Below are positions 1 to 64,000 of a stretch of DNA of 64,000 bases, one piece after another. The notes under the pieces were generated by a model. It made no database searches. It was given only the letters and a program-made list of their open reading frames with translations, and was not told the origin of the DNA. The position numbers and the translations under genes were made by a program. The DNA lies in IMG/VR virus record IMGVR_UViG_3300047510_001118, positions 124,001 to 188,000 of that record. The stretch is one strand, 5' to 3'. The DNA comes from a virus. Each line of letters starts with the position of its first letter. The first letter of the stretch is position 1.

Positions 1-303
1 AAAAATAAATGCTTCAAATCCTCTGTCGTTTAAACTAGTCAAAGGTAGAACTTCTAACTCGTTTCCGCACTCACTGTCCCCTACTGCTATGCTCCAATCT
101 ATAGGCATAGTTACTTCGTTGCCTCCAATGTTTAATACCATTGCTGGACTATTAAAACTTTCTAAAAAGATTAATGGAATAAAAAAGAAATCGGGATTAT
201 TTGGATCGTTGTTATCTAGAACACTAAATCTAATATCTTCCTCAACTTCATCTGGCATTTTTGATAAATCAAATGTCTTGTTGTCTATTGTTAAAATTAA
301 CAT
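1..303 (-). CDS. Conserved-type phage protein of unknown function, 3' part outside window
   Basis: An open minus-strand frame starts at an ATG at 303 and runs without a stop through base 1, so at least 101 residues are present and the C-terminus is missing. The ATG lies 12 bases past the uvsW stop and has a good ribosome site (CGGAG, 5 bases before it), so it is probably co-transcribed with uvsW. The visible part begins MLILTIDNKTFDLS and contains PLIFLESFNSPAMVLNIGG and MPIDWSIAVGD. It is soluble, acidic and has no membrane segment. From memory, similar proteins of unknown role occur in marine T4-like phages; I do not assign a function. Confidence 0.7.
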   Translation of the reverse strand, partial: MLILTIDNKTFDLSKMPDEVEEDIRFSVLDNNDPNNPDFFFIPLIFLESFNSPAMVLNIGGNEVTMPIDWSIAVGDSECGNELEVLPLTSLNDRGFEAFIF

Positions 304-315
304 CTTATCTCCGAG

Positions 316-1776
316 TTACAGCCAATTTATCTTTTCAAGAGTAAAAGGATACTTGGCTTCTTTGTAAAATTTTTTTCGCTCTGTTAAGTGTCGTTTCGCG
401 TATTTGCACGTTGACGTGATGTCCCAGATTTGTACAAAGTCTTTATCTTCTGCCTTTCTAATCCCTCGCCCAATGCTTTGTATAACGCGGACAAAGCTCT
501 TTCCGGGTTCAAGAAGAACCAGATTAAAAATCCTTGGAATATTAAGACCCACAGCGGCCACACCATAAGTCGCCACAATAACCTTGCTATCAGATTCTTT
601 AACTTCATCATAATGTTCTTTTCTCTCTGTTAATTTAACTTCGCCGCTGATAAACACTGAATCTGGAATCGCTTCAACGATTTGTTTGCCTGCGTCTAGC
701 CTATCTACTAATATTAATGTATTGCCTGCATCTTTTATTGAATTACATAATTTTGCGATATATCCTATACGTTCACTGTCTGTGACAAGATATTTTAATT
801 CTTCTTGATAGGTTCTAAATTCTTTTACATCTAGCATCTGTACAATGTTAACATGACATTGTGCCAACACACCTCGCTCTTGTAGTTGATGTGCCGCTAT
901 TCTATTAACCACTGGGCCAATTGTGGCTAGGATACTATGAAAATTAATTTCTTCTTTGGGTATAGTTCCTGTAAGTCCCCAACGTATAGGAGCATGAGCC
1001 ATGTTTTGACTCAGTAGTTTCTTTAACACATCTGCCTTGGCCTGGTGAACTTCGTCTATGATTACACAGACTACACCTTCTAAGAATTCCGCCAATGACA
1101 GTGTTTCAGAATCGTAACTTTTCTTATCTAGTATGTTTAAACTTTGCCAAGTACAGATAGTATGTGTACGATTTAATTCTTTTCTATCTCCAAAATATAC
1201 CCCAACATCTAACCCAACATTGCGATAGTCTTCTTCTGTTTGAACAACTAGGCTCTTATTTGGAACAATAACTAATGTTCGACCGTAAGGTTCACACAGT
1301 GCTGATAGAGTGGCTGTGATAATTGTTTTACCTGCGCCAGTGGCTAACTCTTGTAACCCTTGCGGGTTATCCATAAAGTTATTAATCGCATCTAGTTGAT
1401 AGTCACGTAATACAATAGGTTGCCCAGCCATAGGGTGACCTTTTGGCCATGTCTTACCTTGTTCAGCCCAATATTGATCTGTGATTTTAGCAAAATCAAA
1501 TTTGTGTGTTTGGCGTAGATCTTCAATTTCTTCAACGCTGACGTCGCACTCTTCTAATATAGGAAGAATAGTTTCTAAGTGATTTAGATAACCATTGCCT
1601 CCAAGACCAAAGAACGTAGTAGTACCATCCCATCGTCCTAATTTGTATTGTGGCATGTGACGAGCATATGGAAGCTCAAATTTTAATGCGTTAGAAATTT
1701 TCCTCCGTATTTCAACTGGAAGACCTTCTATTTTAATATTGACTTCGTCTCGAATAATTATTTTACAACTGTACAA
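316..1776 (-). CDS. uvsW: UvsW-like superfamily 2 DNA/RNA helicase
   Basis: An ATP-dependent helicase of the recombination-repair system, expected to act on branched DNA and R-loops and to help switch origin-type to recombination-dependent replication, as T4 UvsW does. The 486 residues are close to T4 UvsW (503). Visible: an N-terminal substrate-recognition region (PQYKLGRWDGTTTFFGLGG, about 42-60), Walker A GAGKT at 147-151, the DEAH-box variant DEVH at 241-244, LTGT at 268-271 and helicase motif VI (QSIGRGIRK) near 440-450. The start is TTG at 1776; AAGGAAA precedes it, and no ATG gives a full N-terminal domain. It overlaps the upstream gene by 14 bases, suggesting translational coupling. 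Confidence 0.93.
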   Translation of the reverse strand: MYSCKIIIRDEVNIKIEGLPVEIRRKISNALKFELPYARHMPQYKLGRWDGTTTFFGLGGNGYLNHLETILPILEECDVSVEEIEDLRQTHKFDFAKITDQYWAEQGKTWPKGHPMAGQPIVLRDYQLDAINNFMDNPQGLQELATGAGKTIITATLSALCEPYGRTLVIVPNKSLVVQTEEDYRNVGLDVGVYFGDRKELNRTHTICTWQSLNILDKKSYDSETLSLAEFLEGVVCVIIDEVHQAKADVLKKLLSQNMAHAPIRWGLTGTIPKEEINFHSILATIGPVVNRIAAHQLQERGVLAQCHVNIVQMLDVKEFRTYQEELKYLVTDSERIGYIAKLCNSIKDAGNTLILVDRLDAGKQIVEAIPDSVFISGEVKLTERKEHYDEVKESDSKVIVATYGVAAVGLNIPRIFNLVLLEPGKSFVRVIQSIGRGIRKAEDKDFVQIWDITSTCKYAKRHLTERKKFYKEAKYPFTLEKINWL

Positions 1777-3007
1777 TTACTGAATTTCCTTTTCTAGTGT
1801 AATTAGAACGTAAGTTATTATTATAATAGTAAACTGTTAAAAAGTCACTGATATACGCAGATGTTTTTCCATATTCATATGTGGTCGCCACAACAGCAGT
1901 GTGTGGTTTCCAATCAGCATTTAACAAAGGTTTAGGAATACGATTTTTTGTGATAAAAACCACCTTAGTATCCGGACCAATGTAACTGTTCAATTTTTGA
2001 TCTTTGACGTATTGATTAAAATCTTTGTTATCTTGAGTATCGTTTTCTAATCTAAAAAATACATTAATTTCTTCTTGGGGAATATATTTTGTAAGATGCT
2101 CAATATACGATTTTACCTGTGGAATTGTCTCTTTTTTATCGTCAACGAAGATCAAAGCAGGCCATTGTTTTAATTCGTTTATAACATCAAAGACAGTATC
2201 AATACCGTATTTGGTCGGTTCTATTCTAAATCTGGTCGATGTTTCAACCAGGATATTTTTTATGAGGAAATTGTTTGTCTTTTCGTCGATTTTTTTCAAA
2301 ATTTCGGTGTTTTTATGAAAAATTCCACAATTTTTTACCCTCTCTAAAAACACCAGAAAATCTTCGTCTCTATAGACCGGAAACTGAGATTTCAAATATT
2401 CAGTACAATTCAAACTGGCATTCTTAATTTCTATTTTTTCATTTTCAAAACTGACGTATGGCACATTTTCAGAAGGGTCTTCCAAGATGTTTTCAATATT
2501 TTGATAAATTTCATCAACTTCTTCTGTGGTTTCAAAATCTAAAGACTTAAGGGCAGTGACCACAGCATATAAATTCTTTTCATTGAATGGAATTTCTTTT
2601 TTATTCTTTTCTTCTCGAATTTGTCCGATCAACGATTTTTGTAAATCCATCCATACTCCAGCAAATTTCTTAGAAAACACAAATTTTACTGAAATTTTAG
2701 ATTTTTTGTCTTGGGTGGTTTCAAGAAAAATCGTCTGTGTGCGATCAATGTATCGAACAGGAATTTTTAAGGGTCTATTTGTTAATATATGATCAACGTC
2801 CACTGAATTCTTTTCCAACCCCTGACGGTATTTTTCAATTTTCTTCAATGAAAGGTCAATTTGACGATCAGTAAGGCCGGTTCCGCGGCCAACTTGCCGA
2901 CCAAGGCTTCGTATCAAAGATACTTCGTTAGAGTCTATTCGAATATTAACGGATCGTAGTGTACTTCCCGCTAAAATTTCAAGTGCGTCTTCAATAGTAT
3001 GATTCAT
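1763..3007 (-). CDS. Unknown protein between uvsW and uvsY (414 aa)
   Basis: I do not recognise this gene. It encodes 414 residues from an ATG at 3007. A longer frame from TTG at 3025 is rejected because that codon lies upstream of the -10 box of a strong promoter. The N-terminal part has a conserved-looking helical stretch (RSLGRQVGRGTGLTDRQ, about 32-48). The C-terminal third alternates beta-like segments (PALIFVDDKKE, TKVVFITKNRIPKP, TAVVATTYEYGK), which recalls the C-terminal half of a degenerate helicase or nucleotide-binding fold. No Walker A or DEAD-type motif is visible. Its position between UvsW and UvsY, and its overlap with uvsW, suggest a role in replication or recombination. That is inference from context only. 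Confidence 0.75.
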   Translation of the reverse strand: MNHTIEDALEILAGSTLRSVNIRIDSNEVSLIRSLGRQVGRGTGLTDRQIDLSLKKIEKYRQGLEKNSVDVDHILTNRPLKIPVRYIDRTQTIFLETTQDKKSKISVKFVFSKKFAGVWMDLQKSLIGQIREEKNKKEIPFNEKNLYAVVTALKSLDFETTEEVDEIYQNIENILEDPSENVPYVSFENEKIEIKNASLNCTEYLKSQFPVYRDEDFLVFLERVKNCGIFHKNTEILKKIDEKTNNFLIKNILVETSTRFRIEPTKYGIDTVFDVINELKQWPALIFVDDKKETIPQVKSYIEHLTKYIPQEEINVFFRLENDTQDNKDFNQYVKDQKLNSYIGPDTKVVFITKNRIPKPLLNADWKPHTAVVATTYEYGKTSAYISDFLTVYYYNNNLRSNYTRKGNSVIVQL

Positions 3008-3013
3008 ACTATG

Positions 3014-3041
3014 ATTATAACACAAATAAATTAAAAGTCAA
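3014..3041 (-). promoter_or_regulatory. Sigma70-like promoter in front of the unknown 414-aa gene
   Basis: On the minus strand TTGACT (3041-3036) is followed after 16 bases by a perfect TATAAT (3019-3014). This is the only near-consensus -35/-10 pair I noticed in the window. It probably is an early promoter read by unmodified host RNA polymerase and would feed this gene and uvsW. The expected transcription start, about seven bases past the -10 box, falls on the A of the ATG at 3007, so the mRNA may be leaderless. Confidence 0.7.
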
Positions 3042-3045
3042 GACC

Positions 3046-3501
3046 TTATATTGTGGCATCTTCCATACCAGCAACACGTAGTTTCACAATATTAGTGATC
3101 TGCCATTGTTTTTGGTCAAGTGCTTTGGTAATGCCCAGCCACTTGTTTCTTAAAAGAGCAAATTCGTTGATAATTTTTTCATAATCTACAACATCTGCTT
3201 CGCCTTCGACGTATTTTTCAACATCTCTGCTACTTAGAGCACGAGCATAGTTTTCTAAATACTTTTTGAAATGATAACTTTTTAATCTTCTTAATTCAAT
3301 ATTAAGATATTCAAGAATTGCTTCAATTTCTTGAAGTTGGTTAAATCGATGTTCGACAACACCTGGCATACTTGCCGCGGCTTTTTCAACATTGCCTATT
3401 AATTTAACCTCTTTTCGGGCATCAATTAATTCTGTTTCAAAAAATAAAACCGCGTCGGGAATTTTCCCGATATCGCGGCTTATTTCGGTATACCAACCCA
3501 T
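3046..3501 (-). CDS. uvsY: UvsY-like recombination mediator
   Basis: A recombination mediator that would load UvsX on gp32-coated single-stranded DNA. The 151 residues compare with 137 in T4 UvsY. The protein is mostly helical and charged, as in the family, with the typical stretch LQEIEAILEYLNIELRRLKS (about 76-95). No enzymatic motif is expected or seen. It lies directly downstream of the 83-aa gene and uvsX in one minus-strand operon; the stop and start codons share a base at 3501. The order uvsX, small gene, uvsY supports the call. The sequence is far from T4, so the assignment rests on fold-type features and synteny. Confidence 0.8.
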   Translation of the reverse strand: MGWYTEISRDIGKIPDAVLFFETELIDARKEVKLIGNVEKAAASMPGVVEHRFNQLQEIEAILEYLNIELRRLKSYHFKKYLENYARALSSRDVEKYVEGEADVVDYEKIINEFALLRNKWLGITKALDQKQWQITNIVKLRVAGMEDATI

Positions 3502-3752
3502 TAATCTTCGTCCCAGTCTGCGGAATCATAGTCAGTTTCTTCTTCACTGCTATCATCCCAATCATCTAGATAATATTCAATTGCGGCATCTAAGTCTTCA
3601 TCGCCGCCGATAGCGGCTTTGAATACATGATCTTGAACACCGTTGTCGGCCAAGATATCAACATACTTTGACGCTACAGTTTCAATTGCTTTTTTGTCAA
3701 AAAATTCTTTTAGTCCGCACCAAATATCAACGATATGATCTTCATTCAGCAT
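3501..3752 (-). CDS. Small acidic protein between uvsX and uvsY
   Basis: An 83-residue protein with a helical N-terminal two thirds (KEFFDKKAIETVASKYVD) and a very acidic tail (residues about 64-83, rich in Asp, Glu and Ser). It overlaps the uvsX end by 11 bases and touches the uvsY start, so the three are translationally coupled. Proteins of this shape sit between uvsX and uvsY in other marine T4-like phages as far as I recall, without known function. The acidic tail could imitate DNA or contact gp32 or UvsX partners; this is speculation. Confidence 0.8.
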   Translation of the reverse strand: MLNEDHIVDIWCGLKEFFDKKAIETVASKYVDILADNGVQDHVFKAAIGGDEDLDAAIEYYLDDWDDSSEEETDYDSADWDED

Positions 3753-4821
3753 GATTTAAGATTTCTCCAGTTTCTAAGTCAACGTCAGTAGGAGTAATTA
3801 CCTTAGGATTACTAACATAGTCTAACATAACTTTGTCTAATGATCCTTCTTCGTTACGCTCCCATTCTTTTCGATACAATTTAATTTCAGTACCGTCTGA
3901 CAATGCGTATTTAAGTCGATTGCCATCTTTTTGTAAAAAACCCTTGCCTTCAAATAAATCAACCAGACCACTGTAGGGATTCATACCTGTTTCATATGGA
4001 ATCTTGATCTGTACTGATTCAAAAGGCTTGGCATAACGAGTTTTCATGATCTTACAAGCGGCACGAATACCTTTTACTTCTGAGATCTTATTACCATCTT
4101 CGTCTTCTTTTAACTTCAATTTCTTCATGGCAACCACGATAGAACTTGCGTAAACGAAGCCTTGTCCGCCTGAGATTTTATCGTCCGGATCAAACATATC
4201 TTGGCTAGCGTATGTGTGATTTGTACAAACCAAGCCGACATTGTAACTGCCAAACATATTAACGCAATTACGAACCAACGCCGTAAGTGCCTTTGGCTTT
4301 CTACCCATATCACCTTTTAGGTCTCCTGCTTCAAATTGATTAACATCTGTAGGAGTCATTAACATACCTAAACTATCGATAACAAATAAAACTTTTGGAC
4401 GTTCCTCCATAGTCTTATATTCTTTCATGAATTCGTTGACAGTTTTTGCCACGTCATCAATCATAGCCATGTTAAGTTTAAGTAACTTTTCTTCCGATGT
4501 ATCTACACCTAATGCTTCTAACCATGCTTGATCTAGAGCATTTTCGCTGTCAATTAACACAACATAGATACCCTGTTGTTGTGCGTTACGAATTAAGTTA
4601 CCTGAACAGATAAATGATTTACCTGCGCCTGATTCACCAGCAAACACAGTAACTTTGCCCAACGGAACTCCTCTATGAAAGTCACTGCTGATCAAATAGT
4701 TTAAGGCATAGTTGCCTGTAGAGATCCAATCTGTTGGATCGTTGAATCCAACACCTAATCCGTCAATGCTCTTAGTCAGAGTCTTACGGAATTTTGATAA
4801 GTCAAATGCTTTAGAAGCCAT
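3742..4821 (-). CDS. uvsX: UvsX, RecA-like strand-exchange recombinase
   Basis: A RecA/RAD51-family ATPase that forms filaments on single-stranded DNA and drives strand invasion in recombination-dependent replication and repair. From the ATG at 4821 it has 359 residues, against about 390 in T4. Visible: Walker A GESGAGKS at 62-69, the RecA-type acidic site LIDSENALD near 89-97, Walker B VLFVIDS with Asp149, and a DNA-binding-loop region GDLKGDMGRKPKAL. The start at 4821 is preferred over an ATG nine codons upstream because GGAGG lies about ten bases before it and TAATG couples it to the upstream 63-aa gene. Confidence 0.95.
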   Translation of the reverse strand: MASKAFDLSKFRKTLTKSIDGLGVGFNDPTDWISTGNYALNYLISSDFHRGVPLGKVTVFAGESGAGKSFICSGNLIRNAQQQGIYVVLIDSENALDQAWLEALGVDTSEEKLLKLNMAMIDDVAKTVNEFMKEYKTMEERPKVLFVIDSLGMLMTPTDVNQFEAGDLKGDMGRKPKALTALVRNCVNMFGSYNVGLVCTNHTYASQDMFDPDDKISGGQGFVYASSIVVAMKKLKLKEDEDGNKISEVKGIRAACKIMKTRYAKPFESVQIKIPYETGMNPYSGLVDLFEGKGFLQKDGNRLKYALSDGTEIKLYRKEWERNEEGSLDKVMLDYVSNPKVITPTDVDLETGEILNHAE

Positions 4822-5012
4822 TAGTTGTCGACCTCCATTGAATTCCATTCTTTAACCACAGCAATCATTTCTTCCTCTGAACTACAGAGAATCTTTGCTG
4901 TTTTCCATTCGCTATCTTCATCACGGCCACCTACTTCAACCATAAATCCATTGTCGTAACGGTTAAGTGTGATAGACTCATTTACTTTTGCTAGTTTCTT
5001 TAATTTTGCCAT
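4821..5012 (-). CDS. Small hypothetical protein upstream of uvsX
   Basis: A 63-residue protein with a basic N-terminus (MAKLKKLAKVNESITLNRY) and an acidic C-terminal half (EEEMIAVVKEWNSMEVDN). A strong ribosome site (AAGGAGAAC) precedes the ATG at 5012. Its stop overlaps the uvsX start as TAATG, so it probably couples uvsX translation. It is predicted soluble and looks like a small alpha/beta fold. Function unknown. Confidence 0.7.
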   Translation of the reverse strand: MAKLKKLAKVNESITLNRYDNGFMVEVGGRDEDSEWKTAKILCSSEEEMIAVVKEWNSMEVDN

Positions 5013-5037
5013 TGTTGTTCTCCTTGTTAGTGGCGAG

Positions 5038-5062
5038 AAGTACAGGGGGTGTCCCTGTACTT
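5038..5062 (-). promoter_or_regulatory. Perfect intercistronic hairpin between gene 32 and the uvsX operon
   Basis: AAGTACAGGG (5038-5047) and CCCTGTACTT (5053-5062) form a perfect 10-bp stem with a 5-base loop. Neither strand has a T run after the stem, so it is not a standard terminator. It lies between the gene 32 stop and the ribosome site of the 63-aa gene, where it could protect or process the mRNA or set the ratio of gp32 to UvsX. Role inferred. Confidence 0.6.
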
Positions 5063-5073
5063 ACTCTAGTCTA

Positions 5074-6039
5074 TTATTGCTTTTGACGATTGCGAATCAT
5101 CGCAAGGATATCTTCAGCACGACCACTTCCTGAAGCGTTGCTAGGAGCAGGAGTAGCAGGTTTTTGTACTGGTGCTGGAGCAGATGCCACTGCTGGCTCA
5201 TCTGGATCAACAGCACTGTCAACTGCGCCTACAGGATCACCTGTTACTTGACCCATGCCTGCTGGACGGAAATATTGACCCCATGCTTCTTTGTCAAACG
5301 GCTCACCGTCAACACTGGCTCTAAACATTTCAGAAATTACCTTTAATTCAACTTCGCCGGGTTTCTTTGGTAAAAAGTCGTTGAGGTTGAATAGACCGTG
5401 CGCCTTTGTGGCTTCAAGTTCTTGATCAGTGAGTGGACGCTCACGACGGCTCCATTTAGATGTGCTGTAATCAGCATAGCCACCTTTTGAAGTTTTTACA
5501 AGTTTGAAGTCAACGCCACGAGCAAAGTCAGTTGGCAATTCTTCTAACTCAGGATCAACCAATGCTGATTTGATCAGTTGGAAAATCTGAGGACCAATAA
5601 TAAATCTACGGATTGGATTTTCTGGTTTGTTTTCTTCGCGAAGACCATCGTCTACAACAAAGCCTTGGAAAATGTATGAACGTTTCTTCCAATACTTACG
5701 ACCCATGTCTTCAAGACTCTTGTCCTTGAACCAACCACGTACTTCGGATAGGATTGGGCAAGTTTCACCGTACATTTCCATACATGGTACTTGTACCTGT
5801 ACAGGACGGCTGTCTGTTTCACCTTTGATACCGGCGAATGGCAATTTGATCATCAATCTTTCTGCCCAGAAGAAAGTATTATCTCCATTACCATCTGGTA
5901 GGAAACGTACTGTGGATTCTTTGTTTTGCTCTAAGTTCCAGAACGGATAGATTGCGTTGTCACCAACTGGGCGGTCGCCGCCGCTTGATCTTGTTTCTTG
6001 TGCCTGTAGTTTGGCGCGAATTTCTGCTAATGTGGCCAT
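5074..6039 (-). CDS. 32: gp32-like single-stranded DNA-binding protein
   Basis: It binds single-stranded DNA at forks and recombination sites and works with UvsX and UvsY. The 321 residues compare with 301 in T4 gp32. The core carries the expected OB-fold-like stretches (AIYPFWNLEQNKESTVRFLP, about 29-48; the FFWAERLMIKLPF region). The T4 zinc site (His and three Cys) is not evident: only Cys86 and Cys94 lie in the matching area. The C-terminus is an Ala/Pro-rich linker ending in AEDILAMIRNRQKQ, not the strongly acidic tail of T4. A good ribosome site (AAGGAGAAC) precedes the ATG, and a terminator separates the gene from the one upstream. Confidence 0.88.
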   Translation of the reverse strand: MATLAEIRAKLQAQETRSSGGDRPVGDNAIYPFWNLEQNKESTVRFLPDGNGDNTFFWAERLMIKLPFAGIKGETDSRPVQVQVPCMEMYGETCPILSEVRGWFKDKSLEDMGRKYWKKRSYIFQGFVVDDGLREENKPENPIRRFIIGPQIFQLIKSALVDPELEELPTDFARGVDFKLVKTSKGGYADYSTSKWSRRERPLTDQELEATKAHGLFNLNDFLPKKPGEVELKVISEMFRASVDGEPFDKEAWGQYFRPAGMGQVTGDPVGAVDSAVDPDEPAVASAPAPVQKPATPAPSNASGSGRAEDILAMIRNRQKQ

Positions 6040-6077
6040 AATGTTCTCCTTTTAATATGCCTTTTATTTGCCTTAGT

Positions 6078-6098
6078 TGTTTAGGACCTTCCTAAACA
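6078..6098 (-). promoter_or_regulatory. Hairpin in the gene 32 leader
   Basis: TGTTTAGG (6078-6085) and CCTAAACA (6091-6098) form an 8-bp stem with a 5-base loop, 39 bases before the gene 32 ATG, followed by an A-rich unstructured stretch. In T4, gp32 represses its own translation through a leader structure plus an A/U-rich tract, so this is a candidate analogue. It abuts a terminator, so it could equally be part of that element. I found no obvious pseudoknot partner for the loop. Confidence 0.4.
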
Positions 6099-6130
6099 AA
6101 AAACGCATACTTGTTATTGTATGCGTTTTT
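6098..6130 (-). terminator. Rho-independent terminator upstream of gene 32
   Basis: AAAAAACGCATAC (6098-6110) and GTATGCGTTTTT (6119-6130) form a strong stem with an 8-base loop. The T run on the minus strand ends transcripts coming from the gene at 6183-6875. The A/T flanks make it usable in both directions, but no plus-strand gene precedes it. Confidence 0.85.
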
Positions 6131-6182
6131 ATTTATTAAAGCAAGAGTTTTCTTGCTCTAAATGTGAATATATTTTACCGTT

Positions 6183-6875
6183 TTACGATGCTCGACCAAA
6201 CCATCTAGCATATTTGTATAACGGATCATCTTTACTAATTGTGCCGCCGTCTACAGTACTAGAATTATTACCACTAAAGTTAGTTCCAGCAACACTGTCA
6301 ATGGCTCCAGCAATAGATGATTTGACTTTTTTACCTACTTCAGTTCCGCCAACTAATGAGTCAACGGCGGCCACACCTGTTACACCACCAACTACTCCGG
6401 CACCTACTTTTTTCCAAGTACTTGGTTTGCCAGTTTTAGGATCTATTTCTGGTTTGCCAGTTTTAGGATCTATTTCTGGTTTGCCAGTTTTAGGATCTAT
6501 TTTTGTAGAGCCGCCTGCTTTGTTAGCCTTTGATTGAATTATATCTTTAACCTTTTCTCCGCCAGCCTTTTTCCAACTATCTGGTATGGCTTTGGTTATC
6601 ATACCTTTAGCGGCTTTAGGCACATATTTAAGAGCCGGAATCATAAACAATACATCAATAAAAAGAGTTTGATAATCATCTTCGGTCATACTTTCTGGAT
6701 TTTTTGCCAGTTTACTAGATAATTTATAAATTTCAACAATATCCATAACTGTCAGCACAGCAGAAACTGCTCCTAATAATCCGCCAATAGTAACACTACC
6801 TAAAAAAGGAATGGCCAAAAAAGCAACTTCGTTAACTTTTTGACGATCTTCTTTGATTATTTCTTGAATTCTCAT
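6183..6875 (-). CDS. Virion-type protein with a nonapeptide repeat and possible capsid-targeting leader
   Basis: A 230-residue protein of unknown function. Residues about 18-45 are strongly hydrophobic (FLAIPFLGSVTIGGLLGAVS) and could be a membrane or packing segment; another apolar stretch lies near 88-96. Residues about 125-150 hold three copies of IDPKTGKPE, encoded by a perfect 27-base tandem repeat. Glycine-rich apolar stretches follow. The N-terminus MRIQEIIKE ends in Ile-Lys-Glu, which matches the (I/L)xE rule for T4 prohead-protease sites and recalls the capsid-targeting leaders of T4 internal proteins. It is the last gene before a terminator, directly downstream of the 689-aa virion-type gene. 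An internal or ejected head protein is my guess. Confidence 0.7.
   Translation of the reverse strand: MRIQEIIKEDRQKVNEVAFLAIPFLGSVTIGGLLGAVSAVLTVMDIVEIYKLSSKLAKNPESMTEDDYQTLFIDVLFMIPALKYVPKAAKGMITKAIPDSWKKAGGEKVKDIIQSKANKAGGSTKIDPKTGKPEIDPKTGKPEIDPKTGKPSTWKKVGAGVVGGVTGVAAVDSLVGGTEVGKKVKSSIAGAIDSVAGTNFSGNNSSTVDGGTISKDDPLYKYARWFGRAS
6424..6504. repeat. Three tandem 27-bp repeats inside the 230-aa gene
   Basis: The unit starting GGTTTGCCAGTTTTAGGATC occurs at 6424-6450, 6451-6477 and 6478-6504. The first two are identical; the third differs only at its end. In frame it encodes the nonapeptide IDPKTGKPE. Copy number could vary by slippage. Confidence 0.95.
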
Positions 6876-6877
6876 AA

Positions 6878-8947
6878 TTAGAAATCTGTGCTAACAACAC
6901 CTTGTTGTACTGGTGCTTGTGCCTGCGCCAAGTTTGGTGCGCCGCCACCACCTGGTCTCATTCCTTGTCTAACCTGTTGTATTTTTCCTTGTTGTGCCAT
7001 TAGAGCTTGACTTGCGGCAGCATATTCAGGATCTCCAGGATTTACTGTTTTACCATTATATTGTATAGGCCCTTCTGGCTTGCCCATTTTAATAGTTCCT
7101 GATACATTAGTCTGCGAACTAGTTTTAGTAGTTCCGGCTTGTGCAGGTGCTTTTGGATTTGCCTGAGCAGGCGGTGGAGAATACTGTCCGGTAGCACTGT
7201 CTTTGACCCAGTCTGGTGGTGGGTTCATTCCTTTTGCCCACTCTTCTGGTGTGCCAGGGTGATTTTTAAACTTTGTCTGAGCCGCTGGCGGTTGGGTTGG
7301 ACTTGTTCCGGCCGCAGGTTTCGCTGCCTGTGCTGCCTGAGTAGGTGCTGGAGTCACTGTTCCGGAAGCAGACGCAGTTTTCTCACCAGTTTCTGGATTT
7401 GTTCCATCTGGCATTGTTACATTTTGACCTTGAGCATTAACACCGGTTGCTGGTCCAGGTTTTGTTGTAGTTCCTGCTGCCTTTGCGGCTTGTAATGCTT
7501 TTTGTGTTGCCGGACCAAATTTGCCATCTACTTTAATACCAGCAGCCTGTTGAAATTTGCTAATTGCGGCTTCTAATTCTCCCGCAGTACTAGCATCGGC
7601 GGCCTCTTGTATTGCTGAGCTCATTGTGTCAAAATCTGGTTGTGATTGTTCTTTGGCACTTAATCTTTCAACTACTTGACCAGCAAATTGTCCTGCTTGA
7701 TCTCCAAATCGTTTTTCAACGGCAATCTTAACGCCTTCTTCGCCTTTGGGGAAAGTACCTTGCTGTTGGTCATACATGCTCATAATAAATTCTACAACTT
7801 CACGGGCATTAGCAGCCGGTTGTGGTTGAGGTTGTTGAATCATATCATATTCGAATGTAGATATATCATCTAAATGATTTTCGTAATCTGCTAAATGATT
7901 GTGTTCTTTAACATCGTCGTCCTCGCATTCGCAAGGATCGCAACTGCAGTCTTTACATTTAGTTTCTGCGATTAAATCTTCGTAATCTACTGCTTTTGGT
8001 TGATCAACTAGTCTATAGATATACGGAAAAATATTTTTTAATTCTTCATTAAATGTTCTAATAGTTAGAGCATCAATCCACTGATTAATAGTTTCTTCAG
8101 GAACTGGTAATGTCTGATATGGCTTGTAACCTTCTCTAAATTCTGCGTAATAATTTTGTTTTTGTAATCTAGTAATTTCGTCTTTGATTTCGGAGATACG
8201 ATCAATGACTTTTTCACTAACTTCTGACAATGCTTCAGATAGACCATTACGTTGAGTGTAGTTTTTAAATTGGCGTAACTTTGCTAATTCTTCACTTAAT
8301 CCAGAGATATGAGTTCCAATTTGATCGTAACTGGTACCGCCATTGGCGATATGTACAGCCATTGCTCTAGCACCATTTAGATGGCGATGTGGATAACGGA
8401 AACGTTCACCTGACGCACTTTCAATGTAGATGCTGTCAATGTGCATAGTTCTTCCTGCTGGAATATTGTAGTTAACAGGTTGGCTATGTTTTACTATGAT
8501 TTTAGCCTCGCCCACGTCTTGGTAACTAGTTTTACTAGTGCCCCATAGTTTACTTTCACTCATTTTCATTTCTCCGTTTTCCTGCGCTAGGTATTCGTAA
8601 TCTCTTTGGTCTAGATTTGTTTTTGTTATATCTCTAGTGTCAAAATTTAATAGATTTGACTTGGCAAACATACGTAGTTCTTTTAAAAAATCATACCAAT
8701 CTTTTCTTGCGTTTGCGTTATCGCCTTCTACCATCGAATCGCTGTAGATAATTGTTAGACTTTTTTCGTCAATTTTTATATTGACGTGTCCAAGGCTTGC
8801 GCCCTCGTGTGTGTAGTCTAAATCAAAGAATCTAGCACCTGCTGGATCAGTAATAACTTTACCTGCCTTATCTCCTAGTTTAATTTTAGAGAAACGGCTG
8901 CGAACTTTGTTAAAAAGGTCAGTGGAAATTGTGGTCAAATCTTTCAT
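6878..8947 (-). CDS. Large virion-type protein with peptidoglycan-binding-like domain
   Basis: A 689-residue protein downstream of the large terminase. Residues about 1-310 look globular and mixed alpha/beta. A Cys-rich acidic patch (CKDCSCDPCECEDDD, near 332-346) could bind metal. Residues about 445-490 (ISKFQQAAGIKVDGKFGPAT) match the peptidoglycan-binding type 1 repeat seen in cell-wall enzymes and some virion proteins. The rest, to the C-terminus, is a low-complexity Ala/Pro/Gln/Thr-rich tail. I infer a structural or ejected protein that may contact the host wall. A late promoter overlaps the terminase stop codon and lies exactly five bases before this ATG. Confidence 0.75.
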   Translation of the reverse strand: MKDLTTISTDLFNKVRSRFSKIKLGDKAGKVITDPAGARFFDLDYTHEGASLGHVNIKIDEKSLTIIYSDSMVEGDNANARKDWYDFLKELRMFAKSNLLNFDTRDITKTNLDQRDYEYLAQENGEMKMSESKLWGTSKTSYQDVGEAKIIVKHSQPVNYNIPAGRTMHIDSIYIESASGERFRYPHRHLNGARAMAVHIANGGTSYDQIGTHISGLSEELAKLRQFKNYTQRNGLSEALSEVSEKVIDRISEIKDEITRLQKQNYYAEFREGYKPYQTLPVPEETINQWIDALTIRTFNEELKNIFPYIYRLVDQPKAVDYEDLIAETKCKDCSCDPCECEDDDVKEHNHLADYENHLDDISTFEYDMIQQPQPQPAANAREVVEFIMSMYDQQQGTFPKGEEGVKIAVEKRFGDQAGQFAGQVVERLSAKEQSQPDFDTMSSAIQEAADASTAGELEAAISKFQQAAGIKVDGKFGPATQKALQAAKAAGTTTKPGPATGVNAQGQNVTMPDGTNPETGEKTASASGTVTPAPTQAAQAAKPAAGTSPTQPPAAQTKFKNHPGTPEEWAKGMNPPPDWVKDSATGQYSPPPAQANPKAPAQAGTTKTSSQTNVSGTIKMGKPEGPIQYNGKTVNPGDPEYAAASQALMAQQGKIQQVRQGMRPGGGGAPNLAQAQAPVQQGVVSTDF

Positions 8948-8952
8948 AGTAG

Positions 8953-8960
8953 TATTTATT
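8953..8960 (-). promoter_or_regulatory. Late promoter (AATAAATA) before the 689-aa gene
   Basis: AATAAATA (minus strand, 8960-8953), followed by five bases and the ATG at 8947. It overlaps the terminase stop. The T4-type start point would coincide with the A of the ATG. Confidence 0.65.
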
Positions 8961-10554
8961 AGAATCCTGTTGAAACAAATATAGGCATTGGCGGTTCAAA
9001 ATCGTCATTTTCGTCGTCTTCGCGCCCACTCATTACATCAAACACCCTAGAATCCCAGTCCGCCATAACTGAGCTCATACGAACTGATAGCAGTAGAGCT
9101 GAAACTAGATCGTCAGTTTCCCCAGTTTTTGCTTTAAAACTTATACCCGATGCTATGAATGCTTTTAGCTCAGAAATTAACGGTTTAGAATTAATCTTCA
9201 TTTTTCCAGATTCAACTAAGTGTTTAACCCTTGAGCAAGCAGTAATTTTACTGCGATGTGTAGTATTAAATCCTTTACGGAATTTACGTACATGTCCTTT
9301 TCTTATGGGTTCTGCTACAAATAACCCTGGTATATTTTCTTCGCCAATGTTTTTAATTACTATCAGTGCGGCTTCGCCTACTGTGTTATTTTCTACACTC
9401 CAGTAGATGTTTTGTCCCTGCATTTTAGGACAGCAATCTTGAATGTATCGATTAATATCCCGCAATATTCGAATCTGTCCATCTACTGCTGTTGTGTTAT
9501 GTTGCCACTCTGCTACCTGTTCCATAGTGGGTAATTCTATGACTTGTATAGCGGCATAGTTTCCGCCTGTGCCTAGAGCAGGGTCTAGTGCCACGGCATA
9601 AATGTACTCATCTGATGGTTTCTTATACCACCTTGCCTGCCCCATTTTTAATATAGGTTCTTTGCCTTCCATGCCAGCAAGACAGATACTGTTGATCAGT
9701 GTTTCGTCATAGACTAGGAATTCGCAGCCGTATTCTCGACGAAATCGTTCCTCGCCAATACGTCCTAATTCTACATCTTTCCATTCGTCATTGCGATCCG
9801 GGTGTTCCCACCATTCGGCTTTAAAAGCGTGAAAGCCATTTAACCCCACTTCAGTTTCGTTGCCAAATTCGTCAAACTTTTTATTGGCTTCTTTCCAAAT
9901 TGTAGCAAACGTATCTTCGTCTGAGTTAGGTGTTGATGTGATAATTGCTCGACCACCAGTGGCCAGTGTAGGAGATATTGAAGTCCAAAATTCTTCTGCT
10001 ATGTTTGGTTGTACAAACGCAAACTCGTCACAGTATAGTAATGATATAGACATACCGCGACCTGTGTTGCCGGTGGTTGTTGCTGAAACTATACGACTAC
10101 CGTTGTCAAATTCTATACTACCTTTATTGTAGTTTGTTACACCACAACGTATATGATCGGGGCAGTCTTCATAGGCGTATCTAATACGCTGCATAATTTC
10201 TTGTGCGCCCGTGTATTTGTGTGCGGCAACAAGAATAGTTTGATCTGGATGGAACATAGCGTACCAGAGCAAGTAACCTGCGGCACAGGTTGTTTTGCCA
10301 CTTTGTCGTGGCAACATATTGATATTAAATCTATTATCGTGATAACTGTGTAAGAGATTTATTTGATAGGTATACGGTTCAAACAACAACTTACCTTTTA
10401 CAGGATGTTGTATATAAAAAAAGTTTTTAGCAAAATAGAGGTATCCAGTTATGGGGTCAGCACACTCTATTAGATCCTGAATCTGTTGTTCAGTAAATCT
10501 TTCTTGTTTATGGGCTTTCTTTATTAAGACGCCGTCTAAGGTTTTTCCAGCCAT
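8959..10554 (-). CDS. 17: Large terminase subunit (gp17-like)
   Basis: The packaging motor: it cuts concatemeric DNA and pumps it into the prohead at the portal using ATP. The 531 residues are shorter than T4 gp17 (610). Visible: Walker A PRQSGKTT at 82-89, Walker B LLYCDEF with Asp176 and Glu177, coupling motif STPN near 207-210, and the RNase H-like nuclease domain from about 318 (AVALDPALGTGG) with candidate catalytic Asp324. The gene has no Shine-Dalgarno sequence. A terminator and a TAAATA promoter lie immediately upstream, with the promoter five bases from the ATG, so its mRNA is probably leaderless. Confidence 0.96.
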   Translation of the reverse strand: MAGKTLDGVLIKKAHKQERFTEQQIQDLIECADPITGYLYFAKNFFYIQHPVKGKLLFEPYTYQINLLHSYHDNRFNINMLPRQSGKTTCAAGYLLWYAMFHPDQTILVAAHKYTGAQEIMQRIRYAYEDCPDHIRCGVTNYNKGSIEFDNGSRIVSATTTGNTGRGMSISLLYCDEFAFVQPNIAEEFWTSISPTLATGGRAIITSTPNSDEDTFATIWKEANKKFDEFGNETEVGLNGFHAFKAEWWEHPDRNDEWKDVELGRIGEERFRREYGCEFLVYDETLINSICLAGMEGKEPILKMGQARWYKKPSDEYIYAVALDPALGTGGNYAAIQVIELPTMEQVAEWQHNTTAVDGQIRILRDINRYIQDCCPKMQGQNIYWSVENNTVGEAALIVIKNIGEENIPGLFVAEPIRKGHVRKFRKGFNTTHRSKITACSRVKHLVESGKMKINSKPLISELKAFIASGISFKAKTGETDDLVSALLLSVRMSSVMADWDSRVFDVMSGREDDENDDFEPPMPIFVSTGF

Positions 10555-10559
10555 GCTGT

Positions 10560-10567
10560 TATTTAAC
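10560..10567 (-). promoter_or_regulatory. Late promoter (GTTAAATA) of the large terminase
   Basis: GTTAAATA (10567-10560, minus strand) lies just behind the T run of the preceding terminator and five bases before the terminase ATG. Position strongly supports a promoter although the first two bases differ from TATAAATA. Confidence 0.6.
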
Positions 10568-10570
10568 GAA

Positions 10571-10597
10571 AAAAATAGGCCCCGAAGAGCCTATTTG
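10571..10597 (-). terminator. Rho-independent terminator with UUCG loop, upstream of the terminase
   Basis: Read on the minus strand, AAATAGGC(TC)-TTCG-(GG)GCCTATTT is followed by a run of seven T. It ends the transcript of the 350-aa gene and isolates the terminase promoter. Confidence 0.9.
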
Positions 10598-10618
10598 GTT
10601 ACTGCTGACGAAATCTTA

Positions 10619-11671
10619 TTATAGTTTTCCTGCTCTGGCTGCTTTTTCTTTAGCATACGCCCTTTCGGCATCTTCAACATCCCATGACTTCATACCCGGT
10701 ACATATTTGTCTTTTTTACCGATTCGTGCCATTCTATCTTGTAAAGATCTTTGTTCTTTTTCAGCGGAAACTTGATCTTGATGTCTTCTGTTTGAATCTG
10801 CAGCATCTATGTCTCGAACGGCTTGTGCTTGTTTTGGATCAAAGTACATTGTTTCATCAACACTATCTTCCTTAGTAGGACTTTGCTGATTAGCAAGATC
10901 GTTTGCTGTATTCATTCTAATTAGTCTTTGCTCTTGTGGAGTTAGCGGTTCTCCTTGTTCTTGTTTTTTAAGAGCCGCGTCTAAAGCAGGATTAGATTGA
11001 CTACCTTCTTTGATTTCTTTCCACATAGCATCTAATTGACGTCTAATGCTAGACTCACGCACTGCCATTGGATTATCGCCTGGATATTCTTTTTTGTATT
11101 GTTGTTTTTCTTTGTTTAATCCGCCTGACAAATCTTTAATCATTGTATGATGATCGCTAACCTGCTGATCTGGTTCATTGGCAAACTCTTCAGAAGTTGC
11201 ATTGTATGGGCTTGGATCTTTAATGCGAATGTCTGCTGGATTTTTTGGACCGTTTACGCCGCCGCCAGCATCTGTAGTAACACTGTCAACATCAGAATAT
11301 GCTTCTTCAGGTGAGTTTTCAAAAGGCTTTGGACTATCTGCTTTAGAGATCAAATCTCGAATTTGTGCCATACCGCTAGGACCGTCGGAGCCTGCTGGTT
11401 TGATTTTAGTAATGGAAATAGGCATATCCATTCCTGGACTAGGCATAGCCATTGGCTCGCTCATTCTAGTTGGAGCACTGGCCGCTTTCATAAGATCTAG
11501 CAGTTGCTTGATATTGTCAACGCCCTGAGCATTCATGCTTAAATTCATTGATACATTACCTGAAGATGGAGAACTGCTTGACATTGGCATGCCGCATTCC
11601 TCAACACTTTCATTAATTTGTTTCTTTTCAACACTGCCGTCAACAATGTTTAATAATTTTTTCATGTCCAT
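10619..11671 (-). CDS. Unknown virion-type protein upstream of the terminase (350 aa)
   Basis: Unrecognised. The start is ATG 11671 (MDMKKLLNIVDG), with GGA about 11 bases upstream and TAAAATG coupling to the preceding gene; the longer open frame lacks a ribosome site. The protein is largely polar and low in complexity: a Met/Ser/Pro-rich stretch (about 27-90), then charged helices with many Gln, Lys and Glu to the C-terminus. The N-terminal leader contains KKQINE near residue 20, an (I/L)xE site of the prohead-protease type. Genes of this kind near gp17 in T4-like phages often encode head-internal or scaffold-like proteins; that is inference. Confidence 0.7.
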   Translation of the reverse strand: MDMKKLLNIVDGSVEKKQINESVEECGMPMSSSSPSSGNVSMNLSMNAQGVDNIKQLLDLMKAASAPTRMSEPMAMPSPGMDMPISITKIKPAGSDGPSGMAQIRDLISKADSPKPFENSPEEAYSDVDSVTTDAGGGVNGPKNPADIRIKDPSPYNATSEEFANEPDQQVSDHHTMIKDLSGGLNKEKQQYKKEYPGDNPMAVRESSIRRQLDAMWKEIKEGSQSNPALDAALKKQEQGEPLTPQEQRLIRMNTANDLANQQSPTKEDSVDETMYFDPKQAQAVRDIDAADSNRRHQDQVSAEKEQRSLQDRMARIGKKDKYVPGMKSWDVEDAERAYAKEKAARAGKL

Positions 11672-11672
11672 T

Positions 11673-12275
11673 TTATTTTTTTCCTTTTTGGGCTTTAGAT
11701 CCAATTGGGCTAACGCCCGCTGAGGCTTCAACTGCTGCCGCTGGTTTTTCAGCAGGTACAGATTTGGCTAGTAACGCATCGTTGACACCTTTGTATTGTT
11801 CGCCACCGTGTTTAGTTTTAGATAGATCTTTTAAGAAACTAGAAACTTTTTTCTCACCGACTAAGTCTTGATGATTGCTGTCTGGAAAATCACATTGACC
11901 AATTAAAGGCTTTTCTGCTTCTTTTCTATTTTCTGTTTCTTGAAAATCTTCAGCGGCCTGTCCGGCTGTACGTACTCTAATGAGTCCCAAAGAGCATCCG
12001 CAAACTTGACTGATGTAATTTTCTAAAACTTGTGTGGTAGTGGGATAGTTAATTTCTACATCAAAATTTGTAACAGAAACATTTTTTAATTCTGGAAAAT
12101 CTAAAGGAGTTTCAGTAATAGGTGTACGTTTGCCTTTAGATAGTTTTACCACAGAAAAACGTTCCATTGCTGTTTTTAGTTTTTCCGCAAAACCTTCTTC
12201 AAGGTCACCCGCAACTTTAACCTTAAACTCATAGGTCTTTTTGCTTTCTGTTAAGTATTCTGTAAATGATTTCAT
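11673..12275 (-). CDS. Probable head-packaged protein with capsid-targeting-like leader (200 aa)
   Basis: A 200-residue protein starting MKSFTEYLTE, which closely resembles the cleaved capsid-targeting leaders of T4 internal proteins (MKTYQEFIAE type); cleavage would follow Leu-Thr-Glu. Residues about 14-95 look like a small alpha/beta domain. The C-terminal third is Ala/Lys-rich and basic (SKAQKGKK end), fitting a DNA-associated internal protein. ATG 12275 is preferred to GTG 12287, because GGGG precedes it and the predicted late transcript begins near 12287. It is coupled downstream to the 350-aa gene. The function is not known. Confidence 0.7.
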   Translation of the reverse strand: MKSFTEYLTESKKTYEFKVKVAGDLEEGFAEKLKTAMERFSVVKLSKGKRTPITETPLDFPELKNVSVTNFDVEINYPTTTQVLENYISQVCGCSLGLIRVRTAGQAAEDFQETENRKEAEKPLIGQCDFPDSNHQDLVGEKKVSSFLKDLSKTKHGGEQYKGVNDALLAKSVPAEKPAAAVEASAGVSPIGSKAQKGKK

Positions 12276-12292
12276 AATATTCCCCACTACTA

Positions 12293-12300
12293 TATTTATT
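12293..12300 (-). promoter_or_regulatory. Late promoter (AATAAATA) before the 200-aa gene
   Basis: AATAAATA at 12300-12293 on the minus strand overlaps the gp16 stop codon. The predicted start near 12287 would leave a 12-base leader containing GGGG before ATG 12275. Confidence 0.55.
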
Positions 12301-12805
12301 TTATATTCTTCAATTTTTCTAAGAGGCTATTGCGGTCAGTTATAAGGTATCCTTCGCCTTGTATAGAACCGTCATCTTCACCAGGTTTTTGTGCTTCCTG
12401 GTCTACTTTTTGCTTCTTAATTTGTAGCTCAATCATCTTAAGTTTTTTGTCAATTTTAGCAGATTTTGCGTCTATAGCGTTCTTTAATGCTGACTGTGCT
12501 ACTTCAAAAATCCTTGAACTAAATCTAGGTTCTACATTCATACCTAAATCCATCAAATCATCATAGGCATCTGTAGCACGTTTGGCTAGATCATCAAATT
12601 CTGTGTCGCTGATATCTCCTAGTCCTTTGACCTGTGGAAGGGCCGCTGAAATTTTGTCTATTTCGCTGATATCTCTAAATAGATTTTCAGCCGGAGCAGA
12701 TTCTCTGGCTTTTTGTTTTTCTGCTACACGTACTCGCTTTTCTTCTTCTTTAGCGATTTCTTTGTTTTCAGGCAGATTTAACAATTCTTCTAGTTTCTTA
12801 GTCAT
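12296..12805 (-). CDS. 16: Small terminase subunit (gp16-like)
   Basis: The DNA-recognition subunit of the packaging motor, which regulates gp17 and forms an oligomeric ring. The 169 residues match T4 gp16 (164). The sequence is almost all helical: a charged N-terminal coil (about 10-45), a central helical hairpin (about 60-115; YDDLMDLGMNVEPRFSSRIFEVA) and a C-terminal coiled coil (KIDKKLKMIELQIKKQKVDQ, about 119-138). There is no catalytic motif, as expected. It lies two genes upstream of gp17, next to gp4. The call rests on coiled-coil architecture, length and synteny. Confidence 0.85.
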   Translation of the reverse strand: MTKKLEELLNLPENKEIAKEEEKRVRVAEKQKARESAPAENLFRDISEIDKISAALPQVKGLGDISDTEFDDLAKRATDAYDDLMDLGMNVEPRFSSRIFEVAQSALKNAIDAKSAKIDKKLKMIELQIKKQKVDQEAQKPGEDDGSIQGEGYLITDRNSLLEKLKNIK

Positions 12806-12815
12806 AGTGTTTTAC

Positions 12816-13250
12816 TTATCGCTTTCCGTAATGAAAAATATCACTTTCGGACAGCACTCTAAATTTTAATCCCTGTTGTCTACACCAAGCATTGGCTGCA
12901 GACCACTTTGCTTGATTTTTAATGTACGCGGCCTGACGTGCTTTGCTACGTCCTACCTTTTCTCGTATTGCTTGATTTGCGGGTTTAACTTCCCATACTT
13001 CGGCATGTTTACGTCCTGTTCGATCATTATAGACTACAAAAAAATCAGGTACGTAGATAGTATATTTTCCAGTTAGGGGATCTCTATATGGAACTTTGAT
13101 AACTTCACTGCCCCACTTTTCAATTGCGCCGTTATTGTCAAACATCTGCATCACTGCCCACTCCCAACTACTTCTATATGTGGGTGTTCTATTGCCCATA
13201 TATTTTTCAGGATTTTTAAGGGCAAATTTTCCTTGAGCAAACTTTGGCAT
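12816..13250 (-). CDS. 4: Head completion nuclease-like protein (gp4-like)
   Basis: Needed at the end of head filling in T4, where gp4 is thought to trim or protect the packaged DNA end before the neck is attached. The 144 residues match T4 gp4 (150). It carries a TnsA-type PD-(D/E)xK nuclease core: Glu30 in RSSWEWAVMQ, Pro-Asp69 in IYVPDFFV, and Glu87-x-Lys89 in EVWEVKP. All candidate catalytic residues are present. The start overlaps the stop of the upstream gene as TAATG (13250). No ribosome site is needed if coupled. Confidence 0.9.
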   Translation of the reverse strand: MPKFAQGKFALKNPEKYMGNRTPTYRSSWEWAVMQMFDNNGAIEKWGSEVIKVPYRDPLTGKYTIYVPDFFVVYNDRTGRKHAEVWEVKPANQAIREKVGRSKARQAAYIKNQAKWSAANAWCRQQGLKFRVLSESDIFHYGKR

Positions 13251-13621
13251 TATAAAACAATATTTCTTGTCTCTAGTAATTCACCGGTGGATTCTCTTCT
13301 ATATCCTAGTGTAGAAATTTTTTGTCTGTTATAGTTTAAAACTTCTGCTACAATAGCACTGAGTTGAATTTCTTGTAGACCTTCTAACGTGTCAAGCAGA
13401 TCAAAAACTTTTACACCGTCAATCTTTGCCTGTTGTAATAATACTATGGCTGTAGATTGACTGGCTAATTTATCAAATCCTCTTTTTTCAAAGAATCCAA
13501 TGGTCGCATCAATTTCAGCGGCCGGAAAACTAATAGGTTCTGTAAAGTATGTGTCAAAAAAACTCTTAACTCCTTCAGATGAGTCAGTGTTGGCTGTGCT
13601 TGGTAAATTAGAATTTATCAT
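13250..13621 (-). CDS. Conserved-type virion or morphogenesis protein (123 aa)
   Basis: Unrecognised small protein between gp4 and the tail-tube-like baseplate gene. The start ATG at 13621 has AGGATAATC before it. Residues about 15-60 contain FFDTYFTEPISFPAAEIDA, and the C-terminus is helical (EIQLSAIVAEVLNYNRQKIS). Phages of the marine T4-like group carry a short gene at this place, as far as I recall. A role in tail or head completion is plausible by context but not shown by any motif. Confidence 0.75.
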   Translation of the reverse strand: MINSNLPSTANTDSSEGVKSFFDTYFTEPISFPAAEIDATIGFFEKRGFDKLASQSTAIVLLQQAKIDGVKVFDLLDTLEGLQEIQLSAIVAEVLNYNRQKISTLGYRRESTGELLETRNIVL

Positions 13622-13623
13622 GA

Positions 13624-15015
13624 TTATCCTGCTGTTGAAATTATTTTATCTGCTAAATCGTTGAGTTTATTATTTCGTCCGGAGTCAACTAATCTGTCAA
13701 CGGCTGCTGCCGCACCTGCTCCTGGGGGAACTACACCCGACTTGATGGCCAGCTCAACCAATGCTGTTTTAGCGGCTGGATTATTAGTTAACGCTGTCTT
13801 TCGTTGATCTGGGGTATTTTTCTTAGCAGTTTCTCTTGGCGCCGAAGCCGTGGTAGTTTTTGCTTGACCGTTGCCGGCCGATTTAGGAAAGAATACGTTA
13901 GCAACACCACTGACATCAATACCTGTACTAGCACCGATGGCGCTTTTAAGTATACCAAATCCTTCTTGACGTACTCCTTCTCTGGTTAATCGTTTTGAAT
14001 TATTATAAACATTAATACCTTTAATTACAGTGCCAAGAGTGAATCCATTACCACCAGGTCCTAGATCTGAAAGTATGCTGCCAATGCCGCCTAGGATACC
14101 ACCTTGTCCAAAAAGACTAGTTACACCACCGCCCAACAATCCCAGTGGGCTAGGTTGATTATCATAAAATTCTGTGGCAAATGTTTTAGGATTTCCTCTA
14201 CTCACTGCGCCAGCACCGTAGATTACCGCTTCATAGGCTAGGGTCATAGTATTCTGCGTACCTTCGTTAGTTGAAGAACTTAATGCGTCGTGCTGCCATC
14301 CTGTGATAATTGGATTAATCAAAGTATAACTTTGATATTGATGTCTGGCTAATTGAAATATCTGTATGCTACTAAAAAATGGCACACTAGAACCATTGTC
14401 AAGACCGTATCTAAATGTATTAAGAGTTGGACCTTTAGTTGAATTTCTTTGATAGGCTGCTGGAACCCCAGATGCCGCAGACCCTAAGAAACTTTTTACA
14501 GCACCCATTAATCCGTTAGATCCAGGAATAATTCCTGCTACTACATTACCTAGACCAGATAACAAGGCTCCGGCAGTAGACGATCCTGCACTGGCTCCGT
14601 GTTTACTGTCGCCATAATAATAGCCGTAATACATGGCCCATAAATTTGTAGTCAATCCAAAATTATCGTCGTGAAAGACAACGTTTGTATTTTCATATTC
14701 TAATTTTGTTTGTACTGCTTTTTTTCTATTATACTGTTGTGGTCTATCAACAGTAATTCTAAACTTGGGCAAATCAACACTTTTTACCAGCATATTAATT
14801 GCTGTTCCATGCTTTTGTATATCAAATTTTCCTGACGCAACTGCTGCAGGATTAAGATTAAATACCACATGATACATCCACTTGCCCTTGGGGGCAAGTC
14901 GCATAGACTGTGAATTATACAGTCTTGCTGCATGTTGAAAATCTCCCAGTGTTCCTTTAGGATTTCCTAAACCTGAGATTACATTGTTTAAAAAGCCGTT
15001 TAATAAGTTTGCCAT
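13624..15015 (-). CDS. Tail-tube-like baseplate protein (gp48/gp54 type)
   Basis: A 463-residue structural protein. The N-terminal 150 residues resemble the tail-tube fold shared by gp19, gp48 and gp54 (KGKWMYHVVFNLNPA; INMLVKSVDLPKFRITVDRP; YENTNVVFHDDNFG). The middle (about 195-270) completes that domain, and Gly/Ser-rich linkers interrupt it. The C-terminal 170 residues are low-complexity and apolar (GLLGGGVTSLFGQGG). I infer a baseplate-to-tube initiator or a tube paralogue; which T4 counterpart it is (48 or 54) I cannot decide. It has its own TAAATA promoter five bases before the ATG, behind the terminator of gp19. Confidence 0.75.
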   Translation of the reverse strand: MANLLNGFLNNVISGLGNPKGTLGDFQHAARLYNSQSMRLAPKGKWMYHVVFNLNPAAVASGKFDIQKHGTAINMLVKSVDLPKFRITVDRPQQYNRKKAVQTKLEYENTNVVFHDDNFGLTTNLWAMYYGYYYGDSKHGASAGSSTAGALLSGLGNVVAGIIPGSNGLMGAVKSFLGSAASGVPAAYQRNSTKGPTLNTFRYGLDNGSSVPFFSSIQIFQLARHQYQSYTLINPIITGWQHDALSSSTNEGTQNTMTLAYEAVIYGAGAVSRGNPKTFATEFYDNQPSPLGLLGGGVTSLFGQGGILGGIGSILSDLGPGGNGFTLGTVIKGINVYNNSKRLTREGVRQEGFGILKSAIGASTGIDVSGVANVFFPKSAGNGQAKTTTASAPRETAKKNTPDQRKTALTNNPAAKTALVELAIKSGVVPPGAGAAAAVDRLVDSGRNNKLNDLADKIISTAG

Positions 15016-15020
15016 ACAAA

Positions 15021-15028
15021 TATTTAGC
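15021..15028 (-). promoter_or_regulatory. Late promoter (GCTAAATA) of the tube-like baseplate gene
   Basis: GCTAAATA (15028-15021, minus strand), five bases (TTTGT) and then ATG 15015. No Shine-Dalgarno sequence is present. The terminator at 15054-15079 lies directly upstream. Confidence 0.55.
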
Positions 15029-15053
15029 GAATAATTTTAAGTGCGTAGATAAA

Positions 15054-15079
15054 GAAAAAGGGCACCGAAGTGCCCCTTT
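15054..15079 (-). terminator. Rho-independent terminator after gp19
   Basis: On the minus strand AAAGGGGCAC-TTCG-GTGCCCTTTTT forms a stable UUCG-capped stem followed by T-rich sequence. It closes the gp18-gp19 transcript. Confidence 0.9.
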
Positions 15080-15104
15080 CTTTTTGACTGCTCCCGAACT
15101 TTAA

Positions 15105-15725
15105 TTATCCACCTGTAGATAGAGTTCCAAGAGCTCTTCCTACTGCTGTACCAATTCCTGTGCCTTGTGGGCTTTGGATGGCATTATCATACTGAATTGT
15201 TAAATCAATTGTTACTGGGTCATTGGTACCATAGTTAACTGTACCGTATGTTGCGTTGGTTAAGAAACAACCATACATTTCCCATGTTTCTAATACTGTT
15301 GGAACGTTTGCGCCGTTACCACCATCTAACATTTCTAAACGTAGTGTGAATTTGTAATCAATTCCTGCTGCCGCAGAACTTTGTTCAAAAAAGTCAAATT
15401 GCTTTTGTAACTGCTCGCCTACTAGTTTTTGTACTTCACCTGTGGCGTCATCACGTAATTTTACTGTTACTGCTTCCCACTTGTGTTTACCAGCCATATA
15501 AACACGGCTGTTGTACACTGGTAGTTCAATTGGATCAAATGTCACTGTTGGACGTTTTGCTTCAACAACCTGCTTGGTTAAGTTAGTTGTGGGCGAAGAC
15601 ACTCCAAAATTTTCAAATGACATTCTAAATCTGTACGATAGTTTTGGCATTAGCAAGCCTTGCGAGCTTGCTGATTGGTCACTGGCTAACGGTACTGATA
15701 ATCTGCTTAGTGTTGATATAGACAT
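15105..15725 (-). CDS. 19: Tail tube protein (gp19-like)
   Basis: The monomer of the inner tail tube through which DNA passes. The 206 residues exceed T4 gp19 (163) by an N-terminal extension and a Gly-rich C-terminal tail. The core has the usual pattern: LSYRFRMSFENFGV (about 29-42), KRPTVTFDPIELPVYNSRVY (about 58-77), KWEAVTVKLRDDATGEVQKL, then WEMYGCFLTNATYGTVNYG and VTIDLTIQYDNAIQ. It lies next to the sheath gene and before a strong terminator. A good ribosome site (CAGGAGAC) and an upstream AATAAATA promoter are present. Confidence 0.92.
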   Translation of the reverse strand: MSISTLSRLSVPLASDQSASSQGLLMPKLSYRFRMSFENFGVSSPTTNLTKQVVEAKRPTVTFDPIELPVYNSRVYMAGKHKWEAVTVKLRDDATGEVQKLVGEQLQKQFDFFEQSSAAAGIDYKFTLRLEMLDGGNGANVPTVLETWEMYGCFLTNATYGTVNYGTNDPVTIDLTIQYDNAIQSPQGTGIGTAVGRALGTLSTGG

Positions 15726-15745
15726 TCTTTAGTCTCCTGTAGTCT

Positions 15746-15753
15746 TATTTATT
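15746..15753 (-). promoter_or_regulatory. Late promoter (AATAAATA) of gp19
   Basis: AATAAATA (15753-15746, minus strand), just past the gp18 stop; about 15 bases of leader with AGGAG before the gp19 ATG. It gives the tube gene extra transcripts independent of the sheath gene. Confidence 0.6.
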
Positions 15754-15757
15754 AGCC

Positions 15758-18700
15758 TTATAACCCTGCAATTTCACCGGTATTCTTTAAGCGTACTGGA
15801 ATATAAATGAATTCCACTGCTTTAACTGGTTCAATCGCAATGTCAACATACAACTCGTTTCTATCGATTCTATTAGGTGTGTTGTTGCTTTCGTCACACA
15901 CCACTAGATAGTCGTATAGAGCACGTTGTCCGACTAATTCAAGCAATAGACTTTCAACCTGTTGCTTGATTTCATCTCTAGTAATCTTATCGTTTGGTTC
16001 AAAGATGTATGGTTTTGCTAGTTTGTTTAACTGACTACGTAGGTAAATTACCAAACGTGCTACATTAATACGATCTAAAGCACTGGCGTTTCTTGCGCGA
16101 GTCTTTTGACCAAAGTTAACTAGTCCAGCACCTGTGAAGAATGTGATTGGATTAACTTTTACATTGTATAGTGTATCTCTTTGACCTTCGTTAAGAGCCA
16201 CTGATACAAATTCGCCTTCGTCACTGATATAACCAACTGCTGTTGCGTTAGTAATACCGCCACGTCTTGTACCTGCTGGAGCAAACCATGGGTAACTTAC
16301 TTGATCGCTTAGAGCAATCATACGGCAAATCATATGACTTGGTGGTACCGCAACGTCTCTGCCTGCGTTGTCGCTGGTGAATCCCCATGGATAAAATATA
16401 CCCAGGTATTCATCAAAACTTACAAGACCGTTGTCGTCGTCTTGTAGGCTTAGAGCAACGTTGTTACCCCAATCGTTGATTGTTGTAGCATCTGGTGTTA
16501 AACGTGCTGGTGTATCTCCAACTATGAATGCTGTTAAACCGCGATCGTAGTTTAGATTTACCATTTCACCAATTAGTTCTGAATAACCTGGGCAAGCCAT
16601 TAGGTTAAACGATCTAACTTCTGTGTCACGAATTTCTTGATTGCTGTTTACCAATGCCTGTAGAGATTGGATAATAACCTTACGTTGTGCGTGACGTCCA
16701 AATGAACCTGAACCGTCTGCTTGGTTGCCAGACTCTGTTACCCAACGATGTGGATAGTATGTTGACATAGCAACATCTCCCATACGTCCGTTGTCTGCGG
16801 TAACATCTACATAATTTCTTACAAATTTCTTAACATTGAATCCTGAACGACGTAGATTCCATAGGATCATACCACGTGGGTATAATGCTGGATCCGGAGC
16901 ATCAAAGTCTAGGAAGTCACTGCCTGTGCCACGGTTTAGTGCGGCAATGGTTGCTGCCTCTTCGTTAGCACCACTGGTTGACCAACGAGCATCTGCGAAT
17001 AAAACTCCGTTTTCTGTAGTTTGGTCTGTCTTGTCTAGTGTTTCCCACTTTAGTAAATCACCATTCCAACGTTTGATTACAGGATAGTTTTCTAAATCGC
17101 TGGTATCGATCCAAATTTGGCCGTCGGCATCTGCGCCAATTTCTGTAGTACCGTCGCTGAGTGTAATTGGTTGGCTAGCACTTACAATAGCGCCATTTAC
17201 ATCGGTATCTGGATATACTGTGCCGTAACCTACCCAAGTTGTTCCATTGTGAACCATTAGATCAACTTCGTCAACTACAGAGCTATACCATAGTTCGCCG
17301 TCGGCTACTAAAGTTTGTGGAGCATCTGCGTCAATATAATACGTTCTTACAGTACCAGCAAATGTGCGTGGAATCCAGTTACTTGCGATGTGTGTATATG
17401 TATCGCCAGCATCACTGCCATCTGTATCAACTTCATAAACATTGGTATTAGCGGCTAGACCTAATGTCACTGCGTCTGCTGATTTAAATCTAATTTCGCC
17501 ACCTTTAGCATGACTGATTACTACTTTATTGTCGCTAGTAACAACAGCACTGATATCATTGATGTTAGCACTGTTAATTGCGCCGGCCAGTGTAGTAGCG
17601 TCGCTGGCATTGCCTGCGGCTGTATAAGAAACTGTAGCACTTAGAGCACTGCCTACACCGTAGATACCAGTTTGACCTGGTCGACTCCCGCCTAGTACTA
17701 ATGTCTTAGCACCAGCAGATAGTGTTGCGCCAATTATGCCTGTAGACACAGTAGTAGCACCACTTCTTGCTCTACGCATTACACGGAATGTTGCTAAAGG
17801 TTGTACAGTCTCATCTAAATTGTACTGTACATATACAGAATTAACTGGAAGACCAATGCCGCCACCGTTAACATCTAGCTCTGCTAGTGCTGACTGGTTA
17901 GTTGCGTATAATGGTGCTTCAACGGCATCCCATAACTGTGTAGTTTCGTTGTAAACTTTTACTCTCCAACGAGCACCTAGATTAGGTTCTGTTGTTTTAA
18001 CCCAAACAGATCCTGTTGGGCGAGGTGTATTACCTCTTGATTTCCATTGTGGCACATCAGTGTGCTTAGAAATCTGTAATTTAGGAGCATAGTATACTCC
18101 AGCAGTGATTCCTACTGCTGTTAATAACGCAGAAGTAGAAGTATTTTTTACTTCAACACTGTCAACATCATTAGTTTTGGCAAATAGTTGTAACAAACCG
18201 TTAACTACACGAGCACCTAAACCTGCGATATTAGCATCATTAATGTCATCGGCTAAACTTGCTACAGAAGTGCCGCTTGTACTGATTGTTTCATTAGCAG
18301 TTCCGTTAACAGAAACTACTAGGTCGTCACCTGCTGTATATGAACCAGTACCTGTGCCAGTTACCATTGGATGTACTGTGGCCCATTCATTGCTACCAAC
18401 CAATACCCAAGAAGCACTGCCTACATCACCGGCAGCATCAAACGGGCTCTTGTAATACAGTTCAATTTCGTGTCCTGTTGACAGATTTGAATCATTGTAA
18501 ACTAAAGCATAGGTTCCTACAGCACCTGTTGTGTCTAGTGGAACTCCTGTTGAAAAAATAGTTGGAACTTTGTTGTTAAAACTTTGACCGCCTGAACCTG
18601 CTGGTCTGTTGTCCCATTCAAAAATACCATAGTTTGTACTGGCTGAATCTAACCAGAATGTTCCATCTAATGGAGCACCGCCTGGAGCATCAGCACTGGC

Positions 18701-19060
18701 TACTAACTTGTTTAGATCAATTTCTGCTCTGACGATAAACGCAGAATTAGAAACACCTAAGTAACTGTAAGCGGCCTGTAAACCATACTCATTTAGTTCA
18801 CCAGCATGAATTGGGTTGTTGTTAGAGTCAACACGGAATGTTGGATCTCCAAATGTGTCAACTAGATCACGTTGACTTGTAATTAAATAAACCTTGCCTG
18901 CGTTTGCAGCAAGTGTACCTTGTGCTGTACCTGTGCCGCTACCATTCTCTTTATTTTGCGCAGACGCAACAATAAACAATGGGCGTGTACCTGGTTCAGC
19001 GGGTGTATAGAAACTTTCATCTATAACCGAAACTTGTACGCCTGGGGAAGTTAAAGCCAT
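15758..19060 (-). CDS. 18: Contractile tail sheath protein (gp18-like), enlarged
   Basis: The monomer of the contractile sheath around the tail tube. The 1100 residues are far longer than T4 gp18 (659). The N-terminal part (MALTSPGVQVSVIDESF; about 1-115) and the C-terminal part (from about 960; VNPITFFTGAGLVNFGQKT; RINVARLVIYLRSQLNKLA) are the conserved sheath core. The middle holds inserted beta-rich, surface-type domains. Two of them are related, about 245-320 and 475-540, each with an ADDINDANI or AGAINSANI helix followed by beta strands, like the flagellin/hook IN motif. The ribosome site is AGGAGATAAGG. Confidence 0.94.
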   Translation of the reverse strand: MALTSPGVQVSVIDESFYTPAEPGTRPLFIVASAQNKENGSGTGTAQGTLAANAGKVYLITSQRDLVDTFGDPTFRVDSNNNPIHAGELNEYGLQAAYSYLGVSNSAFIVRAEIDLNKLVASADAPGGAPLDGTFWLDSASTNYGIFEWDNRPAGSGGQSFNNKVPTIFSTGVPLDTTGAVGTYALVYNDSNLSTGHEIELYYKSPFDAAGDVGSASWVLVGSNEWATVHPMVTGTGTGSYTAGDDLVVSVNGTANETISTSGTSVASLADDINDANIAGLGARVVNGLLQLFAKTNDVDSVEVKNTSTSALLTAVGITAGVYYAPKLQISKHTDVPQWKSRGNTPRPTGSVWVKTTEPNLGARWRVKVYNETTQLWDAVEAPLYATNQSALAELDVNGGGIGLPVNSVYVQYNLDETVQPLATFRVMRRARSGATTVSTGIIGATLSAGAKTLVLGGSRPGQTGIYGVGSALSATVSYTAAGNASDATTLAGAINSANINDISAVVTSDNKVVISHAKGGEIRFKSADAVTLGLAANTNVYEVDTDGSDAGDTYTHIASNWIPRTFAGTVRTYYIDADAPQTLVADGELWYSSVVDEVDLMVHNGTTWVGYGTVYPDTDVNGAIVSASQPITLSDGTTEIGADADGQIWIDTSDLENYPVIKRWNGDLLKWETLDKTDQTTENGVLFADARWSTSGANEEAATIAALNRGTGSDFLDFDAPDPALYPRGMILWNLRRSGFNVKKFVRNYVDVTADNGRMGDVAMSTYYPHRWVTESGNQADGSGSFGRHAQRKVIIQSLQALVNSNQEIRDTEVRSFNLMACPGYSELIGEMVNLNYDRGLTAFIVGDTPARLTPDATTINDWGNNVALSLQDDDNGLVSFDEYLGIFYPWGFTSDNAGRDVAVPPSHMICRMIALSDQVSYPWFAPAGTRRGGITNATAVGYISDEGEFVSVALNEGQRDTLYNVKVNPITFFTGAGLVNFGQKTRARNASALDRINVARLVIYLRSQLNKLAKPYIFEPNDKITRDEIKQQVESLLLELVGQRALYDYLVVCDESNNTPNRIDRNELYVDIAIEPVKAVEFIYIPVRLKNTGEIAGL

Positions 19061-19102
19061 ATCCTTATCTCCTAATTAGCTCTTCTTTTTAAGCTCTAAC
19101 AA

Positions 19103-19110
19103 TATTTAGC
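19103..19110 (-). promoter_or_regulatory. Probable late promoter (GCTAAATA) of gp18
   Basis: GCTAAATA at 19110-19103 on the minus strand, about 43 bases before the gp18 ATG, leaving a leader of some 37 bases with AGGAG. The first two bases deviate from TATAAATA. Confidence 0.45.
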
Positions 19111-19168
19111 CCATAGGTGATAAAAATGCTGACTTATACACCAATGAAAAGGGGAGAAAAAGGGTGGT

Positions 19169-19176
19169 TATAAATA
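19169..19176 (+). promoter_or_regulatory. Perfect late promoter TATAAATA for the plus-strand HNH-type gene
   Basis: TATAAATA lies four bases before ATG 19181. It is divergent from the gp18 promoter. Initiation at the usual T4 distance would fall on the start codon, so the message would be leaderless or nearly so. Confidence 0.75.
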
Positions 19177-19180
19177 GTTT

Positions 19181-19516
19181 ATGCGCCCTTTATGTCAAAC
19201 CTGTCAGAAAAAACCCTGTGCTGTAAACTATTACAAGCATGGTCGTGCTTATTATAGATCTAAGTGTGATAGTTGTGTAACCGGTGCTACATCAGGTGTA
19301 CCTAGATGGTATCAACTAGGTTACAGACAAAAAGACTTCTGTGAAAAATGCGGCCACAAGAGCAAATTCAAAGAAATCTTTAACGTGTTTCACATAGACG
19401 GAGATTTAAATAACTGCCGTCCTGCTAATCTTAAGACAGTGTGTGCAAACTGTCAGCGATCCCTACATAGAGAGGGCGTTCGTTGGCGTCAGGGAGACCT
19501 AACACCTGATTTTTAA
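19181..19516 (+). CDS. HNH/treble-clef zinc protein, possible endonuclease
   Basis: A 111-residue protein and the only plus-strand gene in the first 27 kb. It has three pairs of Cys: CQTC (5-8) with CDSC further on, CEKC, and CANC in the C-terminal part. The last two frame a treble clef of HNH type: VFHIDGDLNNCRPANLKTVC has the His, the Asp-Gly and the Asn. This suggests metal-dependent nuclease or DNA-binding activity. Small proteins of this type occur in marine T4-like phages, as I recall. It runs from its own TATAAATA promoter, and its last 86 bases overlap the convergent dNMP kinase gene. A free-standing homing-type nuclease is one possibility; a DNA-repair zinc protein is another. Confidence 0.8.
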   Translation: MRPLCQTCQKKPCAVNYYKHGRAYYRSKCDSCVTGATSGVPRWYQLGYRQKDFCEKCGHKSKFKEIFNVFHIDGDLNNCRPANLKTVCANCQRSLHREGVRWRQGDLTPDF

Positions 19517-20111
19517 TCTTAGCGTAGAGCGCATCTATGCTGTCATCGTTTTCTAAGATAAAATCAAATTTAGTACCAACCCAGGCAGTTTCGCTGGCAT
19601 GTACGCCCAATCTTTTTAATTCCTGTTGTGCTACATTATGCCCTTGATTGGCAGAAAGTGCTAGATTATACCATGCGGGTAATTCACCACGCTTGACCCA
19701 AACAATGGTTCCGCCGGCACGTTTGATTGATTCAATTTCGTTAGGAAAACGGCAGTCACTGATCACAACATCATCTTTAGAGTTACGTAGTTTATTTTCT
19801 AGGCTGGCAATCCAAGTGTCGTCATGGAATCCTTTACGACATACTTCTGTGCCCCAATATTGTAGTACCCAACGTGGAGTTAAATTAGGCATGTCTAGGC
19901 GTTCTGCCCACCACGGATCTACCTGCTCACGCCATTCGCGAGCGGCCTTGGTTCTGCCTTCCAGCATAGTTCTGTCCCAACCAAAGACTGCCGCACAGGC
20001 ATCTTTTAAAGTATTGGCGAAACTTTCGCGTCTAAATTCATGGAAATTAACTAGATAGTCGGCAATAGTATCTTTGCCCGAACCAATAAAACCACACACA
20101 CCTATAATCAT
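19431..20111 (-). CDS. 1: Deoxynucleoside monophosphate kinase (T4 gene 1-like)
   Basis: It would phosphorylate dNMPs to dNDPs to supply phage DNA synthesis. The 226 residues match T4 gp1 (241). The P-loop is GFIGSGKDT at 7-15. LVNFHEFRRESFANTLKDAC and the WREQVDPWWAERL region follow, as in dNMP kinases, with a CRFPNEIE site near 120-127 and KRG near 140. A strong ribosome site (AGGAGG) precedes ATG 20111. The last 28 codons overlap the convergent HNH-type gene on the other strand, so both C-termini are constrained together. Confidence 0.88.
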   Translation of the reverse strand: MIIGVCGFIGSGKDTIADYLVNFHEFRRESFANTLKDACAAVFGWDRTMLEGRTKAAREWREQVDPWWAERLDMPNLTPRWVLQYWGTEVCRKGFHDDTWIASLENKLRNSKDDVVISDCRFPNEIESIKRAGGTIVWVKRGELPAWYNLALSANQGHNVAQQELKRLGVHASETAWVGTKFDFILENDDSIDALYAKIKNQVLGLPDANERPLYVGIADSLHTLS

Positions 20112-20168
20112 ATAGCCTCCTAATGATGCTATATTTTATATTACAAAACTAAAAAAGTCAATGGCCGG

Positions 20169-20945
20169 TTAGCCAATTATGAATGTGTAGCCGCGGCCGC
20201 CAGCAACCTGTGTAGCCAAATCTTTTTCAAGGTTTTCAATTTCAGCAGTGGCTTCAGTTTTCAGTGCGGCGCCATTGAGGCTTGATCCGCCGGCTGGGCC
20301 AGCAATATTAGCAAATTTTTCACGGGCCTGGCCCAGCATTAGTTTGCAGTTAGCCAAAGTATAATCTTTGATCCACTGTTGTGCTAGATAATCGTTTAGA
20401 ATGCCAATGTCGGGGCGGTAATTGTAGCAGAGAAGCATGAGCTCCTCGTCCGAATTTCGTGGACGTTGTAGCAGTGTGAGTTTGTGTGATTGACTATGCC
20501 ATTTAAATTCAATAAAACTGCCAAACATACGACCTACCATTTCCTGGTACTGAGCAAATAGTTCATAGGTTAATATACCGCCCATATTGGAGCTCGAAAG
20601 CAAGTATGTGTTTGTGTAGGCTAGGTTAAACGGTTCAAATATTGTACCACCTTGGCCCGAACCAGTTCTTGAACCAATGCTACGGCGGAATATTTGACGT
20701 ACCTCAATAACCTCTTTGGGTAGAGTGTATGTGTTTTGATCCTGTACGGTGGTTAAGAACATATAACTTTCTTCTACTGAACTGTCGCCTCTCTGTCTGT
20801 ATTTTCCTAGAGCACGTTCTAAGGCTGTTTCATAGTGTTTAGGATCTAATTCCACATCAACCATGCCGTCGCCCAGCATGTTACGACAATAGTCATAGAC
20901 TGCTGTTTTTGCCTGTTGTAATTCGTTAATTTCTGTAGTTGGCAT
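20169..20945 (-). CDS. Neck/connector protein, gp13-like
   Basis: A 258-residue virion protein. The N-terminal half has the gp13 pattern: a helix (VELDPKHYETALERALGKYR, about 31-50), then a Tyr/Thr-rich beta part (YMFLTTVQDQNTYTLP), then VIEVRQIFRR and a loop with FEPFNLAYTNTYLL. The C-terminus ends in a coil and GRGYTFIIG. From memory, cyanophages carry both a canonical gp13 and a second protein of this type, so it may be the paralogue and not T4 gp13 itself. It is transcribed after the two fibre-like genes, with a GGTAAATA promoter-like site about 18 bases upstream. Confidence 0.72.
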   Translation of the reverse strand: MPTTEINELQQAKTAVYDYCRNMLGDGMVDVELDPKHYETALERALGKYRQRGDSSVEESYMFLTTVQDQNTYTLPKEVIEVRQIFRRSIGSRTGSGQGGTIFEPFNLAYTNTYLLSSSNMGGILTYELFAQYQEMVGRMFGSFIEFKWHSQSHKLTLLQRPRNSDEELMLLCYNYRPDIGILNDYLAQQWIKDYTLANCKLMLGQAREKFANIAGPAGGSSLNGAALKTEATAEIENLEKDLATQVAGGRGYTFIIG

Positions 20946-20962
20946 ACTTTATCTCTTTTGTA

Positions 20963-20970
20963 TATTTACC
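20963..20970 (-). promoter_or_regulatory. Probable late promoter (GGTAAATA) of the gp13-like gene
   Basis: GGTAAATA (20970-20963, minus strand) follows the stop of the upstream gene and would give a short leader containing AGAGA before ATG 20945. Confidence 0.45.
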
Positions 20971-20975
20971 GTTTA

Positions 20976-22925
20976 TTATACCGTGCCATACAATGTCTTC
21001 CAACCGTCAACGCTGGTGTATATTATTTCTGCCGGGCTAGAAAGAGCCGTGATTTGCGTATCATTGTTGACTGTTAGTGTACAGAAAGTAGAGATATTTA
21101 CAATAACTAATCTCTGTCCTGGTGTACCGTTAGGTAAGTTCACATTATGAGTATCTGACCCACTGTATCCATCTGCTACTGTACAAAATAACAGATTAAA
21201 GTCGAGATCGGTAATAGTTAAGTTTGTATTGATACCATCAAAATCGTATATGTATTCACCTTGAACAACCGGATTAGCGGCTGTGGTCTGTACAGTACCG
21301 TCTCCAAACTGTAGTGTTCCGGGTAGTTCTGTGGTTGCGTCATTTCTAAATACCCAACGGTGCTCAAACGCATTACCCGGCTCCAACATTTCAATGCTGA
21401 AATCCCTATATGTGGGATTGCCTTCTTGATACACACTACCAATGATTACTCCGCCGGGTGTTACCAGTGTACCGTTAGATGTAAACTCCCAAGGACCGGT
21501 CTGTAGGGGCGTAGTATTTCTAAATGTATAGGTAAAACCTGCAATAAATTCAAAACCTGGAACATTGATACTACAGATATCTCCAGGAACAATATCAGTT
21601 GATACAACTGGCAACCATTCTGGTGCTACTTCTGAGCCAGCATTGATTTCCCAGCCAGCACCAACTACAGTAATATCATCGTTTGCGGAAATATCTACAA
21701 CAAGAAGGTCAAGACTGCTGCCCACGATTGCTTCTGCTGATACAGTTGGATAACGACTGGTCTCTATAGTTAGGTCTTCATTCGTGGCCACAGAAATAGT
21801 TCCACCGTTGCCTGATGGAAATACGAGATTACTATATAAAAACACATCACCAGATGCAGTGATTCCGCTAGGTAGAGAAAGATTGCCGTCGGCATCAAAC
21901 ACAAACTCTATTGAAGAACCTTCCAGATTATTTAGGCCGATAGTTATATTGCCATTGGATCCTTCGTTGTAGTTAGCACTCTGTATGGTTAGAGGATAGG
22001 TACTAGCACCTAATCCAGGATTGGCTTCAGCATACTGAACACTCCAATATAGTCCACCATCAAGCACACCTGTCACAGTTCTCTGTACATCATTACCGAA
22101 TGTAATGATCCATCCTGCCTGTACTTGATCAGTGTCTGTGTTCTTAGGAATTTCTAATACGCTGGCTCCGCCCACGTAGTCTACTGTGTCTCCGGCAGCA
22201 TTTAACGGAACTTCAATAATAGTACCAGCGGCTAATACAGTAGCAGTATTTTCTATGGTAGCACTACCTGGTAGTCTTAACCTGCCTTGATCGTCAAATA
22301 TCCAAGCCTTGCTAGTTTCGGTGTTTGCGTTGGTAACTACAGCAAATCCAAGATCGCTATAGATAACTACTCCAGGTTCGCTTTCACCTATTAGACCATT
22401 GCTACTGCCCGGTAGTTGTAGGCCGCCGTTGTTGTTAAATGTCCAGGTGCGTGTTTGTCCGTCAACGCCAAAGTCTGTGGTAATGGTCACACGATCGTTG
22501 GTATCGCTGACTCTAACATTGTTCTTCTCACCGCCCAAGAATAGGTCAGCGGTACTGCTATCTATTGTGCCGCCAGCACGAATGTGTATGTGATTAGGAC
22601 TAGTAGGGTCTACAATGAGATATTGATCATTGCCGTAGTTGCCATCGTTATAGTGTAGGCCAGCATCTGGGATTAGTTTGATAGTGTCAAAGCCATAACC
22701 GTCGCCGCTGTCGGCATTTGAACCGTAGAGCACACCTGGTCCAACGACCTTGCTACGCAGATGTGTTCGCTGTCCGTCAAACATTGACAACACTAGTTTA
22801 TCGTCAGGACCACTAGTGTCTAGATAAAAACTTGTTTCACCGTAGGGGCGAATCTCGTTGTCATTCGTTGAGTTTGCGTCATTGCCATCTACCTGGCTGG
22901 TTACTATTTTTCTTATGGTTGTCAT
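20976..22925 (-). CDS. Fibre- or baseplate-associated structural protein with W-F-DG-LP repeats (649 aa)
   Basis: A beta-rich virion-type protein of unknown exact role. It carries about five copies of a short motif of the form W-x-F-x-x-x-G-x-L-x-L-P: WTFNNNGGLQLPGS, WIFDDQGRLRLPGS, FVFDADGNLSLPSG, WEFTSNGTLVTPGG and WVFRNDATTELPGT. The C-terminal 90 residues look like a folded beta domain (YIYDFDGINTNLTITDLDFN; RLVIVNISTFCTLTVNND). The larger upstream neighbour has the same motif about five times, so the two probably arose by duplication and form parts of one fibre or spike. AGGGGC precedes the ATG, only 13 bases past the neighbour's stop. Confidence 0.75.
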   Translation of the reverse strand: MTTIRKIVTSQVDGNDANSTNDNEIRPYGETSFYLDTSGPDDKLVLSMFDGQRTHLRSKVVGPGVLYGSNADSGDGYGFDTIKLIPDAGLHYNDGNYGNDQYLIVDPTSPNHIHIRAGGTIDSSTADLFLGGEKNNVRVSDTNDRVTITTDFGVDGQTRTWTFNNNGGLQLPGSSNGLIGESEPGVVIYSDLGFAVVTNANTETSKAWIFDDQGRLRLPGSATIENTATVLAAGTIIEVPLNAAGDTVDYVGGASVLEIPKNTDTDQVQAGWIITFGNDVQRTVTGVLDGGLYWSVQYAEANPGLGASTYPLTIQSANYNEGSNGNITIGLNNLEGSSIEFVFDADGNLSLPSGITASGDVFLYSNLVFPSGNGGTISVATNEDLTIETSRYPTVSAEAIVGSSLDLLVVDISANDDITVVGAGWEINAGSEVAPEWLPVVSTDIVPGDICSINVPGFEFIAGFTYTFRNTTPLQTGPWEFTSNGTLVTPGGVIIGSVYQEGNPTYRDFSIEMLEPGNAFEHRWVFRNDATTELPGTLQFGDGTVQTTAANPVVQGEYIYDFDGINTNLTITDLDFNLLFCTVADGYSGSDTHNVNLPNGTPGQRLVIVNISTFCTLTVNNDTQITALSSPAEIIYTSVDGWKTLYGTV

Positions 22926-22938
22926 TCAGTTGCCCCTA

Positions 22939-25900
22939 TTAATCCCAAAATTCTTCGCCGTAGAATACCTTGGCGGTCCAATGTATCTTCAATGTCTTTG
23001 ACTCACCGTCTAGACGGCGATAACTGATAGTACCTTCATTCTGTACTAGCCATAGATCATCGTTTTCACTGTCAGTTGATCCACTGGCTACTTCTGTGTG
23101 GCTAATGTGCTGTTCGCCGCTGTCATCAACGATGTGTATGGTTCCTATGAATGTACCCTCGCCTGTGTAAGCGTGATAGTCTATGACAGCACCACGGAAG
23201 TTTGTGGCACCACCAGGTAAATCACTCTTATCCCACCATACCTGCGGAGCACCACCACTGTCGTATCTAAAGTATATAGTGTCGCCTTGATTGTAGGTAT
23301 GTAACGCATTAGTACTAACACCTATCTCGCCTACATCGGTGGTCCATCCGCCGTTGTAAATGTGCCAAGTTATGTTGTCTAAACTGAACTGTATAGTTAG
23401 GTAGTCCTGAATACTAAAAGGACCGGGATCATTTATTATTGCCGCGATGTCTGTTGAACTATCCGACACCCAGAACTTATCGTCATTTACTACTGATCTA
23501 GATGCTGTTGTGGTGATATAGTTAGTGGTCACCGCAGTGACTGACACAGCATTGCTGCCTGATACTTCTTCTATCCTACGTCCTGCTGACGCTGTTGATT
23601 TTACACGACCAACTCCTGCCGCGGATTTCAGCACAGTACCGTCTGAGAATCTAACGCCTTCATTGATCTCGGTTAGATCTAACTCATAGCGTACATAACT
23701 AAATGTTCCTGTGCCATCATTAGCCCAGGATAGCCATTCTACAGCATAGTAAGTGTCGTTGTCAGCAACATACATCACTGCCTTCGAACCTTCAACTGTG
23801 ACACCAAAGTTTCCAGCATAGGCAGTATTAAAGTTGGTGTAGACTCTCGACTCTATGTCTGATAGATCATCCCAACCATCTAGGTTCCATTGTGTACCTG
23901 TTGGACTGACATTGCTGTCCCACACACCTTCTCTGTAGGGATTGTAGACTCCGTCATAGTTAGCATCGCGAGTGATACCAATGCCTGCTCCCTCACCATC
24001 GTCTGCTATGATGACGTCAACTTCTGATCCGCCGGCAGTTTTTGCGAAAAAGTTAGGATCTGTGATTTCTGTTCTTGTATAACTGTAAGAACCGCCGTTG
24101 TTCAACCCCCAACTGTAAAATTCAAACTTGTAATAACGGTCAGTGGTAACATCACGCATCACCAGTTCAGCACCTACGATATTGTTACCAACCTGTCCAC
24201 CTAGTGCGGCTCTAAATGTGGTAAAATCTCTGCCGCCAACACCTACTAGATTGGTCCAACCGTCTGCGTTCCATTCTGTGTTTAGAGGACTTAGGTACGT
24301 GCTATTGTCGTATTCTGTTTCAGCGACAAGGTTGTACAGCCCTTGATTTAGACTTCTGGTCAATACAACACCTGGACTGATTTCGTCACGCACTGATGAT
24401 GTTAGTTCTATGCTAACTCCATCATAGTTACCCGGAATGTTATCTCCAGTGACTCCGCTAAACTGAGGTGTGCTGGTAGATAGTATCTCTCCCAGTTCTC
24501 CTACTGTTTCTATTTCAAAAGTGATGTTTAAACTAGTGTCTGTGCTACCACCGATCTGATTAAACCATATCTTGTATCTCTGTCCTGTTACATATCCAGT
24601 ACCGGGATTGTTTATAGCAGTGAGAAGCAAGACTGGTCCCGCACCTATGATCACATCAAAAGTTGCTCCCTGCCCACTGACCGGTGCTGTGACTGATACA
24701 GGATCACCAAATGTCACAGGCTGTGTGATGAATGGGTCGTTGGTTAGTTCAATGTATGGTTGGACTGACCCAATGCTTACACCAACTAACCCAGGTTCTA
24801 TTTCTGTGACAGTACCGTTGATTAAGATCTCTGTGACATTTTCAATACTAGGTCCAATGCCAGTACCAACTGCGATAGATCCACCACCTAATACAGAGTT
24901 ACCGGTACTGTCTAGAATGTCTCCATCTGCTGGTAGTGTTAGATTACCATTGTCACCAAATGTCCAAGTTTTCTTATCAAGTTGTTCTTGTGTTATTGGA
25001 TCTAATTGTATAGTAGAAATCTTTACAGCATCATTGGTTGTTGTTATGTTTAGTGCTTGATTTAAATCAGTATTGCCCGCAGTATCTGTACCTTGATTAA
25101 AAATACGACCCATAGTACTACGATTGCCATCGGTGTGCGGGAAACTTAAAATAGCCGGTTGATCATTAGTTCCATTGGGAAACACTAATCCCGATCCAGT
25201 AACTTCATCATTAGTTTCATCTACATTTACATAAAACGCAAACCATAAACCATTATTATCTATTGACGGTTGTAAGTCGATTCGATTAGGAACATATCCT
25301 GAAGTAGAACCAACTATAGAGTTTGCTGGAGGTAAAATTAATCGGCCGTCGTCAGTAAATGTCCAAGTCTTTGTCTCTACACTATAAATCGGAATAGTAA
25401 TATCAGATAAACTACCCACATATCCTGATCCAATATTTCCACTGATTCTTCCTGATATTTCTACATAGCCATTCGACGGATCAGTTTCGCCAGTTAGGAC
25501 AAATAGTTGAGACAGAGGACCAGTGAACAAATCATTTGTATCTCCATAGGTAATAATAATATTTGTTCCTAGCTCAAGTCCTGTTAACATTGAATATACT
25601 TCGCCAGGATTGGCTACATACAATTTAACTTCGATATCGGTGGTGCCAATCTGAGTTACAGGATCAAGAGAAGTTAAAAAGTCAAGGTAATTGCTATAGT
25701 TATTGGTGATATCATCAACTAAAGTCTTACTGGTGTTAATAGTAGCATCATTGTTTATGATCTGTGTTACGGATCTTGCTGTATTAGCGATACCAACAAA
25801 CGCTGTACCCTGGAATGAACCATCAGGGAAATGTAAGTTACCATCAGCGCCAAATATAAAACTTTCATTACCAGCGGTTAGTTTAATAGCACCGTTGGCT

Positions 25901-27336
25901 GAAATATTTGAAGGATACGCTGGAAGTTGGCTTGCCCCTATACTAGCAGTCCAACCTGCTCCACCGGCTAATACAACATCGTTTAATGTTATTGTTAGTG
26001 TATAGTCTGATAAACCGTGAACCAACGTACTAAATGTAAATGCGTCTCCAGACGAATATCCAGGATTAACCAAAGTTGGCCAAATATTGTTAAGTTGTAA
26101 AACGGCTGTACCATTTTGTTCGTATTGTATTTGGCCCTCTAGTTGCCAAGGTTCGCTAGTCAATTCAAGAGATGGTTTGCTGATAGATGGTATATAATGA
26201 GTTGAGTCAAATGTCAGTGTGAATATTTGCGAAGTCGGAGTTGGCAATGTTAATCCACCCAAGTAGTCAAATAACCAATACTTGGCAACACCGTCAACGC
26301 TGGTATTTACTGTGACAGCATTTTGTGTGGCAATCACACGACCATAGTCAGTACCGTTTAAGGTTTCGTTAACACCCTCTAAGACAGCACCATTAGATGA
26401 TGTGCTGACTTGCATATAGGAACCGTTGTTAGGACCGTCTGGTTCTACATAATGTTTAATACTAGCAGTAGAGTTGTTTACAGTTAATGTAGAACCTGCT
26501 TCATCTGTAGAAGTTGTAACTGTATCATCACTTATTATTCTAGTTCGTTTTGCGATAACAATGCCAGTAGTTTCTATTTCAATCTGTGATTCTATTTCCG
26601 TTGTTTCTGAAATAGTTCCGCCTACTGTTTCTTCTGAAATAGTAGTTGAACTTGATTTGCCAATAACACCGTTGCTAACGGTTAAATCATCTGGGAATGT
26701 TATACTACCATCATTGCCAAATGACCAACTGTACTCGTCAAGTGTATCGGTGTTCCTTACATTTATATTAACGCCTGGCCCCCAAGCGGTAAGACTAATA
26801 TCTCCGCCTAAAAATTCTGTGGTCAACGGCAGCGATAGTCTTGAAGAATATATAGGACTTGGACCACTCTCATCTACAATTTCTTCAAAACCGTATTGAG
26901 TTTGACTACCGACATACAGTATACCACTAAATCCTATGTTGACGTTACCGTCAACATCTGTTGTGGCTGTGAGACCGTCGCTGGCTGTAGTTGTTGGTTT
27001 GTCTGTAATACTGTCCCAGGTTAACGCCCCGCCTGGAGTGGCTGCTACTTCTCCGTTTACTATGATAGTACCATCGTTGGTAACACTTAGAGGAATGCCA
27101 TTGAAATATACAGTACTGCCTGTGAGATACAAACTACGCCACTGTTTTGTGGGAGATCCTAGATCATACGTATCAGTTACGGCAGGTATGATATGCTGAT
27201 CAACAGCACTGAGATTTAATGCTTCGCCGGCGTATATTTCATTAAAATTTTGATTTACTTTATTAAAAGCATCGCGTACGGTATCCCCGTCTTTGGTGTT
27301 GAATCCGCTACCTAGATTAATCGTTTGTTTTGCCAT
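22939..27336 (-). CDS. Large fibre/spike-like structural protein (1465 aa)
   Basis: The N-terminus (MAKQTINLGSGFNTKDGDTV; AFNKVNQNFNEIYAG; YDLGSPTKQWRSLYLTG) is of a type common in marine phage structural proteins that attach to the baseplate. About five copies of the W-F-DG-LP motif follow (WSFGNDGSITFPDD, WTFTDDGRLILPPA, WTFGDNGNLTLPAD and others). Near 1040-1240 are two tandem copies of a roughly 90-residue module (WNADGWTNLVGVGGRDFTTF and WNLDGWDDLSDIESRVYTNF). The C-terminus is a separate beta domain ending EEFWD. It starts from a divergent late promoter about 24 bases upstream. It is likely part of a side fibre or spike; there is no enzymatic motif. Confidence 0.8.
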   Translation of the reverse strand: MAKQTINLGSGFNTKDGDTVRDAFNKVNQNFNEIYAGEALNLSAVDQHIIPAVTDTYDLGSPTKQWRSLYLTGSTVYFNGIPLSVTNDGTIIVNGEVAATPGGALTWDSITDKPTTTASDGLTATTDVDGNVNIGFSGILYVGSQTQYGFEEIVDESGPSPIYSSRLSLPLTTEFLGGDISLTAWGPGVNINVRNTDTLDEYSWSFGNDGSITFPDDLTVSNGVIGKSSSTTISEETVGGTISETTEIESQIEIETTGIVIAKRTRIISDDTVTTSTDEAGSTLTVNNSTASIKHYVEPDGPNNGSYMQVSTSSNGAVLEGVNETLNGTDYGRVIATQNAVTVNTSVDGVAKYWLFDYLGGLTLPTPTSQIFTLTFDSTHYIPSISKPSLELTSEPWQLEGQIQYEQNGTAVLQLNNIWPTLVNPGYSSGDAFTFSTLVHGLSDYTLTITLNDVVLAGGAGWTASIGASQLPAYPSNISANGAIKLTAGNESFIFGADGNLHFPDGSFQGTAFVGIANTARSVTQIINNDATINTSKTLVDDITNNYSNYLDFLTSLDPVTQIGTTDIEVKLYVANPGEVYSMLTGLELGTNIIITYGDTNDLFTGPLSQLFVLTGETDPSNGYVEISGRISGNIGSGYVGSLSDITIPIYSVETKTWTFTDDGRLILPPANSIVGSTSGYVPNRIDLQPSIDNNGLWFAFYVNVDETNDEVTGSGLVFPNGTNDQPAILSFPHTDGNRSTMGRIFNQGTDTAGNTDLNQALNITTTNDAVKISTIQLDPITQEQLDKKTWTFGDNGNLTLPADGDILDSTGNSVLGGGSIAVGTGIGPSIENVTEILINGTVTEIEPGLVGVSIGSVQPYIELTNDPFITQPVTFGDPVSVTAPVSGQGATFDVIIGAGPVLLLTAINNPGTGYVTGQRYKIWFNQIGGSTDTSLNITFEIETVGELGEILSTSTPQFSGVTGDNIPGNYDGVSIELTSSVRDEISPGVVLTRSLNQGLYNLVAETEYDNSTYLSPLNTEWNADGWTNLVGVGGRDFTTFRAALGGQVGNNIVGAELVMRDVTTDRYYKFEFYSWGLNNGGSYSYTRTEITDPNFFAKTAGGSEVDVIIADDGEGAGIGITRDANYDGVYNPYREGVWDSNVSPTGTQWNLDGWDDLSDIESRVYTNFNTAYAGNFGVTVEGSKAVMYVADNDTYYAVEWLSWANDGTGTFSYVRYELDLTEINEGVRFSDGTVLKSAAGVGRVKSTASAGRRIEEVSGSNAVSVTAVTTNYITTTASRSVVNDDKFWVSDSSTDIAAIINDPGPFSIQDYLTIQFSLDNITWHIYNGGWTTDVGEIGVSTNALHTYNQGDTIYFRYDSGGAPQVWWDKSDLPGGATNFRGAVIDYHAYTGEGTFIGTIHIVDDSGEQHISHTEVASGSTDSENDDLWLVQNEGTISYRRLDGESKTLKIHWTAKVFYGEEFWD

Positions 27337-27365
27337 GTTTTTTGTCCCAAATCGCTCGTTGTTAG

Positions 27366-27386
27366 TATTTATCGCGTCGATAAATA
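27366..27386. promoter_or_regulatory. Palindromic divergent late promoter pair
   Basis: TATTTATCG (27366-27374) and CGATAAATA (27378-27386) are perfect inverted repeats with a 3-base centre. Each arm gives a GATAAATA late -10 element, one per strand. The minus arm serves the 1465-aa fibre gene and the plus arm serves the gp14-like gene and the operon behind it. Confidence 0.75.
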
Positions 27387-27393
27387 TATGACT

Positions 27394-28965
27394 ATGCCAA
27401 GATTAAGCCTTTATCGTCCTGAAAAATCGCAAGATTACAAGTTTTTTGACCGTACCGTCTACGAGATGTTTCAAGTAGGCGGCGTTGATCTATATATACA
27501 CAAATATATAGGTACAGAAGATGCCGATGGTGTCAAAAAAAGTGCCACACAAATACAAGATTTGTTGTTTTTAGAAAATCGAGATCGCAAATATGATCAA
27601 GATATTTTTACAATTCGCGGACATTATCAAACACAAGACATCGATTTTAACCTTAGCCAATTTGGTTTATTTTTAAGCAACGATACACTTTTTGTCACAA
27701 TACACATTAATAACAGTGTAGACACTCTGGGACGTAAAATTATGCCCGGTGATGTTATAGAATTGCCTAATTTAAAAGACGAATACGCAGCCAATGACTA
27801 TTCTCAAGCATTAAAAAGATTTTATGTTGTAGAAGAGGTTAATCGAGCCGCAGAAGGATTTTCAGCAACTTGGTACCCGCACTTATATCGTGTAAAATTA
27901 AAGAGCATTGTTGACAGTCAAGAATACAAAGATATACTTGACAGGCCTGCTGATGAATCTACCTATGCTGGCGAATGGAATCCTAATACAAATTATTATC
28001 CTGGACAAACTGTCAAATATAAAGGAATTCTTTACGAAGTTACACAAGAAGTTGTAGGTAATACAGATGTTACAGAAACAACCATTGAGCCTACAGTTAC
28101 AGACGATTGGGCCACTTATTATACTCTAAGCGGAGATGATACACTTAGAGATCTAATGAGTACTTACGAAAAAGAAATAACAATTAGTAATGCTGTAATA
28201 TCTGAAGCAGAAGCAGATGCTCCCAAAAGCGGATATGACACTTCTACTTTTTACACGGTGGCAGTTGATACAGAATCTGGTGACGTTAATCTTACGCTGG
28301 TTAATTCATCTATAGAAGCAACCACTGACACATTAACTAACGATACTCCGCTGCCATTAAGAAACGGATATTCTGGTTATCTGTTAGATGACGGTATTGC
28401 TACTAATGGTCCTTTACCAGGAGATGCTCAATTTGGTTTTGGTATTCAATTTCCTATAGCGCCAGCCTTGGGTGATATGTTTTTAAGAACAGATTTTTTA
28501 CCTAATCGACTTTTTAAATTTGATGGCCGGCGATGGATCAAGCAGGAAGATGCTATGCGTATGACCATGACCAATTCTGATACCCGTCAAACACAAAAAA
28601 CCAGTTTCATTAATAATACTGCTAAATCTGGTATTAGACAACTAGCATCTGACACAATTAAAATTGATTTGACTGGTGATGAGATATGGGAAGCAGGCTC
28701 ATTCACTGTTAACTTTACAATGAGTCTAACATCTGCTACTATATTAACAAATATTAACTATGACGCAGATTATCTTGTAGAAGTGTGGTTAAATGAAACT
28801 AGCAAGGCCGTGGATGTAGCATTTACCAACGTTGCTGGAAAAATAAACATTGTAATTAATCATTCTATCTATGACGGTACTGCTATTAGATATACTGTCT
28901 ATGACAGAGTAGTAACACAACGACAAAGCCTATCAAAGGCATTAAGACCACAGGCGGATAACTAA
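27394..28965 (+). CDS. Neck-type structural protein, gp14-like, with inserted carbohydrate-binding-like module
   Basis: A 523-residue virion protein from ATG 27394; the in-frame ATG at 27388 lies before the predicted transcription start. Residues about 1-180 (MPRLSLYRPEKSQDYKFFDR; IDFNLSQFGLFLSNDTLFVT; IMPGDVIELPNLKDEYA) show the same order of features as T4 gp14: an SxFG-type strand followed by GDxIxxP. Residues about 195-235 (WNPNTNYYPGQTVKYKGILY) look like a CBM5/12-type module, also found repeated in the giant fibre protein. The C-terminal half (FLPNRLFKFDGRRWIKQED; RQSLSKALRPQADN) is of a type I recall from cyanophage structural proteins. It may be a second, gp14-like paralogue. Confidence 0.65.
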   Translation: MPRLSLYRPEKSQDYKFFDRTVYEMFQVGGVDLYIHKYIGTEDADGVKKSATQIQDLLFLENRDRKYDQDIFTIRGHYQTQDIDFNLSQFGLFLSNDTLFVTIHINNSVDTLGRKIMPGDVIELPNLKDEYAANDYSQALKRFYVVEEVNRAAEGFSATWYPHLYRVKLKSIVDSQEYKDILDRPADESTYAGEWNPNTNYYPGQTVKYKGILYEVTQEVVGNTDVTETTIEPTVTDDWATYYTLSGDDTLRDLMSTYEKEITISNAVISEAEADAPKSGYDTSTFYTVAVDTESGDVNLTLVNSSIEATTDTLTNDTPLPLRNGYSGYLLDDGIATNGPLPGDAQFGFGIQFPIAPALGDMFLRTDFLPNRLFKFDGRRWIKQEDAMRMTMTNSDTRQTQKTSFINNTAKSGIRQLASDTIKIDLTGDEIWEAGSFTVNFTMSLTSATILTNINYDADYLVEVWLNETSKAVDVAFTNVAGKINIVINHSIYDGTAIRYTVYDRVVTQRQSLSKALRPQADN

Positions 28966-30398
28966 TGCAACATTTTTATGACGGTCAGATTAGACGATAC
29001 CTAGCACAGATAATCCGTATGTTAAGTGGATTCAAATATAAATCTGCTGACGGAAAAGAAACCACAGTACCAGTAATGTACGGCGACATGACTCGCCAAG
29101 TTGGTGCTATTATCAAAGATAATTCAGAAAACAAACTACCCAGTGCTCCTCGAATTGCAGTTTATATCACTGGCCTATCTATGGATAGAGCTAGACTAGG
29201 AGACTCTACTTATGTCAGTAAAGTACACATTAGAGAAAGAGAAAAAATATTTGACAATGACGGTAATTTAACTGGATACACACAAACACAGGGCGATAAT
29301 TATACCATTGAAAGATTAATGCCTACTCCTTATAAACTTACTGTTAAAGCAGATATATGGTCAACGAACACTGATCAAAAGTTACAGATAATGGAACAGA
29401 TATTAATGCTGTTTAATCCCAGTCTTGAAATACAAACCACTGATAATTTTGTAGACTGGACCAGTCTTAGCGTTGTAGAGTTAACTGAAATTACCTTTAG
29501 TAGCAGAACAATTCCGTCAGGAAATGAAACAGAAATAGACATTGGTGCTCTTACGTTTGAAACTCCCATTTGGATCAGTCCGCCAACTAAAGTTAAAAAA
29601 CTTGGAGTAGTCACAGACATCGTTATGAATGTTTTTGACGCACAGGGAAATCTTAATAATCTTGATGAGCCGACTACGCAAGAATTTGTAAATGTAGGAA
29701 ATTTTGGATTATTAGTGTATAACAACACCCTGACACTATTAAAATATACCAACACTGTTGATTCAGATGATACCAGTGACGCAGTGTTTACCAAAGGCGG
29801 TCCTGAGATTAGTTGGCAGGTTATCTTTGATCAGTATCCTGGTAAATTTCGCAATGATATAAGTCAAATTTTTCTAATACAAGAAAATGGTAATAAAGTT
29901 GTGGGAAGATTAATTTTAAATCCCAGCGATCCCGATGACACAACTAGGTTATTTGTTAATTGGGACACTGATACTTTTCCGACAGACACTCTTATCGAAA
30001 GCACGTTGTCACCCACAGGTAGAACCACTGTAGACGCTGTAATTGATCCAACTAGGTTTAATCCTAGACCTAAATTACCAAATGGTACATTAGGTTGGGC
30101 CGACGCCGGTAGACGATATCTAATACTTGAAGGTATTGGTGCTTCAATAAACACCGACGGTCCTGATGCTTGGAAAAGCATGTCGGGCGACGATTTTCTT
30201 GCCAATGCCAATGATATTATAGAATGGAATGGCACTGCTTGGGAAATAGTTTTAAGCAAGGAAGATCGTAACAGTGTAGAAGAACCTATATATGTAACTA
30301 ATTTACGTACCGGGATTCAATACAAATATTTTGACGATATGTGGACTAAATCGTTTGAGGGCGAGTATCCGAAAGGCACGTGGCGATTAGTTTTCTAA
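28965..30398 (+). CDS. Tail completion/sheath terminator-like protein (gp15-like)
   Basis: A 477-residue structural protein. The N-terminal 230 residues follow T4 gp15: HFYDGQIRRYLAQIIRMLSG (as T4 YFYNSSFRRYATLMGDLFS), VPVMYGDMTRQ, PSAPRIAVYITGLSMDRARL, LMPTPYKLTVKADIW and LQIMEQILMLFNPSLE. The C-terminal half is an additional beta domain absent from T4 gp15 (272 aa). From memory, T4-like cyanophages have both a canonical gp15 and a protein of this type. The start codon overlaps the preceding stop by one base (TAATG), so gp14-like and gp15-like are coupled. The Nudix gene follows 13 bases later in the same direction. Confidence 0.75.
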   Translation: MQHFYDGQIRRYLAQIIRMLSGFKYKSADGKETTVPVMYGDMTRQVGAIIKDNSENKLPSAPRIAVYITGLSMDRARLGDSTYVSKVHIREREKIFDNDGNLTGYTQTQGDNYTIERLMPTPYKLTVKADIWSTNTDQKLQIMEQILMLFNPSLEIQTTDNFVDWTSLSVVELTEITFSSRTIPSGNETEIDIGALTFETPIWISPPTKVKKLGVVTDIVMNVFDAQGNLNNLDEPTTQEFVNVGNFGLLVYNNTLTLLKYTNTVDSDDTSDAVFTKGGPEISWQVIFDQYPGKFRNDISQIFLIQENGNKVVGRLILNPSDPDDTTRLFVNWDTDTFPTDTLIESTLSPTGRTTVDAVIDPTRFNPRPKLPNGTLGWADAGRRYLILEGIGASINTDGPDAWKSMSGDDFLANANDIIEWNGTAWEIVLSKEDRNSVEEPIYVTNLRTGIQYKYFDDMWTKSFEGEYPKGTWRLVF

Positions 30399-30411
30399 AA
30401 TAAGTAAGCAT

Positions 30412-30846
30412 ATGAAAGATCAGATTGTCTGCTCCGGCGCACTTTTTTATGCTAAATCTACTAAACGTTTTCTACTGCTACAAAAAGCAGAAGGCAAGCA
30501 TGCCAACACGTGGGGACTAGTAGGCGGTACTAACAACGAAGGCGAAACTGCTTGGCAAGGTCTTCAACGAGAAATCCAAGAAGAAATTGGCGCTGTTCCA
30601 AACATTCTAAAAACTATTCCTATAGAAACATTTGTCAGCAATGATACTGTTTTTAATTTTCACACCTATCTCTGTGTAATTTCAGAAGAATTTATTCCAA
30701 CACTCAGTAATGAACACACGGGCTGGGCCTGGTCAACTGTAGACGGTGCTCCTAAACCTTTACACCAAGGTTTAAAATCTAGTTTCAGTAATAAAACTAT
30801 CAGAACTAAACTTCAAACAGTGTTTGATATTGTAGAGCTAATATAA
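30412..30846 (+). CDS. Nudix hydrolase
   Basis: A 144-residue hydrolase that would cleave a nucleoside diphosphate linked to another group X. The Nudix box is complete: Gly39, Glu45, then REIQEEIG at 53-60, so Mg2+ binding and catalysis should be intact. The substrate cannot be read from the sequence; nucleotide sugars, NADH/FAD, capped RNA or 8-oxo-dGTP are possible. It is the first enzyme of the plus-strand arm of the tailoring island and shares a base with the following gene (TAATG at 30846). If it acted on FAD or NADH it would affect the halogenases nearby; that is speculation. Confidence 0.9.
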   Translation: MKDQIVCSGALFYAKSTKRFLLLQKAEGKHANTWGLVGGTNNEGETAWQGLQREIQEEIGAVPNILKTIPIETFVSNDTVFNFHTYLCVISEEFIPTLSNEHTGWAWSTVDGAPKPLHQGLKSSFSNKTIRTKLQTVFDIVELI

Positions 30847-31676
30847 TGTTTAATTGGTTTAAAAAGAAAAAAAGTTGGGTAAGATTCTACTCTCTAGATC
30901 AAAATGTTGCTGTAATGTATCCGGTTATAGAAACTAAACTAGTCGATCGAGACTGGAATGATCTTGCTACCACTGAAAGAAATAGGCCAGAACAAGGACG
31001 ACAGACTGTATTAAATTGTCCAGCAATTAAGCAGGCTATAAATGTCGGTTATGTTCTTTGTGCTCCGGCAGACTTTGTCATCAAGACCGGACCTTCGATT
31101 GAAAATCTAAGTTGGGAAACTCCGTTTTTATTTAAACGCGAATCACAAAAATATACATTCAGCGGCACCGATTATTATGTAAGTTGGCATAGTCCTGCTC
31201 AAACCGAACCGTTGCTACCCAAAGAAATACCTAATTCAGATCGTGCCTGTTTACACTCGGCAGTTAAGGTTGAAACTCCCTGGCGAATAAAGGCCAGCGA
31301 AGATATAGTGTTTTTACAAGTTCCGGTTTCTTATAACAGTGAATCTAGATTTACCGCTGCCATAGGTATAGTCGATCCAAGATACATGCACGCGGTCAGT
31401 GTACAATTATTTTGGCATGTTCTTGATGGAGAAACACTAATCAAAGCAGGCACACCGCTGGTTCAGTACATTCCTATCAGTAGAGAATTATTAAAGAAAA
31501 ACAGTCACGAATTTATCTGTGATTCTGCCACTGACATAGAAAAAGAAATTGAAGAAGCCTATACATTTGCCAATCACAATAGGTTTCCTCGAACTGATAC
31601 TGTATCTAATAAGATTCAAATAATCACAAAATTATTTGATTACTTCCGTAAAAAATACCCAAACTCTAAAATTTAA
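30846..31676 (+). CDS. Unknown halogenase-linked protein, copy 1 (DUF6065-like)
   Basis: A 276-residue protein with no known function. It is clearly homologous to the minus-arm protein at 45444-46232. Shared blocks are the N-terminal RFYSL, the CPxI...APADFxI stretch (about 58-78), ETPWR (about 144-148), the SRFTAA block (about 172-177) and VQLFW...AGTPL...IPxSR (about 190-218). It looks all-beta, possibly a double-stranded helix, without an obvious metal triad. I believe such proteins are catalogued as DUF6065, but could not check. It overlaps the convergent oxygenase gene by 4 bases. Both copies sit near FAD halogenases, suggesting a shared accessory or substrate-presenting role. Confidence 0.8.
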   Translation: MFNWFKKKKSWVRFYSLDQNVAVMYPVIETKLVDRDWNDLATTERNRPEQGRQTVLNCPAIKQAINVGYVLCAPADFVIKTGPSIENLSWETPFLFKRESQKYTFSGTDYYVSWHSPAQTEPLLPKEIPNSDRACLHSAVKVETPWRIKASEDIVFLQVPVSYNSESRFTAAIGIVDPRYMHAVSVQLFWHVLDGETLIKAGTPLVQYIPISRELLKKNSHEFICDSATDIEKEIEEAYTFANHNRFPRTDTVSNKIQIITKLFDYFRKKYPNSKI

Positions 31677-32263
31677 ATGTTTAACTTAGTTAGAGGATCG
31701 GAATTAATTTCTCCTCGAACAAAAGTATTAAACGACAGAGAGATTCTAGGTATTTCTCCTTCGTAGTAATCAACTAGATGTTCTGTATTACTGGGGAAAA
31801 CTAGCATATCGCCGGCTCTAGGGGTTATGGACCAACTTTTTGAGTTATATACGTTGGCTCCCATAACTTGAAATTCAAGAGTGTCATATTGACTAGTTAT
31901 AAATCTAATATTTCCTGTTTCGCCTTCTGATTCTAGATACAGTACACCAGATAAAATAGAATTAGGGTGCCAGTGTCTATGATGACTCTGTCCTTTTTCA
32001 GTTTTGTTCAACCAACTTTCAGTGATATAAATTTCTACTTTAGGACTAACCATCATTATGTTATAAAAATATTCTTTAACTATCTGTTGGCACTTTTCAC
32101 CGAGGTCTCTAAAGTTTTCAGATCCTAATATATCTTGGCTTTCGCTGATCCAATTTTGATAGTTTCTGGCCCATTTAACTGAGCTCAAATCTATGTTTCC
32201 GATATCAACGGGTGCTCGAAATATTGGTTTTGAAAATAAGGGCCAAACGGTTTTTTCTGTCAT
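31673..32263 (-). CDS. 2-oxoglutarate/Fe(II) oxygenase-type protein, HxH variant
   Basis: A 196-residue protein with the double-stranded beta-helix pattern of small phage 2OG oxygenases. Candidate iron site: His97 and His99 in HRHWHPNS, distal His162 in FPSNTEHLV, and Arg173 (IPRISLSFN) for 2-oxoglutarate. The usual Asp/Glu of HxD is replaced by His, as in five other proteins here. It is the only minus-strand gene inside the plus arm, convergent with the DUF6065-like gene and divergent from the next oxygenase. ATG 32263 is preferred to GTG 32278 because a GTG start adds only five residues; neither has a clear ribosome site. Substrate unknown. Confidence 0.8.
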   Translation of the reverse strand: MTEKTVWPLFSKPIFRAPVDIGNIDLSSVKWARNYQNWISESQDILGSENFRDLGEKCQQIVKEYFYNIMMVSPKVEIYITESWLNKTEKGQSHHRHWHPNSILSGVLYLESEGETGNIRFITSQYDTLEFQVMGANVYNSKSWSITPRAGDMLVFPSNTEHLVDYYEGEIPRISLSFNTFVRGEINSDPLTKLNI

Positions 32264-32329
32264 GATGTCTGTTTTCACTTGGTTAACTATGATATATATA
32301 GTGCTTCCCTTGACATTTTACTGACAATT

Positions 32330-32908
32330 ATGAAATTAGAAAAAGACATAGCAATATTTGATAATGTTCTAACCAAAGACGAATGCAGTCAATTAATAGA
32401 ACATTTCAATCGTTTAGAGAAATTAAATCTAAGTTTTACCCGAATAGATCTTAGGGACGCACCTGGACATAAAAAAAATGACCGTGCTACTTTTCCGCTA
32501 GAAGAAACTTCTATGAGATTTTCGTCAGACATGGCCTTTTTAAATGTTTTCTTAGATCGATTTTGGATTTGTTATAATCGGTATATGGATCATTACAGTG
32601 TCTTGATCGACGCACCGAGACAGTATGTTAGATCATTAAAGATACAAAAAACTTTGCCAGGGCAAGGTTATCATGTTTGGCATTTTGAAAATGACGGTAT
32701 TGAACGGGCATCAAGAATCTGTGCTTGGGGAATATATCTTAATACTGTAGAACAAGGTGGAGAAACTGAGTGGCTATACCAGGGCGTAAGAGTTCCAGCC
32801 ACAGAAGGAAGTTTAGTTATATGGCCTGCTGGTTTTACGCACACCCATAGAGGAAATCCTCCACTTAGCGGGGAAAAATATTTAATGACCGGATGGGTAG
32901 AGTTTTAA
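32330..32908 (+). CDS. Prolyl-4-hydroxylase-like 2OG/Fe(II) oxygenase, HxE type
   Basis: A 192-residue oxygenase. The candidate iron ligands are His118 and Glu120 in YHVWHFEND and a distal His at 171 or 173 (FTHTHRGNP). Lys183 (EKYLMTGW) may bind 2-oxoglutarate, as Lys does in prolyl 4-hydroxylases. The N-terminus (IAIFDNVLTKDECSQLIEHF) is the typical start of this family. ATG 32330 is chosen because homologous domains begin with this block. It is translationally coupled to the next oxygenase (TAATG at 32908). Its target could be a protein residue or a small molecule. Confidence 0.82.
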   Translation: MKLEKDIAIFDNVLTKDECSQLIEHFNRLEKLNLSFTRIDLRDAPGHKKNDRATFPLEETSMRFSSDMAFLNVFLDRFWICYNRYMDHYSVLIDAPRQYVRSLKIQKTLPGQGYHVWHFENDGIERASRICAWGIYLNTVEQGGETEWLYQGVRVPATEGSLVIWPAGFTHTHRGNPPLSGEKYLMTGWVEF

Positions 32909-33513
32909 TGGAAGTAATTAATGCTTTTCCTGTCGAATTTTTTGTTTTTAAAAATAAAGATATTGACAATCAGGAATTAATTAAAAAATTAGAACGTCTC
33001 GATAATGTTGAGATTAAAAAAACTACTACTCTTAGTATGTTAGTAGATTTACGTAATTTGCCAGAATTTTCTGATTTATTTTCTTGGTTTAAGTCTTGCC
33101 TTGAAGAAGTACGCCAAGGAATGAAGTTTGACTGCGACCGTTTAGAAATATCAAATAGTTGGTTTAATGTCGCCATGGCAGACTATAAAATGTATCAAAA
33201 CTATCATAGGCATTCTATGAGTTTTTACAGCGCAGTATATTATCTAACTGGCGGGTCATCTACAATATTCGAGGATCCTGTTCGAGATCGAAGCCAAGCA
33301 CAGATTGAAGTTCTTAGACATGACTATCAACCAACATTTGCCTCAGAAGCAGAACCGGGAAAATTAATCATCTTTCCTAGTTGGGTATATCACAATAGTC
33401 GCCCGCATCTAGAAAGTTTCAATCGATATGTAATCAGTTTTAATGTTTTTCCTGCGGGTAAAATTAATTATAATCTAGCCACCGATTCTAAACTTGAGGT
33501 TGAAATAAAATGA
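32908..33513 (+). CDS. 2OG/Fe(II) oxygenase-type protein, HxH variant
   Basis: A 201-residue protein from ATG 32908, coupled by TAATG to the gene before. The N-terminus INAFPVEFFVFKN matches the FPTPIW-type start of the small phage oxygenase family. The fingerprint is NSWFN (83-87), HRHSMSFYSAVYYL with His100 and His102, PGKLIIFPSWVYHNS with His162, and Arg173 in NRYVISFNVFP. ATGA joins it to the first halogenase gene, so it is probably made in equal amounts with it. Activity is inferred from fold motifs; the HxH arrangement leaves the exact iron ligands open. Confidence 0.8.
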   Translation: MEVINAFPVEFFVFKNKDIDNQELIKKLERLDNVEIKKTTTLSMLVDLRNLPEFSDLFSWFKSCLEEVRQGMKFDCDRLEISNSWFNVAMADYKMYQNYHRHSMSFYSAVYYLTGGSSTIFEDPVRDRSQAQIEVLRHDYQPTFASEAEPGKLIIFPSWVYHNSRPHLESFNRYVISFNVFPAGKINYNLATDSKLEVEIK

Positions 33514-35003
33514 TTAAAAGTCTAGTAGTTCTTGGCAGCGGCACAAGCGGCCTATTAGCAGCCTTGATGATGAAAAAAGCATTTAATGATATGTCTGTAA
33601 AAGTAGTAGCCAGCGAAAGAATAGGAATTATTGGCGTGGGAGAAGGGGCCACAGAACACTGGAAATTTCTCTGTAATTTTCTTGGCATTAACATGAATGA
33701 AGCAGTAGTTCATTGTGGTGCTACTATGAAAGTTGGTATTGTGTTTAAAGATTGGGGTGTTCCAGATTATTATCATTCGGTATTTGATAGTTACGCTTGG
33801 AAAAATGGTGAAACATATCCCTTTTATTCTAAATTAATGGGAGATCGAGTTGACTCCATACAGTTGACCGGTCGAGGATCTAGAGAGCCCATTGTTCCCC
33901 TTGGTTGGGCTACTATGAAAGAAGACCCCGAGGCTAGTCAGTTTCATTTTAATACATTTAAACTAAATGAATATCTTCACAGACTATGTAAAGAAAGAGG
34001 TATTGAAATAATTAACGACGAGATAACAGACGTAGTTATAGAAGACGGTGTAGTAAAAGAATTAATAGGATCACAAAAACATTCTGCTGATTTCTTCATC
34101 GACAGTAGTGGAATGGCTAGGGTTATCATAGGTAAACTTGGTGCCCAATGGAACAGTTACGGAAAACATTTAATCACTAATTCTGCTATAGCATTTCCCA
34201 CTGAAGATACCGACGAGTATCCAATTTATACCACAGCCACTGCTATGAAGCACGGCTGGATGTGGAACACTCCAGTCCAAGGACGATGGGGTAACGGTTA
34301 TGTATTCTGTGACAAGTATATTGACTTTGATCAGGCACAGGCCGAGGTAGAAGAAAAACTAGGTAAAAAAGTTAATATATTTAAAAAAATAAAGTTTGAT
34401 CCAGGGACACTTGATAAAAATTGGATCAGTAATTGTTGTGCTATAGGTCTTAGTTCTGGGTTTGTTGAGCCTTTAGAAAGTTCAGCAATAAGTCAAGGAC
34501 TATTACAAACATGGTTATTAATGAATGTATTTCCGTCTTGGGGGAATTCTAAAAAATCTATTACAGATCTCTATAATAGCAAGTGTCGAGCAATCAGCGA
34601 AAACATTTTAGATTTTATAGCAGTTCACTTTATTACTCCTAGGGAAGATACAGAGTTTTGGAAATATTTAAAATTAAATAGATCTAAGTGGGTTCCTAAG
34701 TCTTTAGAAAAAAATCTAAAGAGTTGGCATAAACGAACACCGCTGTCGTTTGAGTTTGACAGTCAATGGACGTTATTTAAAGCAGAAAATTGGATTTTAA
34801 CTTTGTACGGTTTAGGTCTGTTTGATCTAGATGCTATCAAAGAAGAATACGAACTACACGACCAATCAGTTAAAGATTACGTCAACGGATATTTACAAGA
34901 CGAAATAGATTTTATAAACTCTCGAACTTATGTTTCCCATAAAAAAGGTTTAGAGATGTTTGTTGAAAATTTTAATAAAATAAAAACGGAATATAAATTA
35001 TGA
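33510..35003 (+). CDS. FAD-dependent tryptophan-halogenase-type protein 1 (altered WxWxIP)
   Basis: A flavin-dependent halogenase-family protein of 497 residues; PrnA-type enzymes are 510-540. It would use FADH2, oxygen and halide to form HOX, delivered by a catalytic Lys. Visible: dinucleotide fold VLGSGTSGLLAALM (7-20), GVGEGATEHW (42-51), Lys74 in ATMKVGIVFKDW as the candidate catalytic Lys, WMWNTP at 250-255 (canonical WxWxIP changed to WxWxTP) and VEPLESS with Glu320, equivalent to the essential Glu. Gene ends overlap both neighbours as ATGA. It lies first of three in tandem and is closest to the next gene product. The substrate is unknown; known viral halogenases accept varied aromatics. 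Confidence 0.88.
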   Translation: MIKSLVVLGSGTSGLLAALMMKKAFNDMSVKVVASERIGIIGVGEGATEHWKFLCNFLGINMNEAVVHCGATMKVGIVFKDWGVPDYYHSVFDSYAWKNGETYPFYSKLMGDRVDSIQLTGRGSREPIVPLGWATMKEDPEASQFHFNTFKLNEYLHRLCKERGIEIINDEITDVVIEDGVVKELIGSQKHSADFFIDSSGMARVIIGKLGAQWNSYGKHLITNSAIAFPTEDTDEYPIYTTATAMKHGWMWNTPVQGRWGNGYVFCDKYIDFDQAQAEVEEKLGKKVNIFKKIKFDPGTLDKNWISNCCAIGLSSGFVEPLESSAISQGLLQTWLLMNVFPSWGNSKKSITDLYNSKCRAISENILDFIAVHFITPREDTEFWKYLKLNRSKWVPKSLEKNLKSWHKRTPLSFEFDSQWTLFKAENWILTLYGLGLFDLDAIKEEYELHDQSVKDYVNGYLQDEIDFINSRTYVSHKKGLEMFVENFNKIKTEYKL

Positions 35004-36502
35004 TCGATTCTTTGTGTGTATTAGGTGGAGGAACTAGCGGGCTAATAGTTGCGCTTATGGCTCGAGAAGCCTATCCTAAACTAAAAATAACTATGTTAGA
35101 ATCTAGCAAGTTAGGAATTATTGGTGTTGGCGAAGGATCTACAGAACACTGGAAAAAATTTATCAATCAGATTGGAATAAATGTCCCCGAACTAGTTAGG
35201 GAAACCGGCGCAACATTTAAAATAGGTATTAAGTTTACAAACTGGCATGGAGACGGAACGCACTACTTCCATAGCCTCAGTGAACAGTTCGGCAGTCATT
35301 CTTTTAAAAACGGATTACCATTTACATGGTTTCAAATCGTAGGGGAAAATTGGGATCCGCTAGATACTGCTTGGAAATTATCAATGGACAGCCGTCATAT
35401 TGAACCTCTTCATGATATCCTAAGTCAATATCATTTTGACACATTTAAACTTAACGACTACTTACACAGGCTCTGTAAAATTAGAGGTATTGATATTGTT
35501 GACACTGAGGTCGAGGACGTCATTTTAGATGAACAGGGATTTGTTAAAGAATTAATTGATGTAAACCATACTAGACATGCCTATGATTTTTATGTCGACT
35601 GTAGCGGATTCCGACGTGTCATTGGCAGCAAACTAGGCGCAAAGTGGATTGATTGTACAGATAAACTGCCAATGAATTCGGCTATTGCTTTCCCTACAGG
35701 GTATACCGAAGATATTCCTAGTTATACTGAAGCAACAGCATTAACCAGCGGCTGGTGCTGGAGGATTCCAACACAAGAGAGATACGGAAACGGTTATGTT
35801 TTCTGTGATAATTTTATCAATGAAACACAGGCCTATGATGAAGTTTCAGAATATTATAAACAGTCAAACATCGCAGACAAAATAGAAATAGGAAGAAAAG
35901 TTAAATTTGGAGCAGGTTATGTTGACAAATTCTGGATTAAAAATTGTGCGATGATAGGTCTCAGTGGCATATTTGTAGAACCTCTCGAGGCTTCTAGTAT
36001 CGGCACTACTATACAGCAGACATTTATGCTATTGCCAAGTTTAATGTTCTTTAATCGCGACGAAGAAATAACATCTAACAAGTATAATTTTATGATGAAA
36101 AAAGTTTCCACTAACATCGTAGACTTTATACAACTTCACTATTTTACTCAAAGGTCTGATTCAGAATTTTGGCGTTGGTGTAAAAACGAACTAGTATTAA
36201 CTGATTTTAACAAAGAATACCTAGACTATTTTAAAAAGAATATGCCTAATGTATATTATTTTAATGATCCAATGATTCTGTTTAGTCATTTAAATTTTAC
36301 TCAGGTTATGCATGGTCTAAGATTATTCGACAACGATAAAATATTAAAAACTTATGAAAGTCATCTAAGTCAGTATACACTTGAAACCAATAATATTTTA
36401 AAAGATATTGACGATCAAGTAGCAAATAATGAAATATTTTCTCATCGCCAGGCTTTAGAAATTTTAAAAGAAAGATATGAAAAAACACACTATAAACTCT
36501 AA
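35000..36502 (+). CDS. FAD-dependent tryptophan-halogenase-type protein 2 (canonical motifs)
   Basis: A 500-residue flavin-dependent halogenase-family protein. The dinucleotide fold is VLGGGTSGLIVALM (7-20), then GVGEGSTEHW (42-51), candidate catalytic Lys74 in ATFKIGIKFTNW, intact WxWxIP (WCWRIP, 252-257) and Glu327 in FVEPLEASS. All residues expected for halogenation are present. It is a recent-looking paralogue of the gene before it: the same spacing of motifs, KLNDYLHRLC against KLNEYLHRLC, and GNGYVFCD in both. It has an ATGA overlap with the preceding gene and a 26-base overlap with the next. A free FADH2 supply from a host or distant reductase is required. Confidence 0.9.
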   Translation: MIDSLCVLGGGTSGLIVALMAREAYPKLKITMLESSKLGIIGVGEGSTEHWKKFINQIGINVPELVRETGATFKIGIKFTNWHGDGTHYFHSLSEQFGSHSFKNGLPFTWFQIVGENWDPLDTAWKLSMDSRHIEPLHDILSQYHFDTFKLNDYLHRLCKIRGIDIVDTEVEDVILDEQGFVKELIDVNHTRHAYDFYVDCSGFRRVIGSKLGAKWIDCTDKLPMNSAIAFPTGYTEDIPSYTEATALTSGWCWRIPTQERYGNGYVFCDNFINETQAYDEVSEYYKQSNIADKIEIGRKVKFGAGYVDKFWIKNCAMIGLSGIFVEPLEASSIGTTIQQTFMLLPSLMFFNRDEEITSNKYNFMMKKVSTNIVDFIQLHYFTQRSDSEFWRWCKNELVLTDFNKEYLDYFKKNMPNVYYFNDPMILFSHLNFTQVMHGLRLFDNDKILKTYESHLSQYTLETNNILKDIDDQVANNEIFSHRQALEILKERYEKTHYKL

Positions 36503-38027
36503 GGCAATAATTTTAGGTGGTGGTACTGCTGGTTGGCTAACAGCAATTTTCATAAAGCGTAACTGGCCCACTGTAGATGTTTCTGTTATAGAAAATCCCA
36601 AACAACCTCCCATAATTGCTGGAGAAAGTGGCACAACAACATTCGTAAGTCTTCTGCGTCATTTAAAAATTGATGTTGAAGATTTTATTAGGAAAGTCAA
36701 TGCTACTCCTAAATTGGGAGGTAAATTTCGTAACTGGGACAGTGTTGGTTCTGAATTTATTCATAGTTTACAGACAGATTATGCTCCGTGGCTAGACGGA
36801 TGGAACGAATACGTTGATGAAAATACTGAAGTTAATTACAGTCTGACAGCAGTTCGAGGAATGTTAGGACATCAAAGTGATCCGTATCTTAAAACTCTCA
36901 TAGGAAATAATGTTCCTATTGCCGATGCGTTATTCGCAACATATTTTATTAAAGAAAATAAAGTTCCTTTTGGGGCGTCTAGTGATATTCCTTGTATTCC
37001 AATGTGGCATTTTGAAAGTCGAGGAGCCGCGGGTTATTTTAAAAATCTCGGGTTAGAGAGAGGTATAAATCTAATCGAAGGCGAATATCAAAGTTCTAAT
37101 TTAGATGACCGAGGAAATATAACATCGCTGGTTCTTGATGGTGATAGACTAGTTCAAGGAGACTGGTTTTTCGATTGTTCGGGATTCGCTAGACTATTAG
37201 TAGGCAAAGTTTACAATGAAAAGTTAGTTGACTATACAAATTACTTTCCAGCAAGAGCGGTAGTAGCATGGTGGGACGATCCTTGTTATTGTGTCACTAC
37301 TAATGCTACAGCAATGAAATATGGTTGGTCTTGGAATATTAATCTTCGCCATAGATCTGGAAACGGTTATATCTATGACCCGGATCATATAACTCTAGAT
37401 CAAGCACTAGACGAAGCCAAAGAAATGTTTGGCCAGCATATCGAACCCATTGCTAATTTTCAATTCACTCCAGGAATGTTTAGAAAGGCATGGCATAAAA
37501 ATACAGTTGCTATCGGACTTAGTTCTGGCTTTCTAGAACCTTTAGAAGCCAACGGCGTAGCAGTAATTATTGAAAGTTTATATGCTTTACAAGATTATTG
37601 GAAACCTTTTGAAAAATCAATGCGGGAAGAAGCGATAGAAAGATTTAATGATCGTGTCTGGTACATAACAGAAGATATTCGAGACTTTTTATCTCTACAT
37701 TATAGAGGTCATAGATCTGACACAAAATTTTGGCTCAGTCATAAAAATGATGATTTTCGAGTGCCCCCAAGTCTAAAAGAAAAACTAGAAAACTGGAAAT
37801 TATTTTTTGCTAATATGGGGTCGGATCCCGAATGTCACGGATATAGCCCTACGGCGTGGCTTATGGTTTTACAGGGATTAAAAATGTTTGATCATAGTCC
37901 GATAGCGGCTAGCATGAAGAACTTTCTTCCTATAGGAAATAGTGTACTAAATAAGAATGTAGCCCGTTATAAGGGACTTGTTGCTCCATTTTGGACCATA
38001 GATGAGTGGATTCAACGGACAGCATAA
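36477..38027 (+). CDS. FAD-dependent tryptophan-halogenase-type protein 3 (altered WxWxIP)
   Basis: A 516-residue flavin-dependent halogenase-family protein, more distant from copies 1 and 2. It has IILGGGTAGWLTAIF (11-25), AGESGTTTF (48-56), candidate catalytic Lys79 in ATPKLGGKFRNW, WSWNIN at 284-289 in place of WxWxIP, and FLEPLEANG with Glu354. The WxWxIP block is thought to keep monooxygenase substrates away from the flavin, so its change here may alter specificity. The ribosome site is AAAGAAAGAT inside the end of the preceding gene. A CATAAATA late promoter overlaps its stop codon and serves the small gene downstream. Confidence 0.87.
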   Translation: MKKHTINSKAIILGGGTAGWLTAIFIKRNWPTVDVSVIENPKQPPIIAGESGTTTFVSLLRHLKIDVEDFIRKVNATPKLGGKFRNWDSVGSEFIHSLQTDYAPWLDGWNEYVDENTEVNYSLTAVRGMLGHQSDPYLKTLIGNNVPIADALFATYFIKENKVPFGASSDIPCIPMWHFESRGAAGYFKNLGLERGINLIEGEYQSSNLDDRGNITSLVLDGDRLVQGDWFFDCSGFARLLVGKVYNEKLVDYTNYFPARAVVAWWDDPCYCVTTNATAMKYGWSWNINLRHRSGNGYIYDPDHITLDQALDEAKEMFGQHIEPIANFQFTPGMFRKAWHKNTVAIGLSSGFLEPLEANGVAVIIESLYALQDYWKPFEKSMREEAIERFNDRVWYITEDIRDFLSLHYRGHRSDTKFWLSHKNDDFRVPPSLKEKLENWKLFFANMGSDPECHGYSPTAWLMVLQGLKMFDHSPIAASMKNFLPIGNSVLNKNVARYKGLVAPFWTIDEWIQRTA

Positions 38028-38030
38028 ATA
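38023..38030 (+). promoter_or_regulatory. Late promoter (CATAAATA) overlapping the stop of halogenase 3
   Basis: CATAAATA, then TACTG and a leader with AAAGGAGAA before ATG 38053. One mismatch to TATAAATA. It would give the 56-aa gene its own, possibly abundant, late transcript. Confidence 0.6.
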
Positions 38031-38052
38031 TACTGTTAAAGGAGAATTTACA

Positions 38053-38223
38053 ATGCCTACATATAAGATGATTTTTAGAGATGCAGAAAATCCTAATACA
38101 TCTGACCTACATATCATTGAAGATTTTTGCGAAGCAAAAACTAGAGAAGAAGCACGTCAAATTTTTGAGGATCGCCACGGAGTGAAGTATGTAGTCGCCG
38201 GTCCGATCAAAGTTGAGGAATAA
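38053..38223 (+). CDS. 56-aa protein at the end of the plus arm
   Basis: A small, highly charged protein starting MPTYKMIFRDAENPNTS, with a helical C-terminal half (EAKTREEARQIFEDRHGVKY). ATG 38053 has an excellent ribosome site (AAAGGAGAA) and its own late promoter, so it may be made in large amounts. It has one Cys, no Trp and no membrane segment. Function unknown. Being the only non-enzyme at this end of the island it could be a carrier, regulator or substrate; that is speculation, and a role outside the island is equally possible. Its stop lies 17 bases from the convergent minus arm. Confidence 0.75.
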   Translation: MPTYKMIFRDAENPNTSDLHIIEDFCEAKTREEARQIFEDRHGVKYVVAGPIKVEE

Positions 38224-38240
38224 TCCTTAATTTTTCTTGT

Positions 38241-38864
38241 CTAGCGTTTGAGTAGATCTCGGACGCTAGATATCTTTTGTAATTCCTGTTTAATAGCATC
38301 ACTAGTCCACTCAAAGGGCAAACCTAGACAAGGCCTAGTATCCCATTTAAGCCAAGCACTGTCTCCATCAGCATCGACATATTGTAAAAATGCCTGTATT
38401 TGTCGCTCGCTGGTTAAGGGGTTGCGCCAGTGTTCGTGTCGTCTACCACTGTAAACTACCATATCACCAACTTCTAAATTAATTTCGTGCTCTGTGCCCT
38501 GTTCATTTTTAATGTATATAGGCCAATCATCGTCTTTTTCTAAACATAAACTAACCGTATACTCACTGCTAGGTCTATCGAAGTGTTTCTGTAATTCAGA
38601 ACCCTTATAGTATATCCTTGCATAAGAATATGTTGGCCATAATCGTTTACCGGTAATTTTTTCAACTTCGGGTTGTACCCAGAGACTTAATGCTTCTATC
38701 ATTAATGGGCTGTAACGAGCAAATGTATTTTCACAGAGATCCGATAACTTTGCTCTGGGATATAGATGTTTACATGCAGTTTCCATCATAGAAAATTCTA
38801 AAGCAATAAACTGACATAGTTCTTTACTTAGAATGTTTTTAGAAATAACATAATCATTATTCAT
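38241..38864 (-). CDS. 2OG/Fe(II) oxygenase, HxD type (last gene of minus arm)
   Basis: A 207-residue oxygenase with a canonical facial triad: His94 and Asp96 in LQKHFDRPSSEYTVSLCL, distal His143 or His145 in SGRRHEHWRNPL, and Arg154 (SERQIQAFLQYV) for 2-oxoglutarate. The N-terminal half (ISKNILSKELCQFIALEFS) matches the prolyl-hydroxylase-like entry helix. It is the last of 14 genes read from the 47.86 kb promoter, and its start overlaps the upstream stop as ATGA. There is no clear terminator between it and the convergent plus arm. Confidence 0.85.
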   Translation of the reverse strand: MNNDYVISKNILSKELCQFIALEFSMMETACKHLYPRAKLSDLCENTFARYSPLMIEALSLWVQPEVEKITGKRLWPTYSYARIYYKGSELQKHFDRPSSEYTVSLCLEKDDDWPIYIKNEQGTEHEINLEVGDMVVYSGRRHEHWRNPLTSERQIQAFLQYVDADGDSAWLKWDTRPCLGLPFEWTSDAIKQELQKISSVRDLLKR

Positions 38865-39415
38865 AGTACTGGCACCAATGACATGTCCACAAAGGGACGC
38901 TCAATATAATTTCGAATATAAGGACTCTGCGGTAAAGTATGTATATCAAATCCAATAGTAGTCCTATAACCGTCAAACGGCTCTAATACTTCAACTTTAT
39001 GTTTTCTCGTTCCTGGACCAAGATAAATTTGTCCAGGTTTATTTTCTATTACATAATCCTCAAACACAGTATTTGTTTTTTTTGGATCTAATGATATGTA
39101 GCCGTGATATGCGTAACCATGTTCATGCCAATCTAATACTGTGTCTGGTCTATGATAGTTAATCCACGACTGCATCCAAAGTGGCCGACCCTGTCCTAGG
39201 TGATGTCTTATTAAAGAACATAATTCTTTATATAACCCATAAAAAGCAGTACTAGGAGCAGTTAATACAAAAATATTATACTTGGTATAGTCCCAGGTAG
39301 AATTACCTTCCGGAAATAATCTTTTAAAATTTGTATGTGCTTGTTCTATGTCGTCAAACAGTTGTTTTTGATTGTCAATGATATATTGACTTTGGTATAA
39401 TATATAGTTGTTCAT
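38861..39415 (-). CDS. 2OG/Fe(II) oxygenase-type protein, HxH variant
   Basis: A 184-residue protein. The fingerprint is WMQSWINYHRP (80-90), DWHEHGYAYHGYISL with His97 and His99, GPGTRKHKVEV with His139, and Arg151 in GYRTTIGFDIH. The beta-helix order matches the other short oxygenases here, but the sequence is divergent, and His104 is an additional possible ligand. It overlaps both neighbours by 4 bases. Enzymatic activity is inferred only. Confidence 0.75.
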   Translation of the reverse strand: MNNYILYQSQYIIDNQKQLFDDIEQAHTNFKRLFPEGNSTWDYTKYNIFVLTAPSTAFYGLYKELCSLIRHHLGQGRPLWMQSWINYHRPDTVLDWHEHGYAYHGYISLDPKKTNTVFEDYVIENKPGQIYLGPGTRKHKVEVLEPFDGYRTTIGFDIHTLPQSPYIRNYIERPFVDMSLVPVL

Positions 39416-40020
39416 AATAATACCTTGCCTAGATTTATATTGATTACCATTCTATATTTTGATTCCTTGGCATATGATGAAGTGTGATAATATTTTCCTG
39501 GAAAAATAAGAATTTTACCTTTCTTAGGTGTAACTATATGTTTTATAGTAAAGTTATTTTCTTTGATAGCCTGTATATCTTTGTTTCCGCTATCGTAGTC
39601 TTCATTTACTTCATTAAAAATTACAGTGTCGCCGTCTGAATCATTGACATAATAGATAGCATTGTAATGAGGGAAATAACTGTCAATATGTGGCATGTGC
39701 CAGTTAAGACTACTGTTAGGATTAGACAATGTAAGATTTGCTCTCATTCTTATTAAACGATTAAATGGTACATTGGCTCGGCTTGTTATACTTAAAACTA
39801 AAGGATACACTAGATCAAAGTACTGACTAGTTTTTTCATTTTGTTCAAAGAAAAAATGATTAAAGCCTGCGTGATTGTCCTTGTTGTTTAAAAAACATTC
39901 ATCTCCGGAAACCATGTTAGGATTGAAGACCCAGGGAAAATTAAAACTAGTCATTAGATCTAGTAGGTGATTTTGATAATCAACAGGAATAATATTTTCT
40001 ATTTCTATAATGTCATTCAT
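39412..40020 (-). CDS. 2OG/Fe(II) oxygenase, HxD type
   Basis: A 202-residue oxygenase with a complete set of residues: His111 and Asp113 in WHMPHIDSYFPHYNAIYYV, distal His179 in KGKILIFPGKYYHTSS, and Arg190 in KYRMVININLG. The DGDTVIF strand between them is typical. It is related to the gene product at 41941-42519 (shared PHxD, DGDTxIF and KGKILxF blocks), so the two are probably paralogues by duplication within the arm. The start overlaps the preceding stop by 8 bases. Confidence 0.86.
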   Translation of the reverse strand: MNDIIEIENIIPVDYQNHLLDLMTSFNFPWVFNPNMVSGDECFLNNKDNHAGFNHFFFEQNEKTSQYFDLVYPLVLSITSRANVPFNRLIRMRANLTLSNPNSSLNWHMPHIDSYFPHYNAIYYVNDSDGDTVIFNEVNEDYDSGNKDIQAIKENNFTIKHIVTPKKGKILIFPGKYYHTSSYAKESKYRMVININLGKVLL

Positions 40021-40636
40021 AAATTTTACCGAGGTTTCCTGAAATTGAAATCCTATAATCGTCTGAACTACTAAATGGATAAACTGTATGCTGTAAGCAC
40101 GAAGGAAACAAAAATATTGTGCCTTCGTAGGTTCGATCTACTGGAAATTCTGCTTCTCGTATTTCTCCAAATATATTAGTGTATATAAAAGAAAACATTC
40201 CTGCTCTGGGCATATTTGATTTTTTTACATGTTTCGTTGATAATTCGTCATCGATATCGTAAGGAACTTGAATCCAAATAGCAAAACTAAATGCTCCATC
40301 GTGACCGTGTATGGGATTAAACTCGTGTTTCTTTTGTAGATTAACCCAGTAATTAGTTAATTTTAAATTGTCTGCTCTTAGATCTTTAGCAGTGTTTGTA
40401 ATTCCCCAGCCAGTGTTATATGCCCTGGCTAGATCAACTAAAAATGTTTCAAGTTCTTCTTTATTTTTTTCTAGTTTATATTCTAGTTCTATGTTGCCAG
40501 CAAGGTTGCTGTTAAAATCCGCAGTTGACGAATTTCTTAATTCTTCAATTTCCGTTTTTAATTTTAAAAACAGTTCATCTGGAACTTTTGCTCTTATAAA
40601 TCCATAATTAGAAAAATTACCGTACATTAGACTCAT
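40013..40636 (-). CDS. 2OG/Fe(II) oxygenase-type protein, HxH variant
   Basis: A 207-residue protein with NYWVNL (95-100), HGHDGAFSFAIWIQVP with His110 and His112, a long inserted loop (about 127-165), then GTIFLFPSCLQHTVYP with His183 and Arg195 in DYRISISGNLG. Asp113 follows the second His and could act as the acidic ligand if the site is shifted. It overlaps its neighbours by 4 and 8 bases. Target unknown. Confidence 0.78.
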   Translation of the reverse strand: MSLMYGNFSNYGFIRAKVPDELFLKLKTEIEELRNSSTADFNSNLAGNIELEYKLEKNKEELETFLVDLARAYNTGWGITNTAKDLRADNLKLTNYWVNLQKKHEFNPIHGHDGAFSFAIWIQVPYDIDDELSTKHVKKSNMPRAGMFSFIYTNIFGEIREAEFPVDRTYEGTIFLFPSCLQHTVYPFSSSDDYRISISGNLGKIYE

Positions 40637-41244
40637 TGTGCTGTTCCAAAAAATGTTATTGTTAATCTAGACGTTTCGATGGTATCACCGAAATAATTTT
40701 CTGCGCTGTGCCACTGATACGGAGCAAACATCACACACCTGTTATACACATTCTCAATATACATATTTTTCTTAAATAATTCTCTCTGTTGTTCTTTAAA
40801 TTTAAGATATTTTTTTAAATCCTGTGTTGTATTTTCTTCAAAAGATAATTTAGCATAGTTTTGATCATCATCATTGATCTTAGTGAAAAATGAAATACCA
40901 GAATCTTTTGGTGGATGTGGATTCAGAAATATGACTCCCGCTACATTATAGTTAGGCTCATCTTGGTGTATCCATCCTTTTCCATAGGTATTGTTAACCA
41001 AGGCAAAGTTAGTTTTTAGATGTAAAAAATTTTGTTTAGCGTGTATATGATTAATCAGTTTAGTAGCCAACGAATGAAAAAGATTTTCATTTAATTCGTT
41101 AATAGGTTTAGTTCTAGTACCTGGCCATGTTTTATATTCGTCAATATTGTATTCTTGTTTAAGAGCATAATGCCTCCATAGATCACCGGATTCGAAAAAG
41201 TTATCTATAACCTTTATTGGCTGTGATATAGGTATGTGCTTCAT
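40633..41244 (-). CDS. 2OG/Fe(II) oxygenase-like protein, DUF6445-type, copy 1
   Basis: A 203-residue protein with His93 and Asp95 in KGWIHQDEPNYNVAGVIFL, distal His179 in YNRCVMFAPYQWHSAENYFG and Arg193 in SRLTITFF, fitting a 2OG oxygenase fold. Residues 36-46 (EYKTWPGTRTK) and the WHSAENYFG signature are shared with the next gene product. From memory this is the type called DUF6445, which in some bacteria also lies next to tryptophan halogenases and cupin-like genes; not checked here. The ATGA overlap with the upstream paralogue implies coupled synthesis. Confidence 0.8.
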   Translation of the reverse strand: MKHIPISQPIKVIDNFFESGDLWRHYALKQEYNIDEYKTWPGTRTKPINELNENLFHSLATKLINHIHAKQNFLHLKTNFALVNNTYGKGWIHQDEPNYNVAGVIFLNPHPPKDSGISFFTKINDDDQNYAKLSFEENTTQDLKKYLKFKEQQRELFKKNMYIENVYNRCVMFAPYQWHSAENYFGDTIETSRLTITFFGTAQ

Positions 41245-41948
41245 ACTGCCCTCGCAAAAAATACCTGTGTAAGTCTAGCCGTAGTATGTGAATTTCCAAA
41301 GAAGTTTTCGGCACTGTGCCAGTTGCGAGGATCGAAAATAATACATCTATTATAAACGCTTTCCATCGTAACTGAAGGTGTAAAGTGAGAAATTTGTTCT
41401 TTTCTATATTTTTCGTACTGTGCTCGTTCCTCGGGACTGGCTACTAAAACATCATTCATAAAAATTTCTGTGTAAAGATCTCCGTTAAAATCGGTTTGAT
41501 CTTCGTAGATGACAGTGCCACTGCCCAGCGGGCTGTCTTGATTTAAATAGACAACACCTGCGATATTTAATTTAGGATCGTCATCGTGGACCCATCCGCG
41601 TCCATAGGATTCCTCGATAACTTGAAATCCGGTTTGTAGTTCTAAAAATTCTGTATATCCGTAGTCTTTGAGTATTATCAGTAGTTTCCTCATAAACATT
41701 TCAAAGAAATCTCGATTTACAGTATGTAACAAATCAGTTCTAAGTCCGGGCCAACTGCCGCGTTCTCCTTTAAAAAATTTCTGATCCAGAGCAAATTCTC
41801 TAACTAGATCCGGGTCTTCGTAAAAGTTATCAAAGACCATCGTGGGCAAGTATGGATAGACAAAACGATTCTTAATGCCCGATCCTTCGATGAATCTGCC
41901 ACTACTTTTATTCATTTCGATCAGTTTATTAATGTATGCCTTATCCAT
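41241..41948 (-). CDS. 2OG/Fe(II) oxygenase-like protein, DUF6445-type, copy 2
   Basis: A 235-residue paralogue of the preceding entry. The matching blocks are SWPGLRTD (65-72), GRGWVHDDDPKLNIAGVVYL with His121 and Asp123, YNRCIIFDPRNWHSAENFFG with His211, and Arg225 in ARLTQVFF. It is about 30 residues longer at the N-terminus, where the preceding gene product lacks the MDKAYINKLIEMNKSSGRF segment. Tandem duplication within the operon is the simplest origin; divergence outside the active-site blocks suggests different substrates. It overlaps the upstream gene by 8 bases. Confidence 0.8.
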   Translation of the reverse strand: MDKAYINKLIEMNKSSGRFIEGSGIKNRFVYPYLPTMVFDNFYEDPDLVREFALDQKFFKGERGSWPGLRTDLLHTVNRDFFEMFMRKLLIILKDYGYTEFLELQTGFQVIEESYGRGWVHDDDPKLNIAGVVYLNQDSPLGSGTVIYEDQTDFNGDLYTEIFMNDVLVASPEERAQYEKYRKEQISHFTPSVTMESVYNRCIIFDPRNWHSAENFFGNSHTTARLTQVFFARAV

Positions 41949-42519
41949 TTTTTCTCGCCGTAAAATTCATTGTTAGGACTATTCTTTTTGTAAACATTTT
42001 AGGACACGAACTTGCGTGATAATGCCAGCCGTTAAACATTAAGATTTTTCCTTGATCGGGTGTACTACGATGCATTACTCTATACTTTTCAGACGGATCG
42101 ATTTCATGGAATATATAGGTATCTCCGTCGGTGCTGTTAACATAGTAACAAACAGTAAAGTGTTCTTGATCATAATCTCGATGAGGAAGATTATGTTTAT
42201 ATGGCATGCTTGGTAGAGCATATTTGGTATTTAATAAAAATCCCAACCGCATTCTTAGCAACGTACCTAACTCATATCCTGTTTTATTCAGCGTTTCATT
42301 TAATAATGGCATGAAAAAATCTAAGTACGGATTAGTTTCATTGTTGGGATGGAACACTAAATGTGTAAATCCTGGTGTAGAATTTTGTATATCGTTGGCT
42401 TTTTCAAACGTAGTATCTTCAACAAAGTGCCAAGGAAATTTAATATCTGTTACTAGGTCATAAATTTTATTTTGATATTCTTTATCTATAACATTTGATA
42501 TTTCTATAGGTTTAAACAT
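41941..42519 (-). CDS. 2OG/Fe(II) oxygenase, HxD type
   Basis: A 192-residue oxygenase. Iron site: His113 and Asp115 in NLPHRDYDQEHFTVCYYV, distal His168 in KILMFNGWHYHASS, and Arg179 in KRIVLTMN. The STDGDTYIFHEID strand and the N-terminal block (IDKEYQNKIYDLVTDIKFPW) match the protein at 39412-40020, its paralogue. All catalytic positions are present. Its start overlaps the upstream JmjC-like gene by 8 bases. Confidence 0.86.
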   Translation of the reverse strand: MFKPIEISNVIDKEYQNKIYDLVTDIKFPWHFVEDTTFEKANDIQNSTPGFTHLVFHPNNETNPYLDFFMPLLNETLNKTGYELGTLLRMRLGFLLNTKYALPSMPYKHNLPHRDYDQEHFTVCYYVNSTDGDTYIFHEIDPSEKYRVMHRSTPDQGKILMFNGWHYHASSCPKMFTKRIVLTMNFTARKNG

Positions 42520-43234
42520 TGTGATTGATCCTATAATAATTTCTATCTACGCTGTTCGTAGGCGACTCTGTGGTAAATCTATTCCAACACGGAATACTCA
42601 TACTTAATCTTTTACTATCTGGATACGCAACGTGAAAACATCTAGCAGGAATATACAGCGCATCGCCTGGTTCTAGTTCTACGTCTAATGCTACTTCTAA
42701 ATCTTCTTCAGAGACTCTGTTATTCATAGTTCCAGTTTTATAAAGATAAGATATTCTATTTTTAAATACCTTCCATCTAGTTTTTCCTTCTACTTGGAAA
42801 ATAAAATTTGCTGGATAATCATCGTGTATTGGAAAACTTTTTGATCCAGTTAATCCGCAGTAAACATGAATAGCGGCATTAACAAAAAATAATTTTTCAA
42901 AAATAGTTAGCAAGTGATTTGTTTTTTCGTTGTAAAAACCATAATTAGTAATTACTAAACAGTTACCTTGATTTACCTTGTCAAAAATAAATTCTTTATC
43001 TTGTACTTTCCTGTTCCATATCCATGCTTTAGTATGCTCTGGTATTTCAATTTTTTGATTTGTTATATGATCTATTAATTCAAATTGAAATAATTCAGGG
43101 CGATTCATACAAGACTCTACATCTTGCCATGTAAGCAATTCATGAGGAGTTTCTAATAAACCTTTAAAAAAATGAGGCTTATCGTTGACTAAGAGATTAG
43201 TTTCATTTAATATACGTTGTCCGATAGCGTTCAT
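42512..43234 (-). CDS. JmjC/cupin-8-like Fe(II)/2OG hydroxylase
   Basis: A 240-residue protein with the pattern of JmjC-type or cupin-like hydroxylases, not the prolyl-hydroxylase type. It has AIHVYCGLTGSKSFPIHDDY with His137 and Asp139, FIFQVEGKTRWKVF (144-157) as the strand that carries the 2OG-binding residue, then LEPGDALYIPARCFHVAYP with distal His201. The N-terminal 120 residues are a helical and beta region that may bind the target. JmjC enzymes hydroxylate or demethylate proteins or RNA, so a macromolecular substrate is plausible. It overlaps the gene before by 32 bases. Confidence 0.85.
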   Translation of the reverse strand: MNAIGQRILNETNLLVNDKPHFFKGLLETPHELLTWQDVESCMNRPELFQFELIDHITNQKIEIPEHTKAWIWNRKVQDKEFIFDKVNQGNCLVITNYGFYNEKTNHLLTIFEKLFFVNAAIHVYCGLTGSKSFPIHDDYPANFIFQVEGKTRWKVFKNRISYLYKTGTMNNRVSEEDLEVALDVELEPGDALYIPARCFHVAYPDSKRLSMSIPCWNRFTTESPTNSVDRNYYRINHNV

Positions 43235-43829
43235 CGTCTGTCCTAATTAATTTAACATTAAATGCTAGAGAAATTCGATCCTCGTTAGTTGGATTGTATC
43301 CTACACCATGCGGCAAATGTCCTGGGAACATTAATAACTTACCTGATAAAGGTTCAAAACTTATTGCGCTGGCACTGGCCGGTGTATAATGATCTAAAAC
43401 TGCCTGTGAAGATATAATATAATCTAAAGCATGATTTTTATAAAATGTTATATTTCCTTGCCCGGCAGTTGCTTTGACATAAAATGTTCCTGATAAAAAA
43501 CTATTATCGTGTATATGGATCGAATTTCCGTTATTTTGATTATTGATATTAAACCAAAAATTTTCTAAATCAATAATAACTAAATCTTCTTTGTAGCCGT
43601 AATCTCTTACACATTGCTCTGCTTGTTCTAATATTTTACGTTCTAAAACTTCTAATTCTTTATATGTACCCGGACGAAAATCTTTACTTTGCCATCCGCC
43701 TTCGTTGCTTAGTTTTCTTCCCTGTGGATCTTTTTCTCTTAGAGAATAGCACAGGGATATCAAATCTGTAGGATCGATATCAGTTTGTTCCCACCAAATA
43801 GGAGTTGGAAAATAATATCCTATATTCAT
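43203..43829 (-). CDS. 2OG/Fe(II) oxygenase-type protein, HxH variant
   Basis: A 208-residue protein with the family's usual start (MNIGYYFPTPIWWEQ). The fingerprint is NFWFNI (90-95), SIHIHDNSFLSGTFYV with His105 and His107, SGKLLMFPGHLPHGVGYNP with His174, and Arg185 in EDRISLAFNVKL. It is among the best-conserved members of the HxH group here, with 44620-45204 and 31673-32263. Asp108 follows the second His. It overlaps its neighbours by 4 and 32 bases. Confidence 0.82.
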   Translation of the reverse strand: MNIGYYFPTPIWWEQTDIDPTDLISLCYSLREKDPQGRKLSNEGGWQSKDFRPGTYKELEVLERKILEQAEQCVRDYGYKEDLVIIDLENFWFNINNQNNGNSIHIHDNSFLSGTFYVKATAGQGNITFYKNHALDYIISSQAVLDHYTPASASAISFEPLSGKLLMFPGHLPHGVGYNPTNEDRISLAFNVKLIRTDDERYRTTYIK

Positions 43830-44623
43830 TTTAATATATCTCTCATAGTTGTAGGAGGTAATTCGTGACTAAAAGCAAATGTATGACTCCATCTAAAGTC
43901 TACTGAATCGCAGATGTAGGCCAAATGACATACATTGGCTGGATAAATTGTAAGAGTTTTATATTTGGACGGTGCTGTTCCTATTAGCTCAAATCCCCAT
44001 TCAGACAATTCGCCGTCGGAGATATTAAACCAACTATCGGCTCTTTTAGGAAACTCGCTAAGTTCTCTCCACTTTTTGTGATTTGGATGTGTTTTGTCAA
44101 CTTGAAAATCATATAATTCTCTAAACATCTTTCCGTGATATTGATAAATCTTTGTTCCGCTGTCGTTAAGGTTATGATCAGTAAACCACATATTTGCTAC
44201 CATTCCATAAACATAGTCAATGTGAGGTATTCTCCAACAGGTTATTGGTCGAGAATTTTTCTTGAAATAAACATTTCCCCACTCGTGTATCTGTGGATCA
44301 AATATGTCAGTTCTGATATTTTTTAAATAAAATTCTTTTATTAAGACACAGAGATCTAAACTTACCCACTCGGGTACATGTATTGTATCGAAAGGATTTG
44401 GATCAAAGTTACTAGGATGATTATTATCTTTTTGTATTGGAAATGATGCTATAAGATTTTTGAAAATTTCAAATCCATCATCTACAAACGGATCTTCTGC
44501 TATCCAGTAACCAACATCTTTGGTTAGTTTGACATATTCTGTCTGCCAGGAGTCCAGAGGTTTTAATTTTAAAACCTTGTTAAAATTATTAGCATCAGGA
44601 TAGCATACTTTAAAATCTATCAT
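43826..44623 (-). CDS. 2OG/Fe(II) oxygenase-like protein with large insertion, HxD type
   Basis: A 265-residue protein, the longest oxygenase-like member of the arm. Candidate iron site: His134 and Asp136 in CWRIPHIDYVYGMVANMWF and distal His233 in YPANVCHLAYI, with Arg244 (DFRWSHTF) possible for 2-oxoglutarate. An insertion of about 60 residues (165-220) separates the two halves; NSRPITCWRIPHID and the loop may form a substrate lid. Start and stop both overlap neighbours as ATGA. The fold assignment is less certain than for shorter members. Confidence 0.75.
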   Translation of the reverse strand: MIDFKVCYPDANNFNKVLKLKPLDSWQTEYVKLTKDVGYWIAEDPFVDDGFEIFKNLIASFPIQKDNNHPSNFDPNPFDTIHVPEWVSLDLCVLIKEFYLKNIRTDIFDPQIHEWGNVYFKKNSRPITCWRIPHIDYVYGMVANMWFTDHNLNDSGTKIYQYHGKMFRELYDFQVDKTHPNHKKWRELSEFPKRADSWFNISDGELSEWGFELIGTAPSKYKTLTIYPANVCHLAYICDSVDFRWSHTFAFSHELPPTTMRDILK

Positions 44624-45204
44624 TTTATATTAAATGTGAGAACGATTCTTTCTTGATCGGTTTTATTTGGCTGGACTCTGTGACGCAAAAATCCAGGAAA
44701 TATTAATACGTCATTGGTTTCAGCAGGAACTGCTCTGTAAAGCGATTCTTCTGGTATTATAGGATACATTGTTTTATGATATTCAAGAGGATCTTTAAAT
44801 TCAATATATCCGGCACCCGGCGGAAGTTTTATATAGGCAGCGACAGCAAATGTAACATTGTTGTGATTGTGCTCTAAAGTTTCTCCAGAGTTTCCGTGTC
44901 TATTAAACCACGACTCTGTTACTTCACTCCACCCGTTAGTGAATCCGTATTCTCGACGAATATGTGCGATGCGTTCGCCTAGCCAATTTTGAAAATGTGC
45001 TAGTTCGTCCCAGGTGTGTGGTTGTATTTCCTTGTCAAGCGATACTGTAGATATCGCCTGTCCTTTTTCTAATCGAGAATTTTCTTCAACTTGAGAAAAC
45101 AAATTCTCAATTTTAGGGCCTAAAATGTCATAATTAAATTCGTACCTAAATTTCCAAATGTCTGGAGGAAATACGAACAAACCGCCATTATTAAGATGTA
45201 ACAC
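44620..45204 (-). CDS. 2OG/Fe(II) oxygenase-type protein, HxH variant
   Basis: A 194-residue protein if started at GTG 45204, which has GAGGA eight bases upstream; the frame is open to TTG 45228, but the family usually begins close to this FVFPPDIW block. Fingerprint: ESWFNRHGNSG (97-107), EHNHNNVTFAVAAYIKL with His112 and His114, NDVLIFPGFLRHRVQP with His175, and Arg187 in QERIVLTFN. It is coupled to the 82-aa gene, overlapping its end by 14 bases, and to the next gene by ATGA. Confidence 0.8.
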   Translation of the reverse strand: MLHLNNGGLFVFPPDIWKFRYEFNYDILGPKIENLFSQVEENSRLEKGQAISTVSLDKEIQPHTWDELAHFQNWLGERIAHIRREYGFTNGWSEVTESWFNRHGNSGETLEHNHNNVTFAVAAYIKLPPGAGYIEFKDPLEYHKTMYPIIPEESLYRAVPAETNDVLIFPGFLRHRVQPNKTDQERIVLTFNIK

Positions 45205-45439
45205 CCTGTGTTTCCTCGAACGTCTCAAGTGCTAGAGTAAGACCCATGAGAACACCTTCCATCTTTAAAACATCGACAGATAAATCTTGTCGACGAGTAA
45301 AATCAATAGAAGTAATTCCATATGGATTTAATTTAATGTTAGCAAAATCTTCTTCCATTTTTGATAATTCTTGTTGTGCTTTTTCTTTTTCAGAAGTTAG
45401 ATTAGCCATCGTCTGTTGAATTTTTTCTTTGAAACTCAT
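45191..45439 (-). CDS. 82-aa coiled-coil protein in the minus arm
   Basis: A small protein with a coiled-coil N-terminal part (residues about 1-32, LTSEKEKAQQELSKMEEDF) and a mixed C-terminal part (TSIDFTRRQDLSVDVLKMEG). There is no Trp or Cys and no enzymatic motif. It lies between the DUF6065-like gene and the first oxygenase of the arm, with no gap larger than 4 bases. An adaptor or chaperone for one of the enzymes is possible. Function unknown. Confidence 0.75.
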   Translation of the reverse strand: MSFKEKIQQTMANLTSEKEKAQQELSKMEEDFANIKLNPYGITSIDFTRRQDLSVDVLKMEGVLMGLTLALETFEETQGVTS

Positions 45440-45443
45440 AATA

Positions 45444-46232
45444 TCATCCTTTTTTATATCTAGTTAGTACTGCTATAGAACGTTTTAATCTTGAGGCTAA
45501 ACTATCATGATTTAAAATCACACAGTTTGCGGCATAATTAAAGGCTCTTTCCTTTTCTTTATCACGGTCATTGGCGTTTTCTATTTTAACATCATAACTG
45601 GATAAGGACAAGGATTTTCTTGAAACAGGTATTAATTGGCATAGAGGAGTTCCAGCTCGAACTAGAGTTTTGTCATTTAATACATTCCAAAAAAGTTGGA
45701 CATTTAATACGTGTCCGTATTTCATATCAAGGAACCCCGTGGCTGCTGTGAATCTGCTTTCGTTGTTATAGGTTACAGGCAGTTGAAGTAGCATAACATC
45801 ATCACTGGCTTCAACTCGCCACGGGGTTTCTAACTTTATTACAGTTTTTAAAGTTGTATTGGGATCATCTATCAGCGGTTCTACTTGACTACGTGTATGA
45901 CCAGAAACATAGGCATCACGTCCTTCGCTGACTTTATTGAATCGATAAGGTTCTCTCCATTCCATGCTTACACCGTCACCGTTAGTTTGAATGATGAAAT
46001 CGGCAGGTGCTGGCACTACCCAGCCTGTTGAAATAATTTTTCTAATTCCTGGACAATTTTTAGAACTCAAAGTTTCAGGAAGGTCACCGACCTGTTCCTG
46101 TTCCATAAACGGTCTAACTAACCTTGATGATGGAATAATTGGAAAAAGATCTACTACACCAGGCTCTAGACTATAAAATCTGATATAGGGCTCTTCTTTT
46201 TTACCAAATAATCTTTTACAGAGCGTAGTCAT
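45444..46232 (-). CDS. Unknown halogenase-linked protein, copy 2 (DUF6065-like)
   Basis: A 262-residue paralogue of the protein at 30846-31676. Conserved blocks: IRFYSLEPG (17-25), NCPGIRKIISTGWVVPAPAD (about 59-78), ETPWRVEASDDVMLLQLPV, NESRFTAATGFLD, and VQLFWNVLNDKTLVRAGTPL with IPVSR. It is beta-rich, has no signal peptide and shows no recognised active site. It overlaps the end of halogenase 4 by 17 bases, so the two should be produced together. Linkage of this family to a halogenase in both arms is the best clue to its role. Confidence 0.82.
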   Translation of the reverse strand: MTTLCKRLFGKKEEPYIRFYSLEPGVVDLFPIIPSSRLVRPFMEQEQVGDLPETLSSKNCPGIRKIISTGWVVPAPADFIIQTNGDGVSMEWREPYRFNKVSEGRDAYVSGHTRSQVEPLIDDPNTTLKTVIKLETPWRVEASDDVMLLQLPVTYNNESRFTAATGFLDMKYGHVLNVQLFWNVLNDKTLVRAGTPLCQLIPVSRKSLSLSSYDVKIENANDRDKEKERAFNYAANCVILNHDSLASRLKRSIAVLTRYKKG

Positions 46233-47832
46233 CTTTTCCGCCGTAGATATTATCTTTCAAATATTGATAATGCGTCGGTAGTGTTTTAATATACTCAACA
46301 ACAAAATCTCTATATTCTTCGTATCTACGTTTTGTAAATCCTATTTCTTCTTCTTTAAGTTCGCGTTCGATTCTATCACCGCCGAAGAAAATTAATTCTT
46401 TGGTCGATATTGATTTAACTCCCATGCCGGCTGCAATGAAAATATTTCCAGTATAGTCTTGAAAGTATCTTTGGTTACCGGCTATGTTGCCGACCAAATT
46501 CGGGTACTGTGCTTGATACAACATATAATCACCGTGCATATCAGGACAATATTCGTGTAGTTCAGTACACCAGCGCCAGTAAGGAGTGTCAGTCCTCATC
46601 GACAGAGCATAGTGTTGAGAAACAAAATCTCTAAACTTAGTAACTTCAAAATCTACAGCAAAATTATAGCCTTCAATTTCTGATCTAGTAACAAAGCCCT
46701 GTCTACGGTTAAGAGCATCGACTAGTTTAATAATGTTTTCGTGAGTAGTTAACAGTCCAGTAGACTCTAATGGTTCAACAAATCCATAACTTAGGCCGAC
46801 ACCAACTACATTGGCTAACCATGCTCTTCGACGCTTACCATGTCTAATTTTTACAGGAAACATTTCTGCTTCTTCTGCGATTTTAGGACTGTGTTTTACA
46901 GCCAAATGTGCTCTAAATTCTTTTTGAGCATCCTCGGGTGTTACAAATCTAGTAGAAAATACGTAGCCAGTGCCAATCCTGTTCCAGAGAGGAATATTCC
47001 ATACCCAGCCATTGTCCAAGGCGTGGCAGTCAGTGACATTGTGCATTTCGCGCTCTCTGTCGATGTATGGTAATCTACAGGCCCAAGCCATATCATTGGC
47101 TAGATATTTGTCAAATGGTTTAAATTCAGAACCCATCCAACCTTCTAATAAAATTGATTTGAACCCAGTACAATCGATCCATAGATCCGATTTTAAAATT
47201 CTACCATCATCTAACATGATATCTGTGATATCGCCTCTTGTATTTTTTTTATGCGAATGTACATCGCCTACTATATGTTCAACTCCGTGGGGTAGTGCTA
47301 TTTTTTCTTTGAGATATTTTCCAAAAAGTTGAGCATCAAGATGATATGCTGTATCCCATTTAAATTTATAATTTCTTAGTATACCTTTTTCGTCTTTGGT
47401 TTCTTTATTGTGTTTTGCTAACAGCGTATTTCCTGTAACAAAGAATTCTGCAAAACTTTCTGGCGGATATTCGTCAGGATATAATGTTGATAATTCGCTC
47501 CATGATTGTAGGCCGCCCGGCTTATCAGTATAATCTAACCCAGCACTAAATGGGTATTCAAAAGATTCCCCCTTGCCTTCTCTAAAATTAGTAAAACGAA
47601 TAGAATTTTTATATGTGGCATTACAAGCGGCCATCCAGTCTTCGTCTTTAAGATCTAATAACTGAAGAAATTTATTAATGTGACCTAAGGTGCTTTCACC
47701 AACTCCGACAGTGCCAACTTTGGAAGATTCGACAAGTGTAATCTTTAAATGTGGACACAGTTTAGATAATGCTGCCGCAGTCATCCAACCAGAACTTCCA
47801 CCACCTACTATTGTGACTGTGTTAATCTGCAT
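46216..47832 (-). CDS. FAD-dependent tryptophan-halogenase-type protein 4 (canonical motifs)
   Basis: A 538-residue flavin-dependent halogenase-family protein, the closest of the four to PrnA/RebH-type enzymes in length. Visible: TIVGGGSSGWMTAAAL (7-22), GVGESTLGH (43-51), candidate catalytic Lys75 in NATYKNSIRFTNF, intact WxWxIP (WVWNIP, 276-281), IGTGYVFS, and FVEPLESTG with Glu353. It should be able to form a halogenating flavin peroxide with an external FADH2 source. It is the first gene of the 14-gene minus arm and has a ribosome site (AAGGAAAG) behind a perfect late promoter. Substrate unknown; free tryptophan, another aromatic or a peptide side chain are possible. Confidence 0.93.
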   Translation of the reverse strand: MQINTVTIVGGGSSGWMTAAALSKLCPHLKITLVESSKVGTVGVGESTLGHINKFLQLLDLKDEDWMAACNATYKNSIRFTNFREGKGESFEYPFSAGLDYTDKPGGLQSWSELSTLYPDEYPPESFAEFFVTGNTLLAKHNKETKDEKGILRNYKFKWDTAYHLDAQLFGKYLKEKIALPHGVEHIVGDVHSHKKNTRGDITDIMLDDGRILKSDLWIDCTGFKSILLEGWMGSEFKPFDKYLANDMAWACRLPYIDREREMHNVTDCHALDNGWVWNIPLWNRIGTGYVFSTRFVTPEDAQKEFRAHLAVKHSPKIAEEAEMFPVKIRHGKRRRAWLANVVGVGLSYGFVEPLESTGLLTTHENIIKLVDALNRRQGFVTRSEIEGYNFAVDFEVTKFRDFVSQHYALSMRTDTPYWRWCTELHEYCPDMHGDYMLYQAQYPNLVGNIAGNQRYFQDYTGNIFIAAGMGVKSISTKELIFFGGDRIERELKEEEIGFTKRRYEEYRDFVVEYIKTLPTHYQYLKDNIYGGKDDYAL

Positions 47833-47858
47833 ATTCTTTCCTTTATAACAACGCTGAT

Positions 47859-47866
47859 TATTTATA
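47859..47866 (-). promoter_or_regulatory. Perfect late promoter TATAAATA of the minus tailoring arm
   Basis: TATAAATA (47866-47859, minus strand) is 26 bases before the halogenase 4 ATG, behind the terminator at 47890-47919. All 14 genes down to 38241 are tightly packed behind it with no terminator visible. Confidence 0.8.
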
Positions 47867-47889
47867 GTAGTATTTTTTGTTGATCAACA

Positions 47890-47919
47890 AAAAAGGCACT
47901 GTTTTAGCAGTGCCTTTTT
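47890..47919 (-). terminator. Rho-independent terminator between the fibre block and the tailoring island
   Basis: AAAAAGGCACTG (47890-47901) and CAGTGCCTTTTT (47908-47919) form a 12-bp stem with a 6-base loop. It ends the transcript of the 163-aa gene. Confidence 0.92.
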
Positions 47920-47937
47920 GTTCTAGATTAAAGAAAT

Positions 47938-48429
47938 TTATTCTTTATTGCCCCACCAACCGTCAAATCGCTTCCATGCTGGTAGTTCTGAACTGCTTGG
48001 ATGATTTGGTTTTTCTGAGGAAGGTTCCTCTGTGGCAGCTCGAGCCATAATGTCTTCTAAACGTTCTGGTTCTTGTGCTACAGGTTTTGGTATTAAGGAC
48101 TTAACATTAGTAACATGTTGTGCCCAAGGGCCGTTTGAGCTTAATGTTCCCGTTTCCATAAGTTCGTGATAAATCATGTCTAATTGCTGGCCAATTTGAC
48201 CATAGGCCACAGACCTTGCCACAGAATTATCTGTGAACGGACCATCCCGCTCTACCCATACCATTCTTTCCTGATTTGGACTCCATTCTAAAGTCCAGTC
48301 TAGCGTAATTTCATCAGGAGCATCGACCCACTGAATCGTAGCATCAGGTCCATTATAAATTTCATAATCTTCGCCGGGTTCGACTATCTGTGAAACCCAA
48401 CCTTGATAACTGATAAGTGCTTTTTTCAT
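47938..48429 (-). CDS. Probable tail-fibre assembly/chaperone-like protein (163 aa)
   Basis: The N-terminal 75 residues are beta-like and Trp-rich. The middle (AYGQIGQQLDMIYHELMETG, about 74-93, followed by a VKSLIPKP stretch) resembles the conserved part of short proteins found next to marine phage tail fibres and in fibre-assembly chaperones. The C-terminal 40 residues are Pro/Ser/Glu-rich and end FDGWWGNKE. It lies directly downstream of three adhesin-like genes. Its own TATAAATA promoter is five bases from the ATG, which predicts a leaderless message. Confidence 0.65.
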   Translation of the reverse strand: MKKALISYQGWVSQIVEPGEDYEIYNGPDATIQWVDAPDEITLDWTLEWSPNQERMVWVERDGPFTDNSVARSVAYGQIGQQLDMIYHELMETGTLSSNGPWAQHVTNVKSLIPKPVAQEPERLEDIMARAATEEPSSEKPNHPSSSELPAWKRFDGWWGNKE

Positions 48430-48434
48430 AGTGT

Positions 48435-48442
48435 TATTTATA
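48435..48442 (-). promoter_or_regulatory. Perfect late promoter TATAAATA, five bases from an ATG
   Basis: TATAAATA (48442-48435, minus strand), then ACACT and ATG 48429. AGGAG lies upstream of the promoter, too far from the ATG to help a transcript starting here. Confidence 0.78.
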
Positions 48443-48452
48443 CTCCTAACCT

Positions 48453-49310
48453 TTATTTTTTATATTCTTCAATTACTACAATTCCTGGGCGACCGTCTGA
48501 TCCCCTGTGCCCATGGAAATATCCACCTGTGCCGCCAGTTCCTGGCGCACTGTGTCCTTGGTGATTATGACTAAAGTGGCCTCCTTGCGGATGTCCGCTA
48601 GGTGCTGGACCACCAAAGTGACTAGTGCCGCCTGGACCAAAACTATGATGATGTGCGCCACCACCACCTTGATGTATATTTAAATCTCCACCACTACCTG
48701 AGGCACTAACTCCACCCGAGTGCTGGTTTTGTCTATTAGCGCCATGTCCTCCGCCTGCTGACACATATGGACCAAATGAACTACCGTTGCCGTTACCGCC
48801 AGCGCCCGCATAGTATGTTCCGCCACCGCCGCCGCCGATAGTAATACCTACTGAACTAATACTAGTAACATCCATAATTCGTTCAGCATAACCACCTGCT
48901 CCGCCACTTTCTCCGTGACCACTGGCACCACCTCCTGCGCCCTGTACCTTAACCCGAATATATCGAACACCTGCTGGTCTATTCCAAGTACCGTTGCTAG
49001 TAAACACTGACATCCCGCTAAAACCTATTTGAGAGTATTCGTAGGCATTATTTGATGGATTAACTCTAAGAACTGAATTTGAGCCGCCAACACTAGTGAG
49101 TCCTGTGCCTCCTTTACCTACAGGCATAGTTCCGGTAGATACACTGCCAGCAAGATCAACAGAGCTTCCTGCTAATTTACCCGAAGAAACTGCCCCACCT
49201 TGAATATTAGTGGTTGTAATGGTAGTGGATGCTATCTTAGCATTAGTAATAGTGCCGTCGATAAATGATGCACTAACTAAACGTTTTAATGATTGATAAT
49301 CAAATGGCAT
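48453..49310 (-). CDS. Glycine/histidine-rich tail-fibre adhesin, copy 1
   Basis: A 285-residue fibre-tip-type protein. The N-terminal domain (MPFDYQSLKRL; KGGTGLTSVGG near 65) is shared with two neighbours and probably attaches it to the fibre. Residues from about 105 form a Gly-rich domain (VQGAGGGASGHGESGGAGG; GITIGGGGGGTYY) like the glycine-rich-motif tips of T-even gp38 adhesins, ending in a His-rich part (GGHFSHNHQGHSAPGTGG; HGHRGSDGRPGIVVIEEY). The stretch about 205-235 differs between copies and is likely the receptor-contacting loop. HxH motifs could bind metal, as in the T4 gp37 needle. It is coupled to copy 2, 12 bases upstream. Confidence 0.85.
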   Translation of the reverse strand: MPFDYQSLKRLVSASFIDGTITNAKIASTTITTTNIQGGAVSSGKLAGSSVDLAGSVSTGTMPVGKGGTGLTSVGGSNSVLRVNPSNNAYEYSQIGFSGMSVFTSNGTWNRPAGVRYIRVKVQGAGGGASGHGESGGAGGYAERIMDVTSISSVGITIGGGGGGTYYAGAGGNGNGSSFGPYVSAGGGHGANRQNQHSGGVSASGSGGDLNIHQGGGGAHHHSFGPGGTSHFGGPAPSGHPQGGHFSHNHQGHSAPGTGGTGGYFHGHRGSDGRPGIVVIEEYKK

Positions 49311-49322
49311 GCTACTATCCTA

Positions 49323-50183
49323 TTAGAAAAATTCTGTAATTACTACGATTCCAGGACGACCATCAGAACCTCGATGTCCATGGAAATATCCGGCAGTTCC
49401 GCCAGTGCCAGGAGCACTGTGTCCTTGGTGGTTATGACTAAAGTGGCCACCTTGCGGGTGACCTGCTGGTGCTGGGCCTCCCCAAAAACTGGCTCCTCCC
49501 ATTCCCGATGAACGCTGTTCGTGGCCACCGCCTGAACCAGTATGTATGTTAAAATCGCCGCCGCTGCCAACTCCACTTAGACCACCGTTGTGGTTGTTAT
49601 GTCTATTGGCGCCGTGGCCTCCACCTGCTGACACATATGGACCAAATGAACTACCGTTGCCGTTACCTCCGGCATTGTTATAGTATGTTCCGCTACCGCC
49701 ACCACCTACAGTAATACCAACGTTATTGATACTATCGACATTTAACAGTCTTTCAGCATAGCCACCTGCAGCGCCACTTTCACCGTGACCGCTGGCTCCG
49801 CCAGCACCGGCCTGTACTTGGATCCAGATATATCGTACTCTGCTATCTCCCTTACTCCAAGTTCCGTTTCCGGTAAAAACTACCATTCTATAAATGCCTG
49901 TTGGGCGGAATTCAATACTATTATTTGATGAATTAGTAGCAAGTAGATTATATGCGCCACCGGTGCTTGTACTACCTGTTCCGCCTTTGCTAAAAGGTGT
50001 AGTTCCGCTGACTACACTAGAACCAAAGTCTACTGAACCAGAACCTAATTGGGTTGCTGTAATAGTATTAGGGGCTAGTTCTGCGTTGGCTACAGCATCA
50101 GTGGCAAAGTCCGATCCAACTAGAGTTGAATTAACTAAAGCACTGTTTGATAGTTGTTTTAATGATTCATAATCAAATGGCAT
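49323..50183 (-). CDS. Glycine/histidine-rich tail-fibre adhesin, copy 2
   Basis: A 286-residue paralogue of copies 1 and 3. The same plan: attachment domain (MPFDYESLKQLSNSALVNS), KGGTGSTSTGG linker, Gly-rich body (AGAGGASGHGESGAAGGYAE; GITVGGGGSGTYY) and His-rich C-terminus. The variable loop about 205-235 reads GSGGGHEQRSSGMGGASFWG, unlike the other two copies. RSSG-type polar residues there may set receptor choice. It has an AAGAGAT ribosome site and 10- and 12-base gaps to its neighbours. Confidence 0.85.
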   Translation of the reverse strand: MPFDYESLKQLSNSALVNSTLVGSDFATDAVANAELAPNTITATQLGSGSVDFGSSVVSGTTPFSKGGTGSTSTGGAYNLLATNSSNNSIEFRPTGIYRMVVFTGNGTWSKGDSRVRYIWIQVQAGAGGASGHGESGAAGGYAERLLNVDSINNVGITVGGGGSGTYYNNAGGNGNGSSFGPYVSAGGGHGANRHNNHNGGLSGVGSGGDFNIHTGSGGGHEQRSSGMGGASFWGGPAPAGHPQGGHFSHNHQGHSAPGTGGTAGYFHGHRGSDGRPGIVVITEFF

Positions 50184-50193
50184 ACTTTATCTC

Positions 50194-51045
50194 TTAATAA
50201 TAATTTGTTACTACAACAATACCCGGGCGGCCATCTGAACCTCTATGCCCGTGAAAATGTGCTCCAGCACCGCCGGTTCCTGGCGCACTGTGTCCTTGGT
50301 GGTTATGGGCAAAATGGCCGCCCTGTGGGTGGCTACTAACTGCTCCGCCGCCAAAATATGTATCTGCTGTACTTTGAGCACTATAAGCATGATGGCTAAA
50401 ACCTCCGCCCATGTGTAAGTTTAGGTTTCCTCCGGATCCCACGCCGCTAACTCCACCTGAGTGCTGGTTTTGTCTATTAGCACCGTGGCCTCCGCCTGCG
50501 GAAATGTAAGGCCCAAAACTAGTACCTCCTCCGTTACCGCCAGCATTGGCGTAATAAGTTCCGCTACCTCCGCCGCTGATAGTAATACCCACTGAACCGA
50601 TACCGGTAACATCAAGAAAACGTTCAGCATAGCCGCCGGCTCCGCCGCCTTCACCGTGTCCTGAGCCGCCGCCGGCGCCACCTTGTACTTGTACTCTTAT
50701 GTATTTTACACCTGCTGGTCTATTCCAGGTGCCACTACCAGTCCAAACTTGAATACTAGCAACTCCGTGTTGTTCCCAACTTAGACTTGAACCGTTACTT
50801 TGAAGAGCCCTATAACCACCACCAAAACTGGTAATTCCAAGACCACCTCGACCGATAGGTAACGTACCTGTGGTTGTACCTGATCCAACATCTACTGCTC
50901 CGGACGCTAACTTGGCTGCTGTTACGTTTCCGTTTACTATGTTACCGCCAGTGATAGTACCGTCTTGTATGTCACTGGCTGTAAGAGCTCCGTTAACAAC
51001 AGCATCACTTGTGATGTTTTTAAGCGTTTGATAATCAAATGGCAT
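50194..51045 (-). CDS. Glycine/histidine-rich tail-fibre adhesin, copy 3
   Basis: A 283-residue paralogue, first of the triplet in transcription order. The attachment domain is MPFDYQTLKNITSDAVVNGA, followed by the IGRGGLGITSFGG linker, the Gly-rich body (VQGGAGGGSGHGEGGGAGGY) and the His-rich end (GGHFAHNHQGHSAPGTGG). The variable loop reads GGGFSHHAYSAQSTADTYFG, distinct from copies 1 and 2. The ribosome site is GAGGG. Which copy is built into a virion, or whether all three are, cannot be told from sequence. Confidence 0.85.
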   Translation of the reverse strand: MPFDYQTLKNITSDAVVNGALTASDIQDGTITGGNIVNGNVTAAKLASGAVDVGSGTTTGTLPIGRGGLGITSFGGGYRALQSNGSSLSWEQHGVASIQVWTGSGTWNRPAGVKYIRVQVQGGAGGGSGHGEGGGAGGYAERFLDVTGIGSVGITISGGGSGTYYANAGGNGGGTSFGPYISAGGGHGANRQNQHSGGVSGVGSGGNLNLHMGGGFSHHAYSAQSTADTYFGGGAVSSHPQGGHFAHNHQGHSAPGTGGAGAHFHGHRGSDGRPGIVVVTNYY

Positions 51046-51063
51046 ACTAGATATAACCCTCTA

Positions 51064-51891
51064 TTAAATACCAGATTCTAATAACCAACCGTATGATGAG
51101 TTGGAATAGACTAAACTAAATGCAGCACCAGCAGTTGTAACTGTCATAGTATCTAACTGACGCATGATACGCTGACCGTTGTTACCGACTGTTAATGCTC
51201 TAACGTTAAATGTTCCTGCTAGGTCGATAAACCAAACTTGATCTCCTGTTGCTGGACTTGCTGGCAATGTTAAAGTAATCGCTGTTGAGCTAGTATCAGC
51301 AAAAACTCGATCGCCTGCGGCCAGTGTTACAGAACTGTTTCTAGTAACCCACGGTTTACCGTAGGTTCTTTCTGTAAAAATCTTTGTCATCAAATGGTAA
51401 TCTGCTGACGGAGTAAATGATGAGCTGGCTGTTACAGTTGAACCGTTAAATGTAGCGGTGCCTGATACTGTTAAACTTCCACCCAAATTAGATGCGCCAG
51501 TACCTACAGTAAATGTTGATGATCCTGTTACTGATGTATTGCCGCTAAATGCAGCAGTAGTAGCAGTTAAAGGACCACCAGTGTTAACATAGGCTATGTA
51601 ATCAGTACCATTGGATGCTAGACTCACTGCCGCACCGGCTACTAAACTCCAGTTAGCACTGGCTGTTACGGCGGGATTTCTAATCACTCCTGCTGGAGTG
51701 TTTAATGTGACAGTGCCGCTGGTTGAATTATAAAATGTCTGGTGCGCACCAGCAAACAACGCCGGGGTCGGTAATGTCACAGTATAAGGCGCCGTACCGG
51801 TAAGTGTCGTAAATAGACCCTGATCTGGTGTTGTATATGTAATTGATCCGGATGTCGTCGTTACCGGAAACGAGGTATTATATCGTGCCAT
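51064..51891 (-). CDS. Beta-rich fibre-associated structural protein (275 aa)
   Basis: A Thr/Ser/Ala-rich beta protein of virion type. It contains two copies of a motif around TLPTPALFAGAHQTFYN and TLPASPATGDQVWFIDL, each followed by a Val/Thr-rich strand and a glycine turn, which suggests a repeated beta-sandwich or beta-helix unit. The centre (about 100-165) has shorter repeats of the form GSSTFTVGTGASNLGGSLTV. No Cys and no enzymatic motif. It lies between the adhesins and the giant fibre gene; GAGGGCGG serves as ribosome site. Probably a fibre shaft or adaptor component. Confidence 0.78.
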   Translation of the reverse strand: MARYNTSFPVTTTSGSITYTTPDQGLFTTLTGTAPYTVTLPTPALFAGAHQTFYNSTSGTVTLNTPAGVIRNPAVTASANWSLVAGAAVSLASNGTDYIAYVNTGGPLTATTAAFSGNTSVTGSSTFTVGTGASNLGGSLTVSGTATFNGSTVTASSSFTPSADYHLMTKIFTERTYGKPWVTRNSSVTLAAGDRVFADTSSTAITLTLPASPATGDQVWFIDLAGTFNVRALTVGNNGQRIMRQLDTMTVTTAGAAFSLVYSNSSYGWLLESGI

Positions 51892-51906
51892 TTGCTATCC
51901 GCCCTC

Positions 51907-52227
51907 TTATGATGTTGAAGTTTCGATACCGTAAACTGTAGATCCAACTGTGGCTGCGCTAGACCAAACAACTACGTTAATACCTGCCTGCGCTACTAGA
52001 CCTGTTCTTTCAAACACACCTTTTGGCGCAATAACTGTATCGTATTCAAGATAATCTTGATCGTTTGGTGTTGCCGACGTTGCTAATGCCAGTCTTACTG
52101 TAATCGATGTTGTGTTTCTATTAGTAATAGATACATTGAATACAGAATAGTAACCAGTTGGTACAGTATATACTACTGTATTTGTTGTGGCTGGGATTGC
52201 CTGTACTCCTAATCTTCCTGTTGCCAT
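51907..52227 (-). CDS. Small beta-rich fibre protein (106 aa)
   Basis: A single beta domain (MATGRLGVQAIPATTNTVVY; FNVSITNRNTTSITVRLALA) of a type often next to fibre genes in marine phages, from memory. It looks like a jelly roll or fibronectin-type fold with SITVRLALA in the core. The ribosome site is GGAGAAAT, 15 bases past the giant gene's stop. An attachment or decoration role is inferred from position. Confidence 0.78.
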   Translation of the reverse strand: MATGRLGVQAIPATTNTVVYTVPTGYYSVFNVSITNRNTTSITVRLALATSATPNDQDYLEYDTVIAPKGVFERTGLVAQAGINVVVWSSAATVGSTVYGIETSTS

Positions 52228-52241
52228 GTTTTATTTCTCCA

Positions 52242-55200
52242 TTATCTTTGCATAAAGAATCCAAGTGCAACGGGAGCCCCGTCGATGCCACCTGTGAAAT
52301 TCATCTTACTTGTAACATTAAGTGCTACACCCGTTGTAGTACTAATGCTATTACCTGCTATATATACCACACCCGCGGTCAATGTATTTACGTTTAATGA
52401 GCTCTGACCACCGCCAATTTGTGCAGTGATATATGCTTTAATTGCTCGCTGTGTAGGTACCACGTTATCGCTATCCGCTGTAAAGAACGGATCTGTGCTG
52501 AACTGTGTAATGATTGCTGATCCAATACCTAGTTCCACAGAACCCAACTGCAGACTGTTCAAACCGCTTAGGTTAAACGCCGAAGCGTTCAATGTAGCAG
52601 TACCAGTTGCTTGTTGGACTCCGAACAAGTCGCCAACGTTAAAGTTACCGTCTTGGTCAGTGGCTGTAAAGAATACTCGTCCGCCGCCGCTAAACAGTTC
52701 TTGATTAGCCTGACTTGCTGTGCTAATATCCACATTTGGATAGTTAGTTTGGTTGAAGTTACCTGTACCGATGTACAAGTAATCGTGACCAGTTAATCGA
52801 ACCTGACTGTACTTAATTCTTGTGGTAATTAAATCGCCGTGTCCTGGTGCTTGTAACACAGTTAAACCTGGGTTAATTTGGAAGGTTGCTGTGTAATTTC
52901 CTAGATCACCCAGTACGTTATTTACAGTAACTAGTTTGAAATACAATCCTGGTAAACTTGCGAACTCGACGTTAGCACCCGCTGTTGGAATATCGTACAA
53001 GCCGTTTACTGAAATAAATGTGCTTGGTTGATATAGGTTAGCGTAGCCGTCACCTAGTGTTTCTGCCTGTGCTGTTGAGTTATCAGCACCTCGATTTGAG
53101 AAGCTCGGATTACCTAGAGCCCCGTCACCTAGACGAACTCTAAATGTAGCCGGTAACACCTTGTTAGGATCAGTTACTGAGAACACAGGACCTGCTCTGT
53201 ATGTCATACCAGATATAGTAGCGTCAGTTAGTTGAACTGGTGTTGTTGATCCAGCAGTAGTACTGATTTTGAAACTCGATGCTGTGATAGTTGAGCCAAT
53301 TACATAATATGTGTTTTCTTCAACTAGTCCGCCTGCTGTTGTTCCAAAGAATTCAACCGGCATGCTGTCAACTAAGTTAATAGTGTTGCTGACATTAATC
53401 ACGTCTGTTGATGCTACAGTTGAAGAAACTGTTCCTTTTGGATATCCTGAACCAGGTTCGATCATACGAACTTCTGCTACTATGCCTGATGCCACTCTCA
53501 CGCGACCCAGTGCTTGAGCTCCGGTTCTAACTGTATTTGCTATAGTTCCCGATGCGGCTGATATCAGAGCAAATATTCCAGTATTGCTTGGATTACCAAA
53601 TGCTCCGCTGATCCAACTTGAGCTAACTGTTAACGTTCTTGCTGTCCAGTTTAGACCATCTGGACTTGTAGCACAGGCTGTTGTACCAGAGGCTGTGGCT
53701 ATAAACATACCTTGTCCATAGGTTACACTAGTCCATGAAGTACTAGTTGGCAATCCTGCTGGACTTGCTACCCAAGTCTGTCCTCTATCGATACTTACTG
53801 CAGCATTTCTTCCGCCGCTGGCCACTGCTACAAATCTACCATTACCGTAGGCTAATCCTGACCAAGTAGTGTTTGCTGGCAGAGTTCCGCCTGCTGTCCA
53901 ACTTGTACCGTTGGTAGAATATGCTGTTTGATTATTGCCTGTGGATATAGCAACGAATGCCTTGGCTCCATATGCTACTGCTGAATATGTTCCTGCTCCG
54001 AGACTTGGAATAGTTCTTGTTGTGAAACTTGTACCGCTAGTACTTGATGCCGCACTTGATGCGCCACCAACAGCAACATAAATGTTATTGCCGTAAGCAA
54101 GGCTTACTAAATTGCTGGCCGGTAAAGCAGTACCTGCTGTCCACGCAGATATTGTTGAAATGCCTGTTCTAGTAGTATATGCTATATCAGTACTGCCTGT
54201 GGCTATAGCCACATATTTGGCTGTTGAATCTAATATAGTTACTGTTGGTGTTGTAGTATATCCTGCTCCTGTATTTGTAACAGCAATACTTACTACTCCG
54301 TCTGTTGTGCCTGTTGCTGAAACTCTTGAAGGAGTTAAAATCGCTGTAGTACCAATATACAATAATGAAGCAGTGCCGTTACTTACAGTACCTGACTGAT
54401 GTACTGGCCCGCCAACACCTGTTGTTCCTGCTAATGTTACACGATACCAATTTTTAATGTTAGGTGTAACTGTGGTGTTTGTATGATACAGAATAGAATC
54501 TAAACTAACTGATGTGCTGGAAGCCCACACTGATCCTGTAAATGGATCACCAATTGAAACATCTGGATTACTGTTGTATCCTCGACCCCAACTTTCCACT
54601 GTTACTTGTGTTATTCGATCTGTGGCCGCAGAAACAGTCGGTGCTACGTTATAGCCAGATCCAGGAATAGTCACTGTTACATCTGTAATTCTGCCATCTA
54701 ATACGGCACAGGTAGCAGTGGCGCCCGTTCCTCCACTTACTGCGGTAAACACAATAACTGGCGGTGTGTCATAACCTTGGCCGCCGTCTAGAATTTCAAC
54801 TCTAGCAACTTGATCTGCTGTGGCTGCGCCTGTGGTATTTGCTTCGCCTAAGATAGCCCTAAACTGTGCGCCACGACCGCTTAATCCGCCAACTACGGCA
54901 GTGGCAACTGCTCCTTCTCCACCGGCATATACTACACTAGACCAGTTTGCGCTGGAAGGTAATACACCTGCGTTGGCCCAGGTCACACCGTCTGGGGAAT
55001 AACTTGTTGAAGTACTGTTATTAGCAATAGCAACAAATTTATTATCACCGTAGCAGACATCTTTCCATGTTGTTGTTGAAGAAAGTGTTCTAGCAGTAGC
55101 ATTAAATCCTGGAGCACTGTAAGAAACTCTTGGTTCAATGATATACGCTGTTGTTAAATCTAGAGCGGCTTCTATTGGTGTTCCTGGAACAGCATGATCC

Positions 55201-58200
55201 CAGCCAGCGGCTAAGATCGTCATAGATCCTGATGCTGTTGATAATGTTACTGCTCCGCCTCCTGGAGTTGTACTCACAGTAAATTGTGTAGCAGTTAATC
55301 CTGCGCTTCTTACATAGTAAGGAATATTAGCAGTAATTCCGCCGAATGCTGTGCCTGTAAAGTATATAGGCATGTTAGCATATAGACTTGCTGTGCTAGC
55401 CACAGTAATAAGATTACTAGTTACTGTAGTATTAGTAGCAGTTAACGAAGTAAATGAATCTTTATACACCTGTGCTACTTTACTACCATTTAAGAAAGTT
55501 AAGATATTAGCATATTGACCTACACCAGTACCAGCAGTAATTTGTATTCTCATGCCGTTATAAGCATTAGTTAATGCTGTATCTGTGGCTGCGATTGTAA
55601 TTTCAATGTCAGTACCGCTTTGTGCAGCGTTTTGTGCGCTGGCATAGTTGGTGCCGCCAGACCCATTACCGTCATCTGGGTCAATAATTCTTGTTTCAAA
55701 TACTGCCCCGTCTCGATATTCGTCTGCTAGAGCCTCGATATTATAACCACTACCGCTTACTGTGTGAACTGTGTTGGAATAATCTGAGCCAGCATTACCA
55801 AATTCTAAACGTAGAACTTCCATAGTGCCGTCTGTTACTACGTTAGTGATCTGTGCTTGAGCGGCTTTATTATCTACTCTAGCATATAGCGGTGTTTCTT
55901 TACTAGATACACCTTCAGCAATAACACCATATGTACCATATGAGCTGTTACCGTTGGTAGCACGGATACGTCCGCCTTTTTCTGCTAGGTATCCAGCGTA
56001 TCCATAGTAGTTAAACACAGATACAAGTTCTGTTAATGAGTCACTACCAGTACACCATACACCTAGACCGTCTGACATAATAGTAGTAAAGTCGTTCTTA
56101 ACCATAGACTTGTTACCGCCATTGTGTAAACTTGAATCGATCTTAGCACCAGAACAGCCTGTTCCGAACATTGTTACGTTCTGGCTATAGTGAGATCTTG
56201 TTAAGATCCATACAGATTCGTCGTTTGGACCAAACCCTGGGTCAAGGGCAACATAGGCGCCAGCAGTTGGTCGTTTAGTTCCGAAATCATTTAGTGCGCT
56301 CAAGTCACCGTTTAAACCAATTAATGTACAATTTCTTAGGCCGCAGGCATTTCTTGTACGGAACATATCTGCGTATTCAGAACCTTTAACTGCGTTTAGA
56401 TACAACTGTGCCGAACGTGTTGTCTTATAGTTGCCTGGCCAACGTAAATCGTAGACTAAGGCATCCATATATTCACGCATATCTCTCTTACATGAAGTAG
56501 GATCGTAAGCATATACCACAGTCATTGAGCCTGTGCTGGTAGTTAAACTTACATCATTGCCGCCTTTGGTTAGGCTAATTGTGAATTCAGTAGCACTTGG
56601 TACTGAAGTTACGTAGTAAGTTTCTGTATTAGATACACCACCGAAAACATTAGTAAATCTTACAGGATCGTTAACTGAAAGATTATGTGCCAATGCTGTT
56701 TCTAAAATATTGGAAGGACTTGTAGTGTCTGTGACTTCTCCGCCGTATGTAGCCGCAATGTATGCGCTGGCTTCTTCTGCTAAGAAATCTAAGTTTGCTT
56801 TAATAACTAAAGAAGAATTAATCAATCCAGAATCGTTAGCATAAGACATAGTGCCGTGTATTTCTGGTTGTTCACCTACACCAAACTCTAGGATATCAAT
56901 AATAATATCCATACCATTTTTTGCTGATGTAGAAGCATCGTCGCTACTTGATATTGTATTAACTATTCTTCTACGTAATTCTCTAAATGTCTGTAGAGTA
57001 GCACGTTTTTGTTCACCAATAACTTTGCTGGCCTGTGCTTGATAGTAGGCCATACCTGCTTTTACAGCACGGAAGTTACTGCCCATGAGCATGTCATAGG
57101 TTACAGCATCAATAACGTAACCCATGTCGCGTTGACATGTAACTGAATCGTAGACTAAGTTAGGATAATTTTCACCGATCCAATCTGACACTAGGCTGAT
57201 AATTGTTGCTCGAGCAGACTGCAGTGTTGTAGCCTGAGTTAGCATATCGGCACTTACCCAAGAAATATCTGGTAAATTAGTTGTTTCTGCCAGTATTGTT
57301 AGCCCAGTTCCACTAGTGAAAGATGTTATCGCAGTACCGTTCCAAGTAGCAGATAATGTAAATTGTGTACCAGATGGAATAGTTTTAACATAATATGTTA
57401 CCCCAGAATCTAAACCGTTAGCACTGGCCTGTGGACGAATTTCGTCACCAATATCCAAACCGTGAGCCGATGCTGTGGTAAATGTTGTTCCGCCAACAAT
57501 GTCAGTAATTGTTACTCTTGGCACACCTGTTGTAAGCCCTTGGTCGATAATATTTGTAATAATATCAACTAAACTACCTACAAGTGTTGAGGATGTAGCA
57601 TCACCGGTTGTACCTGTAATTCTTGTAACGGTACCTTGCAGTGTTGAATATACTCCGCCGCTGGCAATTGCTTGTAATACGGTCTTTAATTGTGCGTAAG
57701 CGTTTAAAGTTGCTGTCTTATCTGCCGAGTCAATCTGTAAAGCATTTGTTAATCTTGAATAGTAAGCAACACCTGCTTGTTTGCTGGCAAAACTACCACC
57801 ATATGTTAGGTCGTAACGTACAGCATCAACAATATACTCGACATCTCGCATACATTTTTCTTCACTGTACACAATTGAAGGGTAATTGTCGTCAATAAAT
57901 TGTTGTACTTCTGCGGCAATAAATTTTTTGTTTTGAGTGATTAATTTTGCTGCCGCATGATTTTCAACATCATAACCAGTAAATGTTGGCCACTGGAATC
58001 GAGGCTGTTTACCATTTCTGATGTAACTAACGATAGTTTCAATACCTAGTTGTGCCTTAGCACTACCGCCACCTACCGCCAGTCCTCGAATTTTATATTT
58101 TAAGAATTTAACTAGACCTAAACTGGCTTTCTTTTGGCTTGCTAAAACTGTTAGAGCAGATTCTAAATTTCTATAATAGCTCTTACCAGCGATTATTGAA

Positions 58201-61200
58201 GCAAAGTTACTGCCAAATGCCATGTCGTAGGCAATAGCATCTACCATATAGCCAATATCTCTAGAACATGTATCCTCGTTAAATGATAGGTCTTGGAAGA
58301 ACTTATTAACCCATGCTAGACCATCTAATTGTATTTCAGATTTGCGAGATTGAATAGCCGCAAATCCTGCTTCTAAATCATCGTCTACCCATGTTAGGCT
58401 AGGAGCGAGTGTTGTTGGACTTTCACCGTCTTCGATCCAGTCGATAACATCCTGTACTCGATCTTGAGCAAACGTGGCTGCGCCGATTGATCCCCCTGTA
58501 CCGCTTAGGGATTGTGGCGTTACGTTTCCTGCCTGTGGAGTTACAGATAATCTTCTTGCTACCTCGTCAATAATACTCTTCATGTGAGTATATGCAGCCA
58601 CAGTAGCAACTTCTGTGTCTTCTGGGATGACTAGATTAATATAGGTATAGTAACTACGACCTGCAATCAATGTCTGAGTGTTACCGCCATAGGTCAAATC
58701 GTAACGAATTGCATCTAAGATATATTCAATATCGCGTTGACATTTTGCTTGCCCTGTTGCTCCTAGAGCGGTCCAAACTGCTGGATATGTGTTTTGTATA
58801 TAACGGCTTACATCTGCTTTAATGAAGGCATAGTTGTTAGCAATCTGTATTCTTGCGTTCTGATAGTCAACATCAAATCCGACAGGATCTGGCATTATTT
58901 CTACAGGAGCCGCTGTTACGCCGTCTGCTAATATATCATAGATAGTATTAGCCGCAGTTTCTACTCGCTCTGCGGCCGCATATTCTCCAACCGTTCCAAA
59001 TATATCAACGTTACTTCCGTCAAGTTTACCGACAATAGCAACAGGATCTAAAGGATTGCCAGGAGTCTTAACAATCGATAATGGAGAAGTTAAAAGATCT
59101 GGAATAATATCTTTAACTCTTCTTAGTGATGCTACAGTTTTTTCTGTATCGTTGGCCAACAATTCTATAGCAGGCTGTGGTCTAATCACAGTTGAACGTA
59201 GTTCGTCGCCAACTACCGCAGTATTCTTGGGAATAATCATCGGTAATACTTCAAAGTATGTTCCAGTTTTAACAGAAACAGTAGTATTAGATGTTACAGC
59301 AGCCTTAATAGCCAATTCTGACTGGGCAAGAAGACCGTTAATAACAATATCTAACAGGTCGCTAACTAGTGCCTTTGCCTGTGTTTCTGCGGTCAAATCA
59401 GTATCGATGATCTGTGCTACTTGATCTGCTACTAGAACACCGTTTTCTATCTGATAACTAGTTGTTGGCTCAACATTGTCTAGGACATCTTCTGCTATAG
59501 AAACTAGATATTCATATGCTGAAACAGTTTGTGTAATCTGTTCGGCAAAATTATCATTGATATAATTTCCGCCATCAGCATCGTAGTATGATCTTGCGGC
59601 CTTTGTAGACTCTTCGTTACCGCCATGGCCGATATCATAAATTAAAGCATCAACTAATAGGCCAACATCTCGCTCGCAGGTCGCTTCGTCATAGGATAAA
59701 GTACCAGTCATTGGGGCAGTTTGAGTCGTAAGAGTTCTTGTAATACCGCCCTGTGTGTTAGAGATCGTAAATTTTACCCCGTCTATAACTTGTTTAACGT
59801 AATATTTTGTTCCAGCAGTTACTCCACCGACTGTGCCGCTAAATTCAATTGGCATATTAGCAGATAGGTTGCCGGTGCTATTACATGTAAATTCGTTAGT
59901 TGCAGCAGAACTTGCTGAGATAGCAACTGTGTAAGTATATGTTACCCAGTTTGAAACCTCTTTCATTATAAATTGTTTATTTTTTCTTAGAAGATCGCAA
60001 GCGTCTCTGTTATGATATCCTTTTTCAATTTGATCTAAGGCATAACGCACACTAGCCCAAGGTTTGTCAAAACTTAAACCTTGTCCTGATTCTAAAGTAT
60101 CTGTTCCAGTAGGCCCAACATAAACTAAGTTATTAATAATACCGTAGTATTCCCATGCTGGAAATCCTTGATTTACACGTAAGATCTGGCCATCTGTTCC
60201 GATAGGCAGTCTTGCTGGACCGTTAGCACTGTAATAATATGTATCGCCCTCTGTGGTCAATACTAATGCTTCGCTACCAGCAGATAAAAGATTCCAAAAA
60301 TCACCGTCTGTGTCTTGGTCTGGACGATTTCCAGGAGGAGTAGCAGTTGATGTATGTGGTGCCAAGCAGACAAAACTACTGGCTCCCCAAAATACTACAT
60401 CACCTCTATGATATGTAACACCTGATGTCCATGTAGACCCATATCCTACATACGAAATATTACCAATTACATTTGACGCTTCGGTGCTTACCGTGATGAT
60501 AAGATCATTGGCCGGGCTAATACCGCCTAGATCTGTACCAAGAATTTTAATTTTATCGCCAACATCATAACCTGTACCACCGTCAGCCACTGTTACGATA
60601 TACGATGTTCCAACTCTTTCTACATCAAATTCTGCTCCGGTTCCGCCTCCTACTAGAGGAATTAAATTAGTTCCAGTTACAGCAAGATACTCAGCACTAG
60701 ATGTTCGCCATTTGAAGCCAGAATTTAGTTGACTCCAATACATAACTGCCGGTGGTTCTTCAGCAGTATTATCAGCGATTGCTACGAATGTGTAGGCTCC
60801 TGCTCTAACGACATCGCCCACTTTATAGTCTTCAGTGCTTAACCAGTCTCCGCGGAAATTAAATCCGGTTGTATAAAGATCCCAGTCATCTGAATTAGTT
60901 GTCGGTGTTTGACCAACGTTGTTTGTTTTAGCAATAAATGAATAACCACCATAGGTTACAATATCGCCCTCTTGATAAACTGTTGCTATATCCCACGAGT
61001 CTTCAAATTGTAAACCTTCAACAAACAATACAAATTTTACATTGTCAAAAGTTGAAGTTGATGTATGAGGAGTTACACAAATCCATGTGCTGGCTCCATA
61101 TTTTACTACATCGTTTAATTTATATCTAGTAGTTGCGGCCCAATCGCCTAGATATGTAACACCTTGATTAAAGATGTCCCATTTACCTTGATCTAATTCA

Positions 61201-61919
61201 AGCCCTAATTGACTTGGTCCTGTAACAGTTCCTGCTATGGTCTGTGGACCATATGTGCCTGCTAGAGCAAACTGAACTGATGTCGTAGTACAAGCGGTAA
61301 CTGTGAAAGTTCCGTTAAATTCTGTTGGTGTTACGTCAGCGATTGTGATTGATGCGCCAGGAGCATATGGAGCAACGACCTGTGCAGCAAATGTTATAGT
61401 GGCTGTTCCGCCAGTGGCCGAAGCGCCAGTTGTAGGTAGTTCAACTGTTGCGGCTGCTGAAGTATGATAGGCATTACATACATAGGTTGTTCCGCCGTAT
61501 CTTACAAAATCGTGTGAACGATATCTAGTATTAGCAGTCCACGTGCCGCGCCATAAAAATGACTCAGCAAATGTATCCCATTTATCGTCATCGTCTTCAA
61601 GACCTAATGCTAGTGTGGCCGCAGATGTATGTGCTTCTGTACAGAGATAAATCAAACCGCCGTATTTGACAAGATCGCCTACGTTGTAGTAGGTACTTAT
61701 TGCCCAGTCGCCTGTCCAGTTTGTTCCGCCTGATACCAGGTTCCATTTACTTGGAATTGCTGATCTGTCAGTTTCAAAAAGGGCTGCCGATGTATGGGGT
61801 ATTACGCAAATATATGTTTGACCTCCGACGCTTACTACGTCGTCTGGTACATAAGATGTGGTTGCGTCCCATTCGCCTTGCCACACAAATCTAATTCTAC
61901 CTAATTTAAATTCAGCCAT
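52242..61919 (-). CDS. Giant modular tail-fibre/virion protein (3225 aa)
   Basis: The largest gene of the window. The N-terminal 560 residues hold about seven CBM5/12-like repeats (W-x-x-xx-Y-x-x-GD-V-x-x-G-x-x-Y-x-C, with HTSA ends). Residues about 740-1830 hold six modules starting with C-x-RD-x-x-x-x-x-DA (for example CQRDIEYILDAIRYDLTYGG). A receptor-like beta region around 1890-2030 follows. Residues about 2280-2790 carry Asp-box-like repeats (W-x-x-x-x-YGxGxFVA). The last 260 residues (YLYIGTGNFNQTNYPNVD; TDQDGNFNVGDLFGVQQATG) are shared with the next gene upstream. Likely a long side fibre or tail appendage binding glycans. It has a GGAG ribosome site and a late promoter upstream. Confidence 0.88.
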   Translation of the reverse strand: MAEFKLGRIRFVWQGEWDATTSYVPDDVVSVGGQTYICVIPHTSAALFETDRSAIPSKWNLVSGGTNWTGDWAISTYYNVGDLVKYGGLIYLCTEAHTSAATLALGLEDDDDKWDTFAESFLWRGTWTANTRYRSHDFVRYGGTTYVCNAYHTSAAATVELPTTGASATGGTATITFAAQVVAPYAPGASITIADVTPTEFNGTFTVTACTTTSVQFALAGTYGPQTIAGTVTGPSQLGLELDQGKWDIFNQGVTYLGDWAATTRYKLNDVVKYGASTWICVTPHTSTSTFDNVKFVLFVEGLQFEDSWDIATVYQEGDIVTYGGYSFIAKTNNVGQTPTTNSDDWDLYTTGFNFRGDWLSTEDYKVGDVVRAGAYTFVAIADNTAEEPPAVMYWSQLNSGFKWRTSSAEYLAVTGTNLIPLVGGGTGAEFDVERVGTSYIVTVADGGTGYDVGDKIKILGTDLGGISPANDLIITVSTEASNVIGNISYVGYGSTWTSGVTYHRGDVVFWGASSFVCLAPHTSTATPPGNRPDQDTDGDFWNLLSAGSEALVLTTEGDTYYYSANGPARLPIGTDGQILRVNQGFPAWEYYGIINNLVYVGPTGTDTLESGQGLSFDKPWASVRYALDQIEKGYHNRDACDLLRKNKQFIMKEVSNWVTYTYTVAISASSAATNEFTCNSTGNLSANMPIEFSGTVGGVTAGTKYYVKQVIDGVKFTISNTQGGITRTLTTQTAPMTGTLSYDEATCERDVGLLVDALIYDIGHGGNEESTKAARSYYDADGGNYINDNFAEQITQTVSAYEYLVSIAEDVLDNVEPTTSYQIENGVLVADQVAQIIDTDLTAETQAKALVSDLLDIVINGLLAQSELAIKAAVTSNTTVSVKTGTYFEVLPMIIPKNTAVVGDELRSTVIRPQPAIELLANDTEKTVASLRRVKDIIPDLLTSPLSIVKTPGNPLDPVAIVGKLDGSNVDIFGTVGEYAAAERVETAANTIYDILADGVTAAPVEIMPDPVGFDVDYQNARIQIANNYAFIKADVSRYIQNTYPAVWTALGATGQAKCQRDIEYILDAIRYDLTYGGNTQTLIAGRSYYTYINLVIPEDTEVATVAAYTHMKSIIDEVARRLSVTPQAGNVTPQSLSGTGGSIGAATFAQDRVQDVIDWIEDGESPTTLAPSLTWVDDDLEAGFAAIQSRKSEIQLDGLAWVNKFFQDLSFNEDTCSRDIGYMVDAIAYDMAFGSNFASIIAGKSYYRNLESALTVLASQKKASLGLVKFLKYKIRGLAVGGGSAKAQLGIETIVSYIRNGKQPRFQWPTFTGYDVENHAAAKLITQNKKFIAAEVQQFIDDNYPSIVYSEEKCMRDVEYIVDAVRYDLTYGGSFASKQAGVAYYSRLTNALQIDSADKTATLNAYAQLKTVLQAIASGGVYSTLQGTVTRITGTTGDATSSTLVGSLVDIITNIIDQGLTTGVPRVTITDIVGGTTFTTASAHGLDIGDEIRPQASANGLDSGVTYYVKTIPSGTQFTLSATWNGTAITSFTSGTGLTILAETTNLPDISWVSADMLTQATTLQSARATIISLVSDWIGENYPNLVYDSVTCQRDMGYVIDAVTYDMLMGSNFRAVKAGMAYYQAQASKVIGEQKRATLQTFRELRRRIVNTISSSDDASTSAKNGMDIIIDILEFGVGEQPEIHGTMSYANDSGLINSSLVIKANLDFLAEEASAYIAATYGGEVTDTTSPSNILETALAHNLSVNDPVRFTNVFGGVSNTETYYVTSVPSATEFTISLTKGGNDVSLTTSTGSMTVVYAYDPTSCKRDMREYMDALVYDLRWPGNYKTTRSAQLYLNAVKGSEYADMFRTRNACGLRNCTLIGLNGDLSALNDFGTKRPTAGAYVALDPGFGPNDESVWILTRSHYSQNVTMFGTGCSGAKIDSSLHNGGNKSMVKNDFTTIMSDGLGVWCTGSDSLTELVSVFNYYGYAGYLAEKGGRIRATNGNSSYGTYGVIAEGVSSKETPLYARVDNKAAQAQITNVVTDGTMEVLRLEFGNAGSDYSNTVHTVSGSGYNIEALADEYRDGAVFETRIIDPDDGNGSGGTNYASAQNAAQSGTDIEITIAATDTALTNAYNGMRIQITAGTGVGQYANILTFLNGSKVAQVYKDSFTSLTATNTTVTSNLITVASTASLYANMPIYFTGTAFGGITANIPYYVRSAGLTATQFTVSTTPGGGAVTLSTASGSMTILAAGWDHAVPGTPIEAALDLTTAYIIEPRVSYSAPGFNATARTLSSTTTWKDVCYGDNKFVAIANNSTSTSYSPDGVTWANAGVLPSSANWSSVVYAGGEGAVATAVVGGLSGRGAQFRAILGEANTTGAATADQVARVEILDGGQGYDTPPVIVFTAVSGGTGATATCAVLDGRITDVTVTIPGSGYNVAPTVSAATDRITQVTVESWGRGYNSNPDVSIGDPFTGSVWASSTSVSLDSILYHTNTTVTPNIKNWYRVTLAGTTGVGGPVHQSGTVSNGTASLLYIGTTAILTPSRVSATGTTDGVVSIAVTNTGAGYTTTPTVTILDSTAKYVAIATGSTDIAYTTRTGISTISAWTAGTALPASNLVSLAYGNNIYVAVGGASSAASSTSGTSFTTRTIPSLGAGTYSAVAYGAKAFVAISTGNNQTAYSTNGTSWTAGGTLPANTTWSGLAYGNGRFVAVASGGRNAAVSIDRGQTWVASPAGLPTSTSWTSVTYGQGMFIATASGTTACATSPDGLNWTARTLTVSSSWISGAFGNPSNTGIFALISAASGTIANTVRTGAQALGRVRVASGIVAEVRMIEPGSGYPKGTVSSTVASTDVINVSNTINLVDSMPVEFFGTTAGGLVEENTYYVIGSTITASSFKISTTAGSTTPVQLTDATISGMTYRAGPVFSVTDPNKVLPATFRVRLGDGALGNPSFSNRGADNSTAQAETLGDGYANLYQPSTFISVNGLYDIPTAGANVEFASLPGLYFKLVTVNNVLGDLGNYTATFQINPGLTVLQAPGHGDLITTRIKYSQVRLTGHDYLYIGTGNFNQTNYPNVDISTASQANQELFSGGGRVFFTATDQDGNFNVGDLFGVQQATGTATLNASAFNLSGLNSLQLGSVELGIGSAIITQFSTDPFFTADSDNVVPTQRAIKAYITAQIGGGQSSLNVNTLTAGVVYIAGNSISTTTGVALNVTSKMNFTGGIDGAPVALGFFMQR
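53540..55080 (-). repeat. Asp-box-like repeats in the giant fibre gene
   Basis: Approximate limits. At least six units combine W-x-x-x-x-YGxGxFVAxA with an S/T-x-D/N-G-x-x-W turn (for example SPDGVTWANAG, STNGTSWTAGG, SIDRGQTWVAS). Asp-box repeats occur in sialidase-type beta-propellers, so a propeller or similar glycan-binding fold is possible. Confidence 0.7.
56440..59690 (-). repeat. Six CxRD modules in the giant fibre gene
   Basis: Approximate limits. Motifs CERDVGLLVDAL, CQRDIEYILDAI, CSRDIGYMVDAI, CMRDVEYIVDAV, CQRDMGYVIDAV and CKRDMREYMDAL, each followed by an aromatic-Asp and a helix with SYY or AYY, recur every 150-260 residues. They are internal duplications of a helical module of unknown function. 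Confidence 0.85.
60340..61910 (-). repeat. Seven CBM5/12-like repeats in the giant fibre gene
   Basis: Approximate limits. Repeats such as WDATTSYVPDDVVSVGGQTY and WAISTYYNVGDLVKYGGLIY keep Trp, Tyr, GD and Val-x-x-Gly at fixed spacing, with PHTSA-like ends in most. The pattern is that of small chitin/carbohydrate-binding modules. Confidence 0.85.
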
Positions 61920-61941
61920 TTAGTGCTCCATCCTTACTCGT

Positions 61942-61949
61942 TATTTATC
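61942..61949 (-). promoter_or_regulatory. Late promoter (GATAAATA) of the giant fibre gene
   Basis: GATAAATA (61949-61942, minus strand), with a leader of about 20 bases containing GGAG before ATG 61919. It probably also feeds the adhesin genes downstream, for which I see no other strong promoter. Confidence 0.65.
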
Positions 61950-61969
61950 TTACTTTATATTTCCGGTTT

Positions 61970-64000
61970 TTATAGTGCTCCGGGCCTTACCCACTGATTT
62001 ACAAAGAACTGATAGGCCATGCCGTCTCCGTCCCAGCCAGCAAATTCACCTTGTACATTGACTGTATTTGGCATATTAACTACTGATCCCGGAATTCCCG
62101 CAGGAATAGTACTTTGAATCTTATCTGGTCCACCTACTAATACTGTACCAGCAATCAACTGTCCTGTGAATGTATTTGATCCACCTTGACTTAATCTGCT
62201 GGTTAAATAGGATTTAATAGCCTTTTGAGTTGGAATTAGTTCGTTGCTGTTAGCAATAAATGTTGAATCTGTACTAAATTGTCTAATAACAACAGATGCT
62301 TGTCCAACGGCAATACCACCTAAACTCAGTGTTTCTAATCCTGATAATCCAAACTGGCTAGCACTTAAGGTAACAATACCTGTAGCCTGTTCAACACCGA
62401 ACAAGTCGCCAACTTTAAAGTTACCGTCTTGGTCTGTACTTGTATAAAACACGCGACCAAAGTTTACCTCAACTGCTTGATCCTGAGGTGCTAGAACAGT
62501 TTCTTCTGGAACATCTGGATAATTTGTTTGTTCAAAATTACCGTAACCAATATATAGATAGTCGTGTCCTGTTAATCGAGCCTGACTATATTTTGTTCTA
62601 ATTAATACTGGAGTTTCGTGATCCGGAGTTTCAGAAGATCGAATTTCCGGACCTACGGTTATATTTGCCTGTATGTTAGGAGCAACGGTACCAAATACTG
62701 CTGTTGCTCCTGTAATTTTATAAATTTGATCATTACCTTGTATAACTAAGTTATCCCCGGGTCCTGGTAATCTAGTTAAATTCTTAACAGTTAATGTAAG
62801 GCCGGTTTGATATTTGTCAGCATAACCACCGCCTCGAATAGCCACTGCTGTTGATGTAGTATTATATCCCTGGCCTCGGTTTAAAAATGTTGGATTTCCT
62901 AGTGTACCGTTACTAATTCTTGGAATTATAGAAGCATTTACAGTCACGTTTGGATCTCTAATAGTTATAGTTGGGGCCGATGCGTAATTAGAACCAGGTT
63001 CCCAAACAGCCACACCTGTGATTCTATTAGATGTAACAGTGACTCTTCCTTTTGTTTTTGCTCCGGCTTTGATTAGTGTAGCATTGTTCTGCCCCGAGAC
63101 TGTTACAAATGCTCCGTCTTTAGACGGTTCAACCCAACCGAATGTCACTGCTCCGTATGGATCGCTAGTAACTGTTCTACGTTTCCAGTTAAATCCGTCT
63201 TCGCTGGTCCAGGCAATATCTGAATTAGCATTTAATACTAAAAATACTCCTTGACCGTAACAGATTTTAGTTCCGGTAATTTCATAGGCACTCTGTTGCC
63301 ATGTTTGGCCATCAGTGCTAAACGCTGGTTTTCCTACAGTGCTAGAAATAGCAACAAACACACCGTTACCGTAGGCTACATCAGACCAATCTTCTGACGC
63401 AGGTAATGTTGTTATTGACCAAGATGTTCCGTTAGTGCTTAATGCAGCCGACGTTCCGCCCGATGCTACCGCAACAAATTTACCTGCTCCATAGCATAAA
63501 CCAGTCCACGATGCCGAAGTCGTTAACCCTGTCCCCGTGACCCATGTATTACCAAAGTCTGTCGAATAGGCTGCTGTTGCGTTCACTGCTGGGATAGGAT
63601 TCATTGGATCATCGTTATTAGCAGGTATATAAGTTGCTATGGCAACAAATTTACTGTTTCCATAAACTACTTTATTCCAACCGGATTTAGTTGGTAGTGT
63701 CGTTCTTTTCCAGCCGTCGCCGTTTGATTTTGAGACTAATGCTGTAGACTGTGTAGCAGTTGCGCCACCGCTGTAGGCAATTATTACCCAATAACTGTTT
63801 CCGTAGGCAATTCCTGACCATTGATCTCCAACTGGTAATGTAATCGGTGTCCATGTTTCACCGTCAACTGATCGTCCGATCGTCTGTTGACCGTCTGGCA
63901 CTGCCATAAAGAACCCGTTACCATATTCGATATCTATCCACTCGCTGCCTGTGGCCAGTGCGTTTGTCTGAGAATCTTCTTGAGTAAATCCCGGTGCTAA
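61970..64000 (-). CDS. Fibre protein paralogous to the C-terminal part of the giant protein, 5' part outside window
   Basis: The frame stays open upstream of the internal Met at 63907 to the window edge, and the residues there (YGNGFFMAVPDG) continue the repeat pattern, so the true start lies beyond base 64000. At least 676 residues are visible. The first 300 or so hold Asp-box-like repeats (YGNSYWVIIAYSGG, YGAGKFVAVASGG, YGNGVFVAISST). The last 260 (YLYIGYGNFEQTNYPDVP; TDQDGNFKVGDLFGVEQATG) match the C-terminal domain of the 3225-aa neighbour and end in MAYQFFVNQWVRPGAL. The two genes probably arose by duplication and recombine easily. It is a virion fibre component. Confidence 0.88.
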   Translation of the reverse strand, partial: LAPGFTQEDSQTNALATGSEWIDIEYGNGFFMAVPDGQQTIGRSVDGETWTPITLPVGDQWSGIAYGNSYWVIIAYSGGATATQSTALVSKSNGDGWKRTTLPTKSGWNKVVYGNSKFVAIATYIPANNDDPMNPIPAVNATAAYSTDFGNTWVTGTGLTTSASWTGLCYGAGKFVAVASGGTSAALSTNGTSWSITTLPASEDWSDVAYGNGVFVAISSTVGKPAFSTDGQTWQQSAYEITGTKICYGQGVFLVLNANSDIAWTSEDGFNWKRRTVTSDPYGAVTFGWVEPSKDGAFVTVSGQNNATLIKAGAKTKGRVTVTSNRITGVAVWEPGSNYASAPTITIRDPNVTVNASIIPRISNGTLGNPTFLNRGQGYNTTSTAVAIRGGGYADKYQTGLTLTVKNLTRLPGPGDNLVIQGNDQIYKITGATAVFGTVAPNIQANITVGPEIRSSETPDHETPVLIRTKYSQARLTGHDYLYIGYGNFEQTNYPDVPEETVLAPQDQAVEVNFGRVFYTSTDQDGNFKVGDLFGVEQATGIVTLSASQFGLSGLETLSLGGIAVGQASVVIRQFSTDSTFIANSNELIPTQKAIKSYLTSRLSQGGSNTFTGQLIAGTVLVGGPDKIQSTIPAGIPGSVVNMPNTVNVQGEFAGWDGDGMAYQFFVNQWVRPGAL

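Follow-up and report, generated by a model that had tools for sequence, protein, structure and literature searches.

The locus described here raises the question of why a phage would gather so many oxidative enzymes in one place and what these enzymes would act on. It lies in a 278-kb giant-phage record from IMG/VR (IMGVR_UViG_3300047510_001118), of which we analyzed a stretch of 64,000 nucleotides (positions 124,001 to 188,000; the window, to which all coordinates refer). A single block of this record encodes four proteins of the flavin-halogenase family and fourteen of 2OG/Fe(II) or JmjC type, and 14 of the 16 2OG/JmjC-type genes found across the 278 kb fall within this island.

Extent and layout of the island

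The original prediction, made from the sequence alone, placed the island at 30412–47832. We found that the conserved unit reaches past this limit to approximately 51.0 kb, and that its core begins, outside those coordinates, at three glycine-rich tail-fibre-tip genes (48453–51045) together with a probable chaperone gene. At the other end, the Nudix hydrolase (30412..30846, +; PF00293, E = 7.7e-16), previously counted as a member, was ruled out as an island gene: it belongs to the backbone and follows the sheath-stabiliser gene in relatives both with and without the oxygenases and halogenases. The window carries two further backbone genes upstream, one for a virion structural protein (27325..28965, +; phrog_11591; native start probably ~27388) and one for the tail sheath stabiliser (28965..30398, +; phrog_11196/phrog_227).

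Two arms do converge at 38.2 kb as proposed, at a terminator-like hairpin of 15 pairs (38238..38272, +), but they are not clean because one oxygenase gene, OG1, lies on the minus strand within the plus arm. Terminator-like sites occur across the region at chance level. With the first TTG of OG13 taken as its start, the gene overlaps, given earlier as 1–32 bases, reach 38 bases. Scans of the 64-kb window for Rfam families and tRNAs returned no matches, and psbA was absent from the record.

Four proteins of the flavin-halogenase family

A profile search assigned all four predicted halogenases, at the positions foreseen, to PF04820 (E = 5e-88 to 1e-105): HAL1 (33510..35003, +; 1.1e-90), HAL2 (35000..36502, +; 5.1e-95), HAL3 (36477..38027, +; 4.7e-88), and HAL4 (46216..47832, -). 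The GxGxxG motif, the active-site lysine, and FxEPLE are retained in every one of them. WxWxxP is kept in HAL1, HAL2, and HAL4, with T in place of the I of WxWxIP in HAL1, while HAL3 reads WSWNIN and is missing the final P. Judged by its sequence match to PDB 6QGM (E = 9.7e-198), HAL4 is an ortholog of VirX1 from cyanophage Syn10; it is 55% identical to the syn9/Syn10 halogenase. VirX1, a characterised viral halogenase, reportedly prefers iodide in vitro. In the literature, halogenation activity is described for VirX1 only, which acts in vitro on small aromatic molecules and has a large, accessible active site (PMC8407142). No report of its natural substrate was found in the literature. We identified no flavin reductase gene within the island; the host would need to supply the reduced flavin. 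A pattern search with HAL4 against 84,980 cellular genomes, which detects close relatives only, returned no homolog.

Fourteen oxygenases with predicted iron triads

The count of fourteen 2OG/Fe(II), JmjC, or cupin-type proteins was upheld by Pfam, PHROG links, and iron triads. Ten of them pass a Pfam 2OG, DUF6445, or JmjC cut-off; OG4, OG5, OG10, and OG12 were assigned via PHROG links and conserved HxD/HxH...H...R triads, several of these also via annotation of the S-CREM1 ortholog. The predicted iron triad, HxD/E (or H)...H with a distal basic 2OG ligand, is present as conserved columns; for OG1, OG2, and OG8, whose family alignments were empty or poor, it was read by eye from the window sequence. 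Six proteins carry the HxH variant (PF13759-like; OG5 by motif only) as their predicted metal site. Thus, the claim that motifs are intact in most genes held, with triads kept in all fourteen oxygenases and halogenase motifs kept apart from WxWxxP of HAL3.

The plus arm contains OG1 (31673..32278, -; 2OG-FeII_Oxy_5 type, PF13759, E = 5.6e-21), OG2 (32279..32908, +; 2OG-FeII_Oxy_3 type, PF13640, E = 4e-8; HxE...H...K by eye), and OG3 (32893..33513, +; 2OG-FeII_Oxy_5 type, PF13759, E = 2.3e-13). On the minus strand of the other arm lie OG4 (38241..38864; phrog_2954, labeled ferrochelatase; HxD...H...R conserved in 58 sequences), OG5 (38861..39415; phrog_2696; HxH...H...R), OG6 (39412..40020; phrog_274; HxD...H...R), OG7 (40013..40636; PF13759; HxH...H...R), OG8 (40633..41244; DUF6445/phrog_1644), OG9 (41241..41948; DUF6445/phrog_1644; HxD...H...R), OG10 (41941..42519; phrog_274; HxD...H...R), the JmjC oxygenase (42512..43234; PF08007, E = 2.4e-16, above cut-off; triad present), OG11 (43203..43829; PF13759; HxH...H...R), OG12 (43826..44623; phrog_1644; HxD...H...R), and OG13 (44620..45228; PF13759).

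The closest solved structures to the JmjC protein are protein histidyl and arginyl hydroxylases, namely, the NO66 histidyl-hydroxylase, MINA, and the L16 arginine hydroxylase. It shares the JmjC_2 domain with the ribosomal oxygenases NO66, MINA, and YcfD; however, at 240 aa it is much shorter, only the JmjC core aligns, and the dimerisation and winged-helix C-terminal domains are absent. We therefore describe it as ROX-like rather than as a ROX member.

The two genes of a supposedly unknown family are indeed paralogues, but they belong to phrog_7084, for which a dUTPase-like fold is predicted: U7084a (30846..31676, +; fold inferred from its paralogue) and U7084b (45444..46232, -). The AF2 model of U7084b (mean pLDDT 86.5) matched dUTPases in Foldseek (best E = 4.5e-4), with a TM to target of 0.57–0.72 among the top matches aligning over ~200 columns. 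Compared with the five dUTPase catalytic motifs, only a motif-3/4-like stretch of U7084 matches, and weakly (E = 0.81). We thus file the family as having a predicted dUTPase-like fold and not as a dUTPase. The island also encodes two small proteins, sm1 (73 aa; 38002..38223, +), which lacks a significant family match, and sm2 (82 aa; 45191..45439, -), which is present in most islands.

The core recurs across phages and is linked to tail-fibre-tip genes

The same block is found in many aquatic phages, with gene order kept in dozens of viral contigs and in isolated Synechococcus and Prochlorococcus phages and under purifying selection (dN/dS 0.02–0.3 where dS was measurable). The island is therefore not an artefact; an assembly error involving bacterial DNA was ruled out by its recurrence in independent contigs and isolates and by the lack of a close cellular relative in the HAL4 pattern search, and the dense, phage-borne locus of the original prediction is real. 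Nor are the core genes scattered singly in relatives or stripped of active-site residues in most copies: they are linked, and their triads are kept.

The linkage includes the tip genes, which encode glycine-rich adhesins. Among 50,697 isolate records, 65 of which have any HAL4 match, all 19 with the adhesin also have a VirX1-type halogenase and a JmjC gene nearby. A halogenase lies downstream in 68 of 68 adhesin-anchored contigs with room for it, and a 2OG cluster accompanies 52 of 54 long HAL4-anchored loci; the HAL4 proteins of the contigs that we class as jumbo-type form one clade, and therefore the independent cases are few and the linkage could reflect shared inheritance. The gene order is shared by syn9, S-CREM1, and, shortened, S-RIM44. 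One locus (L102) has a reduced form, with Gly-rich adhesins, the chaperone gene, an unknown gene, and a halogenase, and in S-SRM01 a lone halogenase is flanked by a gene for a tail fibre on one side and one for an "adhesin tip complex" on the other. The minus-arm core keeps its content and order over clearly different backbones, while the plus-arm genes (HAL1–3 and OG1–3) are more variable. A general rule that phage halogenases sit by Gly-rich fibres fails: in the flanks read, Gly-rich genes were not enriched near HAL1/2/3-type genes, and the halogenases of S-B64, S-MbCM6, and Syn1 lie away from fibres.

The T4-type late-promoter motif TATAAATA precedes HAL4 (47859..47866, -) and the chaperone gene (48435..48442, -) in the window. 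Across distinct upstream regions, it occurs within 120 nt of the chaperone gene in 21 of 48, of HAL4 in 13 of 72, and of adh1 in 9 of 55, as compared with ~0.004 by chance; for each of the downstream enzyme genes, the count within 120 nt was 0. Together, the adhesins, the probable chaperone, the VirX1-type halogenase, the protein of predicted dUTPase-like fold, and roughly ten oxygenases of 2OG/JmjC type are one conserved syntenic unit, found in at least two phage groups and headed by late-promoter motifs. We found no literature report of the adhesin-enzyme linkage. The locus as such had been called undescribed, but its gene set is visible in the published cyanophages syn9, Syn10, and S-CREM1, and a different phage cluster combining a halogenase with 2OG genes was published in 2021.

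The adjacent adhesins have a conserved, histidine-rich tip

The three paralogues are adh1 (48453..49310, -; Gly_rich_2; phrog_863), adh2 (49323..50183, -), and adh3 (50194..51045, -). The neighboring gene tfa (47938..48429, -; phrog_1787) probably encodes a tail-fibre chaperone, as suggested by its position; a search for a relative of solved structure found none. A 3225-aa protein (52242..61919, -) is a putative tail-fibre subunit, again by position, as related contigs have homologs of it ahead of the adhesins. The predicted model of adh1 (mean pLDDT 77.6) best matched the fibre of cyanophage Pam3 (7YPX; E = 3.2e-8), which suggests a glycine-rich distal-domain fold of the Pam3 gp24/S16 gp38 kind.

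The Pam3 gp24–gp25 pair likewise combines a glycine-rich distal domain with an adjoining chaperone gene; in contrast, its tip is described as hypervariable, with no modifying enzymes described (PDB 7YPX; PMC9608196). The island adhesin has no hypervariable distal tip, since tip positions are largely conserved among 43 homologs, with His, Asn, and Arg invariant or nearly so. Histidine makes up 7–8% of the tip domain; in the remaining proteins of the island and the fibre, it accounts for 1.9%. A by-eye comparison of JmjC presence with adhesin residues in a few JmjC-poor loci, which offer few independent cases, gave no covariation signal. In adh1, residues 194–269 contain no Lys or Arg apart from the final one, and trypsin would therefore release this segment as a single peptide of 76 residues, easily overlooked in routine proteomics.

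A proposed role in tail-fibre-tip maturation and its alternatives

The adjacent tip genes are the best clue to the function of the island. At about even chances, we propose that it is a late-expressed module that matures the tail-fibre tip, the inferred substrate, by hydroxylation and halogenation. Late in infection, the 2OG/JmjC enzymes would hydroxylate residues such as His, Asn, and Arg in the conserved tip loops, and one or more halogenases would halogenate aromatic residues of the tip protein or of a neighboring fibre protein. These modifications would precede or accompany chaperone-assisted trimerisation, and the virion would end up with a receptor-binding tip altered by this chemistry. 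The linkage and its recurrence, the late-promoter motifs, the similarity of the JmjC protein to protein hydroxylases, the large active site of VirX1, the conserved, histidine-rich tip, and the low dN/dS speak in favor of this reading. The plus arm may add to the modification of the tip or have another substrate, its role being less certain than that of the core. The original prediction of late modification of a virion protein, glycan, or metabolite is retained as to its probable timing, given the promoter motifs, and included a virion protein among its targets, but it missed the glycine-rich tip genes next door. Several observations speak against tip maturation. Ten or more oxygenases are a lot for one protein family, some phage halogenases, as noted above, are found away from fibres, the in vitro substrates of VirX1 are small aromatics, the island has no identified flavin reductase gene, and the linkage could reflect shared inheritance. 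In T4 gp37, tip histidines bind metal, and the conserved tip histidines here (e.g., HNH) could simply do the same.

The enzymes could instead serve a secondary-metabolite route, in which an amino acid is converted into a small molecule bearing halogen and hydroxyl groups, to be used by the infected cell or directed at competitors. The different halogenase/2OGFeDO cluster of S-SSM6a has been interpreted in this way (PMC7824862), an antibiotic-protection idea exists for prnA (PMC9964418, PMC2984593), and VirX1 halogenates small aromatics (PMC8407142). However, we recognised no gene for scaffold building, a carbamoyltransferase, a methyltransferase, or a transporter in the island, which adjoins fibre genes behind late-promoter motifs, and HAL4 has no homolog in the cellular pattern search for close relatives; we consider this route unlikely. 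Among the island proteins, we found no NRPS/PKS, RiPP, or amino-acid-ligase family, such as would form the scaffold in a natural-product cluster. The enzymes might also oxidise and halogenate the receptor or a surface glycan of the host, perhaps to keep released virions or competitors off debris. This would account for the linkage to a matching adhesin, and 2OG genes are joined with sugar genes in some phage clusters (S-SSM7). Nevertheless, the enzymes look putatively cytosolic, sugar-nucleotide or transferase genes were not recognised in the island, and a late stage is late for remodeling the envelope, making this explanation slightly less probable still.

The adjacency to the adhesins might also be positional, if a variable slot between the sheath-stabiliser and fibre genes collected unrelated enzymes with different targets. 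This slot does vary among backbone relatives, with a 2OG gene downstream in 33 of 50 and a halogenase downstream in 21 of 50, and so do the plus-arm genes. It seems about as improbable as the metabolite route, as the minus-arm core holds together over clearly different backbones and an adhesin without a halogenase was never seen where testable. That the oxygenases lower or sense 2-oxoglutarate and thereby steer host nitrogen control, as suggested for cyanophage 2OG genes (PMC3037559), is very improbable, because it leaves the halogenases, the adhesin linkage, the late-promoter motifs, and fourteen diverged sequences unexplained.

If tip maturation is correct, a phage receptor-binding protein that is hydroxylated and halogenated after translation would reveal a new level at which hosts are recognised, with a bearing on host-range prediction from sequence and on biocatalysis on proteins. 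The usual explanation for 2OG genes in cyanophages is a role in host metabolism; their linkage to the adhesin offers them, as well as VirX1, one concrete, testable candidate substrate. More speculatively, and with rather low probability, binding specificity might be set by the enzyme set and not by the tip sequence, the ten-plus oxygenases and up to four halogenases writing a hydroxyl/halogen pattern on a conserved tip.

Comparison with known phage clusters

The gp38–gp54 region of syn9/Syn10 (Kyanoviridae, Ormenosvirus), the source of VirX1, shares the order adhesin, tfa, halogenases, U7084, small protein, OG13, OG12, ..., JmjC, ..., OG9, OG6, OG4. It differs from the island in lying on a single strand of a 177-kb T4-like genome, in having two halogenases instead of four, and in the absence of the convergent HAL1–3 arm from the stretch read. 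ORF67–80 of S-CREM1 comprise a collagen-like adhesin, a halogenase, a JmjC protein, and eight 2OG proteins in the order of the island, with one halogenase as compared to four here; its authors interpreted them as auxiliary metabolic genes directed at the host (PMC9964418). S-SCSM1 carries 24 2OG genes (PMC9602691). The halogenase-carbamoyltransferase cluster reported in 2021 from the jumbo cyanophages S-SSM6a and S-SSM7, with a predicted role in secondary metabolism or capsule decoration (PMC7824862), resembles the island in combining a halogenase with several 2OG/cupin enzymes; however, it carries sugar and carbamoyl chemistry and lacks the adhesin–VirX1 block.

The enzyme island and its phage

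The source virus record comprises 278,126 bases, of which the window covers bases 124001-188000. Because the nearest relatives of its tail sheath in the isolate collection, Sinorhizobium phage Phosso and Agrobacterium phage Atu_ph07, are only ~43% identical, the window phage is, judged by sequence, a jumbo myophage with no close kin among the isolates searched. We found that four flavin-halogenase-family proteins (PF04820; HAL1-HAL4) and fourteen 2OG/JmjC-type proteins (OG1-OG13 and a JmjC protein) are encoded in the interval bounded by the sheath-stabiliser and Nudix genes on one side and the tail-fibre genes on the other. By motif, the iron triads were unbroken (eight HxD/E and six HxH in conserved alignment columns, with those of OG1, OG2, and OG8 taken directly from the window sequence), while OG4, OG5, OG10, and OG12, which fall below the Pfam cut-off, were assigned from motif and PHROG evidence. 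Just two more 2OG genes were found in the whole record (L013 18897-19520 and L017 12056-12709), and thus the clustering is not due to chance; both lie outside the island, the former directly upstream of the window start. Some island members carry the PHROG labels ferrochelatase, minor coat protein, and DNA endonuclease V (phrog_2954, phrog_1644, and phrog_274). The window members of these families (38241-38864, 39412-42519, and 43826-44623) have conserved 2OG-oxygenase triads, and the labels look wrong for them. The record also encodes a radical-SAM protein (L015 4355-5521; record 88355-89521), whose gene lies at ~64-94 kb among tightly packed minus-strand genes for proteins of 200-400 aa.

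Conservation of the module

HAL4 has 171 relatives in viral contigs. Most long-enough loci among the best 80 share the order adh3-adh2-adh1-tfa-HAL4-U7084b-sm2-OG13-OG12-OG11-JmjC-OG10-OG9-(OG8)-(OG7)-OG6-OG5-OG4, where adh1-3 are glycine-rich tail-fibre-tip paralogues (adhesins), tfa is a probable tail-fibre chaperone (phrog_1787), U7084b is a phrog_7084 protein, and sm2 is an 82-aa protein. In one group of these 80, the block converges with HAL3-HAL2. The module is also present in order in the isolates syn9, Syn10 (derived from gene positions), and S-CREM1, and in shortened form in S-RIM44. HAL4 matched the Syn10 halogenase VirX1 (PDB 6QGM) with an E value of 9.7e-198, which identifies it as the VirX1 ortholog. 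Between relatives, dN/dS was ~0.02-0.3 (pairs with measurable dS); because synonymous sites are near saturation in comparisons with the window itself, only pN/pS is meaningful there (0.15-0.6). A search of the genome collection, sensitive to close relatives only, found no cellular HAL4 relative. In the HAL4 tree, the window and the contigs classed from their gene neighbours as jumbo-type form one clade (100/99), separate from the contigs classed in this way as Kyanoviridae-type; L005-L007 are set aside here because they carry a distant paralogue in place of HAL4. This single clade suggests that the two phage groups came to share the module long ago, and not through frequent transfer.

Linkage to adhesins

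A VirX1-type halogenase and a JmjC gene were found near the adhesin in 19/19 isolate records, which represent about eight or nine distinct phages. Among adhesin-anchored viral contigs, the halogenase was downstream in 68 and absent in none, and 10 more end before it could appear; the contig searches used patterns from a single query and are biased to close relatives, and contigs that are related do not count as independent cases. Conversely anchored on HAL4, 52 of the 54 loci offering 9.5 kb or more of sequence contained the 2OG cluster. One exception (L101) is cut upstream, with tfa and one 2OG gene still preceding the halogenase; the other (L079) showed no adhesin or recognised 2OG gene within the stretch read. 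In a distinct T4-like contig (L102), three Gly-rich adhesins and tfa are followed by an unknown gene and then by the halogenase, which directly precedes neck genes. S-SRM01 is an independent pairing, with a single halogenase between a tail fibre gene and an annotated gp37-gp38 adhesin tip complex gene (L267 7947-10528). A different multi-halogenase locus (L009, IMG/VR 3300032213_001813, 2713-13090) has four halogenase-family genes within ~10 kb; no glycine-rich adhesin was found in the 17.5 kb read of this 188 kb contig.

Expression signals

We searched for TATAAATA, the T4 late-promoter core. The window holds three copies where 7.6 would be expected, and two of these copies directly precede HAL4 and tfa. 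Among distinct upstreams of relatives, it lies within 120 nt of tfa in 21/48, HAL4 in 13/72, and adh1 in 9/55 (chance ~0.004), and at the same distance and chance level none was found upstream of U7084b, sm2, OG13-OG4, JmjC, HAL3, or HAL2. Most genes downstream in the module overlap, and the related motifs GATAAATA and AATAAATA precede other structural genes in the window. The simplest reading is that the module would be transcribed late from its head.

Interpretation and comparison with known systems

We give about even chances to the island being a tail-fibre-tip maturation module, with the tip as the presumed substrate; what was observed comprises the linkage, the gene order, the selection, and the placing of the promoter motifs. 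The case is weaker for the plus arm (HAL1-3 and OG1-3), because halogenases of its type were not found near glycine-rich fibres in other contigs and the contents of its slot vary widely among backbone relatives. Island-type gene sets have already been deposited and partly remarked on: S-CREM1 has ten 2OG genes and prnA, interpreted as auxiliary metabolism (PMC9964418), S-SCSM1 has 24 2OG genes (PMC9602691), and S-SSM6a has a halogenase/2OG/carbamoyltransferase cluster (PMC7824862). Our literature search, which included few subscription papers, found no published link of such sets to adhesins; thus, what is potentially new is the function of the module, not the gene set.

The adhesin contains a Gly_rich_2 domain, and its tip has 7-8% His, as compared to 1.9% in other island and fibre proteins. 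Because residues 194-269 of adh1 (48453-49310) lack internal Lys/Arg, a single 76-residue tryptic peptide is expected from this stretch, and modifications there could have been overlooked in published virion proteomes. The active site of VirX1 is large and accessible (PMC8407142), and U7084b is modelled with a dUTPase-like fold. The nearest relatives of the JmjC protein are histidyl and arginyl protein hydroxylases, which, in contrast to it, carry C-terminal domains. The adhesin model (mean pLDDT 77.6) best matched the fibre of cyanophage Pam3 (E 3.2e-8), in which a glycine-rich stem bears a hypervariable receptor-binding tip covered by a chaperone (PMC9608196), whereas the tip of the island adhesin is conserved.

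Follow-up and report, generated by a model that had tools for sequence, protein, structure and literature searches.

The window analysed here, a stretch of 64,000 nucleotides of DNA from a tailed bacterial virus (positions 124,001 to 188,000 of IMG/VR record IMGVR_UViG_3300047510_001118), encodes four halogenase-family flavoenzymes, C1 to C4. C1, C2 and C3 very probably represent three flavin-dependent halogenase (FDH)-type enzymes conserved as a tandem set, and C4 a VirX1-type enzyme. C1 and C3 deviate from the WxWxIP motif, and it is well supported by sequence comparison that such motif variants are old, fixed enzyme types retained side by side in related viruses. Our main reading is that these distinct halogenase-type enzymes modify residues of the virion tail adhesins, a statement to which we assign, with the virion target included, a probability of roughly one half.

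Four enzymes and their motifs

All four genes (Table 1) were recovered as open reading frames (ORFs) of the expected length, and their products matched PF04820 with 296-349 bits against a curated cut-off of 21. In a four-way alignment, where C1 shares only 23-44% identity with the other copies, motif 2 occupies the same columns without gaps and reads GWMWNTP in C1, GWCWRIP in C2, GWSWNIN in C3 and GWVWNIP in C4; both of its Trp residues are invariant, the opening one lying at positions 250, 252, 284 and 276, respectively. The strict WxWxIP pattern is present in C2 and C4, not in C1 or C3. A script placed the catalytic Lys and the EPLE Glu at the residues given in Table 1 and the start of GxGxxG at residues 9, 9, 14 and 10, all three features being kept in the four copies. 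The preliminary description, which had reported four halogenases with an altered WxWxIP in two of them and with Lys and Glu retained, is thus borne out by reading frames, PF04820 scores, alignment and residue positions alike. The consequences that it suggested for the split, namely different substrates, another halide preference or a shift to plain oxidation, are candidates. Since the motif columns are shared and ungapped, the objection that the altered block is not the WxWxIP equivalent fails, and a wrong-block alignment is ruled out by the same columns together with the invariant Trp pair. The post-Glu blocks show no split parallel to motif 2, and among the four copies only C4 has the ESTG block of VirX1.

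Table 1. Halogenase genes and their neighbourhood in the window (positions of the window)
Feature	Position	Strand	Basis or remark
276-aa relative of the 262-aa partner	30846..31676	+	both match same Syn10 protein
2OG-Fe(II) oxygenase (PF13759)	31673..32278	-	Pfam
2OG-Fe(II) oxygenase (PF13640)	32279..32908	+	Pfam
2OG-Fe(II) oxygenase (PF13759)	32893..33513	+	Pfam
C1, Trp_halogenase-family flavoenzyme; WMWNTP (I to T), K74, E323, ESSA	33510..35003	+	PF04820, four-way alignment
C2, Trp_halogenase-family flavoenzyme; canonical WCWRIP, K74, E330, EASS	35000..36502	+	PF04820, four-way alignment
C3, Trp_halogenase-family flavoenzyme; WSWNIN (P to N), K79, E357, EANG	36477..38027	+	PF04820, alignment
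11 small ORFs between C3 and C4	38241..45228	-	Pfam matches in 7
262-aa partner protein (phrog_7084)	45444..46232	-	adjoins C4
C4, VirX1-type halogenase; WVWNIP, K75, E356, ESTG	46216..47832	-	PF04820, VirX1 comparison
163-aa partner protein (phrog_1787), between adhesin and C4	47938..48429	-	
Gly-rich tail fibre/adhesin 1 (phrog_863; Gly_rich_2), proposed substrate	48453..49310	-	
Gly-rich tail fibre/adhesin 2 (phrog_863), proposed substrate	49323..50183	-	
Gly-rich tail fibre/adhesin 3 (phrog_863), proposed substrate	50194..51045	-	
Fourth tail-fibre-like protein	51064..51891	-	
3225-aa tail fibre / virion structural protein, CBM_5_12 repeats	52242..61919	-	

The view of WxWxIP as a family hallmark fits C2 and C4, but the motif is not universal in viruses, where it is strict in only 213 of the 394 sequences sampled among the matches listed. 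FDHs with a variant or absent WxWxIP are known, as a passage of the review PMC8407142 reports, so we file C1 and C3 as FDH-type enzymes of PF04820, that is, as putative and not as proven halogenases. The AF2 models of C1 (pLDDT 91.4) and C3 (pLDDT 89.7), the two copies that were folded, are predicted to adopt the halogenase fold, C1 with 8fov as its best match (E 2.7e-37) and C3 with a Z of 42.7 and an rmsd of 2.4 over 473 residues to 6y1w; the VIA-align comparison covered the C3 model, and structure comparisons were read for fold.

This fold, as modelled for C1 and C3, as well as GxGxxG, the catalytic Lys and the EPLE Glu, are shared with PrnA, RebH, Thal and PyrH. In contrast to these tryptophan halogenases, C1 to C4 have no Trp4 lid motif, strict WxWxIP is missing in C1 and C3, and ESTG is missing in C1 to C3. 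VirX1 of phage Syn10 (6qgm) resembles C4 over the full length (661.6 bits over residues 2-532; 54.7% identity between C4 and the VirX1 protein of Syn10), in WVWNIP and ESTG, and in its place between tail-fibre genes and 2OG oxygenases, whereas C1 and C3 are distant from it (125 and 123 bits to 6qgm) and C1 to C3 differ from it in motif 2 or in the post-Glu block. A precedent for this fold acting on a residue within a peptide is the lanthipeptide Trp 5-halogenase MibH (5uao), with a Z of 38.2 to the C3 model, although it belongs to RiPP biosynthesis, is not of phage origin and has no close sequence relation to C1 and C3 (130 and 126 bits).

Clades of the motif variants and the tandem set

The counts given here describe a sample picked by similarity to the window. 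Loci were kept from three scans (the best 80 of 188, the best 80 of 171 and the best 80 of at least 591), 42 halogenase matches shorter than 330 aa were left out, and 626 viral rows were reduced to 401 by removing duplicates and to 394 by removing 7 with gaps in the motif columns. In a viral tree built without these columns, all 55 sequences with N at the P position among the 394 sampled from the matches listed fell into one clade, and WMWNTP was read in 9 of 9 members of the clade of C1. Median dN/dS amounted to 0.096 for C1 and 0.128 for C3 versus 0.09 for C2 and 0.12 for C4; at about 0.1, these values show purifying selection on the C1 and C3 clades, like that on the canonical copies. Pseudo-enzymes or decay are ruled out by intact frames, these dN/dS values and the kept Lys and Glu. 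The variants form old clades, one of the outcomes that the preliminary description had considered, and its division into canonical and variant enzymes proved real and kept in related viruses, but too simple, as changes at the I and P positions constitute two separate variant types.

Among the matches listed, 25 of 28 dereplicated runs of at least three halogenases on related viral contigs hold an I-to-S/T/A variant, at least one canonical copy and a P variant, a proportion that overstates the number of events because contigs from the same lineage do not count as separate cases. This composition is also kept where order and clades differ (L110, L123 and L206). Furthermore, contig L021 matches the window in the order and strands of 21 labelled genes, except that slot 1 is occupied not by C1 but by a member of clade C2b (WHWRSP), and an AU test rejected C1 and C2b as one clade (p = 0.0017). 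The I position changed at least twice, and slot 1 was filled twice by unrelated I-variants; an exception within C2b is L097, which retains I (WSWQIP).

Changes specific to the C3 clade (P45, I47, A48, G52, P78, G82 and N359) affect the GE loop, the vicinity of the Lys and the stretch that follows the Glu. The catalytic Glu is gone in 5 of the 60 C3-clade members among the matches listed, a loss that sits on a basal C3 branch, and part of this clade may therefore carry out other chemistry.

With respect to a bacterial source of the variants, a limited control of 144 ORFs from the best 80 bacterial loci among the matches listed held none with N at the P position, where G (8), A (5) and Q (2) were found, and the I position was occupied by S or T in WRWRSA (L363) and otherwise in no more than four rows, each missing one motif Trp. 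Within this control, a bacterial origin was rejected. The putative FDH 9lu2 and bacterial relatives reading WIWDIG or WIWDIA have the P replaced and both Trp kept, as in C3, but they are bacterial and carry G or A, not N.

Tail adhesins and the proposed modification module

The adhesins adjoin C4 in the window, and Syn10 and further cyanophages likewise show tail adhesins followed by a halogenase and numerous 2OG-oxygenases. Among viral clusters with C4, defined by a loose 112-member label that is not monophyletic after adding bacteria to the tree, 40 of the 57 outside the window contained fib1-like ORFs, versus 1 of 54 clusters with other halogenases only. In phage records, for which counts rest on identity to C4, a C4-type enzyme lies at most 3 kb away in 19 of 19 records with this adhesin (10 named phages), and the 163-aa neighbour shows the same association in 20 of 20. 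In addition, a phrog_7084-type partner sits beside C4-type halogenases in Syn10, Syn9, S-CREM1 and P-TIM40, and a profile search for homologues of the 262-aa partner near bacterial halogenases returned no match. A detectable adhesin of this family is absent from 46 of the 65 phage records matching C4, including, among the 22 at least 40% identical to it, Sf-FR1, Sf-CH11 and Sf-CH1a; in the regions read, Sf-FR1 and Sf-CH11 have tail or structural genes just upstream despite the missing match. More distant halogenases of S-B64 and S-MbCM6 lie among replication or photosynthesis genes. Neighbourhood alone is no proof of target.

Between C3 and C4, PF13759 was matched in four ORFs (39412, 40013, 43203 and 44620, the first barely above the cut-off), JmjC_2 at 42512 and DUF6445 at 40633 and 41241, while those at 38241, 38861, 41941 and 43826 had no Pfam match. 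Neither a flavin reductase (PF01613) nor the cyanobacterial marker psbA was matched in the record, which may be a fragment.

We propose that C1 to C4 and about a dozen oxygenase-like genes would form a modification module linked to the tail-adhesin genes. By analogy with RebH, Thal and VirX1, reduced FAD, O2 and halide would generate HOX, which would travel through a tunnel and reach the conserved Lys (74/74/79/75), beside which the Glu lies. The flavin-substrate wall would be reshaped by the altered strand (T254 in C1, N289 in C3), joined in C3 by the seven clade-specific changes listed above, and each enzyme type would therefore act on a different site. Virion tail proteins as the target of C1 to C4 are a weaker part of this proposal: the sites might be aromatic or His residues of tail fibre or adhesin proteins, modified in the cell before assembly, and the 2OG/JmjC enzymes might hydroxylate other residues of the same proteins. 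More specifically, and with the odds somewhat against it, T4-like phages might possess a dedicated adhesin maturation factory in which VirX1-type halogenases, a halogenase set of three types and a battery of 2OG/JmjC oxygenases halogenate and hydroxylate conserved Tyr, His and Asn of their own Gly-rich adhesins before assembly. Adhesin residues Y165, H195, H218, N190 and N209 are kept in 98-100% of 159 sequences. Against this target, Trp, the classic substrate, makes up only 0.71% of adhesin residues. The longest tryptic peptides of three window adhesins would span 76, 57 and 77 residues, so that adhesins would be under-covered; in S-SZBM1 virions, according to Table 1 of PMC9146016, genes _51 to _54 were detected and _46 (the halogenase) to _50 were not, _49 being the adhesin. 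Literature listed for a link between halogenases, tail fibres and 2OG oxygenases, with some papers considered in part, yielded no proposal of phage tail protein halogenation.

Alternatively, the enzymes might serve auxiliary metabolism by chlorinating or iodinating small molecules, namely free tryptophan, indoles or phenols, with a role in host antibiotic protection or as a source of a competitive metabolite. Cyanophage prnA has been published as such (passages of PMC2984593 and PMC9964418), halogenated amino-acid or sugar metabolites or capsule decoration have been suggested (a passage of PMC7824862), and VirX1, known for small-molecule iodination, accepts many small aromatics in vitro (PMC8407142, in part). 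However, the Trp4 motif, which in its group A and B patterns binds free Trp (an excerpt of PMC8269204), is absent, by the core of the published patterns, from all four window copies and all 394 viral sequences listed, and VirX1 is described in a section of PMC7948982 as having no helical lid over the Trp site. C4-type genes furthermore come after tail fibre genes and not in a metabolic operon, and the window ORFs examined include no matching pathway genes, so that we consider action on small molecules unlikely.

Improbable to a greater degree is that C1 and C3, and C2b elsewhere, hydroxylate instead, halogenation being lost because the flavin-substrate shield has opened. WxWxIP has indeed been proposed as a shield preventing hydroxylation (passages of PMC10696468 and PMC8407142), and the position of the C3-specific changes and the basal branch without Glu would agree with such a loss. 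Yet C1 and C3 keep the motif Trp pair, Lys and Glu under purifying selection, their models keep the predicted halogenase fold, bacterial relatives have IG or IA in place of IP, the alignment gives WIWDIA for the putative halogenase 9lu2, whose structure is solved, and FDHs can vary or lack the motif (PMC8407142, as above). We give slightly less credit still to neutral changes, with I/S/T/A and P/N interchangeable and the four enzymes a same-function dosage array: the looseness of motif 2 in viruses and the tolerance of G, A and Q at the P position in the wider family would fit, but N at this position is confined to, and fixed in, a single clade of the viral sequences listed, different lineages retain the combination of types, even where an unrelated I-variant has taken over slot 1, and the copies have diverged widely from C1.

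Meaning for the enzyme family

The role of single WxWxIP residues is stated to be unclear in a passage of a 2023 review (PMC10696468), and these viruses offer a natural experiment in which enzymes alike in Lys, Glu and fold have different residues at the I or P position and are kept side by side, the I position having changed twice independently. The link to tail adhesins differs from the cyanophage-halogenase literature, which, in the parts considered, favours free-Trp or metabolite chemistry, and the adhesin proposal is directly testable because virion proteomes of such phages (S-SZBM1 and S-CREM1, as partial sources indicate) have already been measured. If it is true, VirX1 would natively serve to modify adhesins, and enzymes with an I- or P-variant of WxWxIP would have specialised in different residues or different chemistry. 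The conserved set of types hints at several distinct chemical jobs, by which these viruses possibly decorate their own tail proteins.

Motif variants and their clades

The preliminary description had divided the four PF04820 flavin halogenase-type enzymes of the window into canonical (C2, WCWRIP; C4, WVWNIP) and variant forms (C1, WMWNTP; C3, WSWNIN) with respect to motif 2, WxWxIP. Alignment of the four confirmed these sequences, the mutual equivalence of the motif blocks and the positions of the Lys and Glu. As the residues following the Glu (ESSA, EASS, EANG, and ESTG in C1 to C4, respectively) show a different pattern, the canonical-versus-variant split is just one among several divisions. 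It is real, being fixed and conserved in the viral enzyme set. A profile search of the window and 286 fetched loci yielded 668 halogenase ORFs; 626 of them reached 330 aa, leaving 401 after removal of duplicates. Among these unique sequences, whose loci were sampled by similarity to the window as the best rows of longer lists, the I position was occupied by I (313), S (42), T (18), V (18), A (6), G (3), or L (1), and the P position by P (332), N (56), S (6), D (2), C (2), G (2), or Q (1). A tree of 394 sequences, built without the motif columns, grouped all sequences with N at the P position (55/55) in one clade. They sit within the C3 clade, which is slightly larger at 60 members (support 1.0) and has P in 0/60; WMWNTP occurs in 9/9 members of C1's clade. 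In the further viral clade C2b (n = 46), the I position, summed from listed motifs, holds S in 39, A in 5, T in 1, and I in 1. Median dN/dS was 0.096 for C1 (6 pairs), 0.09 for C2 (31 pairs), 0.084 for C2b (87 pairs), 0.128 for C3 (79 pairs), and 0.12 for C4 (125 pairs). Changes specific to the C3 clade lie in the GE loop (P45, I47, A48, G52), around the Lys (P78, G82), in the motif (N289), and after the Glu (N359). Separately, a bacterial halogenase group (e.g. L312, L318, L319, L321, L336) carries WxWDIG or WxWDIA at the WxWxIP position.

AlphaFold2 models of C1 (pLDDT 91.4) and C3 (pLDDT 89.7) both have the halogenase fold. In the accepted mechanism, as described in PMC10696468, halide and C4a-hydroperoxyflavin give HOX, which travels ~10 A to the Lys; the same text presents WxWxIP as a proposed shield between substrate and flavin and calls the roles of single residues unclear. 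Motif I is counted among the substrate-site residues in one FDH model, CHEESY1 (PMC12645471). We infer that C1 and C3 would retain the route through HOX, with a wall that differs. Within the C3 clade, five basal members (L109, L111, L116, L119, L257) keep the Lys but lack the Glu (EPLG) as well as the P and the second Trp (WxF), all three having been lost; they possibly catalyse a different reaction, and their loss of Glu and second Trp suggests that the C3 lineage can depart from standard chemistry.

A three-type tandem set

Loci with shared sequence were merged, reducing 287 loci to 130 clusters, of which 28 hold tandem runs of at least three halogenases. The order I-variant, canonical, P-variant accounts for 21/28 runs, counts that are non-independent where runs stem from one lineage; two follow canonical, P-variant, I-variant, one I-variant, canonical, canonical, P-variant, and one canonical, P-variant, I-variant, canonical. 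Three runs depart from this composition: in L038 the first copy is unclassified, L071 has two canonical copies followed by a P-variant, and L109 opens with a P-variant, its Glu lost, followed by two canonical copies. Slot 1, the first gene of the set, belongs to C2b in 20 of the 21 runs of the main order, the remaining one being the window, with C1. Contig L021 shares 21 labelled genes with the window in the same order and strand, slot 1 being the sole difference. In a careful tree, C1 falls outside a group containing C2, C2b, and canonical relatives, and a single clade of C1 and C2b was rejected (AU test p = 0.0017, indicative as the groups were named after a first tree), which implies at least two changes at the I position, with the same kind of enzyme entering the same slot. 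This repeated change and same-slot replacement argue that the enzyme types have different jobs. The strong points of this argument are the replacement in the window's slot 1 and the differing orders in L110, L123, and L206.

Gene surroundings of the halogenases

A search of the whole 278,126-base record found four PF04820 genes, all inside the window (124001-188000 of the record). The PF16724 gene, a T4-type tail-sheath stabiliser, marks the source virus as a T4-like tailed phage; the cyanobacterial marker psbA had no match in the record, possibly a fragment.

Features of the window, in order
Feature	Position	Strand	Remark
PF16724 gene	28965-30398		
Relative of 262-aa Syn10 protein	30846-31676		near C1-C2-C3
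C1	33510-35003		tandem, ends overlapping
C2	35000-36502		tandem, ends overlapping
C3	36477-38027		tandem, ends overlapping
11 small ORFs, several oxygenases	38241-45228	reverse	after C3; one JmjC_2 gene
Two DUF6445 proteins	40633-41948		within oxygenase run
Relative of 262-aa Syn10 protein	45444-46232		262-aa gene; near C4, after oxygenase run
C4	46216-47832		
163-aa gene			beyond C4
Four fibre/adhesin genes	48453-51891		first three (48453-51045) Gly-rich, phrog_863
3225-aa tail fibre gene	52242-61919		six CBM_5_12 stretches, weak phycobilisome-like match

The JmjC_2 group includes protein hydroxylases. The DUF6445 type at 40633 is the best hit in 18/25 clusters with C4 and C3 versus 0/32 C4 clusters without C3; in 5 of the 80 best bacterial loci (L288, L301, L331, L347, L353), DUF6445 profiles also match single ORFs close to halogenases.

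C4 matches VirX1, the cyanophage Syn10 halogenase (PDB 6qgm), along its full length (661.6 bits); the Syn10 gene, whose ORF contains a 6qgm peptide, is 54.7% identical to C4. Syn10 also shares the order around C4: adhesins, a 164-aa gene, two halogenases, the 262-aa gene, and oxygenases. S-CREM1 and S-SZBM1 follow the same plan, with at least three oxygenase-type genes downstream of the halogenase, and in Sf-FR1 fibre genes are followed by a halogenase, a 262-aa relative, an oxygenase, and then neck genes. MT835646 and MT837902 (H190, H191), two phage records that derive from human fecal samples and lack annotation, encode Trp_halogenase (PF04820)-like proteins.

Adhesin association and proposed target

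The adhesin occurs in 19 records of the phage collection (10 named phages), all among the C4 matches (19/19, 40-64% identity), and lies within 3 kb of a C4-type enzyme in 19/19 by the listed coordinates. Likewise, the 163-aa gene was found in 20 phage records, with a C4-type enzyme in 20/20. On viral contigs, ORFs resembling fib1, the adhesin type, occur in 40/57 other C4 clusters versus 1/54 clusters that lack every named clade, and in 21/36 C3 and 10/26 C2b clusters, absence counts being lower bounds because the loci carry 10 kb flanks. As 46 of 65 phage records hold distant halogenases without the adhesin, the tie is limited to the C4 type. The C1-C3 triad is linked to the adhesins through the shared island only.

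The adhesins contain 23% Gly. Their His, Tyr, and Asn positions are strongly conserved where fast variation might be expected (Y165, H195, and H218 100%, N190 and N209 98%, in 159 sequences). MibH, per its structure title, is a halogenase fold acting on a peptide. For S-SZBM1 virions, PMC9146016 records detection of the products of _51 to _54, whose genes lie immediately upstream of those for the adhesin and the halogenase, and non-detection of _46 (the halogenase) to _50, which fits, as weak evidence, an enzyme acting before assembly. A role in virion modification is the most economical reading of the viral halogenase set, and one that is testable with existing kinds of data.
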